Source of the DNA: Lepidostoma basale
Lineage: Eukaryota > Arthropoda > Insecta > Trichoptera > Lepidostomatidae
DNA length: 64,000 nt
Assembly (NCBI GenBank): GCA_022606425.2
Contig: JAHDVF020001334.1
Location: 124,001 to 188,000, forward strand
Direction: 5' to 3'
Numbering within the stretch: the stretch's first letter is position 1; the number at the start of each line of letters is the position of its first letter. This document shows positions 1 to 64,000 of the stretch, one piece after another. Below the pieces are notes generated by a model. That model was not told where the DNA came from. It saw only the letters and a list, made by a program, of their open reading frames with translations, and made no database searches. The translations under genes and the position numbers were made by a program.

Positions 1-150
1 ACCCCATAAAATATATTAAAATTTCTAGAATACGGACGTTTTCATCAGTATTGTAAAAATAATTATATTAAGTAAGAATGAAACGTCTATTTTCGAATTT
101 TTATTATATTATATGAGAACGTCATGTTTCTCTGTACTAAAGCACTATTA
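1..150. repeat. H3 palindromic repeat, decayed fragments at window edge
   Basis: Bases 4-49 match the right arm of the abundant H3 palindrome (CCATAAAATATA ... CTTCTAGAA ... GACGTTTTCAT) and bases 76-150 match the left arm on the other strand (GAATGAAA, TTTTATTATAT, then a degraded GTCATGTTTC box). A further scrap of the right arm (TAAAACTTCTAGAAA) lies at 385-405. The copy is decayed and cut by the window start. Confidence 0.6.
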
Positions 151-490
151 ATCATCATTCCTATGAAATATAATAAATCATAAAGAAAACATTTATTTTT
201 ATTTTCATTCATCTTCTTTTTCTTCACCTCTTCCCGTAACTCGGGGTCAGATTTTATCGGTGAAGTAGGGCTCGTCGAAACCTCCAATGCCTTTTAACCC
301 TCGCATGTTCAACCCCCAAAGATTTATAAATTTTCATTATATGTAATGAACTTCAACCATTAAATTTAAAAAAACAAAATAAATTTATAAAACTTCTAGA
401 AAGTAGATGTTATCAATCGCATTAATGACTCTTTCATTTAAACATTATTGATATGAAGTTAAAATAAAAGTTAGATTTCTTAAAAATTCT

Positions 491-590
491 ACTAACTAAC
501 TAACTAACCATCACGCCCGTCTCCCCGAAAGGGTAGGCAGGAAGAATGGACTGCCACACTTTAACCGATGCGGCACTCCATCCTTCTCTT
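491..590 (-). mobile_element. Family A non-LTR retrotransposon, 3' end
   Basis: On the minus strand this reads VWQSILPAYPFGETGVMVS followed by a TTAG-unit tail, the signature 3' end of family A. Bases 491-508 are the tail. The match to other copies fades above about 560. A second copy of the MVS-like ending may lie at 600-625, so the fragment may be rearranged. It is non-functional. Confidence 0.7.
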
Positions 591-720
591 TTCGCCCCGC
601 GGGAGACGCGGTGTGATGGGTTGCGAACTTCATCGCCACCAATAGGCATCTCCCGCCCACATCGATAGTCCAATATCCACAAAATAAATAATATAAAATA
701 CAATGATAAAAAATAAAATA

Positions 721-1371
721 ACAAAATAAAAATAATTTAAACTTGTATAATTTTAAGATCAAAACAGTACAAACGTATTACGTGTCACAATTAACTATAA
801 AGTGCGGAAACAGTAAAATTAAAATTCTACTATTTTTTGTAAAATAACTTTCTTTCGATTTTTAAATTCGAATCGTTTCCGACCTCTGGGTTCTGGACTA
901 CGGTCTTTCTCTGCAGATACACGTATGAGGCAGACGACCTTTTTGAGGATTTTGAGAGCTTACAGGAGAGGCGTGGGACTAGTATAATGTAATATTAACA
1001 AGTAGGCCAAGGAATAGACACCAGCAGCCCGCTATCCTCCGTGTCCCGGGCGTTTTTATTTATTTATTTATCGTCTAAAGGTTCTATCGTAACAAAACAT
1101 TACGTATATAAGAAGTACGTGTTCATATATCCATCCTAAATGTGCACAACTTGTAAAAACAGCGGATCCTACACTTTTTTTACAGTCTTCCAAGTAAGTA
1201 ATACTATGTTTTTTAGGCATTCCATTTTTCATTTTATTACAAATTTAAAAGTAAACTTATATTTCTTCTATGTTACCATAACTTTGTGTTGTAGATATTT
1301 AATGTTTCGTTTTTTATATAGATACTTTGTATACTCACATTTATTAAAAAAATATATATATTTTTGTGAAT
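721..1371. other. No gene seen; weak retroelement tail
   Basis: AT-rich sequence without a supported gene. Bases 1053-1150 begin with TTTATTTATTTATTTATC and look like the minus-strand AAAT tail of a family B-like non-LTR element. Bases 860-1050 are less AT-rich and may be decayed reverse-transcriptase sequence, but I cannot place them. Confidence 0.3.
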
Positions 1372-1556
1372 GTATACTTATACTTGTATACGAATCCTGG
1401 ACTTTCACCCATGGTGGGTGGTTAATTCAAATTTAATTGTATCTCAATAGAGACGAAGACGCAAACTGGAAACTGAACATGGATGATCAAGGTGTTTACA
1501 GGACCCATGACCTGTCATTGGTTGGGTTAAGCGCACGCTTTATGTAATTATAACAT
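1372..1556 (+). repeat. F4 repeat, single arm
   Basis: This matches the arm of the long palindromes at 9697-10010 and 27785-28034. It shares CTCAATAGAGACGAAGA, the segment GACCTGTCATTGGTTGGG and GCGCACGCT. Only one arm is present, so F4 also exists as a non-palindromic unit. The outer end reads CCTGGACTTTCACCCATGG, as in the 9720 copy. Confidence 0.75.
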
Positions 1557-1885
1557 TCCCCATTCCACCTTTGTTTTTATGATCATGCATGATAACTTTT
1601 TGAAAAGTGTATATACGAGTATGTTCCAAATCTATACTTATCTTCACGTGTCAGTTTCAATTGGCCATCTATGTAGATTTGATTACACATGTCAATCTTT
1701 TTAAGATTAACCTATATAATCCACCCACTAACGCCATCTATGGAGAATGATTTTTAGCATTTAGCAAACTACTTTATTAACACAATGCGAAGGCTATCGC
1801 CTATTAGCGTATTGTTTTAGAAGCCGCCTGGAGTATTATTCCTATCTTTATGCCAAAGAATTGACCAGAATGATTACAAATATTT

Positions 1886-1918
1886 TACATGTTTCGGACT
1901 AACCAGCCCTTCATCAGT
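1886..1918 (-). ncRNA. Hammerhead-like ribozyme motif (H7, intact core)
   Basis: The minus strand reads CTGATGA, one extra A, stem II GGGCT/AGTCC with loop GGTT, then GAAAC within palindromic stem III ACATGT, then A at the predicted cleavage position. All conserved core positions (C3, U4, G5, A6, G8, A9, G12, A13, A14, A15.1, U16.1) are present. The extra base between A9 and stem II departs from the textbook hammerhead. Stem I is weak. Activity is inferred, not shown. Confidence 0.6.
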
Positions 1919-2225
1919 GATATTATATAATATAAATATTTAAAATATTATAAAATTGTTTAAAAATATTGTCAGTTTTGACAGATGTTAATAATCATTT
2001 AAAAAAAAAAATCAATAAAACATCTGTCAAAACTTTTATATTAATTTTTTTTTTAGATAATCGAATGATTTCACTGAAATATCTTGATGGAAGTTCATTT
2101 TAAATAATAATGAAATAATACGATGTTTTTTTTAACCACTTTACCCCTTTTTACTTCCACAAAAAGAAAGTAGTTAAAAAACATCGTTTTATTTAATTAT
2201 TATTTTAAATATTTATATAATATCA

Positions 2226-2256
2226 CTGATGAAGGGCTGGTTAGTCCGAACCATGT
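2226..2256 (+). ncRNA. Hammerhead-like ribozyme motif (H7, right arm, damaged)
   Basis: This is the inverted partner of the motif at 1886-1918. CTGATGA (2226-2232) and stem II are intact, but the GAAAC box reads GAACC (A15.1 replaced by C) and the stem III palindrome is interrupted. It is predicted inactive. Confidence 0.55.
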
Positions 2257-2354
2257 TTGATATTTTATTTCTTTTTATTTTTTTAAAAATAAATGTGAGT
2301 GTTGTAAGCAAAGAATATATAAAAAAGAAACAGTAAAATTGCATATTTCATTCA

Positions 2355-2690
2355 CGCGTGTCATGCCCGAATTTTGATTTCTACGACTTCTCACATTTAA
2401 AATTTGATAGATTTGTTGGTGATACGTTTTCCTCGGTTATCCTTTCTATCCTTAACATATACTTTCTTAATTTATTCTTTTCATGTGTCTTAACCATTTT
2501 TGTTACTTTTTAATTATTTTGTTCATAACACTTCCATTCGCGCTGCATTCACTTCTTAAATTTGCATTTGAAGAGAAAACATTTCTACTGCATTTATTCT
2601 ACGTTCATACTTCTTTAACCAATTCCATGTTTTACTTCTATACAAAAGGGTCGGTACACTATTGTGTACTGCCATCAAGATTATAATGTC
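2355..2690 (-). mobile_element. Family A non-LTR retrotransposon fragment
   Basis: Read on the minus strand, decayed family A C-terminal sequence runs from the MAVHN-like segment (2690) through the NKIIK and FGHM-type regions to the RGRPRKTW-like block near 2430. There are many frameshifts. It lies head to head with the plus-strand copy that begins near 2908, leaving about 220 bp of unassigned AT-rich DNA between them. Confidence 0.65.
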
Positions 2691-2907
2691 TAATTGTATT
2701 AATTATCGACCCCTACCACAAAAATATTCGAAGACATCGACAAAAGGTTTATCACACATTGATTATACCTGTCCCAATCCTTCAGTAATTACCTTCAGTA
2801 AAACGAAATATTTAAAAAAATATATGAGTATCATCACCATATTACCAGGTATACAATCTTACATTAGAGATTGTATAATATTTTTTTATAACATGGATTC
2901 CAATAGT

Positions 2908-3430
2908 TAGTGTGTGTGGTGCACTCAAAGTCATTACCGCAAATAGAAATATATCGACTAAATCAAAGATGGCAGTGCACAATGGAGTTCTAGTGCCGAC
3001 CCTGATGTATGGAAGTGAAGCTTGGAGTTGGCAGAAGGGATGAAAATAGGATAAACGCCGAAGAAATGAGGTCACTAAGAAGAATTTGTAGAAAAACTAA
3101 TGAAGTAAGAAATCTAATGATGAAGTAAGAAATGAATGTAAGGCGGATCAATAAGATGATTTGAATGAGGGAAGAATGGTTAAAAGATATATACAAGTAA
3201 TGTGAATGGAAAAAGAAATCGAGGTAGGCCAAGGAAGACATGGCATGACCAAATTAATGAATTAATGAAAAGCGGCCATGTTCGGAGTAGGAACAATCGA
3301 CGAGCGTGCATGTCACGATGTGTAAATGTAGAAGAGGCGCAAGAGTTATGTCAGGATAGAACAATGTGGCGATCCGTTCTCTCTGCTTTTCCTTTTCGGG
3401 GAAACGGCGTGATGGTTAGTTAGTGTGTAA
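2908..3430 (+). mobile_element. Family A non-LTR retrotransposon, 3' part
   Basis: The translation gives a GALKVI-like segment (2920), KMAVHNGVLVPTLMYGSEAW (2970-3035), RGRPRKTWHDQINE, RSRNNRRACMSRCVNVEEA and WRSVLSAFPF, ending at GGTTAGTTAG (3414-3423). This is the region after the reverse transcriptase core. The copy is 5'-truncated, and a deletion between about 3090 and 3180 removes part of the FGHME block. The last 73 codons (3202-3423) remain open. Confidence 0.85.
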
Positions 3431-3829
3431 ACAATTGTTCGTTTTATATTATGAACAATTTTAACAATCGTATATTAAGTCGTGTATTTTTTCCTTTTTA
3501 TTTTTGAACTTTGTTTTTATTAAATTAAGTTAAGGGATGTTATATCAGAACTGGGCTAGTAATAATTGAATTAAGCAGAATGGCTGCCTGGCCAGCCCCG
3601 GCGGACCGGAAAGGAAGTGCTATATCCGGTCCCCTAAAGCTCTCACTTCCGGTCGCTATGTGAATGCTGCGCGCAAGTGTTTTAGGAAGCTGTCTCTACA
3701 AAAATAAAGCGCAGGAAATGTACGATTGCTGGAATAATCCGCACGTTAGAGAATTTTTCACTAGCATTTGTGGTACAATCTGATGGGGCATTTTGTTGTA
3801 GTACATAAGAGAGTTAAAATCAACAAAAC
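3431..3829. other. No gene seen
   Basis: This stretch has no recognised repeat or coding sequence. Bases 3590-3660 are GC-richer (GCCTGGCCAGCCCCGGCGG and two CCGGTC motifs) and may be a decayed element end. Confidence 0.3.
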
Positions 3830-3905
3830 ATCGCCCAGTTTCTCCGGAGGGGTAGGCAGAGAGAATAGACTGCCACACTACTTTATCCCGACAAACTGAC
3901 GACTT
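3830..3905 (-). mobile_element. Family A 3' end remnant
   Basis: The minus strand reads VVWQSILSAYPSGETG, the family A terminus, with no tail repeat. Only about 75 bp is recognisable. Confidence 0.7.
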
Positions 3906-3937
3906 TTGTGACAGAGAAGCGAGAGCTATGACTGCCA

Positions 3938-3998
3938 CACCGAAGGTGCCGAGTAAGATTCAAATTGTATAAAGTAATTGGGCTTAAACGACCTGTTG
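3938..3998 (+). mobile_element. SINE S1, 3' end only
   Basis: It shares AATTGTATA.AGTAATTGGG and AAACGACCTGTTGT with the 3' end of the tRNA-derived SINE at 63271-63515. The tRNA-like head is absent. Confidence 0.6.
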
Positions 3999-4079
3999 TA
4001 TAGGGTGTTTTATTTAACGTATACAATACATATTAAAAAAAAACACATTAAAATAATGTTAATGTCTATGATTTTGGCT

Positions 4080-4364
4080 TTATTTAATATATAATTTTAC
4101 GCCATTATTGTTTAAATATGATCTCGGGCATATGAGCGCCACGGCTAGCTCGAATGAAGCGCAATCGTGAAGTCCAATTTTCGACAATTGTCGTCTTTGT
4201 GGATGCGTATTATCCACTAGAGTGTACATGGTGCGAAAATGATCCATGGTCTTCCGAATAACTTGCTCGGATGGACGATTATGTCGACCGTAAAATGGAC
4301 GTCGTGCACGATAAGTTTGGCGAACTGAACCATGATTTAAAAAAAAAGACGTTAGTCTATTCAT
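4080..4364 (-). pseudogene. DNA-transposase N-terminal (DUF4817-like HTH) fragment
   Basis: The 94-codon minus-strand ORF contains SVRQTYRARRPFYGRHNRPS and EQVIRKTMDHF. This resembles the helix-turn-helix region found at the N-terminus of many insect transposase-like proteins (DUF4817: RTYRA..YGRHNRP.E..IR..V..F). No catalytic DDE region follows; it runs into AT-rich DNA at 4080. Assignment is from memory of the family pattern. No terminal inverted repeat is seen, so the parent element is unknown. Confidence 0.6.
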
Positions 4365-4552
4365 GGTAAAATGGCAAAACGTACTGACTACAAATCAACT
4401 ATCAACTGTCAAATTGACAGTCTGTATAAATAATGTTGCCAGTTTAAAAACCAAACCTCTAAAAAAAAAACCTAATTATAAAAACACATGGAAAACATAT
4501 AATAGAATACACGGAAACATGGGAATCTTTATAGTTTCCTCCATATTCATAC

Positions 4553-4880
4553 AGCGAGTCTTATACATTATTGCCATAGATTGTTTTATCTCCCACGATG
4601 CAGAATTAACCTGCCAATGGTTATGCCGGTAGGTAGAGCAATATTTTTTGCCAAATCGTGTAATCTCGGAGGTCGACGTATTTAGTGATAGTGTAGTTGA
4701 CCTGTGGGAGGCGTTGTCTCTGTCATTGTTATAATTGTGAGTTCATAATATTATTTCATTATGTGTTATTTACTATTGTATCTCAAACTTTTTGTTAATA
4801 ATATTATGTATCATTGGTGTATCGGAATGTAGTTCTGTGATGCTTTTGCTATGTTTAAATAAATAAATAAATGAAATAAG
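4553..4880 (+). mobile_element. Family B (Jockey-like) non-LTR retrotransposon, 3' end
   Basis: The plus strand carries a short stretch related to the family B C-terminus (NLPMV-like, GRAI) followed by a 3' UTR and a tail of AAAT units (4857-4872). It resembles the minus-strand copy at 30888-31830 and lies almost tail to tail with the next minus-strand copy. It is heavily 5'-truncated. Confidence 0.6.
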
Positions 4881-4914
4881 TATAACAATTCTTTAACTTA
4901 ACATACTTTATGAA

Positions 4915-5398
4915 AGCCGTCGATCTCCGAGGAGACCGCGTTCAGCATATTAATTGCTCTTCCCACCGGTGTCACCAGAGGCAGGTTGGTTCTGGCGGCC
5001 GGTAGATATTCAATTTCAATTTCAATTTATTCAAAAAAATTATAAACATTACAGAAACACATCCAAATCGTTTATAATCACAAAAATAAAATTAACAATT
5101 TAAAAAAACATATTTACAAATAATATAACAAGAAAACAAATAAGAGTAAGTCAGAAAAAAGAAAAACAGAGGACAATTTAAAAAAAAAAAAAATCAGGGA
5201 CAAAAAGCCGAACATCCTCCAGCACGGCCGAGTTGTCGAAATATCCCCTGAGTAATCTAAAGAAATGGGTCATGAGATGCCCATCTCTTCGAATCTGCAG
5301 AGAATTGGTCCCGAGCATTCCCAAAAGAAATGCCGTGGGATAGAGCCACGGATAGCTACCATACTCCCTCATGTAGAGGTACCTAAGATTTTTTTTAA
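4915..5398 (-). mobile_element. Family B non-LTR retrotransposon fragment with inserted 3' UTR
   Basis: The minus strand encodes MREYGSYPWLYPTAFLLGML and FFRLLRGYFDNSAVL (5178-5372), the family B C-terminus, then NLPLVTPVGR-like coding at 4970-5000. Between them, 5008-5190 is a foreign A-rich insertion starting CAATTTCAATTTCAATTTA, which looks like the tail of another non-LTR element. The copy at 55928-56486 lacks this insertion, which supports it being secondary. Confidence 0.7.
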
Positions 5399-5499
5399 GG
5401 CTTTTGCCGTCTATTCATCGTAGTACTTTCATCTCGTTGACGTTGATGTCATAGGTAACTAAAATTATTATTTTTGTTAAAATATAAAAGTCATGCAAT

Positions 5500-5690
5500 A
5501 AGTCCTGCGTGAATGGGGGGCGGGCCTAGGGATTGTTTGAGCGAAGCTGACGAAGGGGCGCCGCTGCGTTCTTTAACAGCTTCGGGTAAGCGGCGGCTAA
5601 CCTTCTATGTCTTTATTTAACTGTTAGTTTGTTCATTTTGCAGTTGTATTAACAATCACTGTATGTTACCCTACAATAAATAAATGAAGG
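5500..5690 (+). mobile_element. Non-LTR retrotransposon 3' UTR (B2-like)
   Basis: It ends ATGTTACCCTACAATAAATA, matching the 3' terminus of the plus-strand element at 29850-30575 (ATGTTACCCTAAATAAATA). The body is relatively GC-rich (GGGGGGCGGGCC, GGGGCGCCGC). No coding sequence remains. Confidence 0.5.
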
Positions 5691-5699
5691 ATTAATATG

Positions 5700-6188
5700 T
5701 CAATGTCTCAATCACTGTACCAGAAGCAAAATATTTTTGATTTTGATTAGAATTTCTTATAATTTGTATGCTTCTGTTTTTCTGTTATTATAATAATTTA
5801 AAGGTTTATCGTGTATGGTACCATATACAAGAATTTTCTCTGTAAAACCCAGTTGCTAGGGGTAAGCTAATGTAAATAAATAATCTCACACCGAATGTTA
5901 AGCCGCGATAATGTTGCCAAATACAGTGGAACTCTAAAATTCGTTGTTAATCCATCCCCTAGGAAAGGATGAATATTAAAAAGGACGAATATCGAAAAAC
6001 TCTTCCCACAGGAATGAACAAAATATGATTTAATTTGATCCCAGCCTCGAATTTTGCTATAAATATATTATTTCAGAATTTTTTTAGACCATAAGTGGCC
6101 ACTGACAGGCAGTTTATAGAAATCTTACTCAAATAAGAAGTTTAAAGTTCTCTTAGACGATTGGGTTTTAAATATGCATACGATTAAT
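5700..6188. other. No gene seen
   Basis: AT-rich DNA. Bases 5920-6010 (GTGGAACTCTAAAATTCG ... GGACGAATATCG) share words with 7490-7550 (GGACGAATA) and may come from the same unrecognised old repeat. Confidence 0.3.
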
Positions 6189-6591
6189 GGTCCATTTACA
6201 CTGGACAGTTATTAGCCGATACCGACACGTCATGCGTTTGCGTTAAGCAAATAATCGTTTTGTTTGTTTTGATGGTGTCTTGTTACTTTTAATTAATGCC
6301 GATTACGTTCATATTTTATTTAAATTCCGAAATAATCGCCTTCTCCTCGGTGAATTTAAATGGTAGTAAAAACGGTATTCCGTAAAAAAGAATTATTTAC
6401 TGTAGGAAACACATCCTGAAAAATATTGATCATTTTTATTAAGTGTCAATTTTATGTAGGTAGGTGCTTTCTTCGGCAACCCCCGACGGCGATTTTATTA
6501 TAGCATTTGAGATAACGAGTCAGTGAGATTCAAGGCTATTTATATCGTGAAGTGTCGGTATCGGCTTATGAGTGTCCAGTGTAAATGGACC
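6189..6591. mobile_element. MITE-like element with about 40-bp terminal inverted repeats
   Basis: The left end GGTCCATTTACACTGGACA plus GCCGATACCGACAC (6189-6228) is inverted at the right end as GTGTCGGTATCGGC plus GTGTCCAGTGTAAATGGACC (6552-6591). The 400-bp interior has no coding potential. No clear target-site duplication is visible, so superfamily is undetermined. The arms still match at nearly all positions, suggesting fairly recent activity. Confidence 0.75.
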
Positions 6592-6619
6592 TCAAGGGAA
6601 ACAAACAAAGAAAACAAAC

Positions 6620-6925
6620 AATGAAAGGGACATTAAGATCGCTTGGACAAACGGGATCAAAAGAAGAAATATTGATAAAGAAAGTATGTGTTAATGATGT
6701 AAACGGAATAAGAAAGAGACGAAGACCGAGGAAAACATGGCACTTTCAAATAAATTAAATATTAAATATCGGCCACGCGAAGAGTCGGAGAAATAGACGC
6801 GCGTGCATGACACGAAGTTTAAATGTTCAGGAATCGAGAGAAGTATGTCAAAAAATAACAGTGTGGCGGTCCATTCTTTTGCTTACCCCTCTGAAGAGAC
6901 GGTGTGACGGTTAGTTAGTTTCTTT
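6620..6925 (+). mobile_element. Family A non-LTR retrotransposon, 3' end
   Basis: It translates to decayed VNDVNGI, RRPRKTWH, AKSRRNRRACMTRS and VWRSILLLTPLK-like pieces and ends GACGGTTAGTTAGTT. It is directly followed by a second same-strand copy, so the two may have arisen from insertion next to the old tail. Confidence 0.8.
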
Positions 6926-6927
6926 TA

Positions 6928-7380
6928 TCCATTATCCTTATGTATGGAAGCGAAGCATGGAACTGGCAAAAGAAGGATGAAAGTAGAATAAATGTAGTAG
7001 AAGTGAGATCTCTTAGACGAATGTGTAATACTCTGTGTATGATAAAGTGTCGAATGAAAATATAAAAAGTGAATATAATATGGTTTGGAGACATGGAAAG
7101 AATGAATGAAGAAAGAGTGGTTAAAAAGTATATGTTAACGATGTAAATGGAACCAGAAATAGAGGAACACCGAGGAAAACATGGCACGATCAAATAAATC
7201 AAATATTGAATGTCGGCCATATGAGGAGTCAGAGAAATCGACGCACGTGCATGACACGATTTATGAATGTTGAGGAAGCGAGAGAAATATGTCTGGAAAG
7301 AAAAGTGTGGCAGTCCATTCTTTCGGCCTACCCTTTCGGGGAGACGGCGTGATGGTTAGTTAGTAGTTAGTTTTATTTAA
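6928..7380 (+). mobile_element. Family A non-LTR retrotransposon, 3' end
   Basis: It starts in LMYGSEAWNWQKKDESRI and runs through FGDMERMNEE, NRGTPRKTWHDQINQ, RSQRNRRTCMTRFMNVEEAR and VWQSILSAYPFGETA to a TTAG tail at 7351-7373. It contains at least one internal deletion (about 7070). It belongs to the TTAG-tailed A subgroup. Confidence 0.85.
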
Positions 7381-7979
7381 TAATAGAAAAAAATAACTCG
7401 AAAACAGTTAATTGTTTAAATAATAACCTGGTCAAAATGATTTCTCTTGATGGAAGTTAATTTTTAATAAACAAAAAAAATCTAAAATACCCAGGACGAA
7501 TAAACTACATAGACTGATATTAGGATGGACGAATACTGTAGATTCGCTGTACTGAATCACCTTGTACATATGTATCTTCATAACATCGAGTAAGTGCAAA
7601 GTTTTATTCTACATAGTAACACTAATATCACTTTAAACTTTGAGGAATTGTAGAAGCCACTTTACATTAGCTCACTTCGTTAACTTTACTGATTTCATCA
7701 CTGCCTGTGTGTACCCTTTAGGCCACGGAGCTTTAGTCGCAAACAAGGTTCGAAAATTGTCACAACAGTTAAGTGATTCCTTTAAAATATATAGAAATAA
7801 TTACTGTTATTTTATCAAATATACATTTACCAATATAAAACATTCATTTTGAATACACAAAAAACTAACAATACTGATTCTGTATCTAATAAGGTAGGTG
7901 TTGTTTAAAAAGAAGCAAACATTAATTAATTAATTATAATGATGATTTGTATATTAAGTGCGCCGTTTTGTTAAATCAA
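7381..7979. other. No gene seen
   Basis: AT-rich. The 70-codon plus-strand ORF at 7640-7852 has no recognisable motif and I do not treat it as a gene. Confidence 0.3.
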
Positions 7980-8272
7980 TTACTCCAAGGGCGCACTAGG
8001 AAATGACTGACCGAACAGTGCAGTCTTCAGATGTTTCTTAAATTTAACGTCACTATCCTCATACTTAATACTAACATGGAGGCTATTCCGCGCCAACGGA
8101 CCCGCAACGCTGAAAGCACGATCATAGAAACATGCTTTATTGGCTCTGACTGGAATCGCTATGTTGTTTGCACTTGTTTCTACTGATCGGAGTGAACGTT
8201 GCCTCTCCGTTGGCATGGGTGTCACGCAGAGGTCCGATTGTTGTGACGAATATAAATTGAACTTATAATTAA
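7980..8272 (-). mobile_element. CR1/L2/Rex-type non-LTR reverse-transcriptase C-terminus
   Basis: The minus-strand translation holds FYDRAFSVAGPLARNSLHVS and FKKHLKTALF, the recurrent C-terminal ending of CR1/L2/Rex-like non-LTR polyproteins (RxFSVAGPxLWNSLP ... FKxxLKTxLF). The reading frame is open from 8354 to 7980. The conserved W of WNSLP is R. Upstream it abuts SINE S2, so the 5' part is missing. Confidence 0.75.
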
Positions 8273-8273
8273 A

Positions 8274-8450
8274 CTTCGGTGGTAGTGTAGGGGATAAAAG
8301 CTTGGTTCCTGATCCATTCGACTTAGGTTCAAGCCTGGACACAACCCAATTCATTTTGCATAATAATGAGTTATTTTACTCTAAAATAAAATTGTAAAAT
8401 AAATTCCAATACCATTACTTTAAATCATTAGTGTCAGTCTTTTTAAATAA
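8274..8450 (+). mobile_element. SINE S2 (tRNA-derived)
   Basis: The head resembles a tRNA gene, with an A-box-like GGTAGTGTAGGGGAT (8281-8295) and a B box AGGTTCAAGCC (about 8325-8336). The body (AATAATGAG, AAAATTGTAAAATAAATTCC, TTAGTGTCAGTCTTTTT) is shared with 23774-23955. It ends in an A/T-rich run. Confidence 0.75.
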
Positions 8451-8544
8451 ATGAATAAAAAACTTATATAGTAAGTTTTGCTTACGACTGGGTTTCAATT
8501 CAATATACTTCCTTTCTATGTACGAAAAATCACCGTATATCATA

Positions 8545-8755
8545 ACATTTATTGTTTCTTTAACAATGATGTAAAACTCCATATAAAATATTTAAAATGA
8601 ATGAAAATCTCTGTTTTAGACAAGTTTTATTGCATTTTTGAATGACATCTTTCGCCTGTCTAAAGCATTGTCAAATGTTTGATTATGGCTTAGACAAGGG
8701 AAACATGTCATTCAAAAAATATAATAAAACTTCTAGAAAACAGAAATATGTACAG
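8545..8755. repeat. H3 palindromic repeat
   Basis: Order of parts: TTGTTTCTTTAACAATGATG, CTCTGTTTTAGA, AATGACATCTTTCGCCTG, centre TTTGATTATGG, then GGGAAACATGTCATTC and AAACTTCTAGAAAACAG. The arms are imperfect. The right arm keeps the GAAAC-ACATGTC segment, but its upstream core reads TTGATTA instead of CTGANGA. Confidence 0.75.
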
Positions 8756-8834
8756 TATATAAGTGTTACAAGAGCTAATAGTTAAATTTGAATAGCACGT
8801 TTTCCTTACAAATGGACTTTTTTAATTCAATATT

Positions 8835-9015
8835 ATCCTTATTTATTGTTTCTTGAACAATGGTGTAAAACTCCATATTAAATTGATACGAATGAAAACG
8901 TCTCTTTTCTAGAAGTTTTAATATCACGAATGACATGTATCACCTTTCTAACGCATTATGAAACATTTGATAAAGCCATAGAAAGGCGAAACATGTCATT
9001 ATCATAAATTACTTT
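8835..9015. repeat. H3 palindromic repeat
   Basis: A second H3 copy about 90 bp after the first. It has TTATTGTTTCTTGAACAATG, GAATGAAAACGTCTC, AATGACATGTATC in the left arm and AGGCGAAACATGTCATTATC in the right arm. The right outer half is lost. Confidence 0.75.
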
Positions 9016-9696
9016 GATGATGATCCATTTGCATAATTTAAACGAAAAAAAATTCATTACCTCAACGTAGCAATAATGTCGAAGAATTTGAATTTTTGAG
9101 AAAAAATACACATTTCTGTATATATTATGTACGTATGTTTTATATTATACGTGTACGGGAGTAAAATTAAGCTCCGTGATCAACCGAAAGCTCAACGTTG
9201 TAATCTTCCCGAGTTCATAAAAGCTTCTCGTGCAAAATAACTAGGTGCGAGGCTTAATTAAAAATGACGTCATCTAGTTAATATTACACGCGATTATTAC
9301 TGGCCAGCTACTGGGTGCGCCAAACAAAGTGGTGCCCAGACACACATATGTGTACTCTTAAGGAATTTGGAGTAGTTACGTAATATGATATGTTGGAAAA
9401 AAATCTACCGAAAAATGATATAACTTGGGGTACAGCAAATAAAAAAAAAACATATATTTTTATATATTGTATATTATTTTCACTATATCTCACGATAGAA
9501 ATTATTATTTATAATTATTCCTCTAGATCATAGGTTTCCAAACTTTTCTGGCCAGCCGCCCCCTCTACACGAAGATTGTAAACCTTTATTAATGTGCTGT
9601 GAAAGTCTCTGCAAATTATACAGTACTAGATTTCGCCTGGAGGTGTCTCTCCAATTTTATGCCTACTTGCACCAGTTTATTTTGTACAACAACATT
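9016..9696. other. No gene seen; possible hAT end scrap
   Basis: Mostly unassigned. Bases 9528-9565 (TAGGTTTCCAAACTTTTCTG, then GCCGCCCCCTC) resemble the terminal region of Buster-like hAT elements, but no partner end is visible. Confidence 0.3.
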
Positions 9697-10010
9697 TTGA
9701 ATGTATACAAATTCTTGTAGTACTGGATTTCACCCATCGCGGATAAATTATTTTTATTTTATAAGGATTAATTGTACCTCAATAGAGACGAAGATGCAAA
9801 TTGTTTTCTGGGAACAGAAGGTGGTTTCAGTGGTGGTCGTAAGAAGGGCGGAATGGGGAATGCTGTTAAACATAAAGCGATTGCTCAACCCAACCAATGA
9901 CAGGTCATAAGTCCTGTAAGCGCCTTGGCCACCACCTTCTGTTCCCAGAAAACAATTTGCATCTTCGTCTCTATTGATTGAGATACAATTAATTCTTATA
10001 AAATATATTT
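9697..10010. repeat. F4 long palindrome
   Basis: The left arm (CTCAATAGAGACGAAGATGC, TTTTCTGGGAACAGAAGGTGG) is inverted in the right arm (CCACCTTCTGTTCCCAGAAA, GCATCTTCGTCTCTATTGA). The centre holds TTGCTCAACCCAACC and the shared GACAGGTCATAAGTCCTG. Transcripts would fold into a long hairpin. There is no coding content. Confidence 0.85.
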
Positions 10011-10414
10011 AAATTTTTTAATTCAAATAAAATAACATTTTAATATCATCCAATTTAATGTAGATCTGAATGTAATGGGATCTTTCAGTTCAATTTTCAT
10101 CCACTTTCCAAACTACCGAAATATGTTATTTTTTCGCACACGTGATAAAAATTGTTACAATACACACAATAACAAAATTAACCAATATTAAAGTTTAATT
10201 TGCCTTATTATTGCAAGATTAGCAGCATGTTTTTTTCCCAGGGTTACAAAAACAAACTACAACAAAAATCATATTAAATGTTTGTTATTAAATGATTCAA
10301 ATAGTATTTAAAATTATTTTTAATAAGGTACATAAAAGTAAAACCACAAATTAAGTGCTCTATAATAAAATGATTTAAAACCAAATTACCACCTGAATAA
10401 AATATTAATGCAAT

Positions 10415-10620
10415 TATTGCTGATTGTTTTTTTTGAACAATGATGTAAAACTCAATATATGATAATGAAAACACGTGTTTTTTAGAAGTTTCGTAATATT
10501 TTATGAGCATGACTAATTTCCCCTAGCTAAGGTATTATCATTAATGCCTTAGCAAGGCGAAACACGTTACTCCCATAAAATATAATAAAGCTTCTGGAAT
10601 AAAACATTTTCGTGAATATA
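10415..10620. repeat. H3 palindromic repeat
   Basis: Left arm: TTTGAACAATGATGTAAAAC, GTTTTTTAGAAGTTTC. Right arm: AATGCCTTAGCAAGGCGAAA, CACGTTACTCCCATAAAATA. Stem II of the ribozyme-like fold is GCCTT/AAGGC. The stem III palindrome reads ACACGT here, an ACATGT variant, followed by T. No CTGANGA box remains. Confidence 0.75.
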
Positions 10621-11704
10621 ACATATAATACTACTTAATTTTTGAATTAAAGTAAGTGTTTGGACCATAAAAAAGTAAAATTAAAAACATGTACAAAGGG
10701 AAGCCACTGGCGAACTGCGTATAATTTTTGAGACATAACATCATATTTCGGAACAACCGTCCAAATGCCAACCTGATATTAAGGACTGTCGTATTAACCG
10801 TCGCGTTGCCATGTGGTCAATTGAGTTTCCACTGCCAATTTAAAGTTGATTTTCTTAAAACCTATGGACCCTAATATTATAAAAAAAATTGTAATCCTCC
10901 ATTGAAGTGTTCTCAATATTTCGTAATAAAAAAAAAGCAAAAAATTACTTCCTTCATCCCAAAAAAAAATATTTTCTAAGACTGCCCTCACCTTCATTCG
11001 TGTTAAGGTAGAATTTGTTTTGCTAATATTTACAACTTTATCAAAAGTGACAAATACTTACTCGCTGTTTTGAACGTATTATAAATTATATGTTTGGCCT
11101 TTTCTCATAGGTACGTAATAATACCGACTGTGGACGGAAACGCAGCACGCAACTTAATAATATCAGAACTGTGAAAATATTAACACTTTACCAAAATGGA
11201 CAAATATTAATACGTACTCGTTGTCTTGAACGTAGTATACATTTTGCCTAGGTGCCTTTATCATACGTAAAATTATAGCGCCACGGCCGCGGCGCGGCGC
11301 GGCGGGGCGAGACAAGTTCATACTTGGTGTCAGTTGCTCATATGCTGTCTGGCATTCCATATCAGAAATCGCATGGTTCCAGAAAAAAATTAATAATGAT
11401 ATGTTTTTCAAATAATCCATGTATGTTATAGATATCGATCTATTCCTAATGAAATTCCCTACAAGATGACATAAATTAAATTTTGATTCATCGAGTCATA
11501 TGCTTGATATTTAGATAAAGTTAGCGGTAAACTGAATTGACCACATGGGAGCGAGCGTTTTGTTTTGAACACGGTATGTTAAGGGTTAAATCGTAAAATT
11601 CGCTTTAATATGAAAAAAAGTTTATTGTACTACTTAGAAATACCCTTAATGTATTATAATATACCCAAATACTGGGTATATTATTATACATTAATTGGTC
11701 TAGA
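10621..11704. other. No gene seen; short GC-rich block
   Basis: About 1.1 kb without a recognised element. Bases 11278-11312 are a compact CpG-rich block (GGCCGCGGCGCGGCGCGGCG) unlike its surroundings. The 85-codon minus ORF over it (11163-11420) shows no family motif. Confidence 0.35.
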
Positions 11705-12137
11705 TTAAAGCAGGTAAAAAAGGATGAAATTAGGATAAAATGAGATCACTGAGAAGAATATGTGGGAAAACGATATATGATAATAACAAATGACGAAATA
11801 AGGAAGAAATGTAAAACAGATGATTGCATCATAAGTAAAATTAAAATGTATCCCAGAGATGGTTTGGATATATGGAACGAATGGACGCTAGAAGAGTGGT
11901 TAAAATGTTGTATAAAAGCAGTGTGAGTAGAAAGAAAAGCCGTGGAAAACCAAGGAAGGCATGGCATGACCAAATTAATCAAATATTGAAGGGGGCCACG
12001 TTTGAAGTAAAAAAATCGACGAACGTGCATGTTACGACGTATGAATGTAGAGGAAGCTAGAGAGGTATGTCAGAACAGAACAGTATGGCGGTCTATACTC
12101 TCTGCCTACATGATGGTTAGTTAGTTAGTTAGTTAGT
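11705..12137 (+). mobile_element. Family A non-LTR retrotransposon, 3' end
   Basis: Decayed MRSLRRICGKTIYD, FGYMERMDARRVVK, SRGKPRKAWHDQINQILK and VYECRGS-like pieces end in a 5-unit TTAG tail (12117-12137). It is close to the copies at 18395 and 37050 (VSxKxSRGxPRK subgroup). Confidence 0.85.
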
Positions 12138-13185
12138 CTCTTTAAGGATATAAGTTTAAATGCAAAGTTCGATTTTGTATTTTATGTAAAGTATATAATA
12201 CTCCTGAAGAACAAATATCACTGGCCTCATCTGGCCAGTCTACTCGGCTGGCTATTTCTCCGCAAGCATTTTAAAACATTTATCGCAGGGGTAAAAATTC
12301 TCGGGTCGCGTTCAAACATTTATACCTGATAAGGGACCGTCACAGAAAGGGTGGTAGACATTTTAATATTTTACATAAATTACTTGGTGAGCTGTGAAAA
12401 ATTAAATTTTGCAGAATCAGGGGTTGCCTTGTTACAAGAAAGGGATGTATTCTATACGAGGTAATAGAAAAATGATAGCCTTATTTATATTTTATGACTT
12501 TTGCATGCGGCAAATTGTTACAAACTTTTAACCCTGTTTTTATGAAACGTAACTTAATATTAATCTTTCATATCTCGGGTAAAATAAATAAATCATTTAT
12601 ATGTATGAAAGTACACGGCGACTGTGAAGAAACTTATTCCGAATATGCACAAGATTACAATTTTTTTTAAATGAATATAAACACTGTTTTCCACTTCTAA
12701 GTTTATTTTTCTCGACATGTTTGTGAAGATTTTACACCTTTATAATCGGGAGAATGATATAAACTAAACTCAAAATTGGAAAAACCAGTGTTTTGAAAAT
12801 TCAAAAATCGACATTGTGGAATTCTATAGATTACACTTTGTTCTACTATACTTTCTACCCGATCACGAAAATTAGATCCAGCGTTCACATTTAGATTTTT
12901 AGATTTAAAACACGTCTTAATGCGCCCTTGAGGTGATTACATTACAAAATCGGCGCTTTAAAAGTTAGCATATTATTATTATTATTATTACACAATGGTT
13001 GATTAAATACTATAATATTTTTATTGGTAAAACTGCTTGTTGTGAATGCAAAATATGTTAAATTTTTATTTTATTTCTTACAATGTAAATATAATATAAA
13101 GGTTTACGTTTTCTAGATAATCTCTTTGAGATAACCCAATACTGCGGAAGCTCTGTTAATTTGTTCCTATATAAATATACAATAT
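12138..13185. other. No gene seen; ATT microsatellite
   Basis: Unassigned AT-rich DNA. Bases 12971-12990 are seven ATT units. Confidence 0.35.
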
Positions 13186-13189
13186 AATA

Positions 13190-13405
13190 ACTAAATATTC
13201 CATTGTTTCGGCCGAAACACTATGATACTTCAACATCATAAACTTTTAAATTATGAAACTCTCTTTTTTATGTATCACAATTTAAATTTTACTTTTCGCG
13301 ACAGCCGTATCGTCAAACAATGTTGACATCATCAGGTGTTACAATAATATGTCGCAAAAATTAAAAAATAAAATTGTGAAACGTAAAAAACAGAGTTAAA
13401 TAATT
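13190..13405. repeat. H1 palindromic repeat
   Basis: Order: CCATTGTTTCGGCCGAAAC, ATGATACTTCAACAT, ATGTATCACAATTTAAATT, CGCGACAGCCG, TCATCAGGTGTTACAATAA, then a partial right arm TCGCAAAAATTAAAAAAT and AAATTGTGA. The same order recurs at 40610-41170. The left arm carries a damaged hammerhead-like motif. Confidence 0.8.
13299..13335 (-). ncRNA. Hammerhead-like ribozyme motif (H1, damaged)
   Basis: The minus strand has CTGATGA, the extra T, stem II GTCAA/TTGAC, then GATAC in place of GAAAC (A14 changed), then GGCTGTC. The change in the invariant GAAA box predicts loss of activity. Confidence 0.5.
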
Positions 13406-13439
13406 TAACAGTTTATAATATAATAACTGACAGTAAGGT

Positions 13440-13690
13440 CAAAATACACAAAATCTGCGTAAGGCCTATAGTGACATATGACATTGAGACCAGGAAGGAT
13501 ACTACAAGAACTGAGGATAAAGTGAGAGTGGCAGAGATGCGGACGCTGAGGAAATAGCAGGCAAGACTCTTCAAGATAGAGTGAGGAATCTTTTTGGTGG
13601 TCTTCCGAGGGAACGGTAACCAACAGTAATCTGATGCAAAACAACCAGGGGATGAGGGATCCATCCCTTGCTTGCGTCCATTCATTAATT
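13440..13690. mobile_element. Family D (RTE-like) fragment with internal inversion
   Basis: Bases 13444-13592 read on the plus strand as VRPIVTYDIETRKDTTRT and KVRVAEMRTLR, the family D post-RT region. Bases 13593-13690 read on the minus strand as the MDPS..P and PSEDHQK-like end of the same protein. Opposite orientation of adjacent parts of one ORF is typical of twin priming during target-primed reverse transcription. Confidence 0.6.
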
Positions 13691-13789
13691 AATATACACA
13701 TATAAGTATTGCCAGGAGAGAACTTGGTTATCTGGAATAATAGTGTTCTCACAGGAAGTGTTCCAGGCAAAATAAGTGAAGCCAAATCT

Positions 13790-13910
13790 CTACTCGGCGG
13801 TGCGGGCTACAGAGAACAGAGAGGATTGGAATCATTTTGTTTAAGTCACGGGCAGTTCCATAGATCATGACCCTCAGTAATGAGGAAACTAAGAAAGAAG
13901 AAGAATAAGT
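13790..13910 (+). mobile_element. Family C (RTE-like) 3' end with GAA tail
   Basis: It resembles the C-terminus and terminus of the copy at 41330-41590: CATAGATCATGACCCTCAG, AATGAGGAAACTAAGAAAG then GAAGAAGAA. Frameshifts remove the ORF. Confidence 0.6.
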
Positions 13911-14461
13911 GAAACTGTATTCTGGGAATTAAAAATGATTATAGGAAATGTCTCAAGTATTTTGGGATAATACATGACAATACAAATTTCTTTCATATCA
14001 TAAAGATTAATAACGTGACATTTATGCTTGAGCGAATTTTATAAGGATGAGTTAACATTGAGAAATACTAAGAATAGATAGCAAGCCCAGCCAAGGAATA
14101 TTTCAAAAATCACGAAATAATTTGTTTTGAAGCCCTAGATTAAATTTGCCGGAAAATCGCTGCGAGAAGTTCCAAGGTTTCGGTTATAAATATCCTTCAA
14201 TCAAATGTCGTGAATGTCTATCGAATAGTGATGTAATGGAAGAAGAATGATTGCTAGCACGAAAAGGGAGGGGGGGGAGTTAGACCAGTGGTAGGGGAGG
14301 TCATTATTGATACCCCGGACTGTGAGGGTAAAATATGTAAAAAAAAACAATTAATATTCAGATACGAGGCTAATCTCGAACGTAGATTCTCAAACGATTT
14401 ATCTCTTGAAACACATGAAACAGAGTTTTAAGAGTATTTTAACAATTGCGTAGATTTTCAC
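13911..14461. other. No gene seen
   Basis: Unassigned. A GGGAGGGGGGGGAG run sits at about 14265. Confidence 0.3.
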
Positions 14462-14520
14462 GGTTGGCAGCAATATGTTTTGTGTGATTTTGGGTAACAC
14501 CGTGTGATTTCTCCTTCTCG

Positions 14521-14558
14521 ACTGACCTCTCGGAGATCGTTGCAGTCTCCATCTTCAG
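14521..14558 (-). ncRNA. Hammerhead-like ribozyme motif (H9, left arm, damaged)
   Basis: The minus strand has CTGAAGA, extra T, stem II GGAGA/TCTCC, then GAGAGGTC instead of GAAACGTC. The A14 change and broken stem III palindrome predict inactivity. Confidence 0.5.
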
Positions 14559-14641
14559 GGTAATGTGGTGGTGGCCATGATCATTACCTCATTCAATCAT
14601 TACCAATCACACAATCCTGAAGATTACAACACCACATTATC

Positions 14642-14676
14642 CTGAAGATGGAGACTGCAACGATCTCCGAAACGTC
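14642..14676 (+). ncRNA. Hammerhead-like ribozyme motif (H9, intact core)
   Basis: The motif has CTGAAGA (14642-14648), extra T, stem II GGAGA/TCTCC closed by a 9-nt loop, GAAAC (14669-14673), palindromic stem III ACGT and C at the predicted cleavage site (14676). Bases before CTGAAGA (ATC) can pair with those after the cleavage site (GGT), giving a 3-bp stem I. With only a 4-nt self-complementary stem III it would be expected to work as a dimer, if at all. Confidence 0.6.
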
Positions 14677-14830
14677 GGTCGAGAAGGAGAAATCACACGT
14701 TGTTACCCAAAATCACACAAAACATATTTCAACCGTTAATTTTTTATTCGTTTGATGAATGTTAAAATATTTTCATTAAATGTGATGAGACATACATTTT
14801 TAAGATTAAAATCAGAGTGGTGATCTAGGA

Positions 14831-15838
14831 CATTGTTCCGCAAAGCATGTGCCGCGGCACACTGGTGTACCGTAGTCATCAGTTGGTGTGCCGCGGAAAA
14901 AAATCAAGTCGGAAGTTCGATGGCTTTCTCGCGGAAAAGTGCTATCTCGGATTTACGAGCTAAAAAATGAGACCCAGACGTTTTAAGAGACCCAGGGTTC
15001 AGATTTTGCTTCTGTGTTTAAAAAGAAGAATGGGTAGTAAAACTTGCATATCTGGCGAACATATTCGCTCATTAAAATGAACTCAACAGAAAAATGCAAG
15101 GCAGGAATTCTAATACTTTAACGTCGTCGGACAAAATTGAAAGCTTTCGCGCTAAGTTAGTGTTATGGATCAGTCACGCTGTCAATGGTAGTAATGAAAT
15201 GTTTCCAAATGTCATGGCTGCTGATTCAGAAAAAAAGGAGAAGGCTTTGATAGTGAAACACTTGGAGCTATTAGCAGAAAAAATCAACTATTTTTTTCCT
15301 AAGTGTGACCTGCATCCTATAGACTGGGTACGAAATCCATTCTCAGATAACTATTCTCTTGGACACTTACCGATAAACGAGCAGGAATAATTCATGGAGT
15401 TAAAAACTGATCGGACATTAAAACAAAAATTTTCCGAAGTAGAGCTAGCACATTTTTGGCTGCATATAAAAATGAGTATCCACTGCTTTCAAAGCGTACT
15501 GTTTCAATTCTATTACCATTTGCACAACTTACTTATGCGAATTGCAATTTTCAACTCTCACTATTATTACATCGAAAAAAGAGACGATCTAACGGATCGA
15601 CGCCTAAGGACGATCAATGAAGAGATGAGAGCAGCCTTATCAACGATTGCTCCAAATTTTGATCGCTTGTGCTCAGTTAAACAGGCTCACATTTCTCACT
15701 AAACGTCTTTTCATATTAGGTATATTCATTTAAGTAATAAATAAATATTAAATAAACATTGCTTTTTTCGTTGGAGTACCTCTAAAATTTCTTGATTTGA
15801 TAGATGTACTTTGAACACAAAAAGTTTGCGGAACACTG
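14831..15838 (+). mobile_element. hAT (Buster-like) transposon, internally deleted
   Basis: Ends are inverted: CATTGTTCCGCAAA at the left and TTTGCGGAACACTG at the right, flanked by 8-bp direct repeats ATCTAGGA (14823-14830) and ATCTAGGG (15839-15846). That is the hAT target-site size. The left subterminal region has GTGCCGCGGCACAC. The interior keeps only the C-terminal part of a transposase, so the element is about 1 kb rather than full length. Confidence 0.85.
15094..15712 (+). pseudogene. hAT/Buster transposase C-terminal remnant (FAM200/SCAND3-like)
   Basis: Two in-line ORFs (15094-15390 and 15394-15702) separated by one TAA read together as the C-terminal half of a Buster-type hAT transposase. 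Recognisable pieces are KIESFRAKLVLWISHAVNG, MFPNVMAADSEKKEK, DWVRNPF, MELKTDRTLKQKFSEVELAH-type sequence, then INEEMRAALSTIAPNFDRLC. The last part is the dimerisation region near the end of this family. The BED finger and first catalytic residues are missing. The in-frame stop and truncation make it non-functional. Homologues include domesticated genes, but the flanking inverted repeats show this is a transposon. Confidence 0.8.
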
Positions 15839-15954
15839 ATCTAGGGGACAACATTTTTGCTTACTGATCGAGGGGCATGGATTCATTCATAATGATGTCC
15901 TGGTTTCTTCTTCATAATATATATGCTTACATACAATACCAATGAATAAAATAA

Positions 15955-16148
15955 ATATAATCCCCTTCGTCATCTTCACGAAGGGGTAGGCAGTAATTAT
16001 GAACCGCCATTCTTCAAATATTTCTCTCGCTTTCTCAACATTCCATCGTGTCATGCACGCACATCAATTTCCTCGACTCTTCACTTGGCCGATATTAAAT
16101 GTTTGATTAATTTGTACATGGCAAGTTTTCTTCGGTACTTTTATATAT
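15955..16148 (-). mobile_element. Family A 3' end fragment
   Basis: Minus-strand decayed PKKTCHVQINQTFNIGQVK-like and RACMTRW-like sequence, then AYPFVK. There is no intact tail. The 5' end stops at a T/A run (16145) that belongs to repeat U. Confidence 0.7.
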
Positions 16149-16191
16149 ATTTCTGGGGGACATGAAATCAAAAGGACATCTCTAGACTCCA
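16149..16191 (+). repeat. Repeat U, left half (split by insertion)
   Basis: TATATTTCTGGGGGACATGA then AGGACATCTCTAGACTCCAAAGAC. The same sequence at 54830-54960 (minus strand) continues without interruption into the half found at 16593-16670, so the two halves here were separated by an insertion. Confidence 0.7.
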
Positions 16192-16592
16192 AAGACCATA
16201 AAATAAAATAATAAAATTATCTTATAATATTAACTATCTTACCCCAACCATACAAGTATACAGACAAACAAAACAAATAGACATATCAGACCTGACCAAA
16301 TTCAAGACCTTAAAAATTGTACACATGAAGTGACAACAGACAGCAGCTACAAATTAACCAAAAATTCAAAAGTACATAGACACTGGACCAGGAACTGTGA
16401 CAGATATTACTTACCGAATGCACGAACTAAGACAGGATAATCAAAGATATTGAACAATGGACAGAAACTTTACAATGAACTACCAAAAGATACAAGGAGT
16501 CTCACTACAAAATATTATATAGTTACAAGTAAGATCTAAAAATGTCTCCATATAACCCAATTGTTTTTTTTAAATAAAAAAATAAATAATTA
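16192..16592 (+). mobile_element. CR1/Jockey-like non-LTR 3' end inserted in repeat U
   Basis: The end of the coding region is visible as LYNELPKDTRSLTTKYYIV (near 16470-16530), typical of the short C-terminal ending of CR1-like polyproteins, followed by TAAAAAAATAAATAATTAA. The uninterrupted copy of the host repeat at 54830-54960 gives an empty-site comparison that defines the insert to within a few bases. Confidence 0.65.
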
Positions 16593-16670
16593 AAATTATT
16601 TTTAAGGGGTCAAATGTGATGCCACTAAAAATACAATATCTAGCGCCCTTGAAAACGTCAAATAGTTGGG
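16593..16670 (+). repeat. Repeat U, right half
   Basis: AATTATTTTTAAGGGGTCAA, AATACAATATCTAGCGCCCT, AAACGTCAAATAGTTGGG. It matches 54830-54897 on the opposite strand. Confidence 0.7.
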
Positions 16671-16779
16671 CTGACCTTCCATCACAATGGCAAGATAAAG
16701 AGGAGAGATAAGGCTTTGTCATTGCCACGAAGAAAAATAATTAAGAAAATAACTTTAAAAAAATACCTGGATTTATACA

Positions 16780-17030
16780 TTAATGTGATAGTTTTGGGAA
16801 TTTTGTGCTGTGAAACTTAGCCTTCAGTATTCTTCGCCTCCAACTCCTCCTGTCCTCCGCTTCGACCCTCCGATCTGACACTCGTAACAATTTCGCCCCA
16901 TCTCTCCCAAATTCATCTTCCCATCGCAGCCTTGGTCTTCTGCCACCTGGGTGCCACTCCAGCAATCTTTTTAGGGTTCGCGATGACGGCATCCTCTGCA
17001 CGTGACCGGCTTATCTCAGTCTATTCAGTT
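16780..17030 (-). mobile_element. RTE-like non-LTR C-terminal fragment
   Basis: A 73-codon minus-strand ORF reads MQRMPSSRTLKRLLEWHPGG, RRPRLRWEDEF and AEDRRSWRRRILKAK. This is the GRPxxRWxDD ... A.DR..WR.I ending of RTE-like polyproteins. It keeps its frame, so it is younger than most neighbours. No GAA tail is seen. Confidence 0.7.
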
Positions 17031-17124
17031 TGACCTGGGTGGATGATCATGAATGAAACGTTAAAAATAAACGTAATCATTTATAAAATAATGCTAGTAA
17101 CTGAATCTTCGCGCATTTTATTGA

Positions 17125-17300
17125 TACTACAAGCTTTTTTTTTTTTTTTTTCTCTTGGTATAGGTCGTATGACCTATTTATGATGGTTAACTGTCTTAGG
17201 ATGATGACGTTTAGCCATACCACTATCTTTTTGATGTCCTTCCTGGTAGCTTTTTGCTGCTGGGGTTTTCATTTTTAACAATTTACTCTATTCTCTAAGC
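17125..17300. other. Unclassified repeat-like T-rich segment
   Basis: A run of 16 T then TCTCTTGGTATAGGTCGTATG. It may be the minus-strand A-tail end of a retroelement (element to the right), but I recognise no family. Confidence 0.3.
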
Positions 17301-17329
17301 TATATTAACAGGATAATATACTTGTATTT

Positions 17330-17665
17330 CACTTCTTCTCTTCTTTCTGTGTCCTGTCAGGTCTCCTTAACGTTGACTATCACCCCTGAGTAGGCCTCCC
17401 AGTCGTGGGCAGCTCGGAACAGCTACTCCACGGTCCTCAGCACTGTCCACTCTCGGATGTTCCTCAGTCAGGAAACTTGCCTTCTCCCAACACCTCGTCG
17501 ACCCTCAATCTTACCCTTTAAGATCAGATGTATCAGTGCGTATTTCGCCTCTTAGAACATGGCCCAAGTAGGACACCTTATGTTGGTCAGCAACTCTCTG
17601 TCAACTCTGGCTCTATGGAGAACGTTTGTGTTGCTGACCATGTCAGTCCAGGAGATGCGTTATAT
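17330..17665 (-). mobile_element. Family E (RTE-like) non-LTR 3' part
   Basis: The minus strand reads ISWTDMVSNTNVLHRARVDR, ELLTNIR, EAKYALIHLILKGKIEG, RRGVGRRQVS and LRNIREWTVLRTVE, interrupted by stops. It is the same family as the copy at 35770-36272. Confidence 0.75.
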
Positions 17666-18284
17666 ATTTAATAGAGTTTATTTTTAAATTATAATATGGA
17701 ATATCTCCGTGGCAAATGAATATTTTTTATTGAAGGAATATACTGTTAAATGTTGTATCATAAATGTAAAATGTAATTACAACTATAATTACACACATGT
17801 TCGTTAGATTGTATCAATTAGGCGCACATAATTACAACAAATATTTGGTATATGAAAAGTTACGTAATGAAAATGTATAAATTTGGCGTTGCAAAAATAT
17901 AAAAGAGTCCATGTAAGGGTGGGATTACCCTGATCGAAGTCCTGGGGGTATTTGATGCTTTAGACATTAAATGGCTTTCGCCGTAGATTGCCCCTATTGT
18001 TAGCGTAGATAAGGATAAGGTACTGGGTCCAATAGCGTTTAAAATGATTAATTCCTTGTCATAAAGAGAGCCATTCGGGATTGTACATATTCATATACAT
18101 ATATATGTTTCTGGAGGCTTAAGGAACTTTCCAAAATTTCTTATGAAGATACCCTAACAGAGGTACTTCACACAATTGAAATGTTTTCCTTAACATTTGA
18201 AAACTTTTATTAATAATGATTTCCATATACGAGTACTAGAGGGTTATTATCTAAAATGTTTCGTATTACGATATTCAGAAACTA
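17666..18284. other. No gene seen
   Basis: AT-rich DNA with no recognised repeat or coding signal. Confidence 0.3.
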
Positions 18285-18668
18285 ATTTACTAACCGTCGC
18301 GCGTTTCACTGGAGGGTTTCACTCTGTTCTGACATACCTCTCTAGCTTCCTCTACATTAATATATCGTAAAATGTACGTTCGTCGATTCAAAATAGGCCG
18401 TAGAAATGATATCACTGAGAATAATGTGCGGAAAATCGATATATGATAGTATATCTAAATACTGTACGACGAAATAAGGAAGAAATGATTAAACGATTGC
18501 ATCATAAGTAAAATTATAAAAGGATTACTGAGATGGTTTGGACATATGTAACGAAAGAACGAGATGGTTAAAATGTTATGTTTACAAGCAGTGTAAATGG
18601 AAAAAGAAGCCGCGGAAGACCAAGAAAAGCATGGAGTGACCAAATTAATCAAATACTAAAAGGATAGA
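18285..18668. mobile_element. Family A fragments, head-to-head inversion
   Basis: Bases 18285-18390 are the minus-strand 3' end (CTAACCGTCGCG..., CTGACATACCTCTCTAGCTTC). Bases 18395-18668 are plus-strand family A from MISLR-like MRSLRR through FGHM to SRGRPRKAWSDQINQILKG. The abrupt strand switch at about 18390, with no tail on the plus part, suggests an inverted duplication or twin-primed insertion. Confidence 0.7.
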
Positions 18669-18669
18669 T

Positions 18670-19140
18670 AAAAACATATCTTCTAACAGATTTCTTTACT
18701 CCTTTCACCTAAGATTGTAATCACAAAATATTTACATATTTAAAAAAAATATAAAAATACAACATCGTGCTTCAAAATATAATTGCAAAAATTAAGATGA
18801 TTTTCACTATAAAAAAATTATCATAAAATAATCTCGATATAAATATTTAAATTTTAGGCATATAAAATATCTGTACACATACGAGTATATTTATTTGAAT
18901 AATTAATGGAACGGTATACGTTACGTATATTGGAAACCTTCACATAAATCTTAAAGTGATAACAACCCTTGTCAAGAATAAATACTTGTGGTGTAACATA
19001 AACTATTTAATATCTACAAAAATATAAAATTTTATATTAAGAAAAAAAAAACATATTTCACTTACTCGCAAAGTTCGTAATATTAGTTACATAAAGTATA
19101 TTTGTACGAGTAATACTAGTTTTAACGTGAACATCATTAT
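18670..19140. other. No gene seen
   Basis: AT-rich, including AAAATTATCATAAAATAATC and two TACGAGTA octamers. No gene supported. Confidence 0.3.
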
Positions 19141-19148
19141 ACCATTCA

Positions 19149-19313
19149 CAGTGGCGGTACTCCCATAGAAGCCCAGAAGCCTGGCTTGCGTAAGAAATTT
19201 TGAATCAAAACCTCTTCTGGCTTACAGAGGTTTAGCTCTTGTGGCTATTCCTCTTACGTTAAATTTCTTACGCCGCGCCGGGCTTCTGGGCTTCTACGGG
19301 AGTACTGCCACTG
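19149..19313. mobile_element. hAT-type MITE
   Basis: Terminal inverted repeats of about 37 bp: CAGTGGCGGTACTCCCATAG plus AAGCCCAGAAGCC at the left, GGCTTCTGGGCTTCTACGGG plus AGTACTGCCACTG at the right. Flanks ACCATTCA and ATCATCCA agree at 6 of 8 positions, as expected for a decayed 8-bp hAT duplication. A second inner inverted pair (CGTAAGAAATTT / AAATTTCTTACG) makes it a near-complete foldback. Confidence 0.75.
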
Positions 19314-19429
19314 ATCATCCAATAGTTAAAAGATAATCTTAAACTGTAGTCAAATATTTAAAATCTATTTATATTTTATTGAAACATATTTAGGTAATCA
19401 TTCAAGTCATTAACTAAAAAAAAATTAAT

Positions 19430-19525
19430 TTGCAATTTTTTCAAGAACCTTTCAGAAGGGCGAAACATGTCATTCCCATAAAATATAATAAAACTTCAGA
19501 AAACTGACGTTTTTATTCGTATTAA
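19430..19525 (+). repeat. H3 repeat, right arm
   Basis: CTTTCAGAAGGGCGAAACATG then TCATTCCCATAAAATATAAT and ACGTTTTTATTCG. The left arm is absent. The pre-GAAAC segment here reads TTTCAGAAGGGC, unlike the other H3 copies. Confidence 0.7.
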
Positions 19526-20180
19526 TTATTTCTGTCAAATTTGACAGCAATCGCTTTATCAAAATGGCCCCTTTTCGCTGTCAAAGTTTAAAGGTCACTA
19601 TTGAAAAACCTTATACATACCAATTGGATGTTCTTCCGAATTGTGCTCTATTATCTCTAGTTCATATAAAAATGAATACGCGAATAATGTCCCGGTTCTT
19701 TTCATCAAGTCATGTTTTCGGCAGTATTTAAATATAATACATTACTGAAGGATATTGTGTACCGAAATTAATCTTGTAAAATTATTATCATTTATTATGT
19801 AAATGTCCTCAGGAGAACAATTTCTAAAATGGAGTTATTTGTGAAATTTTGTTCTGAAATAAATAGGGGACTTTAAAAGCTCTGCGCTTAAGTGTAAAGC
19901 TTCGAAAATTCGATCGAGAATCCCTGTAAGTCCTTTAGCCCCCCACTTTCACCCCAGAAGCCTTAGCGACTGTAATTCTGGCCAAATCTAATCACCGCTC
20001 GGTTATTCAATGAAGAAAATATTCCGGGTGAGATTTCTCGAGAGCAAGGAGAAACCCTTTACGTCAGGGATCACTACGCGATGAAAGAATGTCGGTTTCG
20101 CGTTCCATGTTCTCAAGTACCAAAGTGTACGTTTTCAAGGGTTAACTCACTCATAAAAAATCACTTCATGGTTATTTCTC
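19526..20180. other. No gene seen
   Basis: Unassigned. Bases 19900-20110 have slightly higher GC but no ORF with a recognisable motif. Confidence 0.3.
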
Positions 20181-20184
20181 ACTT

Positions 20185-20625
20185 CAAAAATGTATATGGT
20201 GAAGCACGGAACTAGCAAAAGAAGGATGGAAGTATTATATAATAAATGAAATAGAAATGAAATCAACTAGACGAATATGTGGAAACTCTGTGTATGATAG
20301 AGTGTCGAAAGAAAATATAAGGATTAAATGCAGTGCGAATGAAAGTATTATGAACAAAAAATTAAAGGATCATTATTATGCTTTGGACACGTGGAAATAA
20401 TTAATAAAGAAAGAATGGCAAAAAAGTTTTTTTCAACGATATAGAACTAGAAATAGAGAAAACGCGAGGAAAACGAGGCATGATCAAACAAATTAAATAT
20501 TGAATTTCGGCCACGTGAGGAGTCGGAGAAATCGACTCGCTTACATGACACTATGAATGTTGAGGAAACAAGAGAAATACCAGGAAAGCACAGTGGAGGG
20601 TCTATTCTTTTTGCCATATGAAATA
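20185..20625 (+). mobile_element. Family A non-LTR retrotransposon, 3' part
   Basis: Decayed AWNWQK, EMKSTRRICGNSVYDRVS and VRSRRNRLAY-like pieces, ending near CTATTCTTTTTGCC without the terminal tail. Many single-base indels. Confidence 0.75.
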
Positions 20626-20744
20626 AATGTATATTGAAATACGTATCCTTCGTTAATGAAATCAAATCAGGATATTTCTCAAATATATTACAAACATATA
20701 CCTATTAAAGTTTAAGGCGAACAGGTAAAATATAATAAACTTAC

Positions 20745-21480
20745 TAATTAACCATCACACCGTTTCTCCGAAGGGGTAGGCAGAAAGAATGGACTGCCAC
20801 ACTTTTTTCCTGACATATTTCTCTCGTTTCCTCAACATTCATACATCTTGTCATGCACGCGTGACGATTCTATGACTCTTCACATGGCCGACATTGAATA
20901 TTTGATTTATTTGATCGTGTCACATTTTCCTCGGTCTTTCTCTATTTCTAGTTCCATTTACATCGTAAATATATAATTTATTTAACATTCTCTCTTCATT
21001 CATTCTTTCTATGTGTCAAAATCATCTTAATGATCCTTTCATTACTTTGTTCATAACACTATCATTCGTACCGCATTTACTTCTTATATTTTCATTCGAC
21101 ACTCTATCATACACAGAGTATTCATACATTCGTCTAAGAGATCGCATTTTTACTGCATTTATTCTACTTTCACCCTTCTTTTGCCAGTTCCATGCTTCGC
21201 TGCCATGCATAAGGGTCGGTACAAGAACACCATTGTGCAATGCCATTTTAGCTTTTTTGGATTCACACTCGCCCATCTTTTGTAAACATACTACCCAAAT
21301 ACACGAACTCATCTACTTGCTCCAAATTTTCACCATTCACGCTAAAGTTGCAGACTGTCATGATTTCTTCTTTTTCAAACCTTGGATTATTCACATTCAT
21401 TATCAGACTATTTTGCATGTATACCTCATACATACTATTCATCATGACTTGTAGTTCATGCTCGTTGTCTGCAAATATAA
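20745..21480 (-). mobile_element. Family A non-LTR retrotransposon, long copy
   Basis: One of the longest A copies. The minus strand starts in the end of the RT domain (MMNSMYEVYMQNSLIMNVNN), continues NGENLEQVDEFVYLGSMFT and KMALHNGVLVPTLMHGSEAW, then EMRSLRRMYEYSVYDRVSNE and the RGRPRKTW/ACMTRC region, and ends with SILSAYPFGET and a CTAA-unit tail at 20743. The LNxNKSK-like motif (here MNVNN) follows the RT YxDD box, so the element had a normal non-LTR reverse transcriptase upstream. It is interrupted by frameshifts. Confidence 0.85.
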
Positions 21481-21519
21481 TAAAAGTTAAATAAATGGCA
21501 AAATATCATTATTTAATAT

Positions 21520-21612
21520 AATACCAGAATCGCATGAGAGATGGTTTGACTTTAGGAAAACATGATACTCTCTACAGTCAAGAGTATTTGTCTTCTAAAC
21601 TTACTTTCACTA
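21520..21612 (-). mobile_element. Family B 3' UTR fragment
   Basis: GATACTCTCTACAGTCAAGA and GTATTTGTCTTCTAAACTTA match the 3' parts of the copies at 45440-45540 (opposite strand) and 56050-56120. Confidence 0.65.
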
Positions 21613-21639
21613 ATATAAAAGATTAAAAATAGCAACTAA

Positions 21640-22345
21640 ATTCGAATAAAAACATTTGTTTTCTAGAAGTTTTATTATATTTTTATGAGATTTACATATT
21701 TCAACTTACTTAGGCTTAGACAGGTGAAACATGTCATTCACAAATAAACAAACAAACAAACAAACATCACGCCGTTTCTCCGCAGGGGTAGGTAGCGAGA
21801 ATGGACCGCCACACTACTATATTCTGGCAAACCTCTCAAGCTTCCTCCACATTCATACAACGAGGCATACACGCACGTCGATTCCTCCGACATCTGACAT
21901 GACCAACCTTTAAAATTTGATTAATTTGGTCCTGCCATGTTTTCCTCGCCTCTTTTCCTGCCTCGATTCCGTACTCCATTTACATCATTAACGTATACTT
22001 TCTTAACCATTTTTTCTCTATCCATGTATTACTATGTCCGAATAATACCTTCTTTCGCTCTACATTCCTTTCTTTTATCAGCATTTGAGATTCTGTTGTA
22101 CTCGTTTATCGTTCTACCACACATACGTCTTATGGACCTCATCTCTACCGCATTTATTCTATTATACTTTCACTATGATAGCTATAATACCCTTTACATC
22201 GATTTGGCTCATGCTGTCATGATGTAAAGAGCGATTTAACAAAATAATAATAATAATAATTAGGGATGGGACCAGAACTCCATCGTAAACATTCACAAAT
22301 AAAACTTCTAGAAAACAGACGTTTTCATTCGTAAATACGCATGGC
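21640..22345. repeat. H3 repeat split by a family A insertion
   Basis: The left arm and centre lie at 21640-21748 (GTTTTCTAGAAGTTTTATTA, CTTAGACAGGTGAAACATG). The right outer arm resumes at 22290 (CACAAATAAAACTTCTAGAA, ACAGACGTTTTCATTCG). The intervening A copy is flanked by a 14-bp duplication. Confidence 0.8.
21749..22289 (-). mobile_element. Family A insertion with 14-bp target-site duplication
   Basis: Minus-strand A copy with a GTTT-unit tail (ACAAACAAACAAACAAAC at 21749-21766) instead of TTAG. It is flanked by CATTCACAAATAAA at 21735-21748 and 22290-22303. Coding pieces include FRHSRYTERIE-like and RGRKRRGK-like segments. Near the 5' end, 22165-22262 is foreign (CTTTACATCGATTTGGC ... 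GATGTAAAG), replacing the AWNWQK segment before the last GGACCAGAACTCCATCGT. Confidence 0.85.
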
Positions 22346-23119
22346 TAAAACAATATTTGTATGATCTTAAAATACGTATTCCAGAATCTAAAATGGAACT
22401 AGATGGTTGCAATTTTGAATCGAGATTCGATTTCTGAGCGTACTGAAATCTCATCATTGCTACGAACTCCTAGAGATGCACATTCTGTAGAATTTCCCAT
22501 CGGATTTCATTGCTTTCAAGTCGGTATTAAAAAATGTACACAGCAAGGGGTGCACCAATAGGGAAGACATTTCCAAGAAATAATTTTACTCGGCATCATT
22601 GAGTTTTCCGAATTAGATTTCCCGCCGTTCGCTCGGCTACGGTCGGGGGCTTTAGCTTCCGACTTCCGGGAAAATCATTTCCTTTCCAATAGCAACTGAC
22701 AACTTGGTTAATTTTTATTACGCTTTTCGTTCCACGGTTCAAATTACTTGTTTTCTATAAATAAGAAATTATTAACATTCTATTTTACAGAAGCTTCTAG
22801 TAAGTATAACAAATATAAATTCATCCAAATTCATTTTAAGCAAAAACGTTACACTATGAAATCATTGTTTTTTTTTGTTATTAGTTGTGGAAGCCTATCT
22901 TGAAATTGTCATTAAATATATTTCTGCTACTATTTTATTATTTTAGAGACCAGTTTGTTAGCGTAATACTCCTACTACTGCTTCTCGGCGCTACATCCTG
23001 ATGGACTTGGCCTCCTCCACAACTCCTCAACTGGCTTCTGTTCCTGGCCACCTCTGTCCATTTCAAATGATTCATATCATATATCATAGCGTGACACCAA
23101 AATATAATTGTTAATTTAT
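22346..23119. other. No gene seen
   Basis: Unassigned. Bases 22610-22690 are GC-richer (GATTTCCCGCCGTTCGCTCG). No gene supported. Confidence 0.3.
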
Positions 23120-23124
23120 ATACA

Positions 23125-23770
23125 ACATTATCTTCTTCTTATTATTCTTGTCCTGTTACATCTCCGTGGTGCACAGGGCCTTAAAAAACTTTCTCCACCC
23201 GACTCTATTGCATGCCTGATGCCTAACATCATCCCGAGTGAGGCCTGCTGCTTTAACCTCGTCCTGCAGGGCTCTTCTCCAGGTGGCTCTAGGTCTGCCT
23301 CGCTTCCTCTTTCCCTCCATAGTCTAGTGCGCCCTGAGCGACGCAGGCTGGGTTCCGTCTCAGAGTGTGACCGATCCACTGCCATTTGCGTCTAGTGACT
23401 TGTTCTTTTATTGGCTTTTGCCTGCCATGGGTCCAGAGAACGGAATTTGACACTGTTTGGGGCCAATAGATCTTGAATATTGAGCGAAGGCACCTATTTA
23501 TAAACACCTGGAGTTTTCTAATAACGTCCGCAGTAGATTTCCAAGTCTCACATCTGTACAGCAGTATGCTTTTAACGCTACTGCTGAATATTTGGAGCTT
23601 GAGCTTTCTAGAAATAATACTGGAACGCCATACAGGGCGAAGCATTACGAAAGCTCCCCTTGCCTTGTTGAGTCTGCTGGCTACATTCTCCTCCGTACCT
23701 CCCGAGCCTGCTTTCATACTACCGAGGTAGCAAAAGCTAGTCGTGGTTACAAGGGGGACACTGTGGAGCA
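23125..23770 (-). mobile_element. Family F (RTE-like) non-LTR C-terminal region
   Basis: The minus strand gives SFCYLGSMKAGSGGTEENVA, SRLNKARGAFVMLRPVWRSS, SVKSILLYRCETW, LQVFINRCLRSIFKIYWP, RKWQWIGHTLRRNP and the FWRRALQDEVKAAG-like end. This order (YLGS..., SRL.KA..AF, L.NSSV...LLYG.ETW, W.WIGHTLR) is characteristic of an RTE-like group common in animals. The frame is almost intact from 23831 to 23289, shifts once, and ends at a GAA/TAA tail (23122-23140). Confidence 0.85.
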
Positions 23771-23773
23771 ATT

Positions 23774-23955
23774 CGGGTGGTGGTCTAGGGGATAGAACGC
23801 TTGGCTCCTGATCCAGGGGACATGGGTTCAAGCCTGGAAACGACCAGATTCCTTCTTCACAATAATGAGCTATTTTCTGCTCACATTGAAGATTGTAAAA
23901 TAAATTCTAATATCATTGATGTAAATCCTTGATGTTAGTCTTTTTTTTATTAAAA
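23774..23955 (+). mobile_element. SINE S2 (tRNA-derived)
   Basis: tRNA-like head with A box GGTGGTCTAGGGGATAG (23779-23795) and B box GGGTTCAAGCC (23824-23834). The body matches the copy at 8274. It ends ATGTTAGTCTTTTTTTTATT then a 13-A run. It directly abuts the truncated 5' end of family F. Confidence 0.8.
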
Positions 23956-24826
23956 AAAAAAAAAAGATTAGGGTGGACTCATTTGTGGACACCCGTAGGT
24001 CTACTATCTTGGACATATTAATTTTGGGATAACAATATTGAAGGATACAATACAATATTATAGATATAAATGCATTTCGTTATTCAACATTGTAGGGTTA
24101 CAAAGGTTTTAACATGATTCAAAAATTTACAAACAGAGAAACGGCGTGTTGGTTAGTTAGTTTTAAAATAGGTCTTGTTCACCTGTTTCACCAGAATCGT
24201 CGACTTCGAGAACATATTTTTCATAAACCTTAGTAAACTCCTACATATAATAATCGTAAAATACTTCTCGAGACATATCTTTACTACGGCCGTTTCCATG
24301 GGTAAATCATTACTCCTTCGTTTGTGCACTAGAGGGCAGCATTTCACTGCGCCAGTGACGGGTAAAAATATTTTTCGATTTCACATATAGTTGGCCGGAA
24401 AGGGCCTCTTTCTAGGACTCGGCGTAAACTATTAGCAGTGTATGTTTACACAATTTTAGTGATATATTTGAACACATTTTAAAGTATATAAAAAACGATT
24501 AAAGTGGTTTATATATAAATTTTATAAGTGTATTATTATTATATTTAACAATGTCACACCTCAAATTAAGTGCTTCATACTAAAAAAATCAAATAAATAT
24601 GTTGTATCGTGGAAGTCAATTTTAATATTTTTAACTGTCTTTCCACCGTGATCTTAATAAATCAGCTGATTTTAAATATGGTGTTTGAGGTTCAATAATA
24701 AAAAATAACAATAATGAACCCTTAGTTTTTTAATTATTATAATATAACTGCACTTAGTATTTTTACACACTCTATTGCACTTTTTGGTTATGACACAATC
24801 TTTTTAAATGTTCAAATTTTCAATTG
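23956..24826. other. No gene seen; A-tail scrap
   Basis: Bases 24131-24163 (CAGAGAAACGGCGTGTTGGTT) are a terminal remnant of family A. Bases 24290-24420 are less AT-rich (TGCACTAGAGGGCAGC) but show no motif. Confidence 0.35.
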
Positions 24827-25091
24827 ACAGTGGATCATTAAGATATTTTGGACAAGTGAAAATAATGTATGAAGAAAGAGTGGTAAAGAATGTACATGTT
24901 AACGATGTAAACGGAACTAGAAATAGCAGAAGACCGAGAAAAACGTGGCACGATTATTGGCACGAGTCGGAGAAATGAAACGTGCGTGCATGAAACGATG
25001 TATGAATGTTGAGGAAACAAGATAAGTTTGTCAGGAAAAAGTAGTGTGGCAGTCGTGTGGCGTAATGGTTAGTTAGATAGTTTAGTTAGTT
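24827..25091 (+). mobile_element. Family A non-LTR retrotransposon, 3' end
   Basis: GSLRYFGQVKIMYEERVVK-like, VNDVNGTRNSRRPRKTWHD then RACMKRCMNVEET and VWQS, ending GGTTAGTTAGATAG. An internal deletion removes the QINQILNVGHVR segment. Confidence 0.8.
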
Positions 25092-25531
25092 GAGCATGTA
25101 ATCCGTATTCAATATCTCAATGTCGAATAATAAATATTTTCACGAAAGGTCACGAGATGGCACTGTATGTCAGTGCATTTCTACTTCATCAATATTGCAG
25201 GGATGTTTTACGATTGTGTTTGACCTCGCCGGCGACCCGGTGCAATGGAAGTTTTAAAAATTCAATAGAATATTAAACGAAAGCACAATAACGCGCTCAG
25301 AACTAAACCGATGTGATAGTGTTTTGGCTCCCGTATCACTTAAATTTTAGAAAGCATCGTCTACTATAATAATAAAAGTGTAAGCTAGCAATTAAATATT
25401 AATTTGGGATGAGAATTTTAAACACTGTATTATCAGCTTTTCAATCCTAGTTTGCAGCAAACCATTTTTGCTGATTCTTGCGATGCCACTTAGATCTTTC
25501 AATATGGTAGTTTCCCATAATTTATACTAAC
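25092..25531. other. No gene seen
   Basis: Bases 25445-25520 (TTTGCAGCAAACC, GATGCCACTTAGAT, GTAGTTTCCCATA) are related to 33995-34070, so both belong to an unclassified repeat. Otherwise unassigned. Confidence 0.35.
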
Positions 25532-25533
25532 TA

Positions 25534-26791
25534 TTGGGTTGATGCAAAAGTTATGACCGGTTTTTACATATACAATTAAACATTTTTTTTAGATTTGTAT
25601 TATTTATTTAATCAATTGTACGAGTATAATTTCCATCCGTTCTTATAACCTTCTCCCATTTTTCTATAAACTTATTAATACTATTAGTGTAAAATTCTGT
25701 GGATTTTGATGCGAAAAATGTAGTAAGGGATGTTTTTACCTGCTCTATTGTATAAATTTCTTTATCATTTAATTTTTTTTGCAGTGATCGGAATAAATAA
25801 AATTCGGAAGGAGCAAGATCTGGAGAATACGGTGGATGCTTGATAACATCCCAATTCAACTCATTTAGCTTGTGTTGGGTCATCATAGCCACATGTGGTC
25901 GTGATGAAACACTACTCCTTTTCTGTTAAAAGATAGACGAATTCTGGTCTATCCTTTTGAAGGGCGATGTTCAATTTGGATAATTGCTGACAATATTGTT
26001 CTGCTGTAATTGTTTGATTGCGTTCCAAGAGTTCAAAATACAAAATACCCTTGCAATCCCACCAAACACAAAGCATAACTTTTTTTTAATGGATTTCGGC
26101 CTTCGAAGTTGTTAATGGGGCTTGTCCAGGTATATCTCAATGTCTTTTTCTTGTCATGCTGTTGTACACGACGCAAAAAAGGTTCATGTATTCGTCTCGC
26201 ACTCAAAGCAACGCACTTTGAAACACGGTCCAATAAATTGGCAGCCGACAATTGATGAGGTATCCAAACGTCGTACCGCGAAACCATCCCCATACGCTTT
26301 AAATGTCTTAATACGGTTGTTTGGTTGACTCTCATCATCGACGCGATCTCCCTGGTGGTTAGACGTGGATTGATGTCAATTATGACTTTTAACTTGTCGT
26401 CGACAGACTTCGATGGCCGCCCGGTACGTGGTTTATCAATTAGTGAAAAATCCCCTGATCGGAATTTTGTAAACCATCTTCGTACCTGTCGAACTTTGAT
26501 GACATCTGCTCCATACACTTCGCAAATGTTTTTGGTTGCCACACTCGCGGTATTGTCTTTACGGAATTCATAAAGTAAACAATGACGTAAATGCACTTTA
26601 TCGACCGACATTTTGAAAAAATACAAGGGCTCTTCACTGTACTCTGGCCAGGCCAAAACTGAATAGAAAGTAGAGGGAAAGCATCTTTTATACAATGGAA
26701 TCATTTAAAAGAAGATACTATTCATCATTTCTGAAGAATTTTTTTTTACCTAGGATCATAAAAAACGGTCATAACTTTTGCATCAACCCAA
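25534..26791 (-). mobile_element. Mariner-like transposon, complete ends, dead transposase
   Basis: Terminal inverted repeats TTGGGTTGATGCAAAAGTTA (plus TGACCG) at 25534 and their exact inverse ending at 26791, each bounded by TA (25532-25533 and 26792-26793). This is the Tc1/mariner target. The length is 1258 bp, full size for mariner. The coding strand is minus. Confidence 0.92.
25608..26611 (-). pseudogene. Mariner transposase pseudogene
   Basis: Starts MSVDKVHLRHCLLYEF (ATG at 26609-26611). The N-terminal HTH region runs through RWFTKFRSGDFSLIDKPRTG, the second HTH has LTTREIASMMRVNQTTVLRH, and the mariner linker signature reads WIPHQLS. After FLRRV near 26165 about 25 bp are missing compared with the family: the GDEKW-type box holding the first catalytic Asp is gone and the frame shifts. 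The second Asp survives in GVVFHHD and the third in HPPYSPDLAPSEFYLF (25800-25850). At least three further frame breaks occur. It cannot encode an active DD34D enzyme, though the ends could be mobilised in trans. Confidence 0.9.
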
Positions 26792-26899
26792 TAGTTGCAA
26801 CCCGTGAAATATTCACGGAAGTAGAGATGTTTTACCTCCTATAAACTTGGTTCACTGTACAATCGTAATCAGTAACAAGTTTTAACTTTTAATAAAAAA

Positions 26900-27115
26900 A
26901 TATTTTCACACGTTAAAACTTTCACAATGAAACAATCTCATTGATCTCCTTCTGTTTACTACTCTACTGTCTTACAACAATAATCAGAACAAAATTCACA
27001 ATAATCCAGAAATGATCAAGGGGCATGCTCATCGTGTGCATTTCGAATTACTTTCGGAGAGAATCGAAGTATTCCTCTCTCGTTACATCCTGGTTTTTGC
27101 CTATTTATATTATGA
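26900..27115 (+). repeat. Repeat R
   Basis: Shares TCTTACAACAATAATCAGA, AATAATCCAGAAATG, GCTCATCGTGTGCATTTCGA and TATTCCTCTCTCG with copies at 35400-35655, 36700-36965 and (inverse) 54195-54310. Noncoding, about 250 bp. No terminal repeats or tRNA boxes seen. Confidence 0.7.
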
Positions 27116-27230
27116 TGAAAACGCCTTTTTTCTGCAATTGTTATTAAAATATAATTTATGGAAATGACAAATGGAGACATTTTTAAAACATTATTATTAG
27201 AAAATAGTTGAACACGCTTGTATTTTGAAA

Positions 27231-27727
27231 ACAATACAAACAAACAAACCATCACGTCGTTTCTCCGCAGGGGTATGCAGAGAGAATGGACCGCCACACT
27301 TCTCCATCCTGGCATATCTCTCTAGATTCCTCCATATTCATACAGCGAGTCATACACGCACGTCGATTCTTCCGACTTCTAACATGACCAACCTTTAAAA
27401 TTTGATTAATTTGGATATGCCATGTTTTCCTCGGTCTGCCTCGACTCCGCACTCCATTTACATCATTAATGTATACTTTTTTAACCATTCTTTCTCCATC
27501 CATGCACTCCATATGTCCGAACCAACGCAGTGATCCTTTCATAATTTTGTTCAAAATACTTTCTTCCGCTCTACATTCCTTTCTTATATCAGCATTTGAG
27601 ATTCTGTCGTATATCGTTATAACACACATACGTGTTAGGGACCTCATCTCTACTGCATTTATTCTGCTCTCATCGTTCTTCTGCCAGTTATATGCTTCGC
27701 TTCCATACTTTAGGGTTCGGACCAGAA
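27231..27727 (-). mobile_element. Family A insertion, GTTT-tailed subgroup
   Basis: The minus strand has RTLKYGSEAYNWQKNDESRI, EMRSLTRMCVITIYDRISNA, GSLRWFGHMECMDGERMVKK, RSRGRPRKTWHIQINQILKV, RACMTRCMNMEESREICQDG and WRSILSAYPCGET, then a GTTT tail. The frame is open from the 5' truncation to the end, so this is one of the youngest A copies. ATTTTGAAA flanks it at 27222-27230 and 27728-27736, a likely 9-bp target-site duplication. Confidence 0.88.
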
Positions 27728-27784
27728 ATTTTGAAATGTTAAAATTGTGATAATATAAATATACACAATAAAAATAGATAGCAA

Positions 27785-28034
27785 ATTCAAGGATTAATTT
27801 TATCTTAATAGAGACGAAGATGCAAACCGGAAACTGAAGATGGTGATCGAGGTGTTTACAGGACTTATGACCTGTCATTGGTTGGGTTAAGCGCACGCTA
27901 CAACATGTAATTACATAAAGCGTGCGCTTAACCCAACCAATGACAGGTCATAAGTCCTGTAAACACCTCGATCACCATCTTCAGTTTCCGTTTTGCATCT
28001 TCGTCTCTATTGAGATAAAATTAATCCTTGAATT
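27785..28034. repeat. F4 long near-perfect palindrome
   Basis: Arms of about 115 bp (27785-27899 and 27919-28034) with a 19-bp spacer. Arm landmarks: TAGAGACGAAGATGCAAA, GGTGATCGAGGTGTTTACAG, GACTTATGACCTGTCATTGG, TTAAGCGCACGCT. The outer sequence CCCGCAATGGGTAAATAAAA continues to 28060 and matches the outer ends of the 1372 and 9720 copies. No ORF. Confidence 0.9.
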
Positions 28035-28399
28035 GATAACCCGCAATGGGTAAATAAAATCGAGTATTCGTCTACAAGTGTTCAAAATGTTGTATAGATA
28101 GCAAATTGCTTATTTCAAAATTTTTATCTTTGAAAACGTTTTTAGTACTTTTTTAATGTAAAATAATAGCTTGCAAAGCACACAAAGTTGTTGAACAAAC
28201 GAAAAATTTGCACTTTGGTCTGCAGGGGCTAATGAAATGGAACCGTTGCAAAATTCTGATTCAACGCTGCGGTCGCTGTTTGCAGGCTGTTTGCGCTGTG
28301 TATTTTGACTTAATTCAAAATAAACACTCCAATTAAATACATTTTGGTTGCGTTCGAATTTCCGGACCCATATTTTTAGTACCAATAGCGAATTATAAC

Positions 28400-28600
28400 G
28401 ACACTAATTTATTGTTTCTTGAACAATGATGTTAAATTCCATATTGAATAATTATTATGAACGTCTGTCTTCTGGGAGTTTTATTATATTTTAGATGGAA
28501 TGGTATATTTCGCACTTCTAAAAGGGCGAAACATGTAATTCCATCTAAAATATAATAAAACTCCTAGAAGACAGACGTTTTCATTCATATTAATAATAAC
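28400..28600. repeat. H3 palindromic repeat, compact
   Basis: Left arm CGTCTGTCTTCTGGGAGTTT then TATTATATTTTAGATGGAAT. Right arm ATTCCATCTAAAATATAATA then AAACTCCTAGAAGACAGACG. The centre is TTTCGCACTTCTAAAAGGGC then GAAACATGTAATT. The arm sequence TTTTAGATGG differs from other H3 copies in both arms alike, showing the arms changed together. Confidence 0.8.
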
Positions 28601-28670
28601 GACACTACAATATCAAATAGTCCATTGTTATGTTTCGGCCAAAACAATGGACTATTTAATATCAATAAAT
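28601..28670. repeat. Short palindrome related to H1 outer end
   Basis: AATAGTCCATTGTTATG then TTTCGGCCAAAACAATGGAC and TATTTAATATC. The same CCATTGTTTCGGCCGAAA sequence begins the H1 copies at 13200 and 40615, but here it is a closed hairpin of its own. Confidence 0.7.
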
Positions 28671-29190
28671 ATTAACAATGTATTAAACATTTGTTAATAT
28701 AAAGTACATTTAAAAAATATTATTCAATTTGATTACATTTAAAATAAAGATATAGGACTTTATCGCGTTAAATTAAACGCCTTTTTAAATGCGAGCATTC
28801 TGGACATTAGAGTATTTTCACAGAACATGGCGGGTGATGGATAGGTTTCCAGAAGTTTCCGCATCACATTAAACTTGCGTAAAAAGTTCACGCGCCGCCA
28901 CTAGATCACTTAGGATGTACACCTTGCCGTCTATCTCGAACCTATTTACATATTTACGAATTCTGGATCGGAGAAGAGGCGTTTTGGCGGTAAGTTACCA
29001 TAGATTTAACCTCATTTGACGATCATTAAACAGCCTCCTTTGAAATTATATGTAAATATTTTGTCGTAATGATATTCTTCATTAATATTTTATGAACATA
29101 TTTAAGTTCAAATGAGTACAAACTAGTGTGCATCAATCGATAGATTCAGTAATGTTTGATTTTCGAGCTGTAGATAATAAATCATAACAT
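28671..29190. other. No gene seen
   Basis: Unassigned. Bases 28790-29010 are mixed in composition (GAACATGGCGGGTGATGGAT, CACGCGCCGCCACTAGATC) with no ORF or motif I recognise. Confidence 0.3.
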
Positions 29191-29194
29191 CACT

Positions 29195-29862
29195 TACACA
29201 ATAAATCATCATCGGCTGTCCCTCGTGTCCGAGGAAGTCTGTCCTTCACGGTTGTGGGTCTGCATGTGACTGAAGAGCCCGATCCTGGACCCACAAATTC
29301 TGGGGCATCTGGGGCAGGGAAGGCGCTTGTAATGGAGCTGTAACCGTCTCCCAGTGGTCTCTCCATTCTCCTCCTCCTCCTCTCTGCGACATCGTCTCTA
29401 CGCTGTACTTCAAAGTCTTGCGTGCCTTTATGTACTGTTGTTCTCCACCTAGGTCTGTCTTCTGCAGACTTTTCCCAGCAATCACAGTCGATGCCAGTCT
29501 TTTGTAGGTTTCCTTTAAGGGAGTCATTAAAGCGTTTCTTCTGACCACCGTGTGAGCGTTTCCCTTGAGTAAGCTGAGAGTACATAATCTTCCTTGGGAG
29601 TCTTGTCTCAGGCATTCTGACGACGTGACCAGCTCAGCGCAGTTGTCTCTGAATAATGGTAGCCTCAATAGTTGTCATATTGATTTCAGCAGGTATGCTG
29701 TCATTTGTCCGTTTGTCCTGCCATTTCACATTCAGGATCCTACGTAGACAGCGTTGGTGATATGGCTCTAGGGCTTTTATGTGTCTTCTATATGGGATCC
29801 ATGTTTCCGAGGCATACAGTGTTGGCAGGACAACGGACTTATAAACAAGCATTTTGGTGTAC
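29195..29862 (-). mobile_element. Family G non-LTR C-terminus with zinc-finger-like end
   Basis: Minus strand: KMLVYKSVVLPTLYASETWI, LEPYHQRCLRRILNVKWQDK, then (frame shift) LTQGKRSHGGQKKRFNDSLK, DCDCWEKSAEDRPRWRTTV. The last part holds CPRCPRICGSRIGLF and SHMQTH across two frames, a C2H2-like finger found at the C-terminus of one animal non-LTR group. The plus-strand side is fused to family B2 near 29855. Confidence 0.8.
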
Positions 29863-30575
29863 ACATATCCAACGCATTGAAAGAGTACAAAAAATGTTTA
29901 TTAAACATATTAATTTTAAAATGTGCAAGTCGTTCTCTGATTACAAATCTGCCCTAATTTTTCACTCCTTGGACTCTCTTGAAAATAGACGTACTCTTCA
30001 TGATATGATGTTACTTAATAAAATAATTCACTTTAAAATTGACAATTCTGAACTTCTCAGCAAATTGTCACTCAATACCCCCATGTCTCGCACGAGACAC
30101 ACCGCGAGCCAAGTTTTCCACCTTCCTGTTTATCGCACAAACTACGCTCTGAGCGCGGCACTGTATCGATGTGATATCTATAACAAACATTTTGGAGACA
30201 TTTACGTCTTTCATTTGAGCGAGCGAAATTTTAAAAAAGTGATCGGTGCAACATTTCGGCGCGGATGTGACCACGATGTAACGTGATATTATAATACTTG
30301 TATACTCGTATTACTTTTTATTTTATTTTATCTTAATTTTATTTTTTATTTCCAGTACTATAAGTATTTTAACTCTTAAATATTATGAATACCTTATTTT
30401 GTCTTAGTTTAACTTCAATCTTGTTTCTCACTATCATTTGTTGATTGTTAACTATTATTTTTAATCTGTGGTAGCATGTAATTGGCCTTATTTTAATTAT
30501 TCTGAATGTTTCTTTTATATATATGTTATTGATATCGCTGTATGTTACCCTAAATAAATAAATAAATAAATGAAA
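29850..30575 (+). mobile_element. Family B2 (Jockey/CR1-like) non-LTR C-terminus and 3' UTR
   Basis: The plus strand has THIQRIERVQKMFIKHINF, YKSALIFHSLDSLENRRTLH, DMMLLNKIIHFKID, RHTASQVFHLPVYRTNYALS and SALYRCDIYNKHFGDIYVF, open to 30286. This is the region after the RT domain in Jockey/I-like elements (QRIERVQKxF ... LExRR ... DMxLLYKI). The 3' UTR ends TGTTACCCTAAATAAATAAA with an AAAT tail. The frame is intact for about 145 codons. Confidence 0.8.
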
Positions 30576-30594
30576 TATCACTAACATAATAAAT

Positions 30595-30887
30595 ACTGGA
30601 TGGATGAAGTGGCGAGAGTTATCGGGAGTGCTCTGCGACAGCCGAATTGCCGGTTCACGTAGAGGGAAAGGTAAACAAGGCGGCTTTGGGACCAGCTATG
30701 ACCTGCGGTTCAGAGTGTTGGCCACTCAAAAATTAACAGGAGGATAAACTATACAGCACCGAAATGACGATGCTGAGGTGGAGTAATGGTATTTGACTAC
30801 ATCAGGAACAACAAACTTGAGAAGAACCGTCTGAGATGGTACGGCCACGTCGTGCGGCGCCCAGCTGACCATGCTACAAAGAGGGTA
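30595..30887 (+). mobile_element. Family I (RTE-like) non-LTR fragment
   Basis: Decayed WMKWRELSGVLCDSRI, YKAALGPAMTCGSECWPLK, STEMTMLRW and EPSEMVRPRRAAPS-like pieces in shifting frames correspond to the WRxxxGVLCDRRMP ... LYGSECW ... ENRLRWYGHV region of RTE-like proteins. It is cut at its right end by the family B copy's tail. Confidence 0.7.
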
Positions 30888-31830
30888 TTTATTTATTTAC
30901 TTAAACATGATACACAATTGAGACATTACAAACGATAAAACATTTAGGCGACTCATTTGGATACAAAACGGTATTACAAAGATAAAATAAAACAACATGA
31001 GACCAAAAAATCATACATATCAGAAGGAATCTAAATATGTCGACGTCAGTGAGGCAGTACTCTTTCCAGAATTTGCAATATTTTTTTATGAATACTGCCA
31101 CACTGACTCTGAAAATGTCCAAATCCGAGATGATTAGATTCAGCGTCCGAATTGCTCTTCCTACTGGCATCACCAAAGGCAAGTTGGTTCTGCGTGACGG
31201 AGTAAAGAACAATTGATGTCGGCATTGTCACAGGTAGTTATCAGGAACAAAAAAATCTATTTGCTCCAGAACATAGGGGTTCTCAATAGAACCCCGAATC
31301 AGTTTGAAAAAATGTGTTGACAGTAATCCGTCCCTCCTCAGTTCGAGGGAGTTATACCCCAGCATACCCAAGAGAAATGCCGTTGGATAGAGCCAAGGGT
31401 ATACCCCGTACTTTCTCATGTAGAGGACTCTCAAGAATTTCTTTTGAACCCTCTCCAACATGAGAGAATGCTGAGCCTCATGAGGACTCCATATCACAGC
31501 ACCTCCCTCGAGTCTGCTTCTGACTAAGGAGTTATACAGAGTTCTAAAGACCCGGGTATCTCTGAAAATCCTAACAGTTCGAAGAACAAAACCCAGCATC
31601 TTTAACGAAACGTCACATACCTCGATCTGAGCATGAAATGTCAATCGACTTTCATAAATTATCCCAAGATCTCTGACAGTAGATACACGTTTGAGGCTTT
31701 CATTACTCATGGTAATGGAAGTGGACCAGCGAACAAGAGGACGTGATAGGCTCAAGTTGAAATGGATGGGACTCATTGAAACGACTCTCAAAAGAGATCG
31801 GACCCTACCAGATGCCACCTAAGACAGCCA
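30888..31830 (-). mobile_element. Family B (Jockey-like) non-LTR retrotransposon, best copy
   Basis: The minus-strand ORF 31818-31228 (196 codons) includes SNESLKRVSTVRDLGIIYES, VSLKMLGFVLRTVRIFRD, LYNSLVRSRLEGGAVIWSPH, LERVQKKFLRVLYMRKYGVY and PWLYPTAFLLGMLGYNSLEL, i.e. the RT thumb and following region. After one frameshift 31212-30901 supplies RRTNLPLVMPVGRAIRTLN. The 3' tail is AAAT units at 30888-30899. The copy is 5'-truncated inside the RT domain. Confidence 0.85.
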
Positions 31831-32079
31831 GTTCTTGGGACGCCTTAGAAGAATACCCGACCCCAAGTAAATGGAACAAAAGTATGACGAAAAAAATCAA
31901 TACAGAAATCACCTGAATTTAGAAATCATGTGCATTTTTTAAGCAGTAAGATATAAATTAGGACTGATTCTGGGACACAGATAAATTTTGAATTAAACAA
32001 AACTACGTGTGTCTCAAATAGATTCGAATTAAGCAGGCTTAAAACTAAAGGTCATAGTTTGTTCAGACCGGATAAGAAA
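31831..32079. other. No gene seen
   Basis: Unassigned AT-rich sequence between family B and the next RTE-like scrap. Confidence 0.3.
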
Positions 32080-32252
32080 TACTGAAATACGTAGAAGGTC
32101 GGGAGTAACAGATGTTGTCGTAAGGGTGGTGAAGCTTAAATGGTCATTTGCGGGACATGTTACCAGATTGGTAGACGATAGATGGACCAGAAGGGTGGTA
32201 GAGTGGAGTGTTCCTTCTCTCTCTCCTTCGGGGAAATGGCGTAATGGTTAGT
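32080..32252 (+). mobile_element. RTE-like scrap joined to family A terminus
   Basis: RRSGVTDVVVRVVKLKWSFA, GHVTRLVDDRWTRRVVEW resembles the KWxWAGHVAR..D.RW...V.EW region of RTE-like elements. From about 32196 it becomes the A terminus (PSLSPSGKWRNG*LVN), with a short TTAG-type tail. The in-line junction without a gap may be a chimeric retrotransposition product or chance insertion. Confidence 0.6.
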
Positions 32253-32254
32253 TA

Positions 32255-32284
32255 ATTAGTAAAATAAATTCTAATATCATTGAT
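32255..32284 (+). mobile_element. SINE S2 3' end, left piece
   Basis: GTAAAATAAATTCTAATATC then ATTGATTT, the S2 tail region. It is interrupted by the composite at 32285-32821 and resumes at 32822. Confidence 0.65.
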
Positions 32285-32459
32285 TTAATATTATTTATTG
32301 TTTCAGCATTCACTTTGTGGTAGGACATGATTAAATTGTAAATAAAACACTTGTTTTTCACCACTTGAGGTCTTACGCATGCTTTATAGATTATCATCTT
32401 ACTCTTAATGGCATCACAATATAATATCACAATTTCTTTCTATTCACTGAGAGTGTTGC

Positions 32460-32495
32460 GACAGCCGTTTCGCCACCCGATGTTGGCATCATCAG
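32460..32495 (-). ncRNA. Hammerhead-like ribozyme motif (H1, intact core)
   Basis: The minus strand reads CTGATGA, extra T, stem II GCCA/TGGC (extended by C-G), GAAAC, stem III ACGGCTGT (palindromic with one G-U) and C at the cleavage position, then GCAACACTCTC. The matching right arm at 32523-32545 has lost stem II, GAAAC and stem III by a deletion. Confidence 0.6.
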
Positions 32496-32649
32496 GTGCT
32501 ACAATAAACTATAATAGTTTATGGTAATACCTGATGCCAAGACTCTCAGTGAATAAAAATAAATTGTGATATTATAACAGTGCATTAAATTTTAAAAGTA
32601 ATAATTAAATTGTAAATAAAACACTTGTTTTTCACCACTTGAGTATTAT

Positions 32650-32815
32650 ATTTTACACGACTAGTTTCAGAAGCTACAGATGCTTCCATCTATAGGTTTA
32701 AATATAAACTCTACTAAGTTTATATTTAAACCTGTAGATGGAAGCATCTGTAGCTTCCGAAACTAGTCGTGTAAAATATAAAACTCAAGTGGTGAAAAAC
32801 AAGTGTTTTATTTAC
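32650..32815. repeat. H5 palindromic repeat
   Basis: Left arm TATTATATTTTACACGACTA, GTTTCAGAAGCTACAGATGC, TTCCATCTATAGG; right arm is the inverse. Centre TTTAAATATAAACTCTAC / TAAGTTTATATTTAAACC. Confidence 0.85.
32732..32768 (+). ncRNA. Hammerhead-like ribozyme motif (H5, one core change)
   Basis: CTGTAGA (A6 replaced by T), extra T, six-pair stem II GGAAGC/GCTTCC, GAAAC, palindromic stem III ACTAGT, C at the cleavage position (32768). The inverse arm reads CTATAGA with TGAAAC, so the arms differ at only a few sites. Confidence 0.5.
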
Positions 32816-32821
32816 AATTTA

Positions 32822-32856
32822 ATCATTGATCTTTGATATTAGTCTTTGAAAAAAAA
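32822..32856 (+). mobile_element. SINE S2 3' end, right piece
   Basis: ATCATTGATCTTTGATATTA then GTCTTTGAAAAAAAAC, completing the S2 end after the insertion. Confidence 0.65.
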
Positions 32857-32869
32857 CTGTATGTATGTG

Positions 32870-33150
32870 TTAAACGCAAATATAAAAATGAATGGAGTGC
32901 GAATGAAAATGCGATGAACAAAATAATGAAAGGTTCATTATGTTAACGATGTGAACGGAACAATGATTAAAGGGCAACCAAGGAAAACCTGACACGATCC
33001 AATTAATCAAATATTAAATGACGGCCAAGTGAAGAGTCGGAGAAATCTATCTGCGTGTATGATGTATGAAAGTTGAGCAAGAGAAATATGTCAGGAAAGA
33101 ACAGTGTGGCCCTTAAATATTTTTGCCTTACTCTTCAAGATAAATAGTTA
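32870..33150 (+). mobile_element. Family A non-LTR retrotransposon fragment
   Basis: NGVRMKMR*TK-like decay of the SNENIRSECG segment, an internal deletion of the FGHME block, then RGQPRKT*HDPINQILNDGQ, RVYDV-like, and no tail. It is followed by another same-strand copy. Confidence 0.7.
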
Positions 33151-33159
33151 GTTTCAATC

Positions 33160-33978
33160 CTTGTGATTCACAAGTCCTGGTGAGTAGTATGTATGAGGTA
33201 TGCATGCGAAATGATCTGATGTTGAATGTTAATAAGTCCAAAGTAATGATTTTTGAAAAATAAGAAATCATGACAGTCTGCAACATTAGCGTGAATGGTG
33301 AAAATTTGTAGCAAGTAGATGAGTTCGTGTATTTGGGTAGTATGTTTACAAGAGATGGGCGAGTGGAGAGGGATATTGAAAAAAGGGTTGGGCCAGGCAA
33401 CAAAGTGAATGGTGCATTTAAAGTTGTCATCGCAAAAAAAACAATCCAAAAAAGCTAGAATGGCAGTGCACAAAGGTGTTCTTCTACCGACCCTTATGTA
33501 TCGAAGCGAAGCATGGAACTGGCAAAACAAGGATGAAAGTAGAATAAATGCAGTAGAAATGAGATCTCTTAGACGAATACGTGGATACTCTGTGTATGAA
33601 AGAGTGTCGAATGAAAATACAAGAAGTGAATGCGGTGCGAATGATGGTGTTATGAACAAAATAATGAAAGGATCATTAAGATGGTTTGGACATATGGAAA
33701 GCATGAATGAAGAAAGAATGGTAAAAAAGTATATGCTTATGATGTAAATGGAACCAGAAATAGAGGACGACCGAGAAAAACGTGGCACGATCAAATAAAT
33801 CAAATATTGAATATCGGCCATGTGAGGAGTCAGAGAAATCGACGCGCGTGCATGACACGATGTATGAATGTTGAGGAAGCGTGAGAAATATGTCAGGAAA
33901 GAAAAGTGTGGCAGGCCATTCTTTCTGCCTACCCCTTCGGCGAGAAGGCGTGATGGTTAGTTAGTTAGTTAATTAGTT
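33160..33978 (+). mobile_element. Family A non-LTR retrotransposon, longest copy
   Basis: It starts after the RT YxDD box (SMYEVCMRNDLMLNVNKSKV), then NISVNGENL, QVDEFVYLGSMFTRDGRVER, DIEKRVGPGNKVNGAFKVVI, KARMAVHKGVLLPTLMYRSE, RSLRRIRGYSVYERVSNENT, GSLRWFGHMESMNEERMVKK, NRGRPRKTWHDQINQ and RACMTRCMNVEEA, and ends with a TTAG tail at 33955-33975. The ORF 33409-33747 is intact. Frameshifts occur near 33265, 33310 and 33740. Confidence 0.88.
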
Positions 33979-33980
33979 AA

Positions 33981-34489
33981 TCCTCGTGATTGGTTTGTAG
34001 CAAAGGCTTTTTGTAGGTTCTTGAGATGCCACTTACACTATTTTAAATGTGGTGGTTTCCCATTGCTTTCCACTTTATTTATTACAACATTATACTGTGT
34101 ACACACGGTTCATATTACTAGATTAATTTTACCTTCAGAGAACAGGAAAGCGTTGCATAACTCTTTTTCAAATTGTTTACGTCACATTAGCAATTTTTTT
34201 ATTGTGAAGTAAAATAGTTACTTTTTAGACGGCTTAACATTTGAGTTTATTTCGAAACTTGAAAATAAAGGTCCGCCTATTTGGCTGTTTGCCTACGTAT
34301 AAACCCCCGAGGAATAATAAACGAGATACGAATAGGTGTAGCAACATTGTGGGCTTTGAAAATAATTGTGGTTTGGTTTATAATGAACAAAGCCCACCCT
34401 TCAAAGCTTTTAAAGTATACCATTTTACAATCGTAATACCTCATTCTAATTAATATAATATGGTTATTTCGGAACAAACAAACAAACAC
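33981..34489. other. No gene seen
   Basis: Bases 33995-34070 share an unclassified repeat with 25445-25520. The overlapping 70-codon ORFs at 34241-34489 on both strands have no motif. Confidence 0.3.
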
Positions 34490-34925
34490 ACCAATATGTC
34501 GATTCCCCGCAGGGGTAGGCAGAGAGAATGGACCCCCACACTACTCTATCCTGGCAAACCTCTCTAGGTTCCTCCACATTTATACGAGTCATACACGCTC
34601 TTCGATTCTTCCGACTTCTGACATGACCAACCATAAAAATTAGATTAATTTGGTCATGCCATACTTTCCTCGATCTGTCTCGACTTCGTAGCCCATTTAC
34701 ATCATTAACGTATACTTTCTTAACCATTTTTTCTCCATATGTCCGAACCAACCTAGAGATCCCTTTAAATCAAATCAAATCAAATCAGTTGATTAACTCA
34801 ATAGACATTACAAACAAGAAAATGTTTAAGGCATCTATTAAGTACAGGTGAAATATTATAAAAATACAACTTTCATAATTTAGTTCATAATACCTTCTTC
34901 CGCTCTACATTCCTTTCTTAAATGG
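34475..34925 (-). mobile_element. Family A copy split by a family B tail
   Basis: A C-terminus 34464-34751 (RSRDRSRKVWHDQINLIFMV, RACMTRINVEEPREVCQDRV, WGSILSAYPCGEST) with a GTTT-unit tail. At 34768-34869 lies a family B 3' end with an AAATC-unit tail (TTTAAATCAAATCAAATCAA). A resumes at 34870 (TTTCATAATTTAGTTCATAA, TACCTTCTTCCGCTCTACAT). Confidence 0.8.
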
Positions 34926-35039
34926 TTATTTCGGAATACATTAAAATGTTTATATTGAATAAATTTTTGTATATTTTTTTCTAATTCGTAATTAAAACAG
35001 TTTTTGCTTTCTTTTTAATAATGTAAGCACTTCCTCTTC

Positions 35040-35300
35040 TGCTTTATTTAGGACTGTGTCCTGTTATTTCTCTGAGCCTATTCCTGAAAGGTAGATGTCT
35101 AACTGTCTCACAATCTTTTGGTTGGTCTTCCTGGAGGTCGATTGTTACATCAATTCCCCCCTGTTATCACTCTTACGCAGCTTGGTGTTTCTGGATAAAA
35201 GCTTGTCCAGAAACATTAAGCTGCGTATTAATAACACCATCATCAAGCCAGTGGTGACATATGGTTCTGAGTCGTGGACAATGACTCTAAAAGAATAACA
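35040..35300. mobile_element. RTE-like non-LTR fragment with internal inversion
   Basis: Bases 35195-35300 plus strand: LDKSLSRNIKLRINNTIIKP, VVTYGSESWTMTLKE. Bases 35040-35180 minus strand: DVTIDLQEDQPKDCETVRHL, PFRNRLREITGHSPK, the later part of a related protein. Again an inverted junction (35185) typical of twin priming. Confidence 0.6.
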
Positions 35301-35336
35301 AAGAATCTATTTTTTCAAAGAAAATATTTTTTTTCA

Positions 35337-35397
35337 TAAGGATTTATTGTATCTCAATAGAGACGAAGATGTAAATTGTTTATCTGGGAACAGAAAC
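35337..35397 (+). repeat. F4 repeat, inner-arm scrap
   Basis: AAGGATTTATTGTATCTCAA, TAGAGACGAAGATGTAAATT, CTGGGAACAGAAAC. It matches the start of the F4 arm at 9760. Confidence 0.65.
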
Positions 35398-35399
35398 AT

Positions 35400-35655
35400 T
35401 CAAAATGGAAACATTCAAAATGTTGTATTTTTTTTCACACAAAATTTCACAATAAACAACACCAAATTGTGTTTTCTACACTGCTGTCATACAACAATAA
35501 TCAGAAGAAAATTAAAAATAATCCAGAAACGTTCTTGGACATCGCATCGTGTGCATTTCGAATTACGAGAATCGAATTATTCCCATCTTACTCTCTTGTG
35601 TTCAAAATATTCTCGTACTCTTCCTTGACCAAATCCGGGTTTTTGCTTAATTATA
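35400..35655 (+). repeat. Repeat R
   Basis: Landmarks TTTTTTTTCACACAAAATTT, GTCATACAACAATAATCAG, AATAATCCAGAAACGTTC, CATCGTGTGCATTTCGAATT, TATTCTCGTACTCTTCCTTG, GGGTTTTTGCTTAATTATAT. Close to the copy at 36700-36965. Confidence 0.75.
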
Positions 35656-35769
35656 TTATACAATGGTGTTCTTATACCGACCCTTATGTATAGAAGCGAA
35701 GTATGGAATTGGCAAAAGAAGGATGAAAGTAGAATAAATGCAGTAGAAATGAGATCTCTTGGTATTCTA

Positions 35770-36272
35770 GATGAGACCCTTCTTCTGTGACGATAATTTA
35801 AATCTTAAACTTCGACAAAGAATGATAAAAGCTTACATATGGTCAGCTCTATTATACGGAAGTGAAACATGGACTCTAAAAGTGAACGTAATGAATCGGT
35901 TAGAAGCATTCGAAATGTGGATACACAGAAGAATGCTTCGTATACCTTGGACCGAAAAGGTCAGTAACGTCGAAGTACTTAGGAGAGCCGGAGCCAAGAG
36001 AGAGCTGTTGTCGAATGTCAAAGTGAAAAAGGTCTCATATTTGGGTCACGTGCTGCGTGGAGAAAAGTACCGCCTCCTCCGACTTATATTGGAGGGCAAG
36101 ATAGAGGGAAGACGGGGAGTTGGCAGAAAACAGATGTCCTAGCTGCGCAACATTAGAGAGTGGACCGGAATGAGGACGGTGGATGACCTGTTTCGGGCAG
36201 CGCAGGACAGGGAGGTTTTCGCCGGAGTGATCGCCAACGTCGGGGGGACCTGACACGGCACAGGAAGAAGAA
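35770..36272 (+). mobile_element. Family E (RTE-like) non-LTR insertion, 9-bp duplication
   Basis: The ORF 35771-36142 has LRQRMIKAYIWSALLYGSET, WTLKVNVMNRLEAFEMWIHR, RMLRIPWTEKVSNVEVLRRA, VSYLGHVLRGEKYRLLRLIL and EGKIEGRRGVGRKQMS, then LRNIREWTGMRTVDDLFRAA after a stop. It ends GACACGGCACAGGAAGAAG. This is the LEAFEMWxxRRMLRIxWTxxVxNxEVL group. GGTATTCTA flanks it at 35761-35769 and 36273-36281. Confidence 0.88.
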
Positions 36273-36647
36273 GGTATTCTACGAATGTGTGGTATTCTGT
36301 GTATGACAGAGTGACGAATGAAAATATAAGAAGTGAATGCGTTGCGAATGATGTTATGAACAATATAATGAAAGGATCATTAAGATGGTTTGCACATATG
36401 GAAAGAATCAATGAAGAAAGAATGGTAAAAAAATTATATGTTAACGATGTAAATGTAACTAGAAATAGAGGAAGACCGAGGAAAACGTGGCACGATCAAA
36501 TAAATCAAATATTAAATGTCAGACACGTGAAGAGTCAGAGAAATCGACGCGCGTGCATGACGCGATATACTCGTATGCGAGGATGCGAGAGAAATACCTC
36601 GGAAAAGAAAAGTGTGGTAGTCCATTCTTTCAGAGTGACAGCGTGAT

Positions 36648-36685
36648 GGTTAGGTTAGGTTAGGTTAGGTTAGTTAGTTAGTTAG
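36648..36685 (+). repeat. TTAGG/TTAG tandem run
   Basis: GGTTAGGTTAGGTTAGGTTA then GTTAGTTAGTTAG. Four copies of the insect telomeric unit sit at the end of a family A copy whose relatives end only in TTAG units. Confidence 0.9.
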
Positions 36686-36699
36686 TAACAAGTTCTAAC

Positions 36700-36965
36700 T
36701 ATTAAGGAAAATATTTTTTTTCACACAAAATTTCGCAATATACAACACCAAATTGTTCTCTTTTTGTTTTCAACACAACTGTCATACAACAATAATGAGA
36801 CCATAATTAAAAATAATCCAGAAATGTTCTTGGGCATCGCATCGTGTGCATCTCGAATAACTTTAGGAGGGAATCGAATTATTCCTCTCTCGCTCTCTTG
36901 TATTCAAAATATTCTCGTTCTCTTCGTTGACCACATCCGGATGGTCGCTTAATTGTATTATGTTG
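36700..36965 (+). repeat. Repeat R
   Basis: TTTTTTTTCACACAAAATTT, TGTCATACAACAATAATGAG, AATAATCCAGAAATGTTC, GCATCGTGTGCATCTCGAAT, TATTCCTCTCTCG, CTCTTCGTTGACCACATCCG. Parallel to the copy at 35400. Confidence 0.75.
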
Positions 36966-37049
36966 AAAAATTTTCACAAAATATTTTTTTCTCTAGAAAA
37001 CCAATCATTTAGATTAGATAAACGAATCAATAAGTTATCGTGAACGTAC

Positions 37050-37388
37050 AACTGCATCATGGATAAAATTTAAAAAGGATCCCTGAGATGGTTTGGACAT
37101 ATGGAACGAATGGATGAGAGAAGAATGGTTAAAAAGTTGTACACAAGCAGCGTAAGTGGAAAAAGAAGCCGAGGACGACCGGGGAAAACATGATATGACC
37201 AAATTAATCAATTACTAAAAGGCGGCCACATTCGAAGTCGGAATAATCGACGTGCGTGCATGGTACGATGTATGAATATAGAGGAAGCCCGAGAGGTATG
37301 CCGGGACAGAGCATTTTGGTAATCCATCCTCTCTGCCTACCCCCGCGGGGAAATGGCGTGATGGTTGGTTAGTTAGTTAGTTAGTTAC
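37050..37388 (+). mobile_element. Family A non-LTR retrotransposon, 3' end
   Basis: DPxMVWTYGTNG-type frames give FGHMERMDERRMVKKLYTSS, GKRSRGRPGKT, LLKGGHIRSRNNRRACMVRC and MNIEEAREVCRDRAFW, ending GATGGTTGGTTAGTTAGTTA. This GGTTGG-then-TTAG ending is shared with the copy at 47035-47288. Confidence 0.85.
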
Positions 37389-38124
37389 AACTACATAAAA
37401 ATACTTTTATTTGAATTTCACATTATACCAATGTAGCTACGACGCAGTTTGAAATATGTGATCATCATTCTCAGTCCATCACTGAAAAAAATCTTGTTAG
37501 TGTCACATCAAAGTATCTACTCAAAATTTCATTCGCTCGAAGTTTCACGTTACAAAAATATTTGCCAATTTTAGGCAATTTTTCAAGAGCGGCGCAGAGT
37601 ACAGATAAGAGCATTGTTATTATCAGTAATATTTCAAGTATGACAAATTGTAAATTGCTAACAACAACAAAATACGACGAAGAATGCCACAAATTTATAG
37701 GGGTCGGCAAGTCTAAACACAAAAACAACTGCCGGAGCTTATCTTAACCCCTTACGACCCTTTGTGCTTTCGAGGGGTTGGAAAAAATAGCTCACAATTT
37801 ATCATTTTCACGAAGTCGATTTCTGAGCTTGCTTTTTTCAAACCGGGCTATTTTTGTGTATTCTTTTGATTACTGGATTTGAAAACTATTTAAGAATTAG
37901 TTAAGACACCATCTTTTTGTGTTTTTGAAATCTAAAGACCCCCCTTTAAACCTAGTTATTTAAGAATATAAACACATATTTCAGGGTTAAGCGAATATTT
38001 AAGAATCTTTCAGGGTTTTCGGGGTGAGAGCAATTAAGTAGCATATTTTTACTTAGCTCATATTGAATGTAGTCTTCCTTTCGAACTGAAATGACGAAAG
38101 AATAGACAAGCAAACAGTAAACAA

Positions 38125-38127
<3 letters not shown>
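37389..38127. other. No gene seen
   Basis: Both-strand ORFs at 37471-37747 carry no recognisable domain. Bases 37740-38000 have tracts such as CCTTACGACCCTTTGTGC and AAAGACCCCCCTTTAAACC. No support for a gene. Confidence 0.3.

Positions 38128-38184
<57 letters not shown>
38128..38184. repeat. TG microsatellite
   Basis: About 28 uninterrupted TG units, followed by a short impure extension (AATGTGTGTATGTGCG). Confidence 0.95.
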
Positions 38185-38188
<4 letters not shown>

Positions 38189-38369
38189 TGTGTATGTGCG
38201 TCGCGTTGGTTGTGTGTATATGATAGGTGCGTCGTTGACTTCGGTTGTGGAAATTATTCTGCAAATCTAATCATTAACGTAGCCAGGAGAAAAGGTGGAG
38301 GCTGTGTTGCGTTTAAATCCTGACTGAAGAAATTTTAAAGAATTCATCCAACCCGAATTAATAGAATTC

Positions 38370-38525
38370 GCAAAATGGCGGCGCTTATGAAATCCCCTCC
38401 GAACACCGCCCACATGGAAGACCGCCTAAGAGATGGAGGGACAGCTGGACCTCATCATCCGACGAGACATGATTTCTGTGTCACAGATCGTCAGTTCTAT
38501 TGAAAGAAGAAGAAGAAGAAGATCC
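38370..38525 (+). mobile_element. Family D-like (RTE) terminus with GAA tail
   Basis: One frame reads EHRPHGRPPKRWRDSWTSSS, the GRPPKRW.D.W motif of family D, ending AAAGAAGAAGAAGAAGAAG. Confidence 0.7.
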
Positions 38526-38839
38526 AACCCGTAGGGAGAACATGTGAAAAGAGACATTAATAATTGCGCGATCTACAAGTTATTCCCTATTGTTTCGACT
38601 GACCTTTTGATAACCCCCAATAACATATTAAAAAAAAATAATTGTACATTACAATAAATAGTTTGTCACACATCTAAATTTTTCTACAAAAGGTAGGGGA
38701 ATATAAACGAATAGGTATTTGGGCATATAAAGAGAACATTTTTAACATTTTTGGCGATAAAAAATCCTAACCCTAGTTATAATTCATATAAAAAATTGTG
38801 AAGGTTATCTACAGTTTTGTATCGCAATGAAAATGAATT

Positions 38840-39790
38840 TTTAAATTCTTCTTCTTTTTCTTCTTCTTATTCTCTTGCGTTACAACCCTCGGTGGGTCTA
38901 AGCCTCCTCCAAGAAATGTCTCCATCCTGTTTTTTTTTCATTTATTTATTTTAAATATATCTAAAGCATTACAGATTTTTTTTCCAATACACTAAAGATC
39001 AAGTTAGAAATACACAATAATAAGTAATACTTAATAAAATAATAAAAAGAGCGAGAAACATAAGATGCATGACAAATTAATAAAATAAATATACCATACA
39101 ATTATAATAAAGATAGTACTTCCCTCAGATGAGCCAAACTATCACAATATATGTCAAACTCCGAGGTGATACGATTAAGCAAAGATATTGCTCAACCTAC
39201 CGGCATATCCATTGGGAGATTGGTTCTGCATCGTGGGAGATAAAACAATCTATGGCCTCTTTATCAAGGACGAATAGATATACATCACTCAGGATTTCTG
39301 AGTTGTGCATACAACCGCCTATCAGTCGAAAGAAATGAACACCCAAGTGAATGTCTCGTCTCCTCTCGAGTGACTGGTAGCCTAGCATCCCTAGCAAGAA
39401 ATCAGTCGGAAAGAGCCACGGGTAATATCCATACTCCCTAAGATATAGGTATAGCAGACATTTTTTCTGCCCCCTCTCCACTATCAGGAAATATCGAACC
39501 TCATGCGGCGCCCAGATAATGGAACTAAATTCCAACCGACTTCTCACCAGAGAGTTATACAGCAGCTTCAGCACCTGAATATTACGAAAGATCTTGGCGT
39601 TTCTAATGATAAAACCAAGCATTTTGAGGGAGCTATTACATAGTGAAGTTATGTGAAGACTAAACTGTTCTGTCTCTGGCCACCACTTCCCAGTATTGCT
39701 GCTCCAGGACCCGACAGTCTGCCACGGCACCATCCAACCATCGCAGTCTCGGCCTGCCGACGGTTTTACTCCCTACTGGATTGACACAAC
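38840..39790 (-). mobile_element. Family K (RTE-like) copy split by family B
   Basis: The K 3' end is at 38840-38932 (AACCCTCGGTGGGTCTAAGC, GCCTCCTCCAAGAAATGTCT, with a GAA-type tail). K resumes at 39664-39790 on the minus strand as KPSAGRDCDGWMVPWQTVGS, matching 45160-45260. The gap is exactly filled by the family B copy. Confidence 0.8.
38935..39663 (-). mobile_element. Family B (Jockey-like) insertion in family K
   Basis: Minus-strand coding SLCNSSLKMLGFIIRNAKIF, LYNSLVRSRLEFSSIIWAPH, REYGYYPWLFPTDFLLGMLG and FFRLIGGCMHNSEILSD. AAAT-type tail at 38938-38952. Frame intact for more than 150 codons. Target duplication, if any, is short (TCCTGT against TTCTGT). Confidence 0.82.
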
Positions 39791-40329
39791 ACTTTTTGGG
39801 GACTTTCAAGGATAAATTTCTTCAAAAACAATAATGAAAATCATTGCTTATCCAACTCTTTGAATAAATTTATGGATCTTCTGTGAATTAGACGCCACAT
39901 TTACTAAATACGCTCGTTTGAACGCAAAGGAAAATTTACTATTTCCATTTTCAAATTAGTGAACAAATTATTACGAAAAGCTTGGGGACTCGTATAATGA
40001 TGGGAACAGCGTGAATAGATGACCAAGTCATAACAAATAGCGTGACTTATTTTTTAATTGAAAACAGCATGCTAGTTTTAAAAATAAAGCCCCTATAGGA
40101 CTGTCAAGGGATGTTTTGAGTAGGTACTTACTATAGGCAAACAAAAGTCTATCCAAAAATCCTAAAATGACAGTGCACAATGGAATTCTTTTATCGACCT
40201 TTTGAACTGGCAAAAGAAATATTAAAATATAAAAATTTCGTTGGAAATGCGATTTCTTAGATGAATATATAATTAATACATATCTGATCGAGAATGAAAA
40301 ATTCTTTAAAATATAAGCTTAGTTAGATT
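39791..40329. other. No gene seen; family A scrap
   Basis: Bases 40145-40270 contain decayed plus-strand family A words (AAAATGACAGTGCACAATGG, GAACTGGCAAAAGAA, GCGATTTCTTAGATGAATAT). Otherwise unassigned. Confidence 0.4.
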
Positions 40330-40545
40330 CCACTTGATTTTATGACTTCGACTGGTTTCGACAGCTCTTTGCCATCTTCTGATAAGTTAACATTATCAAG
40401 TGCCTTAGCAAGGCGAAACATGTCATTTCCATAATATGTACAAAACTTCTAGAAAACAGACGTTTTCATTCGTATTATATTTTTTATATGGAGTTTTACA
40501 TCATTGTTTAAGAAACAATAAATATAATATTTTCGTTATTTTTAA
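40330..40545. repeat. H10 left arm joined to H3 right arm
   Basis: Bases 40330-40400 are H10 (CACTTGATTTTATGACTTCG, ACTGGTTTCGACAGCTC). From about 40399 the sequence is the H3 right arm (GTGCCTTAGCAAGGCGAAAC, ATGTCATTTCC, AAACTTCTAGAAAACAGACG, GGAGTTTTACATCATTGTTT). The hybrid implies template switching or nested insertion. Confidence 0.7.
40350..40381 (-). ncRNA. Hammerhead-like ribozyme motif (H10, one core change)
   Basis: The minus strand reads CAGAAGA (U4 replaced by A), extra T, stem II GGCA/TGTC, GAAAC, stem III ACCAGT (one mismatch from ACCGGT), C. Confidence 0.45.
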
Positions 40546-40718
40546 TGGCTTTTTTAATATCTAAAATTAAAAGTTTACCTAATATTAGATTTCTATTAGA
40601 AACTTAATTTAAATAGTCCATTGTTTTGGCCGAAATATTTTGGCCTATGATACTTCAACATTATTATTGTTAAATTTTATGACACTGTTATAATATCACA
40701 ATTTATTTTTAATATCGC

Positions 40719-40754
40719 AACAGCTGTTTCGCCAACCGATATTGGCATCATCAG
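40719..40754 (-). ncRNA. Hammerhead-like ribozyme motif (H1, intact core)
   Basis: CTGATGA, extra T, stem II GCCAA/TTGGC, GAAAC, perfect 8-nt palindromic stem III ACAGCTGT, then T (an allowed H) at the cleavage position. One of the best preserved H1 copies. Confidence 0.6.
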
Positions 40755-41068
40755 GTGTTACAATAAACTTTTTACTTTTTAGAGATTATTCTTGAAAAAG
40801 TTTCCACATGTTTTAATGGATTATAAAATATATTTTATAGTAATCAGAAAAGTAATAATCTCTTTATTTAAAATGATCATTCATTTAATTAAAATTACGT
40901 CGAAATTTTGTACGTTACTAATCTTCTTCTTCTCAGTCGTATTCCTCATGATTGAGGGTCGTGTCTATCTTGTAAACTATTGATCATGGCACCTGTCAGT
41001 TTCCATGCTGCAGCTAATGAGATTCCAGTCAGATCCATCTCTAAAAAGTAAAAAGTTTATTTTAACAC

Positions 41069-41104
41069 CTGAAGATGCCAACATCGGTTGGCAAAACAGC
41101 TGTC
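41069..41104 (+). ncRNA. Hammerhead-like ribozyme motif (H1, damaged)
   Basis: CTGAAGA (41069-41075), extra T, stem II GCCAAC/GTTGGC, then AAAAC (G12 replaced by A, a CpG-type change), stem III ACAGCTGT, C. Predicted inactive because G12 acts as general base. Confidence 0.5.
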
Positions 41105-41204
41105 GCAACACTCTCAGGAATAAAAATAAATTGTGATATTTTAACAGTGTTATAAATTTTAACAGTAATAACTTATTTCTTCTATATTCGCCATTACTTT
41201 GTGT

Positions 41205-41292
41205 TGCGGATTCATATTTGAATTACTTTTTGATAACTTTGTATCACAACACTGTGTTGTGATACAAAGTTATCAAAAAGTAATTCAAGTAA
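41205..41292. repeat. Short perfect hairpin
   Basis: ATTACTTTTTGATAACTTTG then TATCACAACA / TGTTGTGATA then CAAAGTTATCAAAAAGTAAT (about 41231-41285). A near-perfect foldback of about 27-bp arms. Confidence 0.85.
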
Positions 41293-41329
41293 TAACTTAA
41301 CTTAACAGACCAGCTGGGTATCAAGGCAA

Positions 41330-41590
41330 GACTCTATAAAAATAGAAGAAACATTTTTGACATATAGCCCGGAGAGATCAGGACAACCTTGAAAAGTTCA
41401 TCATCATGGGCAAAGTGGAGGAGAGGCGACCACAAGGACGACCACCGAGTCGCTGGTCCGATCAAATCATGGATCTGACTGGTCTCTCATTAGCTGCAGC
41501 CTGGAGACTGACAGGTGCCATGATCAATAGTTTACAAGATAGACACGACCCTCAATCATGAGGAATACGACTGAGAAGAAGAAGATTAGT
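41330..41590 (+). mobile_element. Family C (RTE-like) non-LTR 3' end
   Basis: KFIIMGKVEERRPQGRPPSR, WSDQIMDLTGLSLAAAWRLT, GAMINSLQDRHDPQS then stop and GAGAAGAAGAAG. This is the GRPPxRWSDQI ... WR ... HDP ending of an RTE-like group. The C-terminal frame is intact. Confidence 0.75.
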
Positions 41591-41725
41591 AACTTACAAA
41601 ATTTCGACGTAATTTTTATTAAATGAATGACTATTTTAAATAAAGAGAATATTATTTTTCTGATTACTATAAAATAAATTTTATAATCCATTAAAACATG
41701 TGGAAACTTTTTCAAGAATTAGTAA

Positions 41726-42114
41726 AAAATGAATAAAAAAGTTCGGTGTTTTTTTAGTACAGTTTTCGAAATTTTCATTGATTTTAATTAAAATCTGATT
41801 GATTTATTTCACAGATTTGAGGTTTTGTTCAAATAAAATTTGCCATTTATCACGCGAAACAATAAACGTGGGATTTATTTCATCTGGAATAGGGTGTTAG
41901 AATTACAAGAGGGTTGGCATAAGCTTTAATCTGTATGTGCTTACGCTGTTTGCCTGTTTGAATAGTAGCGTTGTAATAATTTGAAAAGGGTGGAAACAGA
42001 ACAAGAAAAACATCGCGTGAAATCCATGAAAAATTATAGTAATGGATTTAGCTGAAATTTGACAACTGAACTGATTCTCTCCAGGTGGAAAGCATAAACG
42101 AGCGTAACGTTATC
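41726..42114. other. No gene seen
   Basis: Unassigned AT-rich DNA. Confidence 0.3.
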
Positions 42115-42222
42115 TTCTTTTTTAATAAGTTTGGGTGATCTGTCTAGGAATTTGCCTCCTTATGTGTGCGGAAGACCAGCTATCTTTCCATCTTTTGGTT
42201 AGTCTGCCAGATGGATGGGGAC
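42115..42222 (-). mobile_element. Family D-like (RTE) terminus
   Basis: One minus frame reads RPHPSGRLTKRWKDSWSSA, the GRxxKRW.DSW motif. It is interrupted on its 5' side by the following family B-like tail. Confidence 0.6.
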
Positions 42223-42606
42223 GGGTATTTATTTATATTTATTTACTTGGAATAGTACACATTTACACAACATACTCGTATGTTCTAATAAAAAAACAAT
42301 TAAACATTCAATTATAATAATCCACATACACATCAATATAAGTTTACATTTTGTTTACATATTTATTTAATTACATTCAAAAAAATTTATGCTCTGCACA
42401 CTTTTGACATCCTCCGGTATATCTTCGTAAATTTTAAATGCTTTATACTTAAGAGAATTCTGAGATTTTTTTTTCTGAATGGGAGCCTTAGTTAATAATT
42501 TCTTTCTTGTTTCATATTGATTTTCATGTTGGTTACTTTTTATCTTCCTTAAAAATTCTTGGGAGTTGTGCCCATTTACAATTTTGTGAATTAGTAATAA
42601 AACGTC
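42223..42606 (-). mobile_element. CR1/Jockey-like non-LTR C-terminus and tail
   Basis: The minus ORF 42612-42367: MSDVLLLIHKIVNGHNSQEF, NSLKYKAFKIYEDIPEDVKS, VQSINFFECN. It resembles the short conserved ending (SLxYKGxKxYNxLPxxIK...F) of such elements. AAAT-like tail at 42228-42245. The element to the right is family A, which lost its own 3' end here. Confidence 0.65.
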
Positions 42607-43262
42607 TGACACACCTCTCTAACTTCCTCCACTTTCATACAACGAGTCATACACGCAGGAAGATTCTTCCGATTTCTAACATGACCAACCTTAAAATTTT
42701 GATTAATTTGGCCATGTCATGTTTTTCTCGGTCTACCTCGACTCCGTACTCTATTTACATCGTTATCGCATACTTTTTTTAACCATTCTTTCTCCATCCA
42801 TGCGCCCCATATGTCTGAAACAACGCAGCGATCTTTTCATAATTTTGTTCATAATACTTTCTTCCGCTCTATATTCCTTTTTTATATCAGCATTTGAAAA
42901 TCTATCGTATACCGTTTTACCACACATACGTCTTAGGGACCTCAACTCTACCGCATTTATTCTGTTAGCATCCATCTTTTGCTAGTTCCATGCTTCGCTT
43001 CCATAAATAAGGTTTGGGACCAGAACTCTATTGAGAACGGCCATTTTCGCTTTCATTGATATTTTTTTGTTTCCAATAACTATTTTTAAAGCTCCATTAT
43101 CTTTATTACCCGCACCAATCCTTCATTCGACGTCACTATCCATCCGCTGCGAACATGCTAACTAAATACACAAATTCACTTACCTGCTCCAAGTTCTCTT
43201 CGTTCACACTTACTCGTATGTTACAAGCTGTCATTTGCTCTCCCCTTTCAAAATCCAACATC
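42607..43262 (-). mobile_element. Family A non-LTR retrotransposon, 3' end missing
   Basis: From EERENxxVCNIRVSVNEENL through YLVSMFAADG-like, RIGAGNKDNGALKIVIGNKK, FRHMGRMDGERMVKK to RKNRKNLPACMTRCMKVEEV. The terminal WRSILSAYP segment and tail are gone at the junction with the preceding element. Several frameshifts. Confidence 0.8.
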
Positions 43263-43264
43263 TT

Positions 43265-43385
43265 TTTTAAATTATTGAAAATTTTTATTTTCTAGAAGTT
43301 TTATTATCTTTTACGGGTATGACATGTTCCGCCTTTATAAGGCACAGGGCCAGACAAACCAACGTTTTCATTCATATTAAAAATT
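43265..43385. repeat. H3 repeat fragment
   Basis: TTTTCTAGAAGTTTTATTAT, GGTATGACATGTTCCGCC, TTTATAAGGC, then AACGTTTTCATTCATATT. The right arm is largely deleted. Confidence 0.65.
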
Positions 43386-43848
43386 CTGATTCCACTGATT
43401 TAAAAACGCCATTTTTATCCAGAAACCTTTCAAAAATAATGTTTCAAGACAAACATCGGATCTCTACCTCCAAATTATCTTTATAATTCAAATGTTTCTT
43501 CGTAACTGAGTTTTATATTAAATATTGAATAAAATAAACATTGCAATATATTTTTCTTTTTCGTTATCATAATAATGACTTTTATTTTCATTTTAGAGAT
43601 GTCGCTTAGTGCTCGTAAAAAATAATTAATTAAAGAGAATTTTAGATGCGAAGGTTTTGAATCCAATAACAGTAATGCTGAATATTTCATTAATACAGGA
43701 CAATAGAAATTAGCATTCAAATATTTAAAGCTTATCTGATTATGAAATAAAATTCAAGAACTCTCATTTTAGAGGTTCCACTGCTGCCACTGAGTTACCG
43801 ATAACAAAAATACATAAATAAACATGTATAATATATAAATCTCATTAG
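43386..43848. other. No gene seen
   Basis: Unassigned. The minus ORF 43481-43720 lacks motifs and flanking splice support. Confidence 0.3.
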
Positions 43849-44157
43849 AATAATTAATTCTGTACCTGAGAGCCATAATGTCTTATGTGAATTTTTGCTC
43901 AAATTTAGTTATGTACATAGTATCAAGTATAAAAACTAATAATATCCATTCAAGATAATCAGAAGATTAATTTTGAACCTGAGAGCCATAATGTCTTAAG
44001 TGAATTTTTGTTCAAATTTTGTTATGTGCATCCAGTATAAAAAATAACTAATATCCATTCAAGATAATCAGAAGAATTAATTCTAAACCTGTGAGCCATA
44101 ATGTCTTAAGTGATTTTTTGTTTAAGTTGAATTATATTTATTGTATCCAGTATATAA
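43849..44157. repeat. Minisatellite, about 110-bp unit, 2.7 copies
   Basis: The word GAGCCATAATGTCTTA recurs at about 43870, 43983 and 44093. Each unit also contains TGAATTTTTG.TCAAATTT, GTATAAAAA and TATCCATTCAAGATAATCAG. The third unit is incomplete and ends at the family A tail. Confidence 0.9.
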
Positions 44158-44645
44158 TCTAACTAACCACCTAGCCAACACGCCGGGGTAGACAGAAATA
44201 ATAGGTCTCTACAGCGTTTTTTCCAGCACACTTCTCTCTATTCCTCAACATTCATACGTCGTGTCATGCACGCATGCCGATTTTTTCCGACTCCTCACGT
44301 GACCGACATTTAATATGATTGATTTTATCATGCCACGTTTTCCTCGGTCTTCTTCTATCATTAGTTATATTTACGTCGTATTCATATACTTTCTTTTTTG
44401 ATACGATTTCACTTAATCACCTTTCATTATTTTGTTCTTAACACTTTCATTCGCACTGCATTCACTTCTTATACTTGAATTTGACCCTATCATATACAGA
44501 TTTACCGCACATTCATCTTAGAGATTTTATTTATACTGCTATTCTAATTTCAATCCTTCTTGTGCCAGTTCATTGTTTCACTTAAAAGCATAAGGGTCGG
44601 TACAAGAACACCAATGTGCACTGCCATCTTAGCTTTTTTGGATAG
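44158..44645 (-). mobile_element. Family A non-LTR retrotransposon, 3' part
   Basis: Minus strand: MAVHIGVLVPTLML, INEEMNT-like, MMVKVNKIN-type decay, RRPRKTWHDKINHIKCRSRE-like, RACMTRRMNVEE and SYYFCLPRRVG at the end, followed by CTAACTAACC. More diverged than most copies. Confidence 0.7.
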
Positions 44646-44859
44646 GATTTTCGTCATCAAAATTTGACATCACCATCTCATTTCGTAGATAATTCAAATG
44701 TTTATAAGTAACTTGATAACGTTATATATTATGAGATAATATTTACCATTATGTTGCATTGCGTATATATTGGTTTAGATAAACTAATCACTATTGAAGA
44801 AGCATAATTGAAAATTGTGTTTTTTTTTAACATTTGCCTGGTGCGTAAAAGTATACAAG
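44646..44859. other. No gene seen
   Basis: AT-rich spacer between two non-LTR remnants. Confidence 0.3.
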
Positions 44860-45338
44860 AGTATCTTTATCTGGTTATATGTATAAAACGCTGATTAGAC
44901 CAGTTCTAACATATGCCCCAGAGACTTGGACACTCACGAGACGTGATGAAGTAAAGTTGAACTGCTTCTAAAGGAAAATCCTCCGCAGAATCCTCAGGCC
45001 CATTAAGGACGCTCAGATGTGGAGAAGAAGACACAATAAAGAGCTCTACGAACTATACCAGGACGTTAGGTTGGTCAAGTTTATAATGATTAACAGACTG
45101 CGCTGGCAAAGAGGATCTGGAGCTCCCCAAAAGATTGCTGTTTGACAATCCAGCAAAGCGAAGAAGCGTCTTCAGTCCGAGACTGCGATGGTTGGATAGT
45201 ACCGTGGCGGACTTCAGGTGACTGGATCAGTGAAACTGGGAGGTGGCGGCCAAAGACAGGACGGGTTGGAGACCTTTCTCGGAGGAGGCTAAGACCTACT
45301 TAGGGTTGTAACGCCGAAGAAGAAGAAGAAGGTACATA
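44860..45338 (+). mobile_element. Family K (RTE-like) non-LTR C-terminal region
   Basis: Frames give YKTLIRPVLTYAPETWTLTR, KILRRILRPIKDAQMWRRRH, NKELYELYQDVRLVKFIMIN, RLRWQR, then decayed GRPRLRWLDS-like sequence and EEAKTYLGL-like sequence, with a GAA-unit tail at 45318-45333. This is the LIRPVLxYGxETWTL ... RILGP ... NxELYxLYxxxDIVxFIKxxRLRWxGH group. Confidence 0.82.
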
Positions 45339-45339
45339 A

Positions 45340-45642
45340 AAATATCTATCTCCCAGCATGCAGCACCAACCTGCCTCTGGTGATGCCGGTGGGGAGAGCA
45401 ATCAAACTGCTGGACAATGATCGCTTCGGAGATCGATGTCTTTCATATTAGTGAAAGTACGTTCAGAAGACAAATACTCTTGACTTTGGAGAGTATCTTG
45501 TATTCCTAATGTCGAACCATCTCTCATGCGTTCCTGGTATTATATATTTATTATGTTTTACCTGTTCTCAATATATGCCTTAAACTATAAAAAATGTTTG
45601 TAATGTCTCTTGAGAAAATAAATTGATTTGATTTGAAAAATA
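45340..45642 (+). mobile_element. Family B 3' end, ATTTG-tailed subgroup
   Basis: HKNIYLPACSTNLPLVMPVG and RAIKLLDNDR are the last coding words. The 3' UTR (AATGTCGAACCATCTCTCAT) ends TTGATTTGATTTG. It abuts the K tail directly. Confidence 0.8.
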
Positions 45643-45746
45643 ACTTATACACATCATCTTACCGATTATTCACGTTTTTCTGGAAATTATTTTACCGTTT
45701 AGATTCAAAGTTATGAATTATAGGTGCATAAAAAAAAACGACTTAC

Positions 45747-45843
45747 CCCGCATTTCGCTCATATCCTTAGCAACTGCTTGAGCAACTTCGGAACCAAATA
45801 TAAACGAAACGAATCCAATAACGACTTTTAACAAGCACCTCAT
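45747..45843 (-). CDS. Putative first coding exon of a secreted protein
   Basis: The minus strand reads ATG (45841-45843, context GCAAGATG) then 32 codons: MRCLLKVVIGFVSFIFG, a basic start and hydrophobic core typical of a signal peptide, SEVAQA with a plausible cleavage site, and VAKDMSEMR. The frame enters GGTAAGT, a consensus 5' splice donor (GTAAGT at 45741-45746), in phase 1. No homology is claimed. Insect odorant-binding and other small secreted proteins often begin with such an exon, but the mature residues are too few. Later exons, to the left on this strand, were not found; about 4 kb of mobile elements lies there. It is the only feature that looks like host coding sequence. Confidence 0.5.
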
Positions 45844-46600
45844 CTTGCAGCTTTAATAACTACAAAAAAAAAACACCGCAAACCAGCGCTTGTTAAACTG
45901 TCTGCGTTTTTTTTACGAGGATACTAGAGTAGAAAAACTAATTAACTCCTTCGTTATATTTTAAAATTAATTACGTTCTGCGGGCAAAAGTTAAATTTGA
46001 TCTCGCAGTTGAAAATGTTGGTTGTGTTGTTTTTTCTTTACAACGTATCCCTGCAACTATGTACAGATTAAAGTTAGATACATTTTTTAATTAGTGTTAC
46101 TTGTAACAGTTCAGATAAAATTCATTATGGTATTTTTATTGATTTTTTAACGAACGCGAATTAAACTTATTTAGAAAAAATATCGAATTAAAATTAACAA
46201 TTTAAGCATTTAATGACAGTATATAGTATATGTGTACCAAAGAAAATAAAAAAAAATTATTTATACAAATCTTTTCTAAAATCCACAATGAAAAAAAAAA
46301 ATTATACGTTAGATTAACTTTAATAAGATTATTTTTTTAAATATGTTTACAAATTTATGTATAATTTATTTTATTAAAAAGATAAAAAAAGTTGATATAA
46401 ATTTAATTAACAATCCATGGTTTTATTAATAAAATTAATTATAAAAGCTAATTAACCAATTCACTAATACGTAAAAAATAACAATAATAATTAAAATGAT
46501 GAAAATAAATATACGTTATATCTCTAGTGGTAGATTGTGAATAATAAACGTTCGGAGTGATTTGAATATCAACCGCAGAGTATCAGAACAAGTGACAGTT
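45844..46600. other. Upstream of putative exon; very AT-rich
   Basis: If the exon is real, its promoter and 5' UTR lie here. On the minus strand a T-run ending TTTTTTTTTTTGTAG sits just before the ATG and could be a 3' splice acceptor, which would put the transcription start further right. An ACAGTT initiator-like word (about 45898) has no TATA box at the usual distance. No coding sequence seen. Confidence 0.3.
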
Positions 46601-46985
46601 GGAAGATGTTCTGCGTCCGAAATTTGAATCGAAACTTTTTGAAATTGGAACACAGGCGTGTTTCCCGCGCCGCGGCACCGTTCCTACTGGACTCGGATGT
46701 ACCTAACCTCACTTCTTTCTGGGTGGGGTGGCGCAAAGTGACATGAGCATCCAATGTTCCGACCTAAATATTATATCGGAAATGACGAAACCGGGTTTAG
46801 CCGATTGACCTGACATTAAAATGTTCGAAATGACAGCAACTTTTAAAATGAAAGGCGATATGATATGTTTGCTAGGCGTCGCGGCGGGAAACCTTTGCGC
46901 CATAGATGTCAAAATAAAATGTCAATTTTCGTATTTCCCGCCTTTTAAAAAGTCATTATATCGCTTGTTATATGTAGGTACCAGC
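46601..46985. other. GC-richer unassigned segment
   Basis: CCGCGCCGCGGCACC, GGGTGGGGTGGCGC and GGCGTCGCGGCGGGAAACC stand out from the surroundings. Short ORFs overlap on both strands without motifs. TTTTGACATCTATGGCGCAA and nearby words may form the end of a small DNA element. Confidence 0.3.
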
Positions 46986-47034
46986 GTGAGTGATTTCTAT
47001 TCTATATTTCACTAGAGTATGATTTTTTTATATA

Positions 47035-47288
47035 CCGTATATAAAGCAAACAGCGTGAGTGGGAAAAGAAGCCGAGGACGACCGAGGAAAACATGGCATG
47101 ACCAAATTAGTCAATTACTAAAAGGCGGCCACATTCGAAGTCGGAACAATCGACGTGCGTGTATGGCACGATGTATGAATGTAGAGGAATCCCGAGAGGG
47201 GTATGCCAAGACAGACCAGTGTGGTGATCCATCCTCTCTGCCTACCCCTCCGGGGAAATGGCGTGATGGTTGGTTAGTTAGTTAGTAT
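47035..47288 (+). mobile_element. Family A non-LTR retrotransposon, 3' end
   Basis: SVSGKRSRGRPRKTWHDQIS, QLLKGGHIRSRNNRRACMAR, CMNVEESREGYAKTDQCGDP, ending GGTTGGTTAGTTAGTTAG. The frame is open for 88 codons; a single extra base (GAGGGGTATG) shifts the last part. Confidence 0.88.
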
Positions 47289-47302
47289 ATTAAGTTTGTT
47301 TC

Positions 47303-47374
47303 CACATAGGTTTATGGCTTCGACTGGTTTCGGAAACCAGTCGCCGAAACCGGTTGAAGCCATAAACCTAAGTG
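47303..47374. repeat. H10 minimal palindrome
   Basis: CACATAGGTTTATGGCTTCG, ACTGGTTTCGG / CCGAAACCGGTTGAAGCCAT, AAACCTAAGTG. Only stem III and flanks remain (GAAACCGGTT); the CTGANGA and stem II part has been deleted from both arms. Confidence 0.8.
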
Positions 47375-47502
47375 TAAGTAATAAAATATAAGATTTCTTT
47401 AACTAATTGAAAGCTAAGGCATTAACACTGGAATTCCAAAGTAATACACATAGAAAATGAAAAATACGTTTGTTTATTATAAACAAAATATAAAAAAACA
47501 AG

Positions 47503-47533
47503 ACATGTTTTAGAGGATACCTCCATCTTCAGG
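47503..47533 (-). ncRNA. Hammerhead-like ribozyme motif (H8, damaged)
   Basis: CTGAAGA, extra T, stem II GGAGG/CCTCT, then TAAAAC where GAAAC is expected (CG to TA change at the stem II/G12 boundary), palindromic stem III ACATGT, C. Confidence 0.5.
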
Positions 47534-47789
47534 TGTAAATGTATAATAACAACTAAACAATGAAAGACTAATAAATAATATTAAAAAATAATAATACATA
47601 ACGATAAAATAAAAATATTAAATTGTAATTTAGCAAAAACATAATTTATATATAAGTTTTTTATTAATTTCTATCCTCCGTAACATGTCGTGTTTTTAAA
47701 TATTTGGCGGATAATAAACAAAGTTATTTTCAATTTCTTAAGTTATTAAATTTTCTTTAATTTTAATTTAGTTATACTCGTAGTTTCAC

Positions 47790-47821
47790 CCGAAGATGGA
47801 GTATACCTCCGAAACAAGTAG
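47790..47821 (+). ncRNA. Hammerhead-like ribozyme motif (H8, damaged)
   Basis: CCGAAGA (U4 to C), extra T, stem II GGAG(G)/CCTCC, GAAAC, then ACAAGT, a mutated ACATGT palindrome. Confidence 0.45.
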
Positions 47822-47845
47822 TGTTCTTTATTTTCATACGTTGCT

Positions 47846-48135
47846 TTAATGTTTTGGACATATGAAACAAATGGCTTAGAGAAAAATGGTTAAACAGTTG
47901 TATATAAGTAGCCTGAATGGAAAAATAAGACGAGGATGGCCAAGGAAGACATGGCATGACAAAATTAATAAATTTCTAAAAGCCGGTCCAAATCCGTTCA
48001 ATTAGGAAAAATCGACGAGCGTTGGTGTTCGATGTATGCATATAGAGGAAGCTAGAGTGGTATGTCAGGATATACCAGTGTGGCGGTTCATCCTCTCTAC
48101 CTACACTTCCTGGGAAACGGCGTAATAGTAATTAA
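47846..48135 (+). mobile_element. Family A non-LTR retrotransposon, 3' end
   Basis: Decayed FGHMKQMA*RKMVKQLYISS, GKIRRGWPRKTWHDKINKFL, MHIEEARVVCQDIPVWRFIL and STYTSWETA, ending GGCGTAATAGTAATTAATTC; the TTAG tail is mutated. Confidence 0.8.
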
Positions 48136-48319
48136 TTCGTTGTACACAAGATAAAATTTATGTTTTAAATAAACGATTATATTGTATATTAAGATTTAAT
48201 ATCCAGTATATTAAGAAATAAATCATTTGTGAATGGAATTTATTATAGCAATATAAACAGACATTGCTGCATTCTTCTAAGAAATAAAAGATTACTGTTA
48301 AAATTTAAAATACTGTTAT

Positions 48320-49197
48320 AATGTCTTCTTCTTCACTTTTAAAAGACTTAGGAGTCTGTTATTTCAGGCGGGTCCTCTTGAGACGTTGAACTCCAGCTTT
48401 CTCTCCACCGTTTCGGGGGTCTTCCTGGTCGGCGTTGTCTGTTTGGCGTTCCATGGAGAGCTGTGTATGGTATACTAGCTCATTATTGCTACATGTTGAT
48501 GCCAGTATCGCTGTCTTTGACGTCCCCATCTGACCACATCTTCGACCTCGCAGATTTCTCGGATTGCTGTATTCCTAACACGATCACGTAGGCTTTTGCC
48601 AGCCATAGCGCGGAGTGTTTTCATCTCGGTTGTCCTGAGCATGCTTCTGTCTTGACAGTGTCTGCCCTCGATTCAATGCCATATTGGTCGCACACAGGTC
48701 TTATAAATGCGTACCTTGCTGTCAGTCCTCATGTCCTTGTTTCTCCATATGATATCTTTCAGGCAGCCTGCAACCGCTGCAGCCTTATCTACCTGTGACC
48801 TTAGTTCTCTGGGGAGGTCATTAGAGCTGGTTACTTCGCTTCCGAGATATCTGAATTGATCTACCTGTTGAATTTTTTCTTGGCGTACGGAGATTTCGCA
48901 TCTTAGTTGGTTTCTAGAGAATGTCATACACTTCGTTTTGGAGATGGATATGATCATGTTGTATTTAGAGCAGGATTCATCAAATTTTGAGAGCATTGCT
49001 TGTAAGTCGTTTTCATTTTCAGCGGCGTCGTCTGCATAGCAAAGCATTCCAATTATTTCATTACCCAGAGTGTACTCTAACTTGAGAGATGCAACCTCTG
49101 ATATGATGTTGTCCATGATGCAGTTAAAGAGAAATGGGCTAAAGCTATCGCTTTGTCTGATGCCAATGGATGTTTTTATGGCTTTAGTGAATTTGAA
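48320..49197 (-). mobile_element. Family D (RTE-like) non-LTR, longest copy with YADD box
   Basis: The minus strand opens at 49197 with TSIGIRQSDSFSPFLFNCIM (RT block with the IRQGDSLSP.LF pattern, G replaced by S), then MDNIISEVASLKLEY, IIGMLCYADDAAENEN containing the catalytic YADD box, YNMIISISKTKCMTFSRNQL, VDQFRYLGSEVTSSNDLPRE, LKDIIWRNKDMRTDSKVRIY and KTCVRPIWH. After frameshifts come MKTLRAMAGKSLRDRV and GRPRKTPETVERKLEFN-like pieces. GAA tail at 48322-48336. It is the only fragment in the window containing a reverse transcriptase active-site motif. Confidence 0.88.
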
Positions 49198-49370
49198 TCT
49201 GTTATAATATTACAATTTCTTTTTATTCACTGAGTGTTGCGACAGCTGTTTCGCCACCCGATGTTGGCATCATCAGGTGTTCCAATAAACTAGTTTATTG
49301 TAATTCCTGATGATGCCAACACTCTCAGTGAATGAAAATAAATTGTGATATTATAACAGTGAAATATAAT
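49198..49370. repeat. H1 palindromic repeat
   Basis: Left arm: TGTTATAATATTACAATTTC, TTCACTGAGTGTTGCGACAG, CTGTTTCGCCACCCGATG, TCATCAGGTGTTCCAATAAA. Right arm: AGTTTATTGTAATTCCTGAT, GATGCCAACACTCTCAGTGA, AATAAATTGTGATATTATAA. The right arm lacks 25 bp covering stem II to stem III. It sits exactly at the 5' truncation of family D. Confidence 0.85.
49241..49276 (-). ncRNA. Hammerhead-like ribozyme motif (H1, intact core)
   Basis: CTGATGA (revcomp of 49270-49276), extra T, stem II GCCA-A-C / G-G-TGGC, GAAAC, perfect palindrome ACAGCTGT, C at the cleavage position (49241), then GCAACAC. Together with the 40719 copy this is the best candidate for a catalytic test. Confidence 0.6.
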
Positions 49371-49920
49371 AAAATCTCACTCCGCACCACTGTTGTATGC
49401 AGTATAGTAATAAAAATGGCTATTTAGGATTCTATCATAAGATATTTATAACGTTAAAAAAACAATTTGATAAAAATCCTTTTCCTTTTCCGTTTTTTTC
49501 TATTCGTTATCACCAAAGTTCTCGTCCTCCGTCCACATTCTCTCAATTGATCACACCAGAGATACACTTAAGACAGATTCGGGGAAAAGATAAATTTATT
49601 GGTGCGAAATGTATGGATTCTGCCGAGTTACATACATATTGCGGGAAGATGTGTACCGTTATGTATGAGCGCGTAAGGTTATATTTCAGCTCCAAATATT
49701 TTCCGATGATTTAAAAAGCTTTTAAGCCTCTGTATGGAAGTTTCAGCTGATGGAATATTTAGAAGGGAGTCAAGATGTTTTGGAAATTGTGTTGAATATG
49801 CTTTATTTTTTTGTCTGAATAAAATTACTTGTTTACTTTTGAAAGAAAATCAATATCGCGTTTATACACTTTAAACGTTATTAGGTAGAAATACACGATG
49901 AAAGAGACGAGCACGGAATA
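49371..49920. other. No gene identified; 105-codon ORF
   Basis: The plus ORF 49397-49714 contains CMDSAELHTYCGKMCTVMYE near its end but has no domain I recognise and no splice or promoter support. It could be retroelement or chance. Confidence 0.3.
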
Positions 49921-49927
49921 TTTCATC

Positions 49928-50435
<508 letters not shown>

Positions 50436-50659
50436 GACCTGACTGAACTTCGTACCGCCTCAGAATCAATAAATTTTGTGTTAACTTATTAGCTAAATTT
50501 AATTCACCTTTTTATTGAATTACAATTAATACTTCAAATGAATTAAGTTCATGAAATGTGCAAAAGTCAAAATTAAAAATATTAATTACAATGGAATATA
50601 ATTCACGTGGAAGCCTGCATTAATACTTAAAATGAATTATAAATTGTTAATTAAAAACT

Positions 50660-50702
50660 TTGTTTTATGTATCACAATTGTGTTTTTTATTTTTTCGCGA
50701 CA
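50660..50702. repeat. H1-type flank fused to Penelope-like coding sequence
   Basis: AACTTTGTTTTATGTATCAC, AATTGTGTTTTTTATTTTTT, CGCGACA corresponds to 13255-13302 of the H1 copy (TTTTTTATGTATCACAATTT ... CTTTTCGCGACA), stopping 2-4 bases past the predicted ribozyme cleavage position. Confidence 0.7.
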
Positions 50703-51010
50703 ATATATTCAACCAAAGTGGAATCTACCAGATTAATTGTGAGGATTGTGATGCCGTGTATATTGGAAAGACGGGTCGATCATTTTGAAGAGTTTATATG
50801 AACACAACATTTAATACAAAAACAGAATCATTGTGTGAATTTTGACCATCATTTCAATTCCAAAAACACATTTTTTTTGCATATAGTAAACAATTTAAAA
50901 AAAAATTGATAAATTAGAAAATTTAGAAATTTTTAAAGCAAAGGCACGTGAATTGAATGTTATAAATAACCAAATTCCAGCTTATTCCCCCTTAGTATAT
51001 ATGTAGTACA
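50702..51010 (+). pseudogene. Penelope-like element GIY-YIG endonuclease fragment
   Basis: From 50702 the frame reads NIFNQSGIYQINCEDCDAVY then IGKTGRSF, stop. The GIY and YIG motifs, the paired Cys between them and the TGRSF segment are the signature of the C-terminal endonuclease of Penelope-like retroelements. After the stop the same frame continues with HFNSKNTF-type decay and ends NLEIFKAKARELNVINNQIP, AYSPL, resembling the final LE.EI.KA...LNNQ of the domain. At least two in-frame stops are present. No reverse transcriptase part remains upstream, because the sequence is fused at 50702 to an H1 flank. Confidence 0.78.
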
Positions 51011-51239
51011 TTAAAAACTTTTCCTTTATACAATCTACCAAAAAAATATTAATACTACCTTCCACTTTTGTCCCTTTCTTACAAATGTAATCTGCTTCCT
51101 TATAATGTTTATCGTCTTTAATATATTAGGATTCATCGTTTTTGACTCTATATTATGTATGATTGTTCCTTCTAATTACTGTTTGAATTATTATTATGAT
51201 TATTATCATTCTTATTATTTTATTATTATAAATAAATGA
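51011..51239. other. AT-rich sequence downstream of the Penelope fragment
   Basis: It may be the element's 3' UTR, but no ribozyme-like motif or H1 sequence is visible here. Ends in a series of ATT-rich words. Confidence 0.3.
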
Positions 51240-52018
51240 ATTTAATACAACAACACAACAACAACAACAAACCATCACGCCGTTTCTCCGCAGGGGTAGG
51301 CAGAGAGAATGGACCGCCACACTACTCTATCCTGGCAACACCTCTCTAGCTTCCTCCACATTCATACATCGAGTCATACACGCACGTCGATTCTTCCGGC
51401 TTCTGACATGACCAACCTTTAATATTTGATTAATTTGGACATGCCATGTTTTTCTCGGTCTACCTCGACTCCTTACTCCATTTACATCGTTAACGTATAC
51501 TTTTTTTAACCATTCTTTCTTCACCCATGCGCTCCATATGTCCGAACCAACGCAACGAACCATTCATAATTTTGTTCATAATACCTTCTTTCGCTCTACA
51601 TTCTTTCCTAATATCAGCATTTGAGATTCTGTCATACATCGTTCTACCACACATACGTCTTAGGAACCTCATCTCTACCGCATTTATTCTGCTCTCATCT
51701 TTCTTCTGTCAGTTCCATGCTTCGCTTCCATACATAAGAGTTGGGACCAGAACTCCATTGTGAACGGCCATTTTCGCTTTCATTGATAAATTATTGTTTC
51801 CAATAACTACTTTTAAAGCTCCATTCACTTTGTTACCCGCACCAACCCTTTTTTCAACATCACTGTCCGTTCGGCCATCCGCTGTGAACATGCTACCTAA
51901 ATACACAAATTCCCTCACCTGTTCCAAGTTCTCTTCATTTACACTTATATTACAAACTGTCATTTGCTCTTCCCTTTCAAAAACTAACACCTTTGACTTT
52001 CCGACATTCATCAAAACA
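51240..52018 (-). mobile_element. Family A non-LTR retrotransposon, GTT-tailed, well preserved
   Basis: Minus strand: MMNVGKSKVLVFEREEQMTV, CNISVNEENLEQVREFVYLG, SMFTADGRTDSDVEKRVGAG, NKVNGALKVVIGNNNLSMKA, KMAVHNGVLVPTLMYGSEAW (ORF 52014-51709), then RMCGRTMYDRISNADIRKEC, FGHMERMGEERMVKKS and RSRGRPRKTWHVQINQILKV, RSRKNRRACMTRCMNVEEAR. Tail units are CAA/GTT (51252-51275). Only about three frame breaks in 770 bp. Confidence 0.9.
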
Positions 52019-52069
52019 CGTTAAAACAATTAAATAGCAGACAACATAATTTTGAATAAGTGTGATCCA

Positions 52070-52306
52070 TCAATGAACTCCGTTTTCATCATTAGCATCA
52101 TCATATTCATCATCTGAAGAGTTTGATGATTCAGTGTCCCTATCAATTGAAAAAAGAAATTCCTCGTCTTCATCTAGCCAAATATTTCGTTTATTAAGTA
52201 CTCGCGGCTGAATTTTCTTTGGTAACAATTCTCTGGACCGAATGTACACAGATACACCTATAAAATCAATACAAAATATACAATACGTATTTTTATTATT
52301 ATTCAC
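52070..52306 (-). CDS. Weak exon candidate, acidic Ser/Asp/Glu-rich
   Basis: The 78-codon minus ORF contains ELLPKKIQPRVLNKRNIWLD, EDEEFLFSIDRDTE and the acidic run SSNSSDDEYDDANDENGVH before its stop. Composition is unlike the surrounding shadow ORFs and resembles an acidic tail or the N-terminal region of a domesticated-transposase-like protein. No splice sites were confirmed and no family is recognised. Confidence 0.25.
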   Translation of the reverse strand: MNNNKNTYCIFCIDFIGVSVYIRSRELLPKKIQPRVLNKRNIWLDEDEEFLFSIDRDTESSNSSDDEYDDANDENGVH

Positions 52307-52397
52307 TTATCATAAATCGGTTATTTAATCTCTACGGAACACTCATCTGTCATCTTTTTCGAATGGTATTAATGACGCAAATATTCTCTGCACTCCT

Positions 52398-52625
52398 TCA
52401 CAAAAGGGGTTTAACTTTTAGAATAGTCTCTCTTATACTGATTTTTATAACTTTGTGCATTGTTAATCTAAAATTAATAAAGAAAACCAAAAATCCCGGT
52501 GACGATAAAAAAATAACCTCAAATCTTTCACATTGAGTATTGACATCTGGCATCAACAATACACCACCTACGGGCGTTTCCGAAACTAAAATGGAAGCCA
52601 TGATGTTTTTTGTACTTTGTCTCAA
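52398..52625 (-). CDS. Weak exon candidate
   Basis: The minus ORF starts MRQSTKNIMASILVSETPVG, then GVLLMPDVNTQCERFEVIFL. Codon usage looks less AT-driven in the first 40 codons than in the remainder (FFINFRLTM...), as if an exon ended near 52510, but no strong donor is visible. It might belong with the ORF at 52070-52306. Low confidence. Confidence 0.2.
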   Translation of the reverse strand: MRQSTKNIMASILVSETPVGGVLLMPDVNTQCERFEVIFLSSPGFLVFFINFRLTMHKVIKISIRETILKVKPLL

Positions 52626-52817
52626 AAGTCAAATTTAGTCAAATTTACGACAAATATAATTAATTTTAAATCATTTAAGTGATTTTTTCAAATGTTTTAA
52701 TAATTATTCTGTTATCCGGAACGGAGACAAATCCAGCAAATATAAGATCTTCAAAATTGGTCCAGCTGTTCTCGAGTTATAAATGGTGTAACTAACACGA
52801 TTTTTGACTTTGTTTTA

Positions 52818-53054
<237 letters not shown>

Positions 53055-53084
53055 CAGAGATATATGTTTAATTCCACAGCGCCA

Positions 53085-53890
53085 CTCAGTTGAAGAGTGA
53101 GCACGTGTACGCTATTGTCGTCGGATTTTAGTTTTAACAAAATGACAGAAAAAGTTGAACAACGTTACTGCATCACATTTTATTTAAAGCTTGGGGATTC
53201 TCAAGTGGAAACCATCCGCAAAATTAAAAAAGTGTTTGGGGACGAAGCAATGGGCACCACACATATAAAGGAGTGGTAAAACCGCTTCAAAGATGGCAGC
53301 TCATCAGTCCGGTAGGCCCTCAATATCAAAAAATGATGTTGGCATTGATCAAGTAAGGACCCCGGTGATGCAGGATCGTCAAAAAACGACCAGAGAACTT
53401 GCTGATGAAGTGAGTATTAGTGTTGGATCCGTTATTCCATTTTAATTGAAGATTTGGCCCTCAGAAGGGTCTCAGCAAAATTTGTGCCAGAGTTGCTAAC
53501 AATTGAGCAGAAGCAACTTCGTGTGGAGATCGCATAGGACATGCTGGAGACTGTGATCAATGATCCCAACTTTCTTAACACAGTGATCACTGGTGATGAA
53601 TCTTGGGCTTATTAGTACGACCCATAAACCAAGTTTCAGTCATCACAATGGAAGCATTCAACGTCCCCGAGGCCCCAAAAAGCAAGACAGGTACGCAGCA
53701 ATGTGAACGTCATGCTGACCGTCTTTTTTGACTCCAGTGGCGTGGTTCATCATGAGTACGCTCCACACGGCACTACTGTTACCAAGGACTACTACCGAGA
53801 GGTTCTGCGTCACCATCGTGATGAAGTGAGACGCAAACGGCCAGACCTGGGGGCAAATGGCAGTTGGCAACTTCATCACGATAATAGTAT
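53085..53890 (+). pseudogene. Second mariner-type transposase pseudogene, 3'-truncated
   Basis: Start [20 protein letters not shown] (ATG 53142), VETIRKIKKVFGDEAMGTTH, IKEW then a stop replacing W; RFKDG; decayed HTH region; LRRVSAKFVPELLTIEQKQL; TVITGDESWAY with the first catalytic Asp (about 53590); SPRPQKARQVRSNVNVMLTV, FFDSSGVVHHEYAPHG; and GSWQLHHDN with the second Asp (about 53880). It stops immediately after HHDN, so the third Asp block is absent, and H8 repeat sequence follows. It belongs to a different mariner lineage from the 25534 element (TGDESW and HHEYAP versus WIPHQLS and YSPDLAP contexts). At least six stops or frameshifts. Confidence 0.85.
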
Positions 53891-53897
53891 TTCTTTG

Positions 53898-54010
53898 TTT
53901 AGTTTTTATTATATTTGTACACCGAAGATGGATGTATCCTCCGAAACATGTCGTGTTTTTTAATATTTTGAGGATTAAACCAAATTATTTTTAATTTCCT
54001 AAGTATATTA
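53898..54010 (+). repeat. H8 right arm
   Basis: TTATATTTGTACACCGAAGA, TGGATGTATCCTCCGAAAC, ATGTCGTGTTTTTTAATATT, TTGAGGATTAAACC, AATTATTTTTAATTTCCTAA. The outer part matches 47690-47760. Confidence 0.75.
53922..53952 (+). ncRNA. Hammerhead-like ribozyme motif (H8, core U4 lost)
   Basis: CACC-GAAGA where CACCTGAAGA is expected, extra T, stem II GGATG/...CCTCC with mismatches, GAAAC, perfect palindrome ACATGT, C (53952). Stem I is good in this copy: ACAC before the core pairs with GTGT after the cleavage position. Confidence 0.5.
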
Positions 54011-54194
54011 CGTATTTATTCATCTGAAAAAATGTAGCCAAAAACAAAAAAAAATATCTAAAATGTAAAATAATATATTATTAATATTTATCAATTTAGT
54101 CAATTTAGTCAATTTACCACTTTTTTGGTTATTTTACTTCACATTGTATTGAACAATCATAATATAGTCAAAAACTCGAGTGTCGTCAAGAAAG
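54011..54194. other. No gene seen
   Basis: AT-rich with a tandem AATTTAGTC pair at 54095-54112. Confidence 0.3.
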
Positions 54195-54310
54195 ATTACG
54201 ATAATTACAAGAGAGCGCGAGAGGAATGCTTTGATTATCTCCGAAAGTTATTAGAAATGCACACGATGCGCATGTCCGAGAACGTTTCTGGATTATTTTG
54301 AAATTTTTTC
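54195..54310 (-). repeat. Repeat R fragment
   Basis: Inverse of the R core: ACAAGAGAGCGCGAGAGGAA, AGAAATGCACACGATGCGCA, AACGTTTCTGGATTATTTTG, TCTGATTATTATTGTATC. Confidence 0.7.
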
Positions 54311-54829
54311 TGATTATTATTGTATCACATTACAAACAAATTAACCATGAAACTTAATGTAGAATTTGGTTTAATTCCAAACAAGTTATATTTAAACTGA
54401 AATGAAAAACAGCGTGTCTTAAATATTGTTAAAATATAAATCTGCAATTTACAAATAAATACTTCAAAGGAAGGGAAGATGGAATAGTACCAAAACCAGT
54501 TATCAGAGTACAGAGATGACGAAGTTAGTAAAACGAAGTTTAGGGAAATGAATGGTGAGACCAAAGTTGGTTAAATCAGTTACACATCTCACGGGTTGAA
54601 TTAGGAAGAAACTTCGCGGTCCTAATGCAGAGGAACTAAACAGGAGAACTTTATACCAACCTAAGAAACTGCTAAATGTTGAAAGCGTGAGTACTGACCC
54701 CCTAGGCTCTATGGGAATGTACGTTAATGATGCTGAAATGGATTTTTTTGAGACCAAGGGATCAGAAAACTTCGTTTCTCATTAACATATCGTATAAAAT
54801 ATATTATACGTAGGTTATCTCAACTATTT
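54311..54829. other. No gene identified
   Basis: Two minus ORFs (54325-54564 and 54503-54757) overlap here. The second contains SFLGWYKVLLFSSSALGPRS but no family is recognised. One strand reads as TKLVKRSLGK-type basic sequence. Unassigned. Confidence 0.3.
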
Positions 54830-54960
54830 GACGTTTCCAAGGGCGCTAGATATTGTATTCTCAGTTGCATCCCACTTGCCCCCTTAAAAATAATTGTCTT
54901 TGGAGTCTAGAGATGTCCTTATGGTTTCCTGTTCCCCAGATATATATATAATATGTTATA
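54830..54960 (-). repeat. Repeat U, uninterrupted copy
   Basis: TATTTGACGTTTCCAAGGGC, GCTAGATATTGTATTCTCAG, CCCCCTTAAAAATAATTGTC, TTTGGAGTCTAGAGATGTCC, TTCCCCAGATATATATA. It serves as the empty site for the insertion at 16192-16592. Confidence 0.75.
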
Positions 54961-55004
54961 ATGAAAACTCGATTGTTTAATCGGTTTTACAGTGCATTTT
55001 CATT

Positions 55005-55520
55005 TACCTTAACTAACCAACTAACTAATTAACCATCACGCCGTCTCGCCGAAGGGGTAGGCAGAAAGAATAGACTTTTCTTTCTCACACTTTTCTTTCC
55101 TGACATATTTCTCTCGCTTCCTCAACATTCATACATCGTGTCATGCACGCGCCACGATTTCTCTGACGCCTCACGTGGCCAACATTCAATATTTTATTTA
55201 TTCGATCGTGCCACTTTTCCTCGGGCATCCTCTATATCTAGTTCCATTTACATCGTTAACTTATATTTTTTTTTACCATTATTTCTTAATTCATTCTTTC
55301 CATGTGTATAAACCATCTTAATGATTTTTTCAATATTTTTTTCATAACACGTTCATAACATTCGCACTGCATTCGCATTCGCACTCATTTACACATTTAT
55401 CACACATTCGTCTTAGAGATTTTATTTTCTAGTGCATTAATTCTACTCTCTGTCTTTTGACAGTTTCATGTTTCACTTCTATACACAAGGGTCGATACTC
55501 TGCTTGTTTTTCATTCACAC
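55005..55520 (-). mobile_element. Family A non-LTR retrotransposon, 3' part
   Basis: TTAG tail (CTAACCAACTAACTAATTAA at 55012), SILSAYPFGETA, NVEEAREICQERKV, RHVRRQRNRGACMTR, RIEDARGKVARSNK-type decay and MVWTHGKNELRNNGKK-type pieces. Deletions near 55390 and 55450. Confidence 0.78.
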
Positions 55521-55734
55521 TGCTTTTGTGATTTCTTTGCTGAAGATTTTTAAAACTTATTTTTTTCTCATACATTCGTTCCATATGATTTATAAAATTT
55601 TATTAATATTAGATGGTGCTCTTATATAGAATAACTCTTGAGGTGCGATATGCCGATATATCGGCATAACACTTTATGTCCCTTAACCCTTTGGTTGCCG
55701 GCAATTTTAAGATACTTACAATTTTTAGATTTTC

Positions 55735-55865
55735 ATTTACAAATATATCTGACTGTTGATGATATACCTGTGGAGCAATTAATGAGTTTCGGATATTTGA
55801 GAGTAGAGATCTGCAGCCATAATTACCTTTATACCGAAGTACGAGAACAAGTCAGTTAAGCTTCT
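55735..55865 (+). mobile_element. Family D-like scrap
   Basis: LTVDDIPVEQLMSFGYLRVE, ICSHNYLYTEVREQVS resembles the VPVEQVxxFxYLGxEI...LxxEVRxQ segment that follows the RT domain in family D (compare QQVDQFRYLGSEVTSSNDLP at 48850). Confidence 0.65.
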
Positions 55866-56600
55866 GCTAATATATGGTCCAGAGAACGGCATTTGACACT
55901 GTTTGGGGCCAATAGACCTTGAATATTCAAATCAAATCAAATCAAATCAGTTTATTAACGCAAAGGACATTACAAAAAGGAAAATGTTTAAGGCATCTAT
56001 TAAGTACAGGTAAAATATTATAAAAATACAACAAAGTACCAGGAACGCATTAGAGATGGTTCGACATTAGAAAGACAAGATACTTTCTAAAGTCAATAGT
56101 ATTTGTCCCCTGAACGTACCTTCACTAATATAAAAAACGTCGATCTCCGAGGAGACCGCGTTCAGCAGACTAATTGCTCTTCCCACCGGTGTCACCAAAG
56201 GCAGATTGGTTCTGGTGGCCGGTTGGTAAAACAATCTGTGCTACTGCTGTCGGAGAAATCTATCAGGGACAAAAAGACCAACACCTTCTAGTACGGCCGA
56301 GTTCTCAAAATATCCCCTGATTAATTTAAAGAAATGGGTTATGAGATGCCCATCTCTTCGAAGCTGTAAAGAATTGGTTCTGAGCATTCCTAAAAGAAAT
56401 GCCGTGGGATAGAGCCACGGATAACTACCATACTCTCTCATGTCTCTACAGAATTTTTTTCTGAACTCTCTCCAGCATAACGAAGCAAAGGCACCTATTT
56501 ATAAACACCTGGAGTTTTCCAAAAACGTCCGCGGTAGATTTCCAAGTCTCACATCCGTACAGAAGTACACTTTTAATGCTACTAGTACGCTTTTAATGCT
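55866..56600 (-). mobile_element. Family F (RTE-like) copy split by family B
   Basis: F sequence at 55870-55927 (GTCCAGAGAACGGCATTTGA, CACTGTTTGGGGCCAATAGA) continues at 56487-56590 (AAAGGCACCTATTTATAAAC, ACCTGGAGTTTTCC, CCAAGTCTCACATCCGTACA). The intact F copy at 23430-23575 shows these are adjacent. A small tandem duplication (CTTTTAATGCTACT, twice) lies at 56570-56602. Confidence 0.82.
55928..56486 (-). mobile_element. Family B (Jockey-like) insertion, AAATC-tailed
   Basis: The tail AAATCAAATCAAATCAAATC is at 55928. Then a 3' UTR shared with 34790-34870 and 45440-45540, NLPLVTPVGRAISLLNAVSS-like coding (56140-56220), and the ORF 56441-56241: MREYGSYPWLYPTAFLLGML, FFKLIRGYFENSAVLEGVGL, FVPDRFL. 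Only small frame damage. Confidence 0.85.
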
Positions 56601-57059
56601 ACTTTTCGTAGAAATATTAATATTTTTTGTACCCAAAGGGTTAAACATGGCTTAATCTTAGGAAATTTATTTTGCAAAATGCATGAGGCGAATTGTGCGT
56701 TAGCCTTCGCGTTCGCTATTTCATACATTTAACAAGAACTAGCATTCGCCCGGAAGGTGTTCCATCAGCCGTGTTAACGTTTCTGAAGAAATAAATCAAG
56801 GAAATGACATCTTCGTGGAATATTAATACCGAGGCGGAAGATCTTAAAAATATACGTAAAGCGTGCTTGTTTATTTTGTATTTCTCGCGTTCTTTGAGTT
56901 TTACTTGATTGATACATTTCATATTTTAACTTGTGAAGTACTTTGAGATGTGCTGTATGTTTTATATATATAATGGGTTACGAATTTTTTATACATTAAA
57001 ATACTGTTTTGTCATTTTTAAATTAACTTTTCTCGACACGAGAGAACGATGTAGTTTAT
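56601..57059. other. No gene seen
   Basis: The minus ORF 56716-56922 has no recognised motif. AT-rich otherwise. Confidence 0.3.
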
Positions 57060-57250
57060 CATAAAATCAAATGATTTAACTGAAATCTCTTGATGGAAGT
57101 TTTTTTAAAATTATAATGAAATAAAATGATGGTTTTAATAACTACTTCCTGATCTGTCTTTTTTTCGACAGGGACCGGTTTCGCCAGGCTCGCTGGCATC
57201 GACAGACTGGTGACACTATTGCAAACCGAGTCCTTTATATACATACATAT
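57060..57250. repeat. H2 repeat, left arm
   Basis: AAATGATTTAACTGAAATCT, CTTGATGGAAGTTTT, AATGAAATAAAATGATGG, TAACTACTTCCTGATCTGTC, GGGACCGGTTTCGCCAGGCT, GACAGACTGGTGACAC. The first part is shared with H7 (2050-2130: ATTTCACTGAAATATCTTGA, TGATGGAAGTT), linking the two families' outer regions. Confidence 0.7.
57173..57205 (-). ncRNA. Hammerhead-like ribozyme motif (H2, one core change)
   Basis: CTGTCGA (A6 to T), extra T, stem II GCCAG/CTGGC, GAAAC, perfect palindrome ACCGGT, C. Confidence 0.5.
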
Positions 57251-57539
57251 CAGGGGTGGTTAGTCTTGGACTTGGATCTCTGATTTTTGGAGTGAGACTC
57301 GGAAGTCTGTTACTCCTTCCCATTGACGAGTTATGTGGTGGGTGGTTAGTATGATTCTGTGCAAAAATAATCTTCAAATAATTATGTAAAATTTTCTGTA
57401 TTTAAATATTGGTATTATAGGTATTCAAGAAGACTCATATTCAATTCAATGGATTTAAAATATAATTATAGCTGACATATTAAAATGTAACGTTATATAA
57501 AAATATAATAGCTATAATAAAATTAAATAAATCGATGTT

Positions 57540-57695
57540 TCTAACTACTTCCACTTTTGCCTTTATTTGACAGAGACCGGTTTCACCAGGTTCGCTGACC
57601 AGTCTGTCGATGCCCAGTGAGCCTGGCGAAGCTGGTCGCTGTCAAAATAAAGACGAAAGTGGAAGTAGTTCAAAACCTTGTTTTACGAGTATTTA
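57540..57695. repeat. H2 palindromic repeat
   Basis: AACTACTTCCACTTTTGCCT, TTGACAGAGACCGGTTTCAC, CAGGTTCGCTGACCAGTCTG / CTGTCGATGCCCAGTGAGCC, TGGCGAAGCTGGTCGCTGTC, AAAGTGGAAGTAGTT. Compact 150-bp foldback. The right arm's GAAAC is GAAGC. Confidence 0.8.
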
Positions 57696-58077
57696 ATTAT
57701 TAATTAAGGATAAAAATGCTGTCGTTAAAAAAATACTTGGAACTTCAAAAGAAACGACGGTTTCTTACAAAAGTTTTTTTAAATAAAATTGGCTTACTGA
57801 ATTTTTTCCCGCCGCTTAGATTATAGGGCGTCTTAAACCCACCCACAATACCTAATTACACACATCAATTTAAAAGTTTTTCGCGCGACCGAATAAAGAT
57901 GTAATATAAATTAATTAGTGCTTATTCCCCATTGGCTGCTCCCACTGAAAAGAAGATTTCACCAACTAAAAGCTTCCCCTAATATTTCAGGTCATCAATC
58001 AAAAGCAACCACGCTGGGCGCGGCCTCTGAGGTGCCACACTCGGGATGGTTGATATGTTCGCGAGACAAGCGAAAAT
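57696..58077. other. No gene seen
   Basis: Unassigned. Bases 57918-58060 have moderate GC but no recognised motif. Confidence 0.3.
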
Positions 58078-58560
58078 CTTCTTCTTCTTCTTCTTCTTCT
58101 TATCCTTATAGACCTTTGTTCTGTTCCTGAAATCAGGCTGGCCTCTCTTGGGAGGTTGACTCCCAGTTATCTCTCCATCTCTTCGGCGGTCTTCCGGGGG
58201 GACGGCAGCCGGCAGGAGTCTGATGCGCCACAGCGTGTGGGATTCTGGTGGGATCCATCCTCTGCACGTGCGCATTCCAGTATCTGCTGCGGTGTCTGCC
58301 CCATCTCACGACATCCTCCGCCTTGCAGATCTCGCGGATGGCCGCATTCCTCACCCTATCGCGAATAGTTTTTCCTGCTATCATCCTCAGCGTCCTCATC
58401 TCTGCCACCCGTACTTTAGCCTTCGTTCTCGTGGTATCCGCTCTGGTCTCAATAGTATATGTCAGTATAGGCCTTGCGCAGGTTTTATATATTCTGACCT
58501 TACTGTCAGTTCTCATATACTTGTTTTTCCATATTATATCCTTGAGACAACAACAAGCGA
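58078..58560 (-). mobile_element. Family D (RTE-like) C-terminus, well preserved
   Basis: The minus ORF 58624-58133: CLKDIIWKNKYMRTDSKVRI, YKTCARPILTYTIETRADTT, VRVAEMRTLRMIAGKTIRDR, VRNAAIREICKAEDVVRWGR, WNAHVQRMDPTRIPHAVAHQ, CRPPGRPPKRWRDNWESTSQ, ERPA. It ends in GAA repeats (58079-58100). It is open over the whole preserved length, so it is a young copy. The 5' end stops at CLKDIIW (58555). Confidence 0.9.
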
Positions 58561-58639
58561 AAATCATGTAATGAAAAACAGTTCTGAATATTACAAAAGT
58601 TTGACCAAACCGAAAATTTCTCATGATATCCTAAGTCAA

Positions 58640-58740
58640 TCAAAGGAATGAAAACGTCTGCTCTCTAGAAGTTATATTATAATCTATGAGAATAACATGC
58701 TTTGCCTTAGATAATGTCGAAGATATGCGGCGTAAAAAAT
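58640..58740. repeat. H3 repeat, left arm
   Basis: GAATGAAAACGTCTGCTCTC, TAGAAGTTATATTATAATCT, ATAACATGCTTTGCCTTAGA. It is cut at the junction with H4. Confidence 0.6.
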
Positions 58741-58910
58741 AAATTGGAAAGTACTTTTGTAGGAAGCTCTCAAGTCGATGTTGTCGAACCAACCGGTTTC
58801 GCTGGCGCCGGGTTACAAAAAGTGTTTATTTTGTAACTCTGACGATGCTCCGGGGGGAACGAAACCACTTAGATTGATTAAAAAAAATAAAATGGCTTGA
58901 AAACAAAGGA
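58740..58910. repeat. H4 palindromic repeat
   Basis: The left part (CCAACCGGTTTCGCTGGCGC, GGGTTACAAAAAGTGTTT) is partly inverted in the right part (TTTTGTAACTCTGACGATGC, GGGGGGAACGAAACC). Confidence 0.65.
58839..58870 (+). ncRNA. Hammerhead-like ribozyme motif (H4, intact core boxes)
   Basis: CTGACGA (58839-58845), extra T, stem II GCTCC/GGAAC with one mismatch and loop GGGG, GAAAC (58861-58865). Stem III here reads ACCACT, not a palindrome; the opposite arm has the palindromic ACCGGT followed by T. Stem I potential: GTAACT before the core. Confidence 0.5.
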
Positions 58911-59254
58911 CACAAGCGTTTTAAACTAACATTCGTATCAATTATCTGATATGGAGATTTAAATCATTGTTCTGAACATTGTCTGATTTTTTTACATACA
59001 TAAATGAAGATTATTATTGTTTTTATAAAACACTATTGATATTAATTTATGTTAAGTTCTAATGTTTAACGAAATCTCTAGTGACGTGTCCGTAAACTGA
59101 CAGTCAAACTTAGTTGTATTAATTTTTTTACCTACATTTTAGTTTAGTTGTTTTATTTTATTTAATGGGAATGACATTAATAGTCTTGCTAGGGCATTAT
59201 CAATAATACAGTAATATTGAGTTTTATATCATTATTTAAGATATAACCTTAAAT
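58911..59254. repeat. H3 scraps in AT-rich DNA
   Basis: Bases 58955-58985 (CTGATATGGAGATTTAAATC) and 59165-59245 (ATGGGAATGACATTAATAGT, GGGCATTATCAATAATA, GAGTTTTATATCATTATTTA) are decayed H3 pieces. Nothing else seen. Confidence 0.5.
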
Positions 59255-59435
59255 CATTACAATGATTTGGACATATGGAAAGAATGAATTAAGAAAGAAT
59301 GGTAAAAAAAATATATTTTAACGATGTAAATGGGACCAGAAATAGAGGAAGACCGAGGAAAACGTGGCACGATCAAATAAATCAAATATTCAATTTCGGC
59401 CATGTGAGGATCGACGCGCGTGAATGACACGATGT
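59255..59435 (+). mobile_element. Family A copy, left part (host of R1 insertion)
   Basis: FGHMERMN*ERMVKKIYFND, NRGRPRKTWHDQINQIFNF, GHVRIDARE*HDV. It is interrupted after ATGACACGATGT (59424-59435) and resumes at 60425 with the same 12 bases. Confidence 0.85.
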
Positions 59436-60424
59436 TTTTTTTTAAGGAACATAGAAGTTCCCGCCACATACCCGAGGCTGTTATAGGGCGTAGCGGCGCC
59501 CTTTTATCAGCCTCGCTCGTACACTCCCTGGGCCTGTCCCCGGTCCCTCCTTGAGAAGAAGGATGAGCAGTGAGTGGATCGCCTTGGATCACCACGTTGT
59601 GCAGATGCTCTCGCGCCACGGCAACTTCCGTGCCAGGCTCCATGATTTTGGTCTGGTGCCGGACCCGGAGTGTACGTGCGGCGGGGGGCCCCAGACGGCC
59701 TTCCACATCCTCTGGGAGTGTAGTTCCCTGGTGAGCGCGCGGAATCGGATGATAGATGATGTAAAAGTGGCTGTCCGCCCGGTCTGGAACTCAGATCTGA
59801 CGGAGAGTCAACATAACTTTGGGTGTTTGAAAGTGTTCGTGAGAGCGTGGATTAATGCATTTGCCAAGGCCGACACTTAGCCGGCCTCCACGTATATAAG
59901 GATGCTGGGGCTGCTGCTCCTGGATAGAGGGGTTTCTACGGTTGTCTACCCCACCGGAATTCACCGGAATTTGTGCTGTTTCTTGCCCTCTGAGGGTGCG
60001 CTGTTTTCCAGCTGGGAGAGGGAGGTTGCCCCTCTGTGACGGGTCTCGTTCCTCTCCCTCTTGGCCACAATAACAATTTGTGCAGTGGTTTTATTTATTT
60101 ATTTAATATTATGAAATGTTTCCTAAACCTCGTCCTTTGTCCTACATGCCAAAAACTGTACTCCACGTTATTATTATTATTATTTTTTTCTTTTCCCATC
60201 CCACATTTGTCTCCTCTGCCTCTCCTGTTCTTCCCGCTGTATATTCCTGTGGTGTATCATTATTTTTATCTTTTATATAATGTTCCTAAAATGTATTATA
60301 TTTATTATATATTATGCTTATTTATTTATTCAATAAAGTACAGCGGAGCATAGAAGTGAGATTGAGTAGATTAAATGTGGTCTGGCACCCCCTTGTTGTT
60401 GCCGTATTTAAATGCAAGTCCCGG
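59436..60424 (+). mobile_element. R1-clade non-LTR retrotransposon 3' end, 12-bp target duplication
   Basis: 989-bp insert flanked by ATGACACGATGT on both sides. The coding part (to 59877) reads VQMLSRHGNFRARLHDFGLV then PECTCGGGPQTAFHILWEC, a C-x1-C-x8-H-x4-C finger-like motif that closes R1-clade ORF2 proteins, then VRAWINAFAKADT, stop at 59878. The roughly 540-bp 3' UTR ends near AATAAAGTACAGCGGAGCAT. Its GC content is well above the surroundings (59550-59880), so it is a recent arrival. 5'-truncated. Confidence 0.88.
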
Positions 60425-60545
60425 ATGACACGATGTATGAATGTTGAGGAAGCGAGAGAAATGTGTCAGGAAAGAAAAGTGTGGCAGTCCACTCTTTCTG
60501 CCTACCCCTTTGGAGAGACGGCGTGATGGTTAGTTAGTTAGTTAG
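60425..60545 (+). mobile_element. Family A copy, right part
   Basis: MTRCMNVEEAREMCQERKVW, QSTLSAYPFGETA, TTAG tail (60528-60545). Together with 59255-59435 it restores one A copy lacking only RRACMTR-type residues at the junction. Confidence 0.85.
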
Positions 60546-61011
60546 ATAAGATATAATAATTAAGATGTTTCGTATAAATTTATCATAGAATTTTTGTAAA
60601 CGAGTATAAGTTAATTTAAAAAATGCCTTTAAGTAAATTAAAGTTTTCATTCCTTCAAATTATGAATCGTTATTTGCTTAAACATATTTTCGAAATTTGA
60701 AAGGTTAATATTTTCTTCGTTTATTTTCCGTGAACATATTGACCTTCTCCCAAAACACTAAACACCACTCTGTAATTCTAAGCAGTAACCATTAAAGAAT
60801 AAAACGAATAATAGATCTATATAATAGGGACAGTGTTTTTATTTTGGATTTTTTGGGAATAGAAAAACAAATACGAATTTGCCGGAAGTGCTCCGGAACT
60901 GGAGTAATCGTTCAAGTGACTTATGTGCCTTCAAGTTTTGTATTGCTCATACCCACAACTTGAATGGCTAGAAAGTGTTTTGATATAAAAAGGACTGAAT
61001 TAAAAAATATT
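60546..61011. other. No gene seen
   Basis: Unassigned AT-rich DNA. Confidence 0.3.
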
Positions 61012-61455
61012 AATTCTTCTTTTTCTTCTTCTTCCTTATTGTAGACCTATGCGGTCTGTTCTCCAGAGTGTTGCTCCTCCTGTGAGGTAGATTCCCAGCT
61101 GTCCTTCCATCTTTTAGGAGGTCTTCCACGAGGACGAGTCCCATGAGGTTGATTATACAATGCAATATAGGAGAGTCTGGTGGTGTCCATTCTCTGAACA
61201 TGACCGTTCCAGTCTCTTTTCGATGTTTGCTCCATCTTATAATATCCTCAACCTTACATATCTCTCTTATTCTGGTGTTCCTCACGCGATCCCTCAGTGT
61301 CTTGCCCGCTATCGTCCTCAGTGTCTTCATTTTGGAAGTCCTCAAAACTTGTTTTGTCCTTACTGTGTCTGCCCTTGCTTCGACGCCATATGTTTTTATT
61401 GGTCTTACGCACGCTTTATAGATTATTTGTGTTTTGTAGATATTAATTGTGTGAT
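61012..61455 (-). mobile_element. Family D (RTE-like) C-terminus
   Basis: Minus strand: CVRPIKTYGVEARADTVRTK, TSKMKTLRTIAGKTLRDRVR, NTRIREICKVEDIIRWSKHR, WNGHVQRMDTTRLSYIALYN, GTRPRGRPPKRWKDSWESTS. GAA tail at 61016-61036. Nearly intact frame, one shift near 61190. Confidence 0.88.
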
Positions 61456-61864
61456 GAAAATATTTTCCTAGTTGTTTCTTGAGAAAGAAATGCGAAAAGA
61501 GTTTTCATATACGAGTATAACATATGTTTTCATTCGTATTAAATATCATGGTCTTATATTGACACGATAATAAAAAACAATATTTCTTAGAGACTTAAGT
61601 TTTATTATAAATTCAGTCCTAAAATCTTATGTTACATGCATATATCCATGAGAGTTAGATTTATCAAATTACTCCGTCCGAGTGAATTGTGATATCGGAA
61701 CAGAACCAAACCTCCCTCCCTCCACACAGCAATCTATATAATGGTTTTCTAAGCGAATAATGGAAACTATCTCACCCTCAAGTAAAAATACGGCTTTACA
61801 GGATGTTTTAATCGGAAGAAAATCATTGATTTTTTAATAGTGACGAAAGCGTTCATTTCCTACG
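61456..61864. other. No gene seen
   Basis: Unassigned; includes a TACGAGTA octamer at 61510 and another at 61861. Confidence 0.3.
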
Positions 61865-62450
61865 AGTATTATTATATTTATTGTTTTTTTAAACAATGAC
61901 AGAAAACTCCAAATTAAATAATTAATTTAAATATAAATATCTCTGTTACGAAAGTTTTATTTTATTTTTTGGAAATAACATGTTTCACCTTGCTAATGCA
62001 TTAACAAAAGTAAATATTTATTTATTGTTTCTTAAACAATGATTTAAAACTCCGCGTATAATAATTAATAGGAATGAAAACGCATGTTTTCTATAAGTTT
62101 AAGGAATGAAATGTTTCACCTGTCTAAGGCATTATCTTATATTTGATAATGCCTTAGACAAAGGTAAAAAATTATTTATTGTTTCTTAAACAATGATTTA
62201 AAACTCCATATTTAATAATTAATAGAAATGAAAACGCATGTTTTCTAAAAGTTTTATTATGTGGTATTTTATTATTTCAGCTGTTAAAGGCATTATTTTA
62301 TATTTGAAAATGCCTTAGACAGGCGAAAAATGTCATTCCCATATAATATAATAAAAATTCTAGAAAACAGAAGTTTTAATTCGTGTTAATTATTAAATAT
62401 GGAGTTTTGCATCATTATTTAAGAAATAATAAACTACTTTTATGTATTTT
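61865..62450. repeat. Tandem cluster of H3 palindromes
   Basis: Three H3 units in head-to-tail order. The word TTGTTT.TTAAACAATGA occurs at 61881, 62026 and 62176, each followed by AAAACTCC, GAATGAAAACGC-like and an ATGTTTC-type box. Centres CTTATATTTGATAATGCCTT (62133-62152) and TTTATATTTGAAAATGCC (62293) are followed by right arms. The last right arm (GGCGAAAAATGTCATTCCCA) runs to the outer end GGAGTTTTGCATCATTATTT. Shared outer sequence suggests insertion of H3 into H3 or unequal crossing over. Confidence 0.8.
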
Positions 62451-62834
62451 TATTTATATAATATAAAAATAAACAACATCCCTTTACAGTGAAAACATTT
62501 ATCACCTATACAAAGGGCGGGTTTAATATAAAAAGAGTGAAAGCTTGTGTACCTAATGATAATGGTGTGGTCAGTAATATATAGCTAGCTCCATTTTATT
62601 TCTCAAAGAAAGTGTAATGGTGATTCGCCACTTTTAAACTTTTTTCCTCAAACAATCCGGTTAAAGATATTACCCCAAAAAAACATGATGCCGAGCTTTT
62701 ATATTTTATAGAGGTAAAATGGATAACGTCTTTATTTTCCTGTTCATACTAACGAAGTCACAATCACAACGCTTATCCAGAAGTGAATGAGTCATTGGTA
62801 AGATGCCAATACTAGGTGGTTTGACATATTTAAA
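62451..62834. other. No gene seen
   Basis: Unassigned AT-rich DNA. Confidence 0.3.
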
Positions 62835-62837
62835 AAT

Positions 62838-62985
62838 TGAATAAAACACTTTGTATAAAACCACTTTATTTTTAAGTAAGAAGTGCTAACCGGTTTGTGT
62901 ATAGCCCTGACAGAGTTACAGAGTGAAACCAGTTGGCGCTCCTTACTCAAAAATAAAGTGGTTTTACAAAAAGTGTTTTAAAAAA
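62838..62985. repeat. H6 palindromic repeat
   Basis: AAAACACTTTGTATAAAACC, ACTTTATTTTTAAGTAAGAA, GTGCTAACCGGTTTG / GTGAAACCAGTTGGCGCTCC, TTACTCAAAAATAAAGTGGT, TTTACAAAAAGTGTTTT. It has the stem III palindrome ACCGGT and GAAACC box, but the upstream box reads CTGACAGAG, with no clear CTGANGA fold. Confidence 0.75.
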
Positions 62986-63054
62986 AGTGTTTAATTCAAT
63001 TATTAATTAATATAATTCTTAGGCAACTTAAATACGAGTATTTCCCGTTTATGT

Positions 63055-63270
63055 AATTAATCACGGAACCCAGCCAGCATCGCTTAGGGCGCACTAGAAT
63101 GGTCCCCTAGGGGTGGAAAGAGGAAGCGAGGCAGACCTAAAGCCACCTGACGAGGTTAAAGCAGCAGGCCTTACTTGAGATGATATTAGACATCAGGCAT
63201 GCGAAAAAGTCGCATGGAGAAGGCCCCTTGAGGCCCGACGCACCGCGGAGGTGTGACAGGACAAGAAGAA
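63055..63270 (+). mobile_element. Family F (RTE-like) 3' end
   Basis: GGTGGAAAGAGGAAGCGAGG, CAGACCTAAAGCCACC, ACGAGGTTAAAGCAGCAGGC, TGGAGAAGGCCCCTTGAGG, then GTGACAGGACAAGAAGAAG. This is the inverse of 23125-23310, diverged and with a deletion at about 63150. Confidence 0.82.
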
Positions 63271-63515
63271 GTCAGAGCTCGTAACCACGTGGCAGAGTGG
63301 TTACGAGCTCTGACTTCCATGCCGAAGGTCGTGGGTTCGATTCCCGGCGATGGCAGTGTTATTGTCACACTGTCTTTGGTCTGGTGTAGAATTCAAGTGA
63401 CAATAAAATGGCGATAGATTGGCTACCTATCACATGTCACGAGAATCAATATAATAGCTAAAAAATAAAAATTGTATACAGTAATTGGGTCCAAACGACC
63501 TGTTGTGTACATAAA
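63271..63515 (+). mobile_element. SINE S1 (tRNA-derived) with 5' snapback
   Basis: tRNA-like head: A box TGGCAGAGTGG (63290-63300) and B box GGGTTCGATTCCC (63333-63345), 40 bp apart. The body CACACTGTCTTTGGTCTGGT, AATTCAAGTGACAATAAAAT ends AATTGGGTCCAAACGACCTG, TTGTGTAC and an A-rich tail to about 63555. The first 17 bases (63271-63287) are the exact inverse of 63298-63314, a snapback not expected in a tRNA head. Confidence 0.85.
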
Positions 63516-64000
63516 AAAAAAAAAATAAACAAAAAAAAAAATAAAAAAAAAAAAAGAAGAAGAAGAAGAAGAGAAGAAATTATTTTCTATTATTCTATCC
63601 GGAAATTCATATAGTATTTAGAAGTGAGAATTATGTAAATGAGTTTATTGTGTAAATGAATTACACAAACATAATGCTGAATTAAATTCCACACTTGTGA
63701 AGGAACTTTCATATACAAAGCAGAAATATTATAATACAAACTAGGCCATTTCTACTGTAAATAAGGTGGTGTGTCAAAATTTCAGAGGGCAAACAAAAGA
63801 ACACGGATCGTGTCTCCTGACACCGGTCTGTTTGTCTAAGAAAGCTTAGAAATACGTCCGCAATCCTATTAATATGCCCTTGGTTGAGCCTCCGACCTTA
63901 CCCTAATTTGTAAAGCCTTTGTGTTCCACGAAAAATCTAAATAAACATTATTAAATTAACAATTGTTGTATGAGCATGAAGCATGTGATTTTGTGCTTTC
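63516..64000. other. A-rich/GAA tract, then nothing seen
   Basis: Bases 63513-63575 are A-runs followed by GAAGAAGAAGAAGAAG, possibly the tail of a lost element or an extension of the SINE tail. From 63580 to the end of the window no feature is recognised. Confidence 0.4.

Follow-up and report, generated by a model that had tools for sequence, protein, structure and literature searches.

The window analysed here is a stretch of 64,000 nt from Lepidostoma basale (Trichoptera; GCA_022606425.2, contig JAHDVF020001334.1, positions 124,001-188,000 of the forward strand), and 200 kb from elsewhere in the same genome served as a comparison sample. The window carries hammerhead-like motifs, head-to-head pairs of repeat arms and an endonuclease fragment, as follows.

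1886-1917 (-): hammerhead-like motif forming the left half of a head-to-head pair; family F1, with ACATGT and an A linker
2226-2257 (+): partner of 1886-1917 and right half (E 0.0071), GAAAC decayed to GAACC; a 7-bp stem I is possible between its flanks TGATATT/AATATCA
13300-13335 (-): F3 motif (ACGGCTGT form) with one core change; the inverted-repeat centre lies inside the motif
14472-14728: palindromic F2 head-to-head pair, 84% between arms, whose motif 14642-14676 (+) has an ACGT stem III
14524-14558 (-): weaker F2 motif in the same pair (E 0.048)
32420-32580: F3 head-to-head pair with motif 32460-32495 (-); the right arm lacks part of the motif
32600-32827: palindrome of the ACTAGT family (H5), 95% between arms, with motifs 32659-32695 (-) and 32732-32768 (+)
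40350-40381 (-): motif with ACCAGT in place of ACCGGT; no inverted partner within 600 bp
40661-41171: F3 head-to-head pair whose arms, with motifs 40719-40754 (-) and 41069-41104 (+), are separated by other DNA
47502-47532 (-): motif with ACATGT and a T linker
47790-47820 (+): head-to-head partner of 47502-47532
49199-49359: F3 head-to-head pair with motif 49241-49276 (-), which has ACAGCTGT; the right arm lacks part of the motif
50717-51003 (+): decayed C-terminus of a Penelope-like GIY-YIG endonuclease, in pieces in three frames and in the right order
53922-53952 (+): additional motif (CCGAAGAT..GAAACATGTC; custom-model E 2.6e-4), no partner found
57071-57490 (-): pLTR stretch with ACCGGT motif 57173-57205 (-), matching the 3' end of the element on contig C742
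57604-57637 (+): weak partner motif of 57173-57205 (E 0.065)
58839-58870 (+): both core boxes, without stem II or palindromic stem III (custom-model E 0.061)

A preliminary description of this DNA had named six sites that keep both CTGANGA and GAAAC, and all six carry both boxes; three of them (32460, 40719 and 49241) belong to a single family. Shuffled windows contained a mean of 0.75 such box pairs, and none of 100 shuffles reached 6. The site at 58839-58870 forms a stem II of 0, 1 and 0 bp with linkers of 0, 1 and 2, respectively, and is degenerate or chance. Our full pattern comprised CTGANGA, one extra A or T, stem II, GAAA, a palindromic stem III and H; a strict scan added a stem II of at least 4 bp and a palindromic stem III with a final T, then H. 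In the window this strict scan found 5 exact-core matches against a shuffled mean of 0.08, and 5 matches with one change against 0.63 (60 shuffles). Two-change matches numbered 11 against 7.05 in the same shuffles, which places that class close to background. Ten further motifs with one or two changes had been proposed. The window is not special, because the 200-kb sample held 13 exact-core matches (shuffled mean 0.1, 10 shuffles). A custom covariance model trained on 12 window motifs recovered 32 further matches at E<0.01 in 200 kb outside the training set. Rfam found no hammerhead in the whole window at E<=10, nor in L046 or window positions 14600-14720 searched alone.

The motifs share one departure from the textbook hammerhead core, an extra A/U. 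One extra A or T lies between GA and stem II in all 10 window matches with 0-1 change, and follows CTGANGA in all 13 exact matches of the 200-kb sample; among the nine one-change matches of that sample, two lack it and one has two. The textbook linker of 0 was seen in no exact-core match of the window or the 200-kb sample, and in no box-only match with 4 bp. Among 56 core-only matches, picked without regard to pairing, a stem II of at least 4 bp formed in 24 with a linker of 1, in none with a linker of 0 and in one with a linker of 2, and this last match is also one of the 24. In T-type families the extra nucleotide gives rise to an AUG within the core. We rejected the in-core ATG as a general ORF start: frames beginning at it measure 27-119 aa in ACTAGT, 35-46 in F2, 3-34 in F3 and 11-46 in ACCGGT copies, and families with an A linker lack the ATG; frame length alone is uninformative.

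Pairing was assessed for each stem. In stem II, 107 of 132 cells were paired across 33 distinct box-only motifs, against a mean of 66 and a maximum of 87 in 2000 partner shuffles. The covariation score was 0.742 against 0.254 for 12 window motifs, most of which had been picked by the stem II rule, and 0.794 against 0.201 for 54 sample matches, which were both found and aligned with the custom model; 0 of 500 shuffles were as high in either set. Two of the five covariation measures did not stand out in these sets: pairs changed on both sides (213/500 shuffles as high for the window motifs, 44/500 for the sample matches) and further pair types (83/500 and 241/500). The flanks that would form stem I played no part in motif selection, and for 22 family representatives each motif's own flanks gave -6.96 kcal/mol against -5.08 for permuted flanks, with 0 of 200 permutations as good. 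Stem I is uneven, with one contiguous pair beside the core in most F3 copies; a missing stem I, suggested by the count of contiguous pairs, was reversed once internal loops were allowed. Of 47 model matches, 33 have a perfectly palindromic stem III of 4-8 nt and 14 an imperfect one; such a palindrome would need a second copy as its pairing partner. Two of the 22 representatives have G at position 17, in one case through the offset that an imperfect palindrome causes. Family-specific palindromes at stem III had been listed earlier and are present; one listed site, 58839-58870, has none. The motifs have the core boxes, stem II covariation and stem I complementarity of type I hammerheads. The claim that RNA structure has been selected here is borne out by the box-only stem II pairing, the stem I complementarity and the model matches outside the training set. 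Pattern scans of IMG/VR gave viral-collection contigs.

Head-to-head inverted pairs account for 32 of the 47 model matches (about 24 elements); one match scored as tail-to-tail and 14 have no partner. In four of the head-to-head rows the pair centre falls 0-9 nt into the motif. Examples in the window are 1886(-)/2226(+), 32659(-)/32732(+), 40719(-)/41069(+) and 47502(-)/47790(+), and inverted repeats there measure, for instance, 120-274 bp. The tail-to-tail row, L036 8918 (+), is counted as scored; a minus-strand motif at L036 8812 directly precedes it, so the two probably make up a head-to-head pair that scored below a neighbouring 328-column palindrome. Earlier tail-to-tail labels of contiguous palindromes were a tie artefact and were replaced by rescoring. 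A scan of the window found no tandem arrays of a 170-400 bp unit at the motifs.

One family could be connected to a coding element. Contig C742 contains a stop-to-stop frame of 758 aa with RVT_1 and GIY-YIG, and an ACCGGT motif lies in its 3' flank, about 460 bp 3' of the endonuclease match. Window positions 57071-57490 match the 3' end of this element in two pieces (57340-57490 at 79% and 57071-57260 at 88%). At its beginning, the C742 copy repeats its 3' end in inverted orientation over at least 251 bp, at 99.6%. Among 62 GIY-YIG matches there were five close pairs, all in -/+ (head-to-head) order. Taken at the sequence level, the host of the ACCGGT family is a Penelope-like retrotransposon. 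Its predicted RT and GIY-YIG ORF beside the repeat is a Penelope-like hallmark linked to this family; the other hallmarks are head-to-head pLTRs and, in the ACTAGT family, direct repeats (14/19 copies) and a tail at one end (16/19). The link to a coding element covers the ACCGGT family, and the remaining families would be assigned to the Penelope class by inference. The preliminary description had called the families unrelated. They do differ outside the core, but that label is misleading: with an extra A/T nucleotide and a head-to-head layout in common, they resemble pLTR families that have diverged within a single retrotransposon class. Its suggestion of a Penelope-like origin stands for the ACCGGT family, with its motif in the 3' flank of the RT and GIY-YIG frame, and may extend to the others.

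The ACTAGT family offers the most structural detail. In the genome, 40 of 878 candidates were scored, giving at least 40 full-length short pairs, and the best-scored full-length copies are 91-96% identical to the window copy; "relics", the word used earlier, is too strong for this family. Structural statistics rest on 19 distinct copies (38 arms). A 42-nt tail is present once in 16 copies, twice in none, absent from one and partial in two; it lies on the left in 9 copies and on the right in 7, never on both sides. Direct repeats of at least 10 nt, varying in length between copies, mark the boundaries of 14 of the 19. All 38 arms start within 5 nt of each other, upstream of the core; all span the predicted cleavage site and none begins there, which argues that the templates of this family were not cleaved at that site. 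Central junctions vary, with 13 different inserts in the 14 insert-bearing copies, four copies without an insert and one overlap. Arms of the same copy agreed at 119 of 138 positions against 111.3 expected (13/2000 permutations as high) and had 9 minor variants in common against 3.9 (1/2000); in L019 the same small insertion occurs in both arms. Tail peptides compared with the start of the Penelope ORF gave 3/300 shuffles as good for ACTAGT, 6/300 for F3 and 31/300 for a longer ACTAGT peptide, a weak indication of homology to Penelope N-termini.

We regard it as very probable that the motifs are minimal type-I hammerheads in the pLTR/5' leader of several Penelope-like families, whose copies in the window are mostly short head-to-head pLTR insertions made by double priming. 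At sequence level this reading draws on the core, the stem II pairing, the RT and GIY-YIG link of one family and the inverted layout; the ACTAGT family adds direct repeats at the flanks, a single tail per pair, varying junctions and arms with common subfamily variants. The predicted hammerhead would consist of a stem I with internal loops, a stem II, a palindromic stem III of 4-8 nt and the extra A/U after A9, and would cleave as a dimer or with protein help. The element's enzyme would cut both target strands, and reverse transcription would be primed by each cut end on pLTR RNA of the same kind, at either of two adjacent sites, only one of which yields the tail. Both cDNAs would run to the same RNA 5' end, lying upstream of the ribozyme, and host repair would join them at their 5' ends. 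One tail per pair and varying junctions favour two primings over self-priming on an antisense template. More tentatively, and at somewhat less than even odds in our judgement, Penelope-like insertion here may as a rule produce an asymmetric head-to-head pair, with a tail site on one strand and a tail-less site on the other, a template 5' end upstream of the hammerhead, a ribozyme unused for making that end, and the extra A/U as a conserved core variant.

The strongest competitor, which we consider unlikely, is replication of the palindromic pair as a unit, with a Penelope enzyme copying the whole hairpin RNA in trans. Arms of one copy do share subfamily variants above chance, and L019 repeats its small insertion in both arms, but the varying junctions and the one-sided tails on either side would not be produced by copying a whole unit. 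Less likely still are several independent non-LTR retrozyme-like elements, propagated through small circular RNAs from hammerhead cleavage and alike in layout by convergence. For this reading, PMC7229834 and PMC7761336 describe type I hammerheads of animal retrozymes in which helix III is weak and some of which act as dimers, the families differ outside the core, and one ACCGGT-family arm (L008/L014, a single place) has its start no more than about 3 nt from the predicted cut. Against this, 0 of 38 ACTAGT arms begin at that cut, the ACCGGT motif adjoins a Penelope frame, and inverted pairs replace the tandem arrays of about 170-400 bp that were sought in the window, so that the retrozyme option raised earlier is not supported. 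Foldback or MITE-type DNA transposons, with the motif inside palindromes for DNA-level reasons, would account for the long inverted repeats and the many scored full-length copies of one of them; the varying length of the flanking repeats, an extension of 42 nt on one arm only, the varying junctions, the hammerhead geometry of stem II pairing and the RT and GIY-YIG link in one family make them highly improbable. Chance occurrence of short boxes in AT-rich, hairpin-rich DNA, which the few fixed bases of the core and the near-background two-change class might suggest, is practically negligible given the exact-class excess in window and sample, the one-change excess in the window and the stem II pairing.

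Minimal type I hammerheads of Penelope-like elements were reportedly described by Cervera and de la Pena in 2014 and Lunse et al. in 2017. A viroid hammerhead (CChMVd; de la Pena and Flores, 2001) is said to have an extra core nucleotide between A9 and stem II, as here, but with full stems. Summaries of the minimal Penelope hammerheads place the core in pLTRs, with a rudimentary stem III and proposed action as dimers (PMC7761336, PMC6466107), and the motifs here are alike in core placement and stem III; compared with those summaries, they differ in that all 18 exact matches have an additional A/U following A9. Poseidon of Anolis carolinensis (PAc), as presented in PMC11167929, combines GIY-YIG and RT with a hammerhead near the ORF start; its enzyme acts on both strands, cutting and extending each, and a pair of adjacent RT start sites bounds the tail. 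In vitro its hammerhead depends on protein, and insertion can proceed without the hammerhead. The PAc locus described there is a tandem array, whereas short inverted pLTR pairs are common here, and the in vitro reactions described show no strand difference in start site, whereas exactly one tail occurs in 16 of 19 ACTAGT copies. The Penelope families of Adineta vaga are described with inverted head-to-head pLTRs, an 8-10 bp TSD and an optional tail of about 31 bp on one inverted pLTR (PMC3846280). Those copies are described as few, whereas one family here has at least 40 scored full-length short pairs, and that paper favours self-priming on an antisense template. Animal non-LTR retrozymes, in the account of PMC7229834, are short, AT-rich direct tandem repeats giving circular RNA; they resemble the present motifs in their type I hammerhead, weak helix III in some species and short AT-rich repeats, but the motifs here lie mostly in inverted pairs.

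The element type is of a known kind, and minimal Penelope hammerheads are already known; what the pairs add is a record of insertion in unusual detail. Rfam hammerhead models miss all of the window's copies. The completion of Penelope-like insertion and the role of the hammerhead are described as open (in PMC11167929 and PMC7761336). The dense short insertions in this genome (32 model matches at E<0.01 in 200 kb) are a natural experiment on Penelope insertion, in which the insertions themselves display tails, junctions and the 5' ends of templates for comparison with the enzyme in vitro.

The preliminary description had reported six exact-core hammerhead-like sites between 1886 and 58870, and all six were found where it had placed them, against 0.75 in shuffled sequence. 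Its reading of these sites as ribozyme-like and drawn from several families held in part: the boxes are present in every one, but three of the six belong to a single family and the site at 58839 lacks stem II. When stem II, a palindromic stem III and a following H were demanded, the window contained five exact-core matches (0.08 in shuffled sequence) and five one-change matches (0.63); the 11 two-change matches were close to background (7.05). A 200-kb sample of the same 768.8-Mb, 1572-contig genome (20 stretches of 10 kb, including 2500 N, set at round coordinates on contigs met in the genome search for the ACTAGT family, and hence not strictly random) gave 13 exact-core, 9 one-change and 37 two-change matches, versus 0.1, 2.7 and 28.9 in shuffled sequence. 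Selection by the boxes only returned 56 matches in 264 kb, compared with 4 to 19 across eight shuffles.

Among these 56 box-only matches, a stem II of at least 4 bp was formed with one spacer nucleotide in 24, with zero in none, and with two in a single match that was itself among the 24. The spacer was A or T in 30 of the 33 distinct box-only motifs and C in 3, and 107 of their 132 stem II cells were paired, as opposed to 66 with partners shuffled. In 12 window motifs, most of them chosen by a stem II rule, both-sided changes were seen in 5/6 pairs, sliding partners by one column reduced pairing from 86% to 39-51%, and the covariation score lay above shuffles; the counts of both-side-changed pairs and of pair types in these 12 did not. 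A custom covariance model built from the same motifs, a search that the preliminary description had proposed, produced 32 sample matches at E<0.01, with rough E-values; of its 15 window matches, 12 were the motifs on which it had been trained. The sample matches had this covariation too, but the model itself had been used to find and align them. Stem III was a perfect palindrome in 23/32 sample and 10/15 window matches, and evidence from 22 family representatives of 38 motifs supports a stem I helix interrupted by internal loops.

The extra core nucleotide also occurs in virus-collection contigs. Scanning IMG/VR with the pattern containing the extra A/T after CUGANGA yielded 16 contigs (e.g., L048, 4418-4452, forward strand) and the same pattern minus this nucleotide yielded 26; therefore, cores with and without the extra nucleotide both exist in that collection. 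Stem II reached at least 5 bp in 14 of the 16, and the added base was T in 14/14. By eye, flanks in some of the 16 were compatible with stem I. At E<=0.1, Rfam recognised a hammerhead in none of the five tested contigs with the extra nucleotide; of the two without it, one gave a weak match. Contig L070 carries a hammerhead-like core together with two type-P5 twister ribozymes (1318-1377 and 1810-1867, reverse strand; Rfam E 2.4e-7 and 1.5e-8).

Self-comparison of the window showed that many motifs coincide with long inverted repeats. With orientation assigned by the position of the centre and each half of a pair counted as a match, head-to-head pairs of inverted arms accounted for 19/32 sample matches (~15 elements) and 13/15 window matches (~9 elements). 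Of the other model matches, one was scored tail-to-tail and 14 had no partner inside 600 bp. For four of the 32 head-to-head matches, the centre fell within the motif, 0-9 nt from its edge.

Penelope-like coding sequence was found in the genome and, as a remnant, in the window. There were at least 62 GIY-YIG matches (150 of 541 candidates scored), and five close pairs on one contig were all -/+, that is, head-to-head. Contig C742 encodes a 758-aa stop-to-stop frame with RVT_1 and GIY-YIG domains; protein relatives included Phthorimaea, Euphydryas, Diabrotica and Schistocerca among 120 matches listed of 1341. The window's ACCGGT family, CTGTCGATGCCAGCGAGCCTGGCGAAACCGGTC, lies in the 3' flank of this frame, starting at C742:7668, and the C742 copy opens with a second version of its 3' end in inverted orientation (at least 251 bp, 99.6%). 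Judged from sequence, the motif is tied to a Penelope coding element for the ACCGGT family only. Several ACCGGT arms start at ~404-415 of the 548-bp 3' end of this Penelope-like element, where the core starts at 416; another head-to-head arm (L008/L014, near 370) starts ~3 nt or less from the predicted cut. Related features of the window, and other repeats in it, are as follows.

57071-57490, reverse strand: two-piece match to the 3' end of the C742 element
50717-51003, forward strand: C-terminus of a Penelope GIY-YIG endonuclease, decayed and spread over three frames
49928-50431 and 52816-53052: (TA)n arrays, close to the decayed GIY-YIG remnant
33220-33975, 51249-52013 and 20733-21263, among others: many related repeat copies that, by eye, resemble 5'-truncated non-LTR retrotransposons; some of them have a tail of short GTTA-type tandem repeats
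41215-41291: 77-bp near-perfect inverted repeat (96%), probably a foldback, with weak Rfam microRNA-family matches on both strands

We aligned the ACTAGT family at 24 loci representing 19 distinct places, drawn from the 40 of 878 candidates that were scored. The element is laid out as rc(U)-junction-U, and arm U has two alternative ends, the second 42 nt further out (the tail). Exactly one arm carried the tail in 16/19 copies; it was partial in 2/19, on both arms in 0/19, and missing from one, the window's own copy. Flanking direct repeats measured 10 nt or more in 14/19, a length that may take in element end bases. Central inserts were present in 14 copies (1-13 nt, 13 different) and absent from four, and one copy had a 5-nt overlap. 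All 38 arms start within 5 nt of one position upstream of the ribozyme core; their templates were therefore uncut at the predicted cleavage site. Arms within a copy agreed at 119/138 subfamily variants (111.3 by permutation) and had nine minor variants in common (3.9 by permutation), and single-base variants private to one copy occurred in one arm only 37 times and in both arms 0 times. A small insertion in L019 was present in both arms. In ACTAGT copies such as L004, the ATG from A9-U-G10.1 opens a frame through the tail (MEASVASETS...MSYHKVNAETINNI), a candidate that may or may not mark a Penelope ORF start.

Minimal Penelope hammerheads, possibly acting as dimers, are already published (PMC7761336, PMC6466107), and Adineta Penelopes are described with head-to-head pLTRs, a TSD of 8-10 bp and a tail that is not always present (PMC3846280). 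We found no description in open-licence literature of a Penelope hammerhead with the extra nucleotide, or of a one-tail rule for solo pairs; either may exist in other papers. The Anolis Penelope enzyme cuts and extends both strands and reverse transcribes from two adjacent internal sites bounding the tail; in vitro, the hammerhead of that element depends on protein, and insertion does not require the ribozyme (PMC11167929).

We propose that insertion would proceed by two primings, one on each strand and from the same kind of RNA, that these would use different start sites, and that the cDNAs would be joined at the RNA 5' ends. Double priming from different start sites would leave each pair with a single tail, a constant 5' end and a junction of its own, and these features match most copies of ACTAGT, the sole family examined. 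This differs from the self-priming on an antisense template favoured for Adineta Penelopes (PMC3846280). Double priming is a mechanistic proposal that merits testing.
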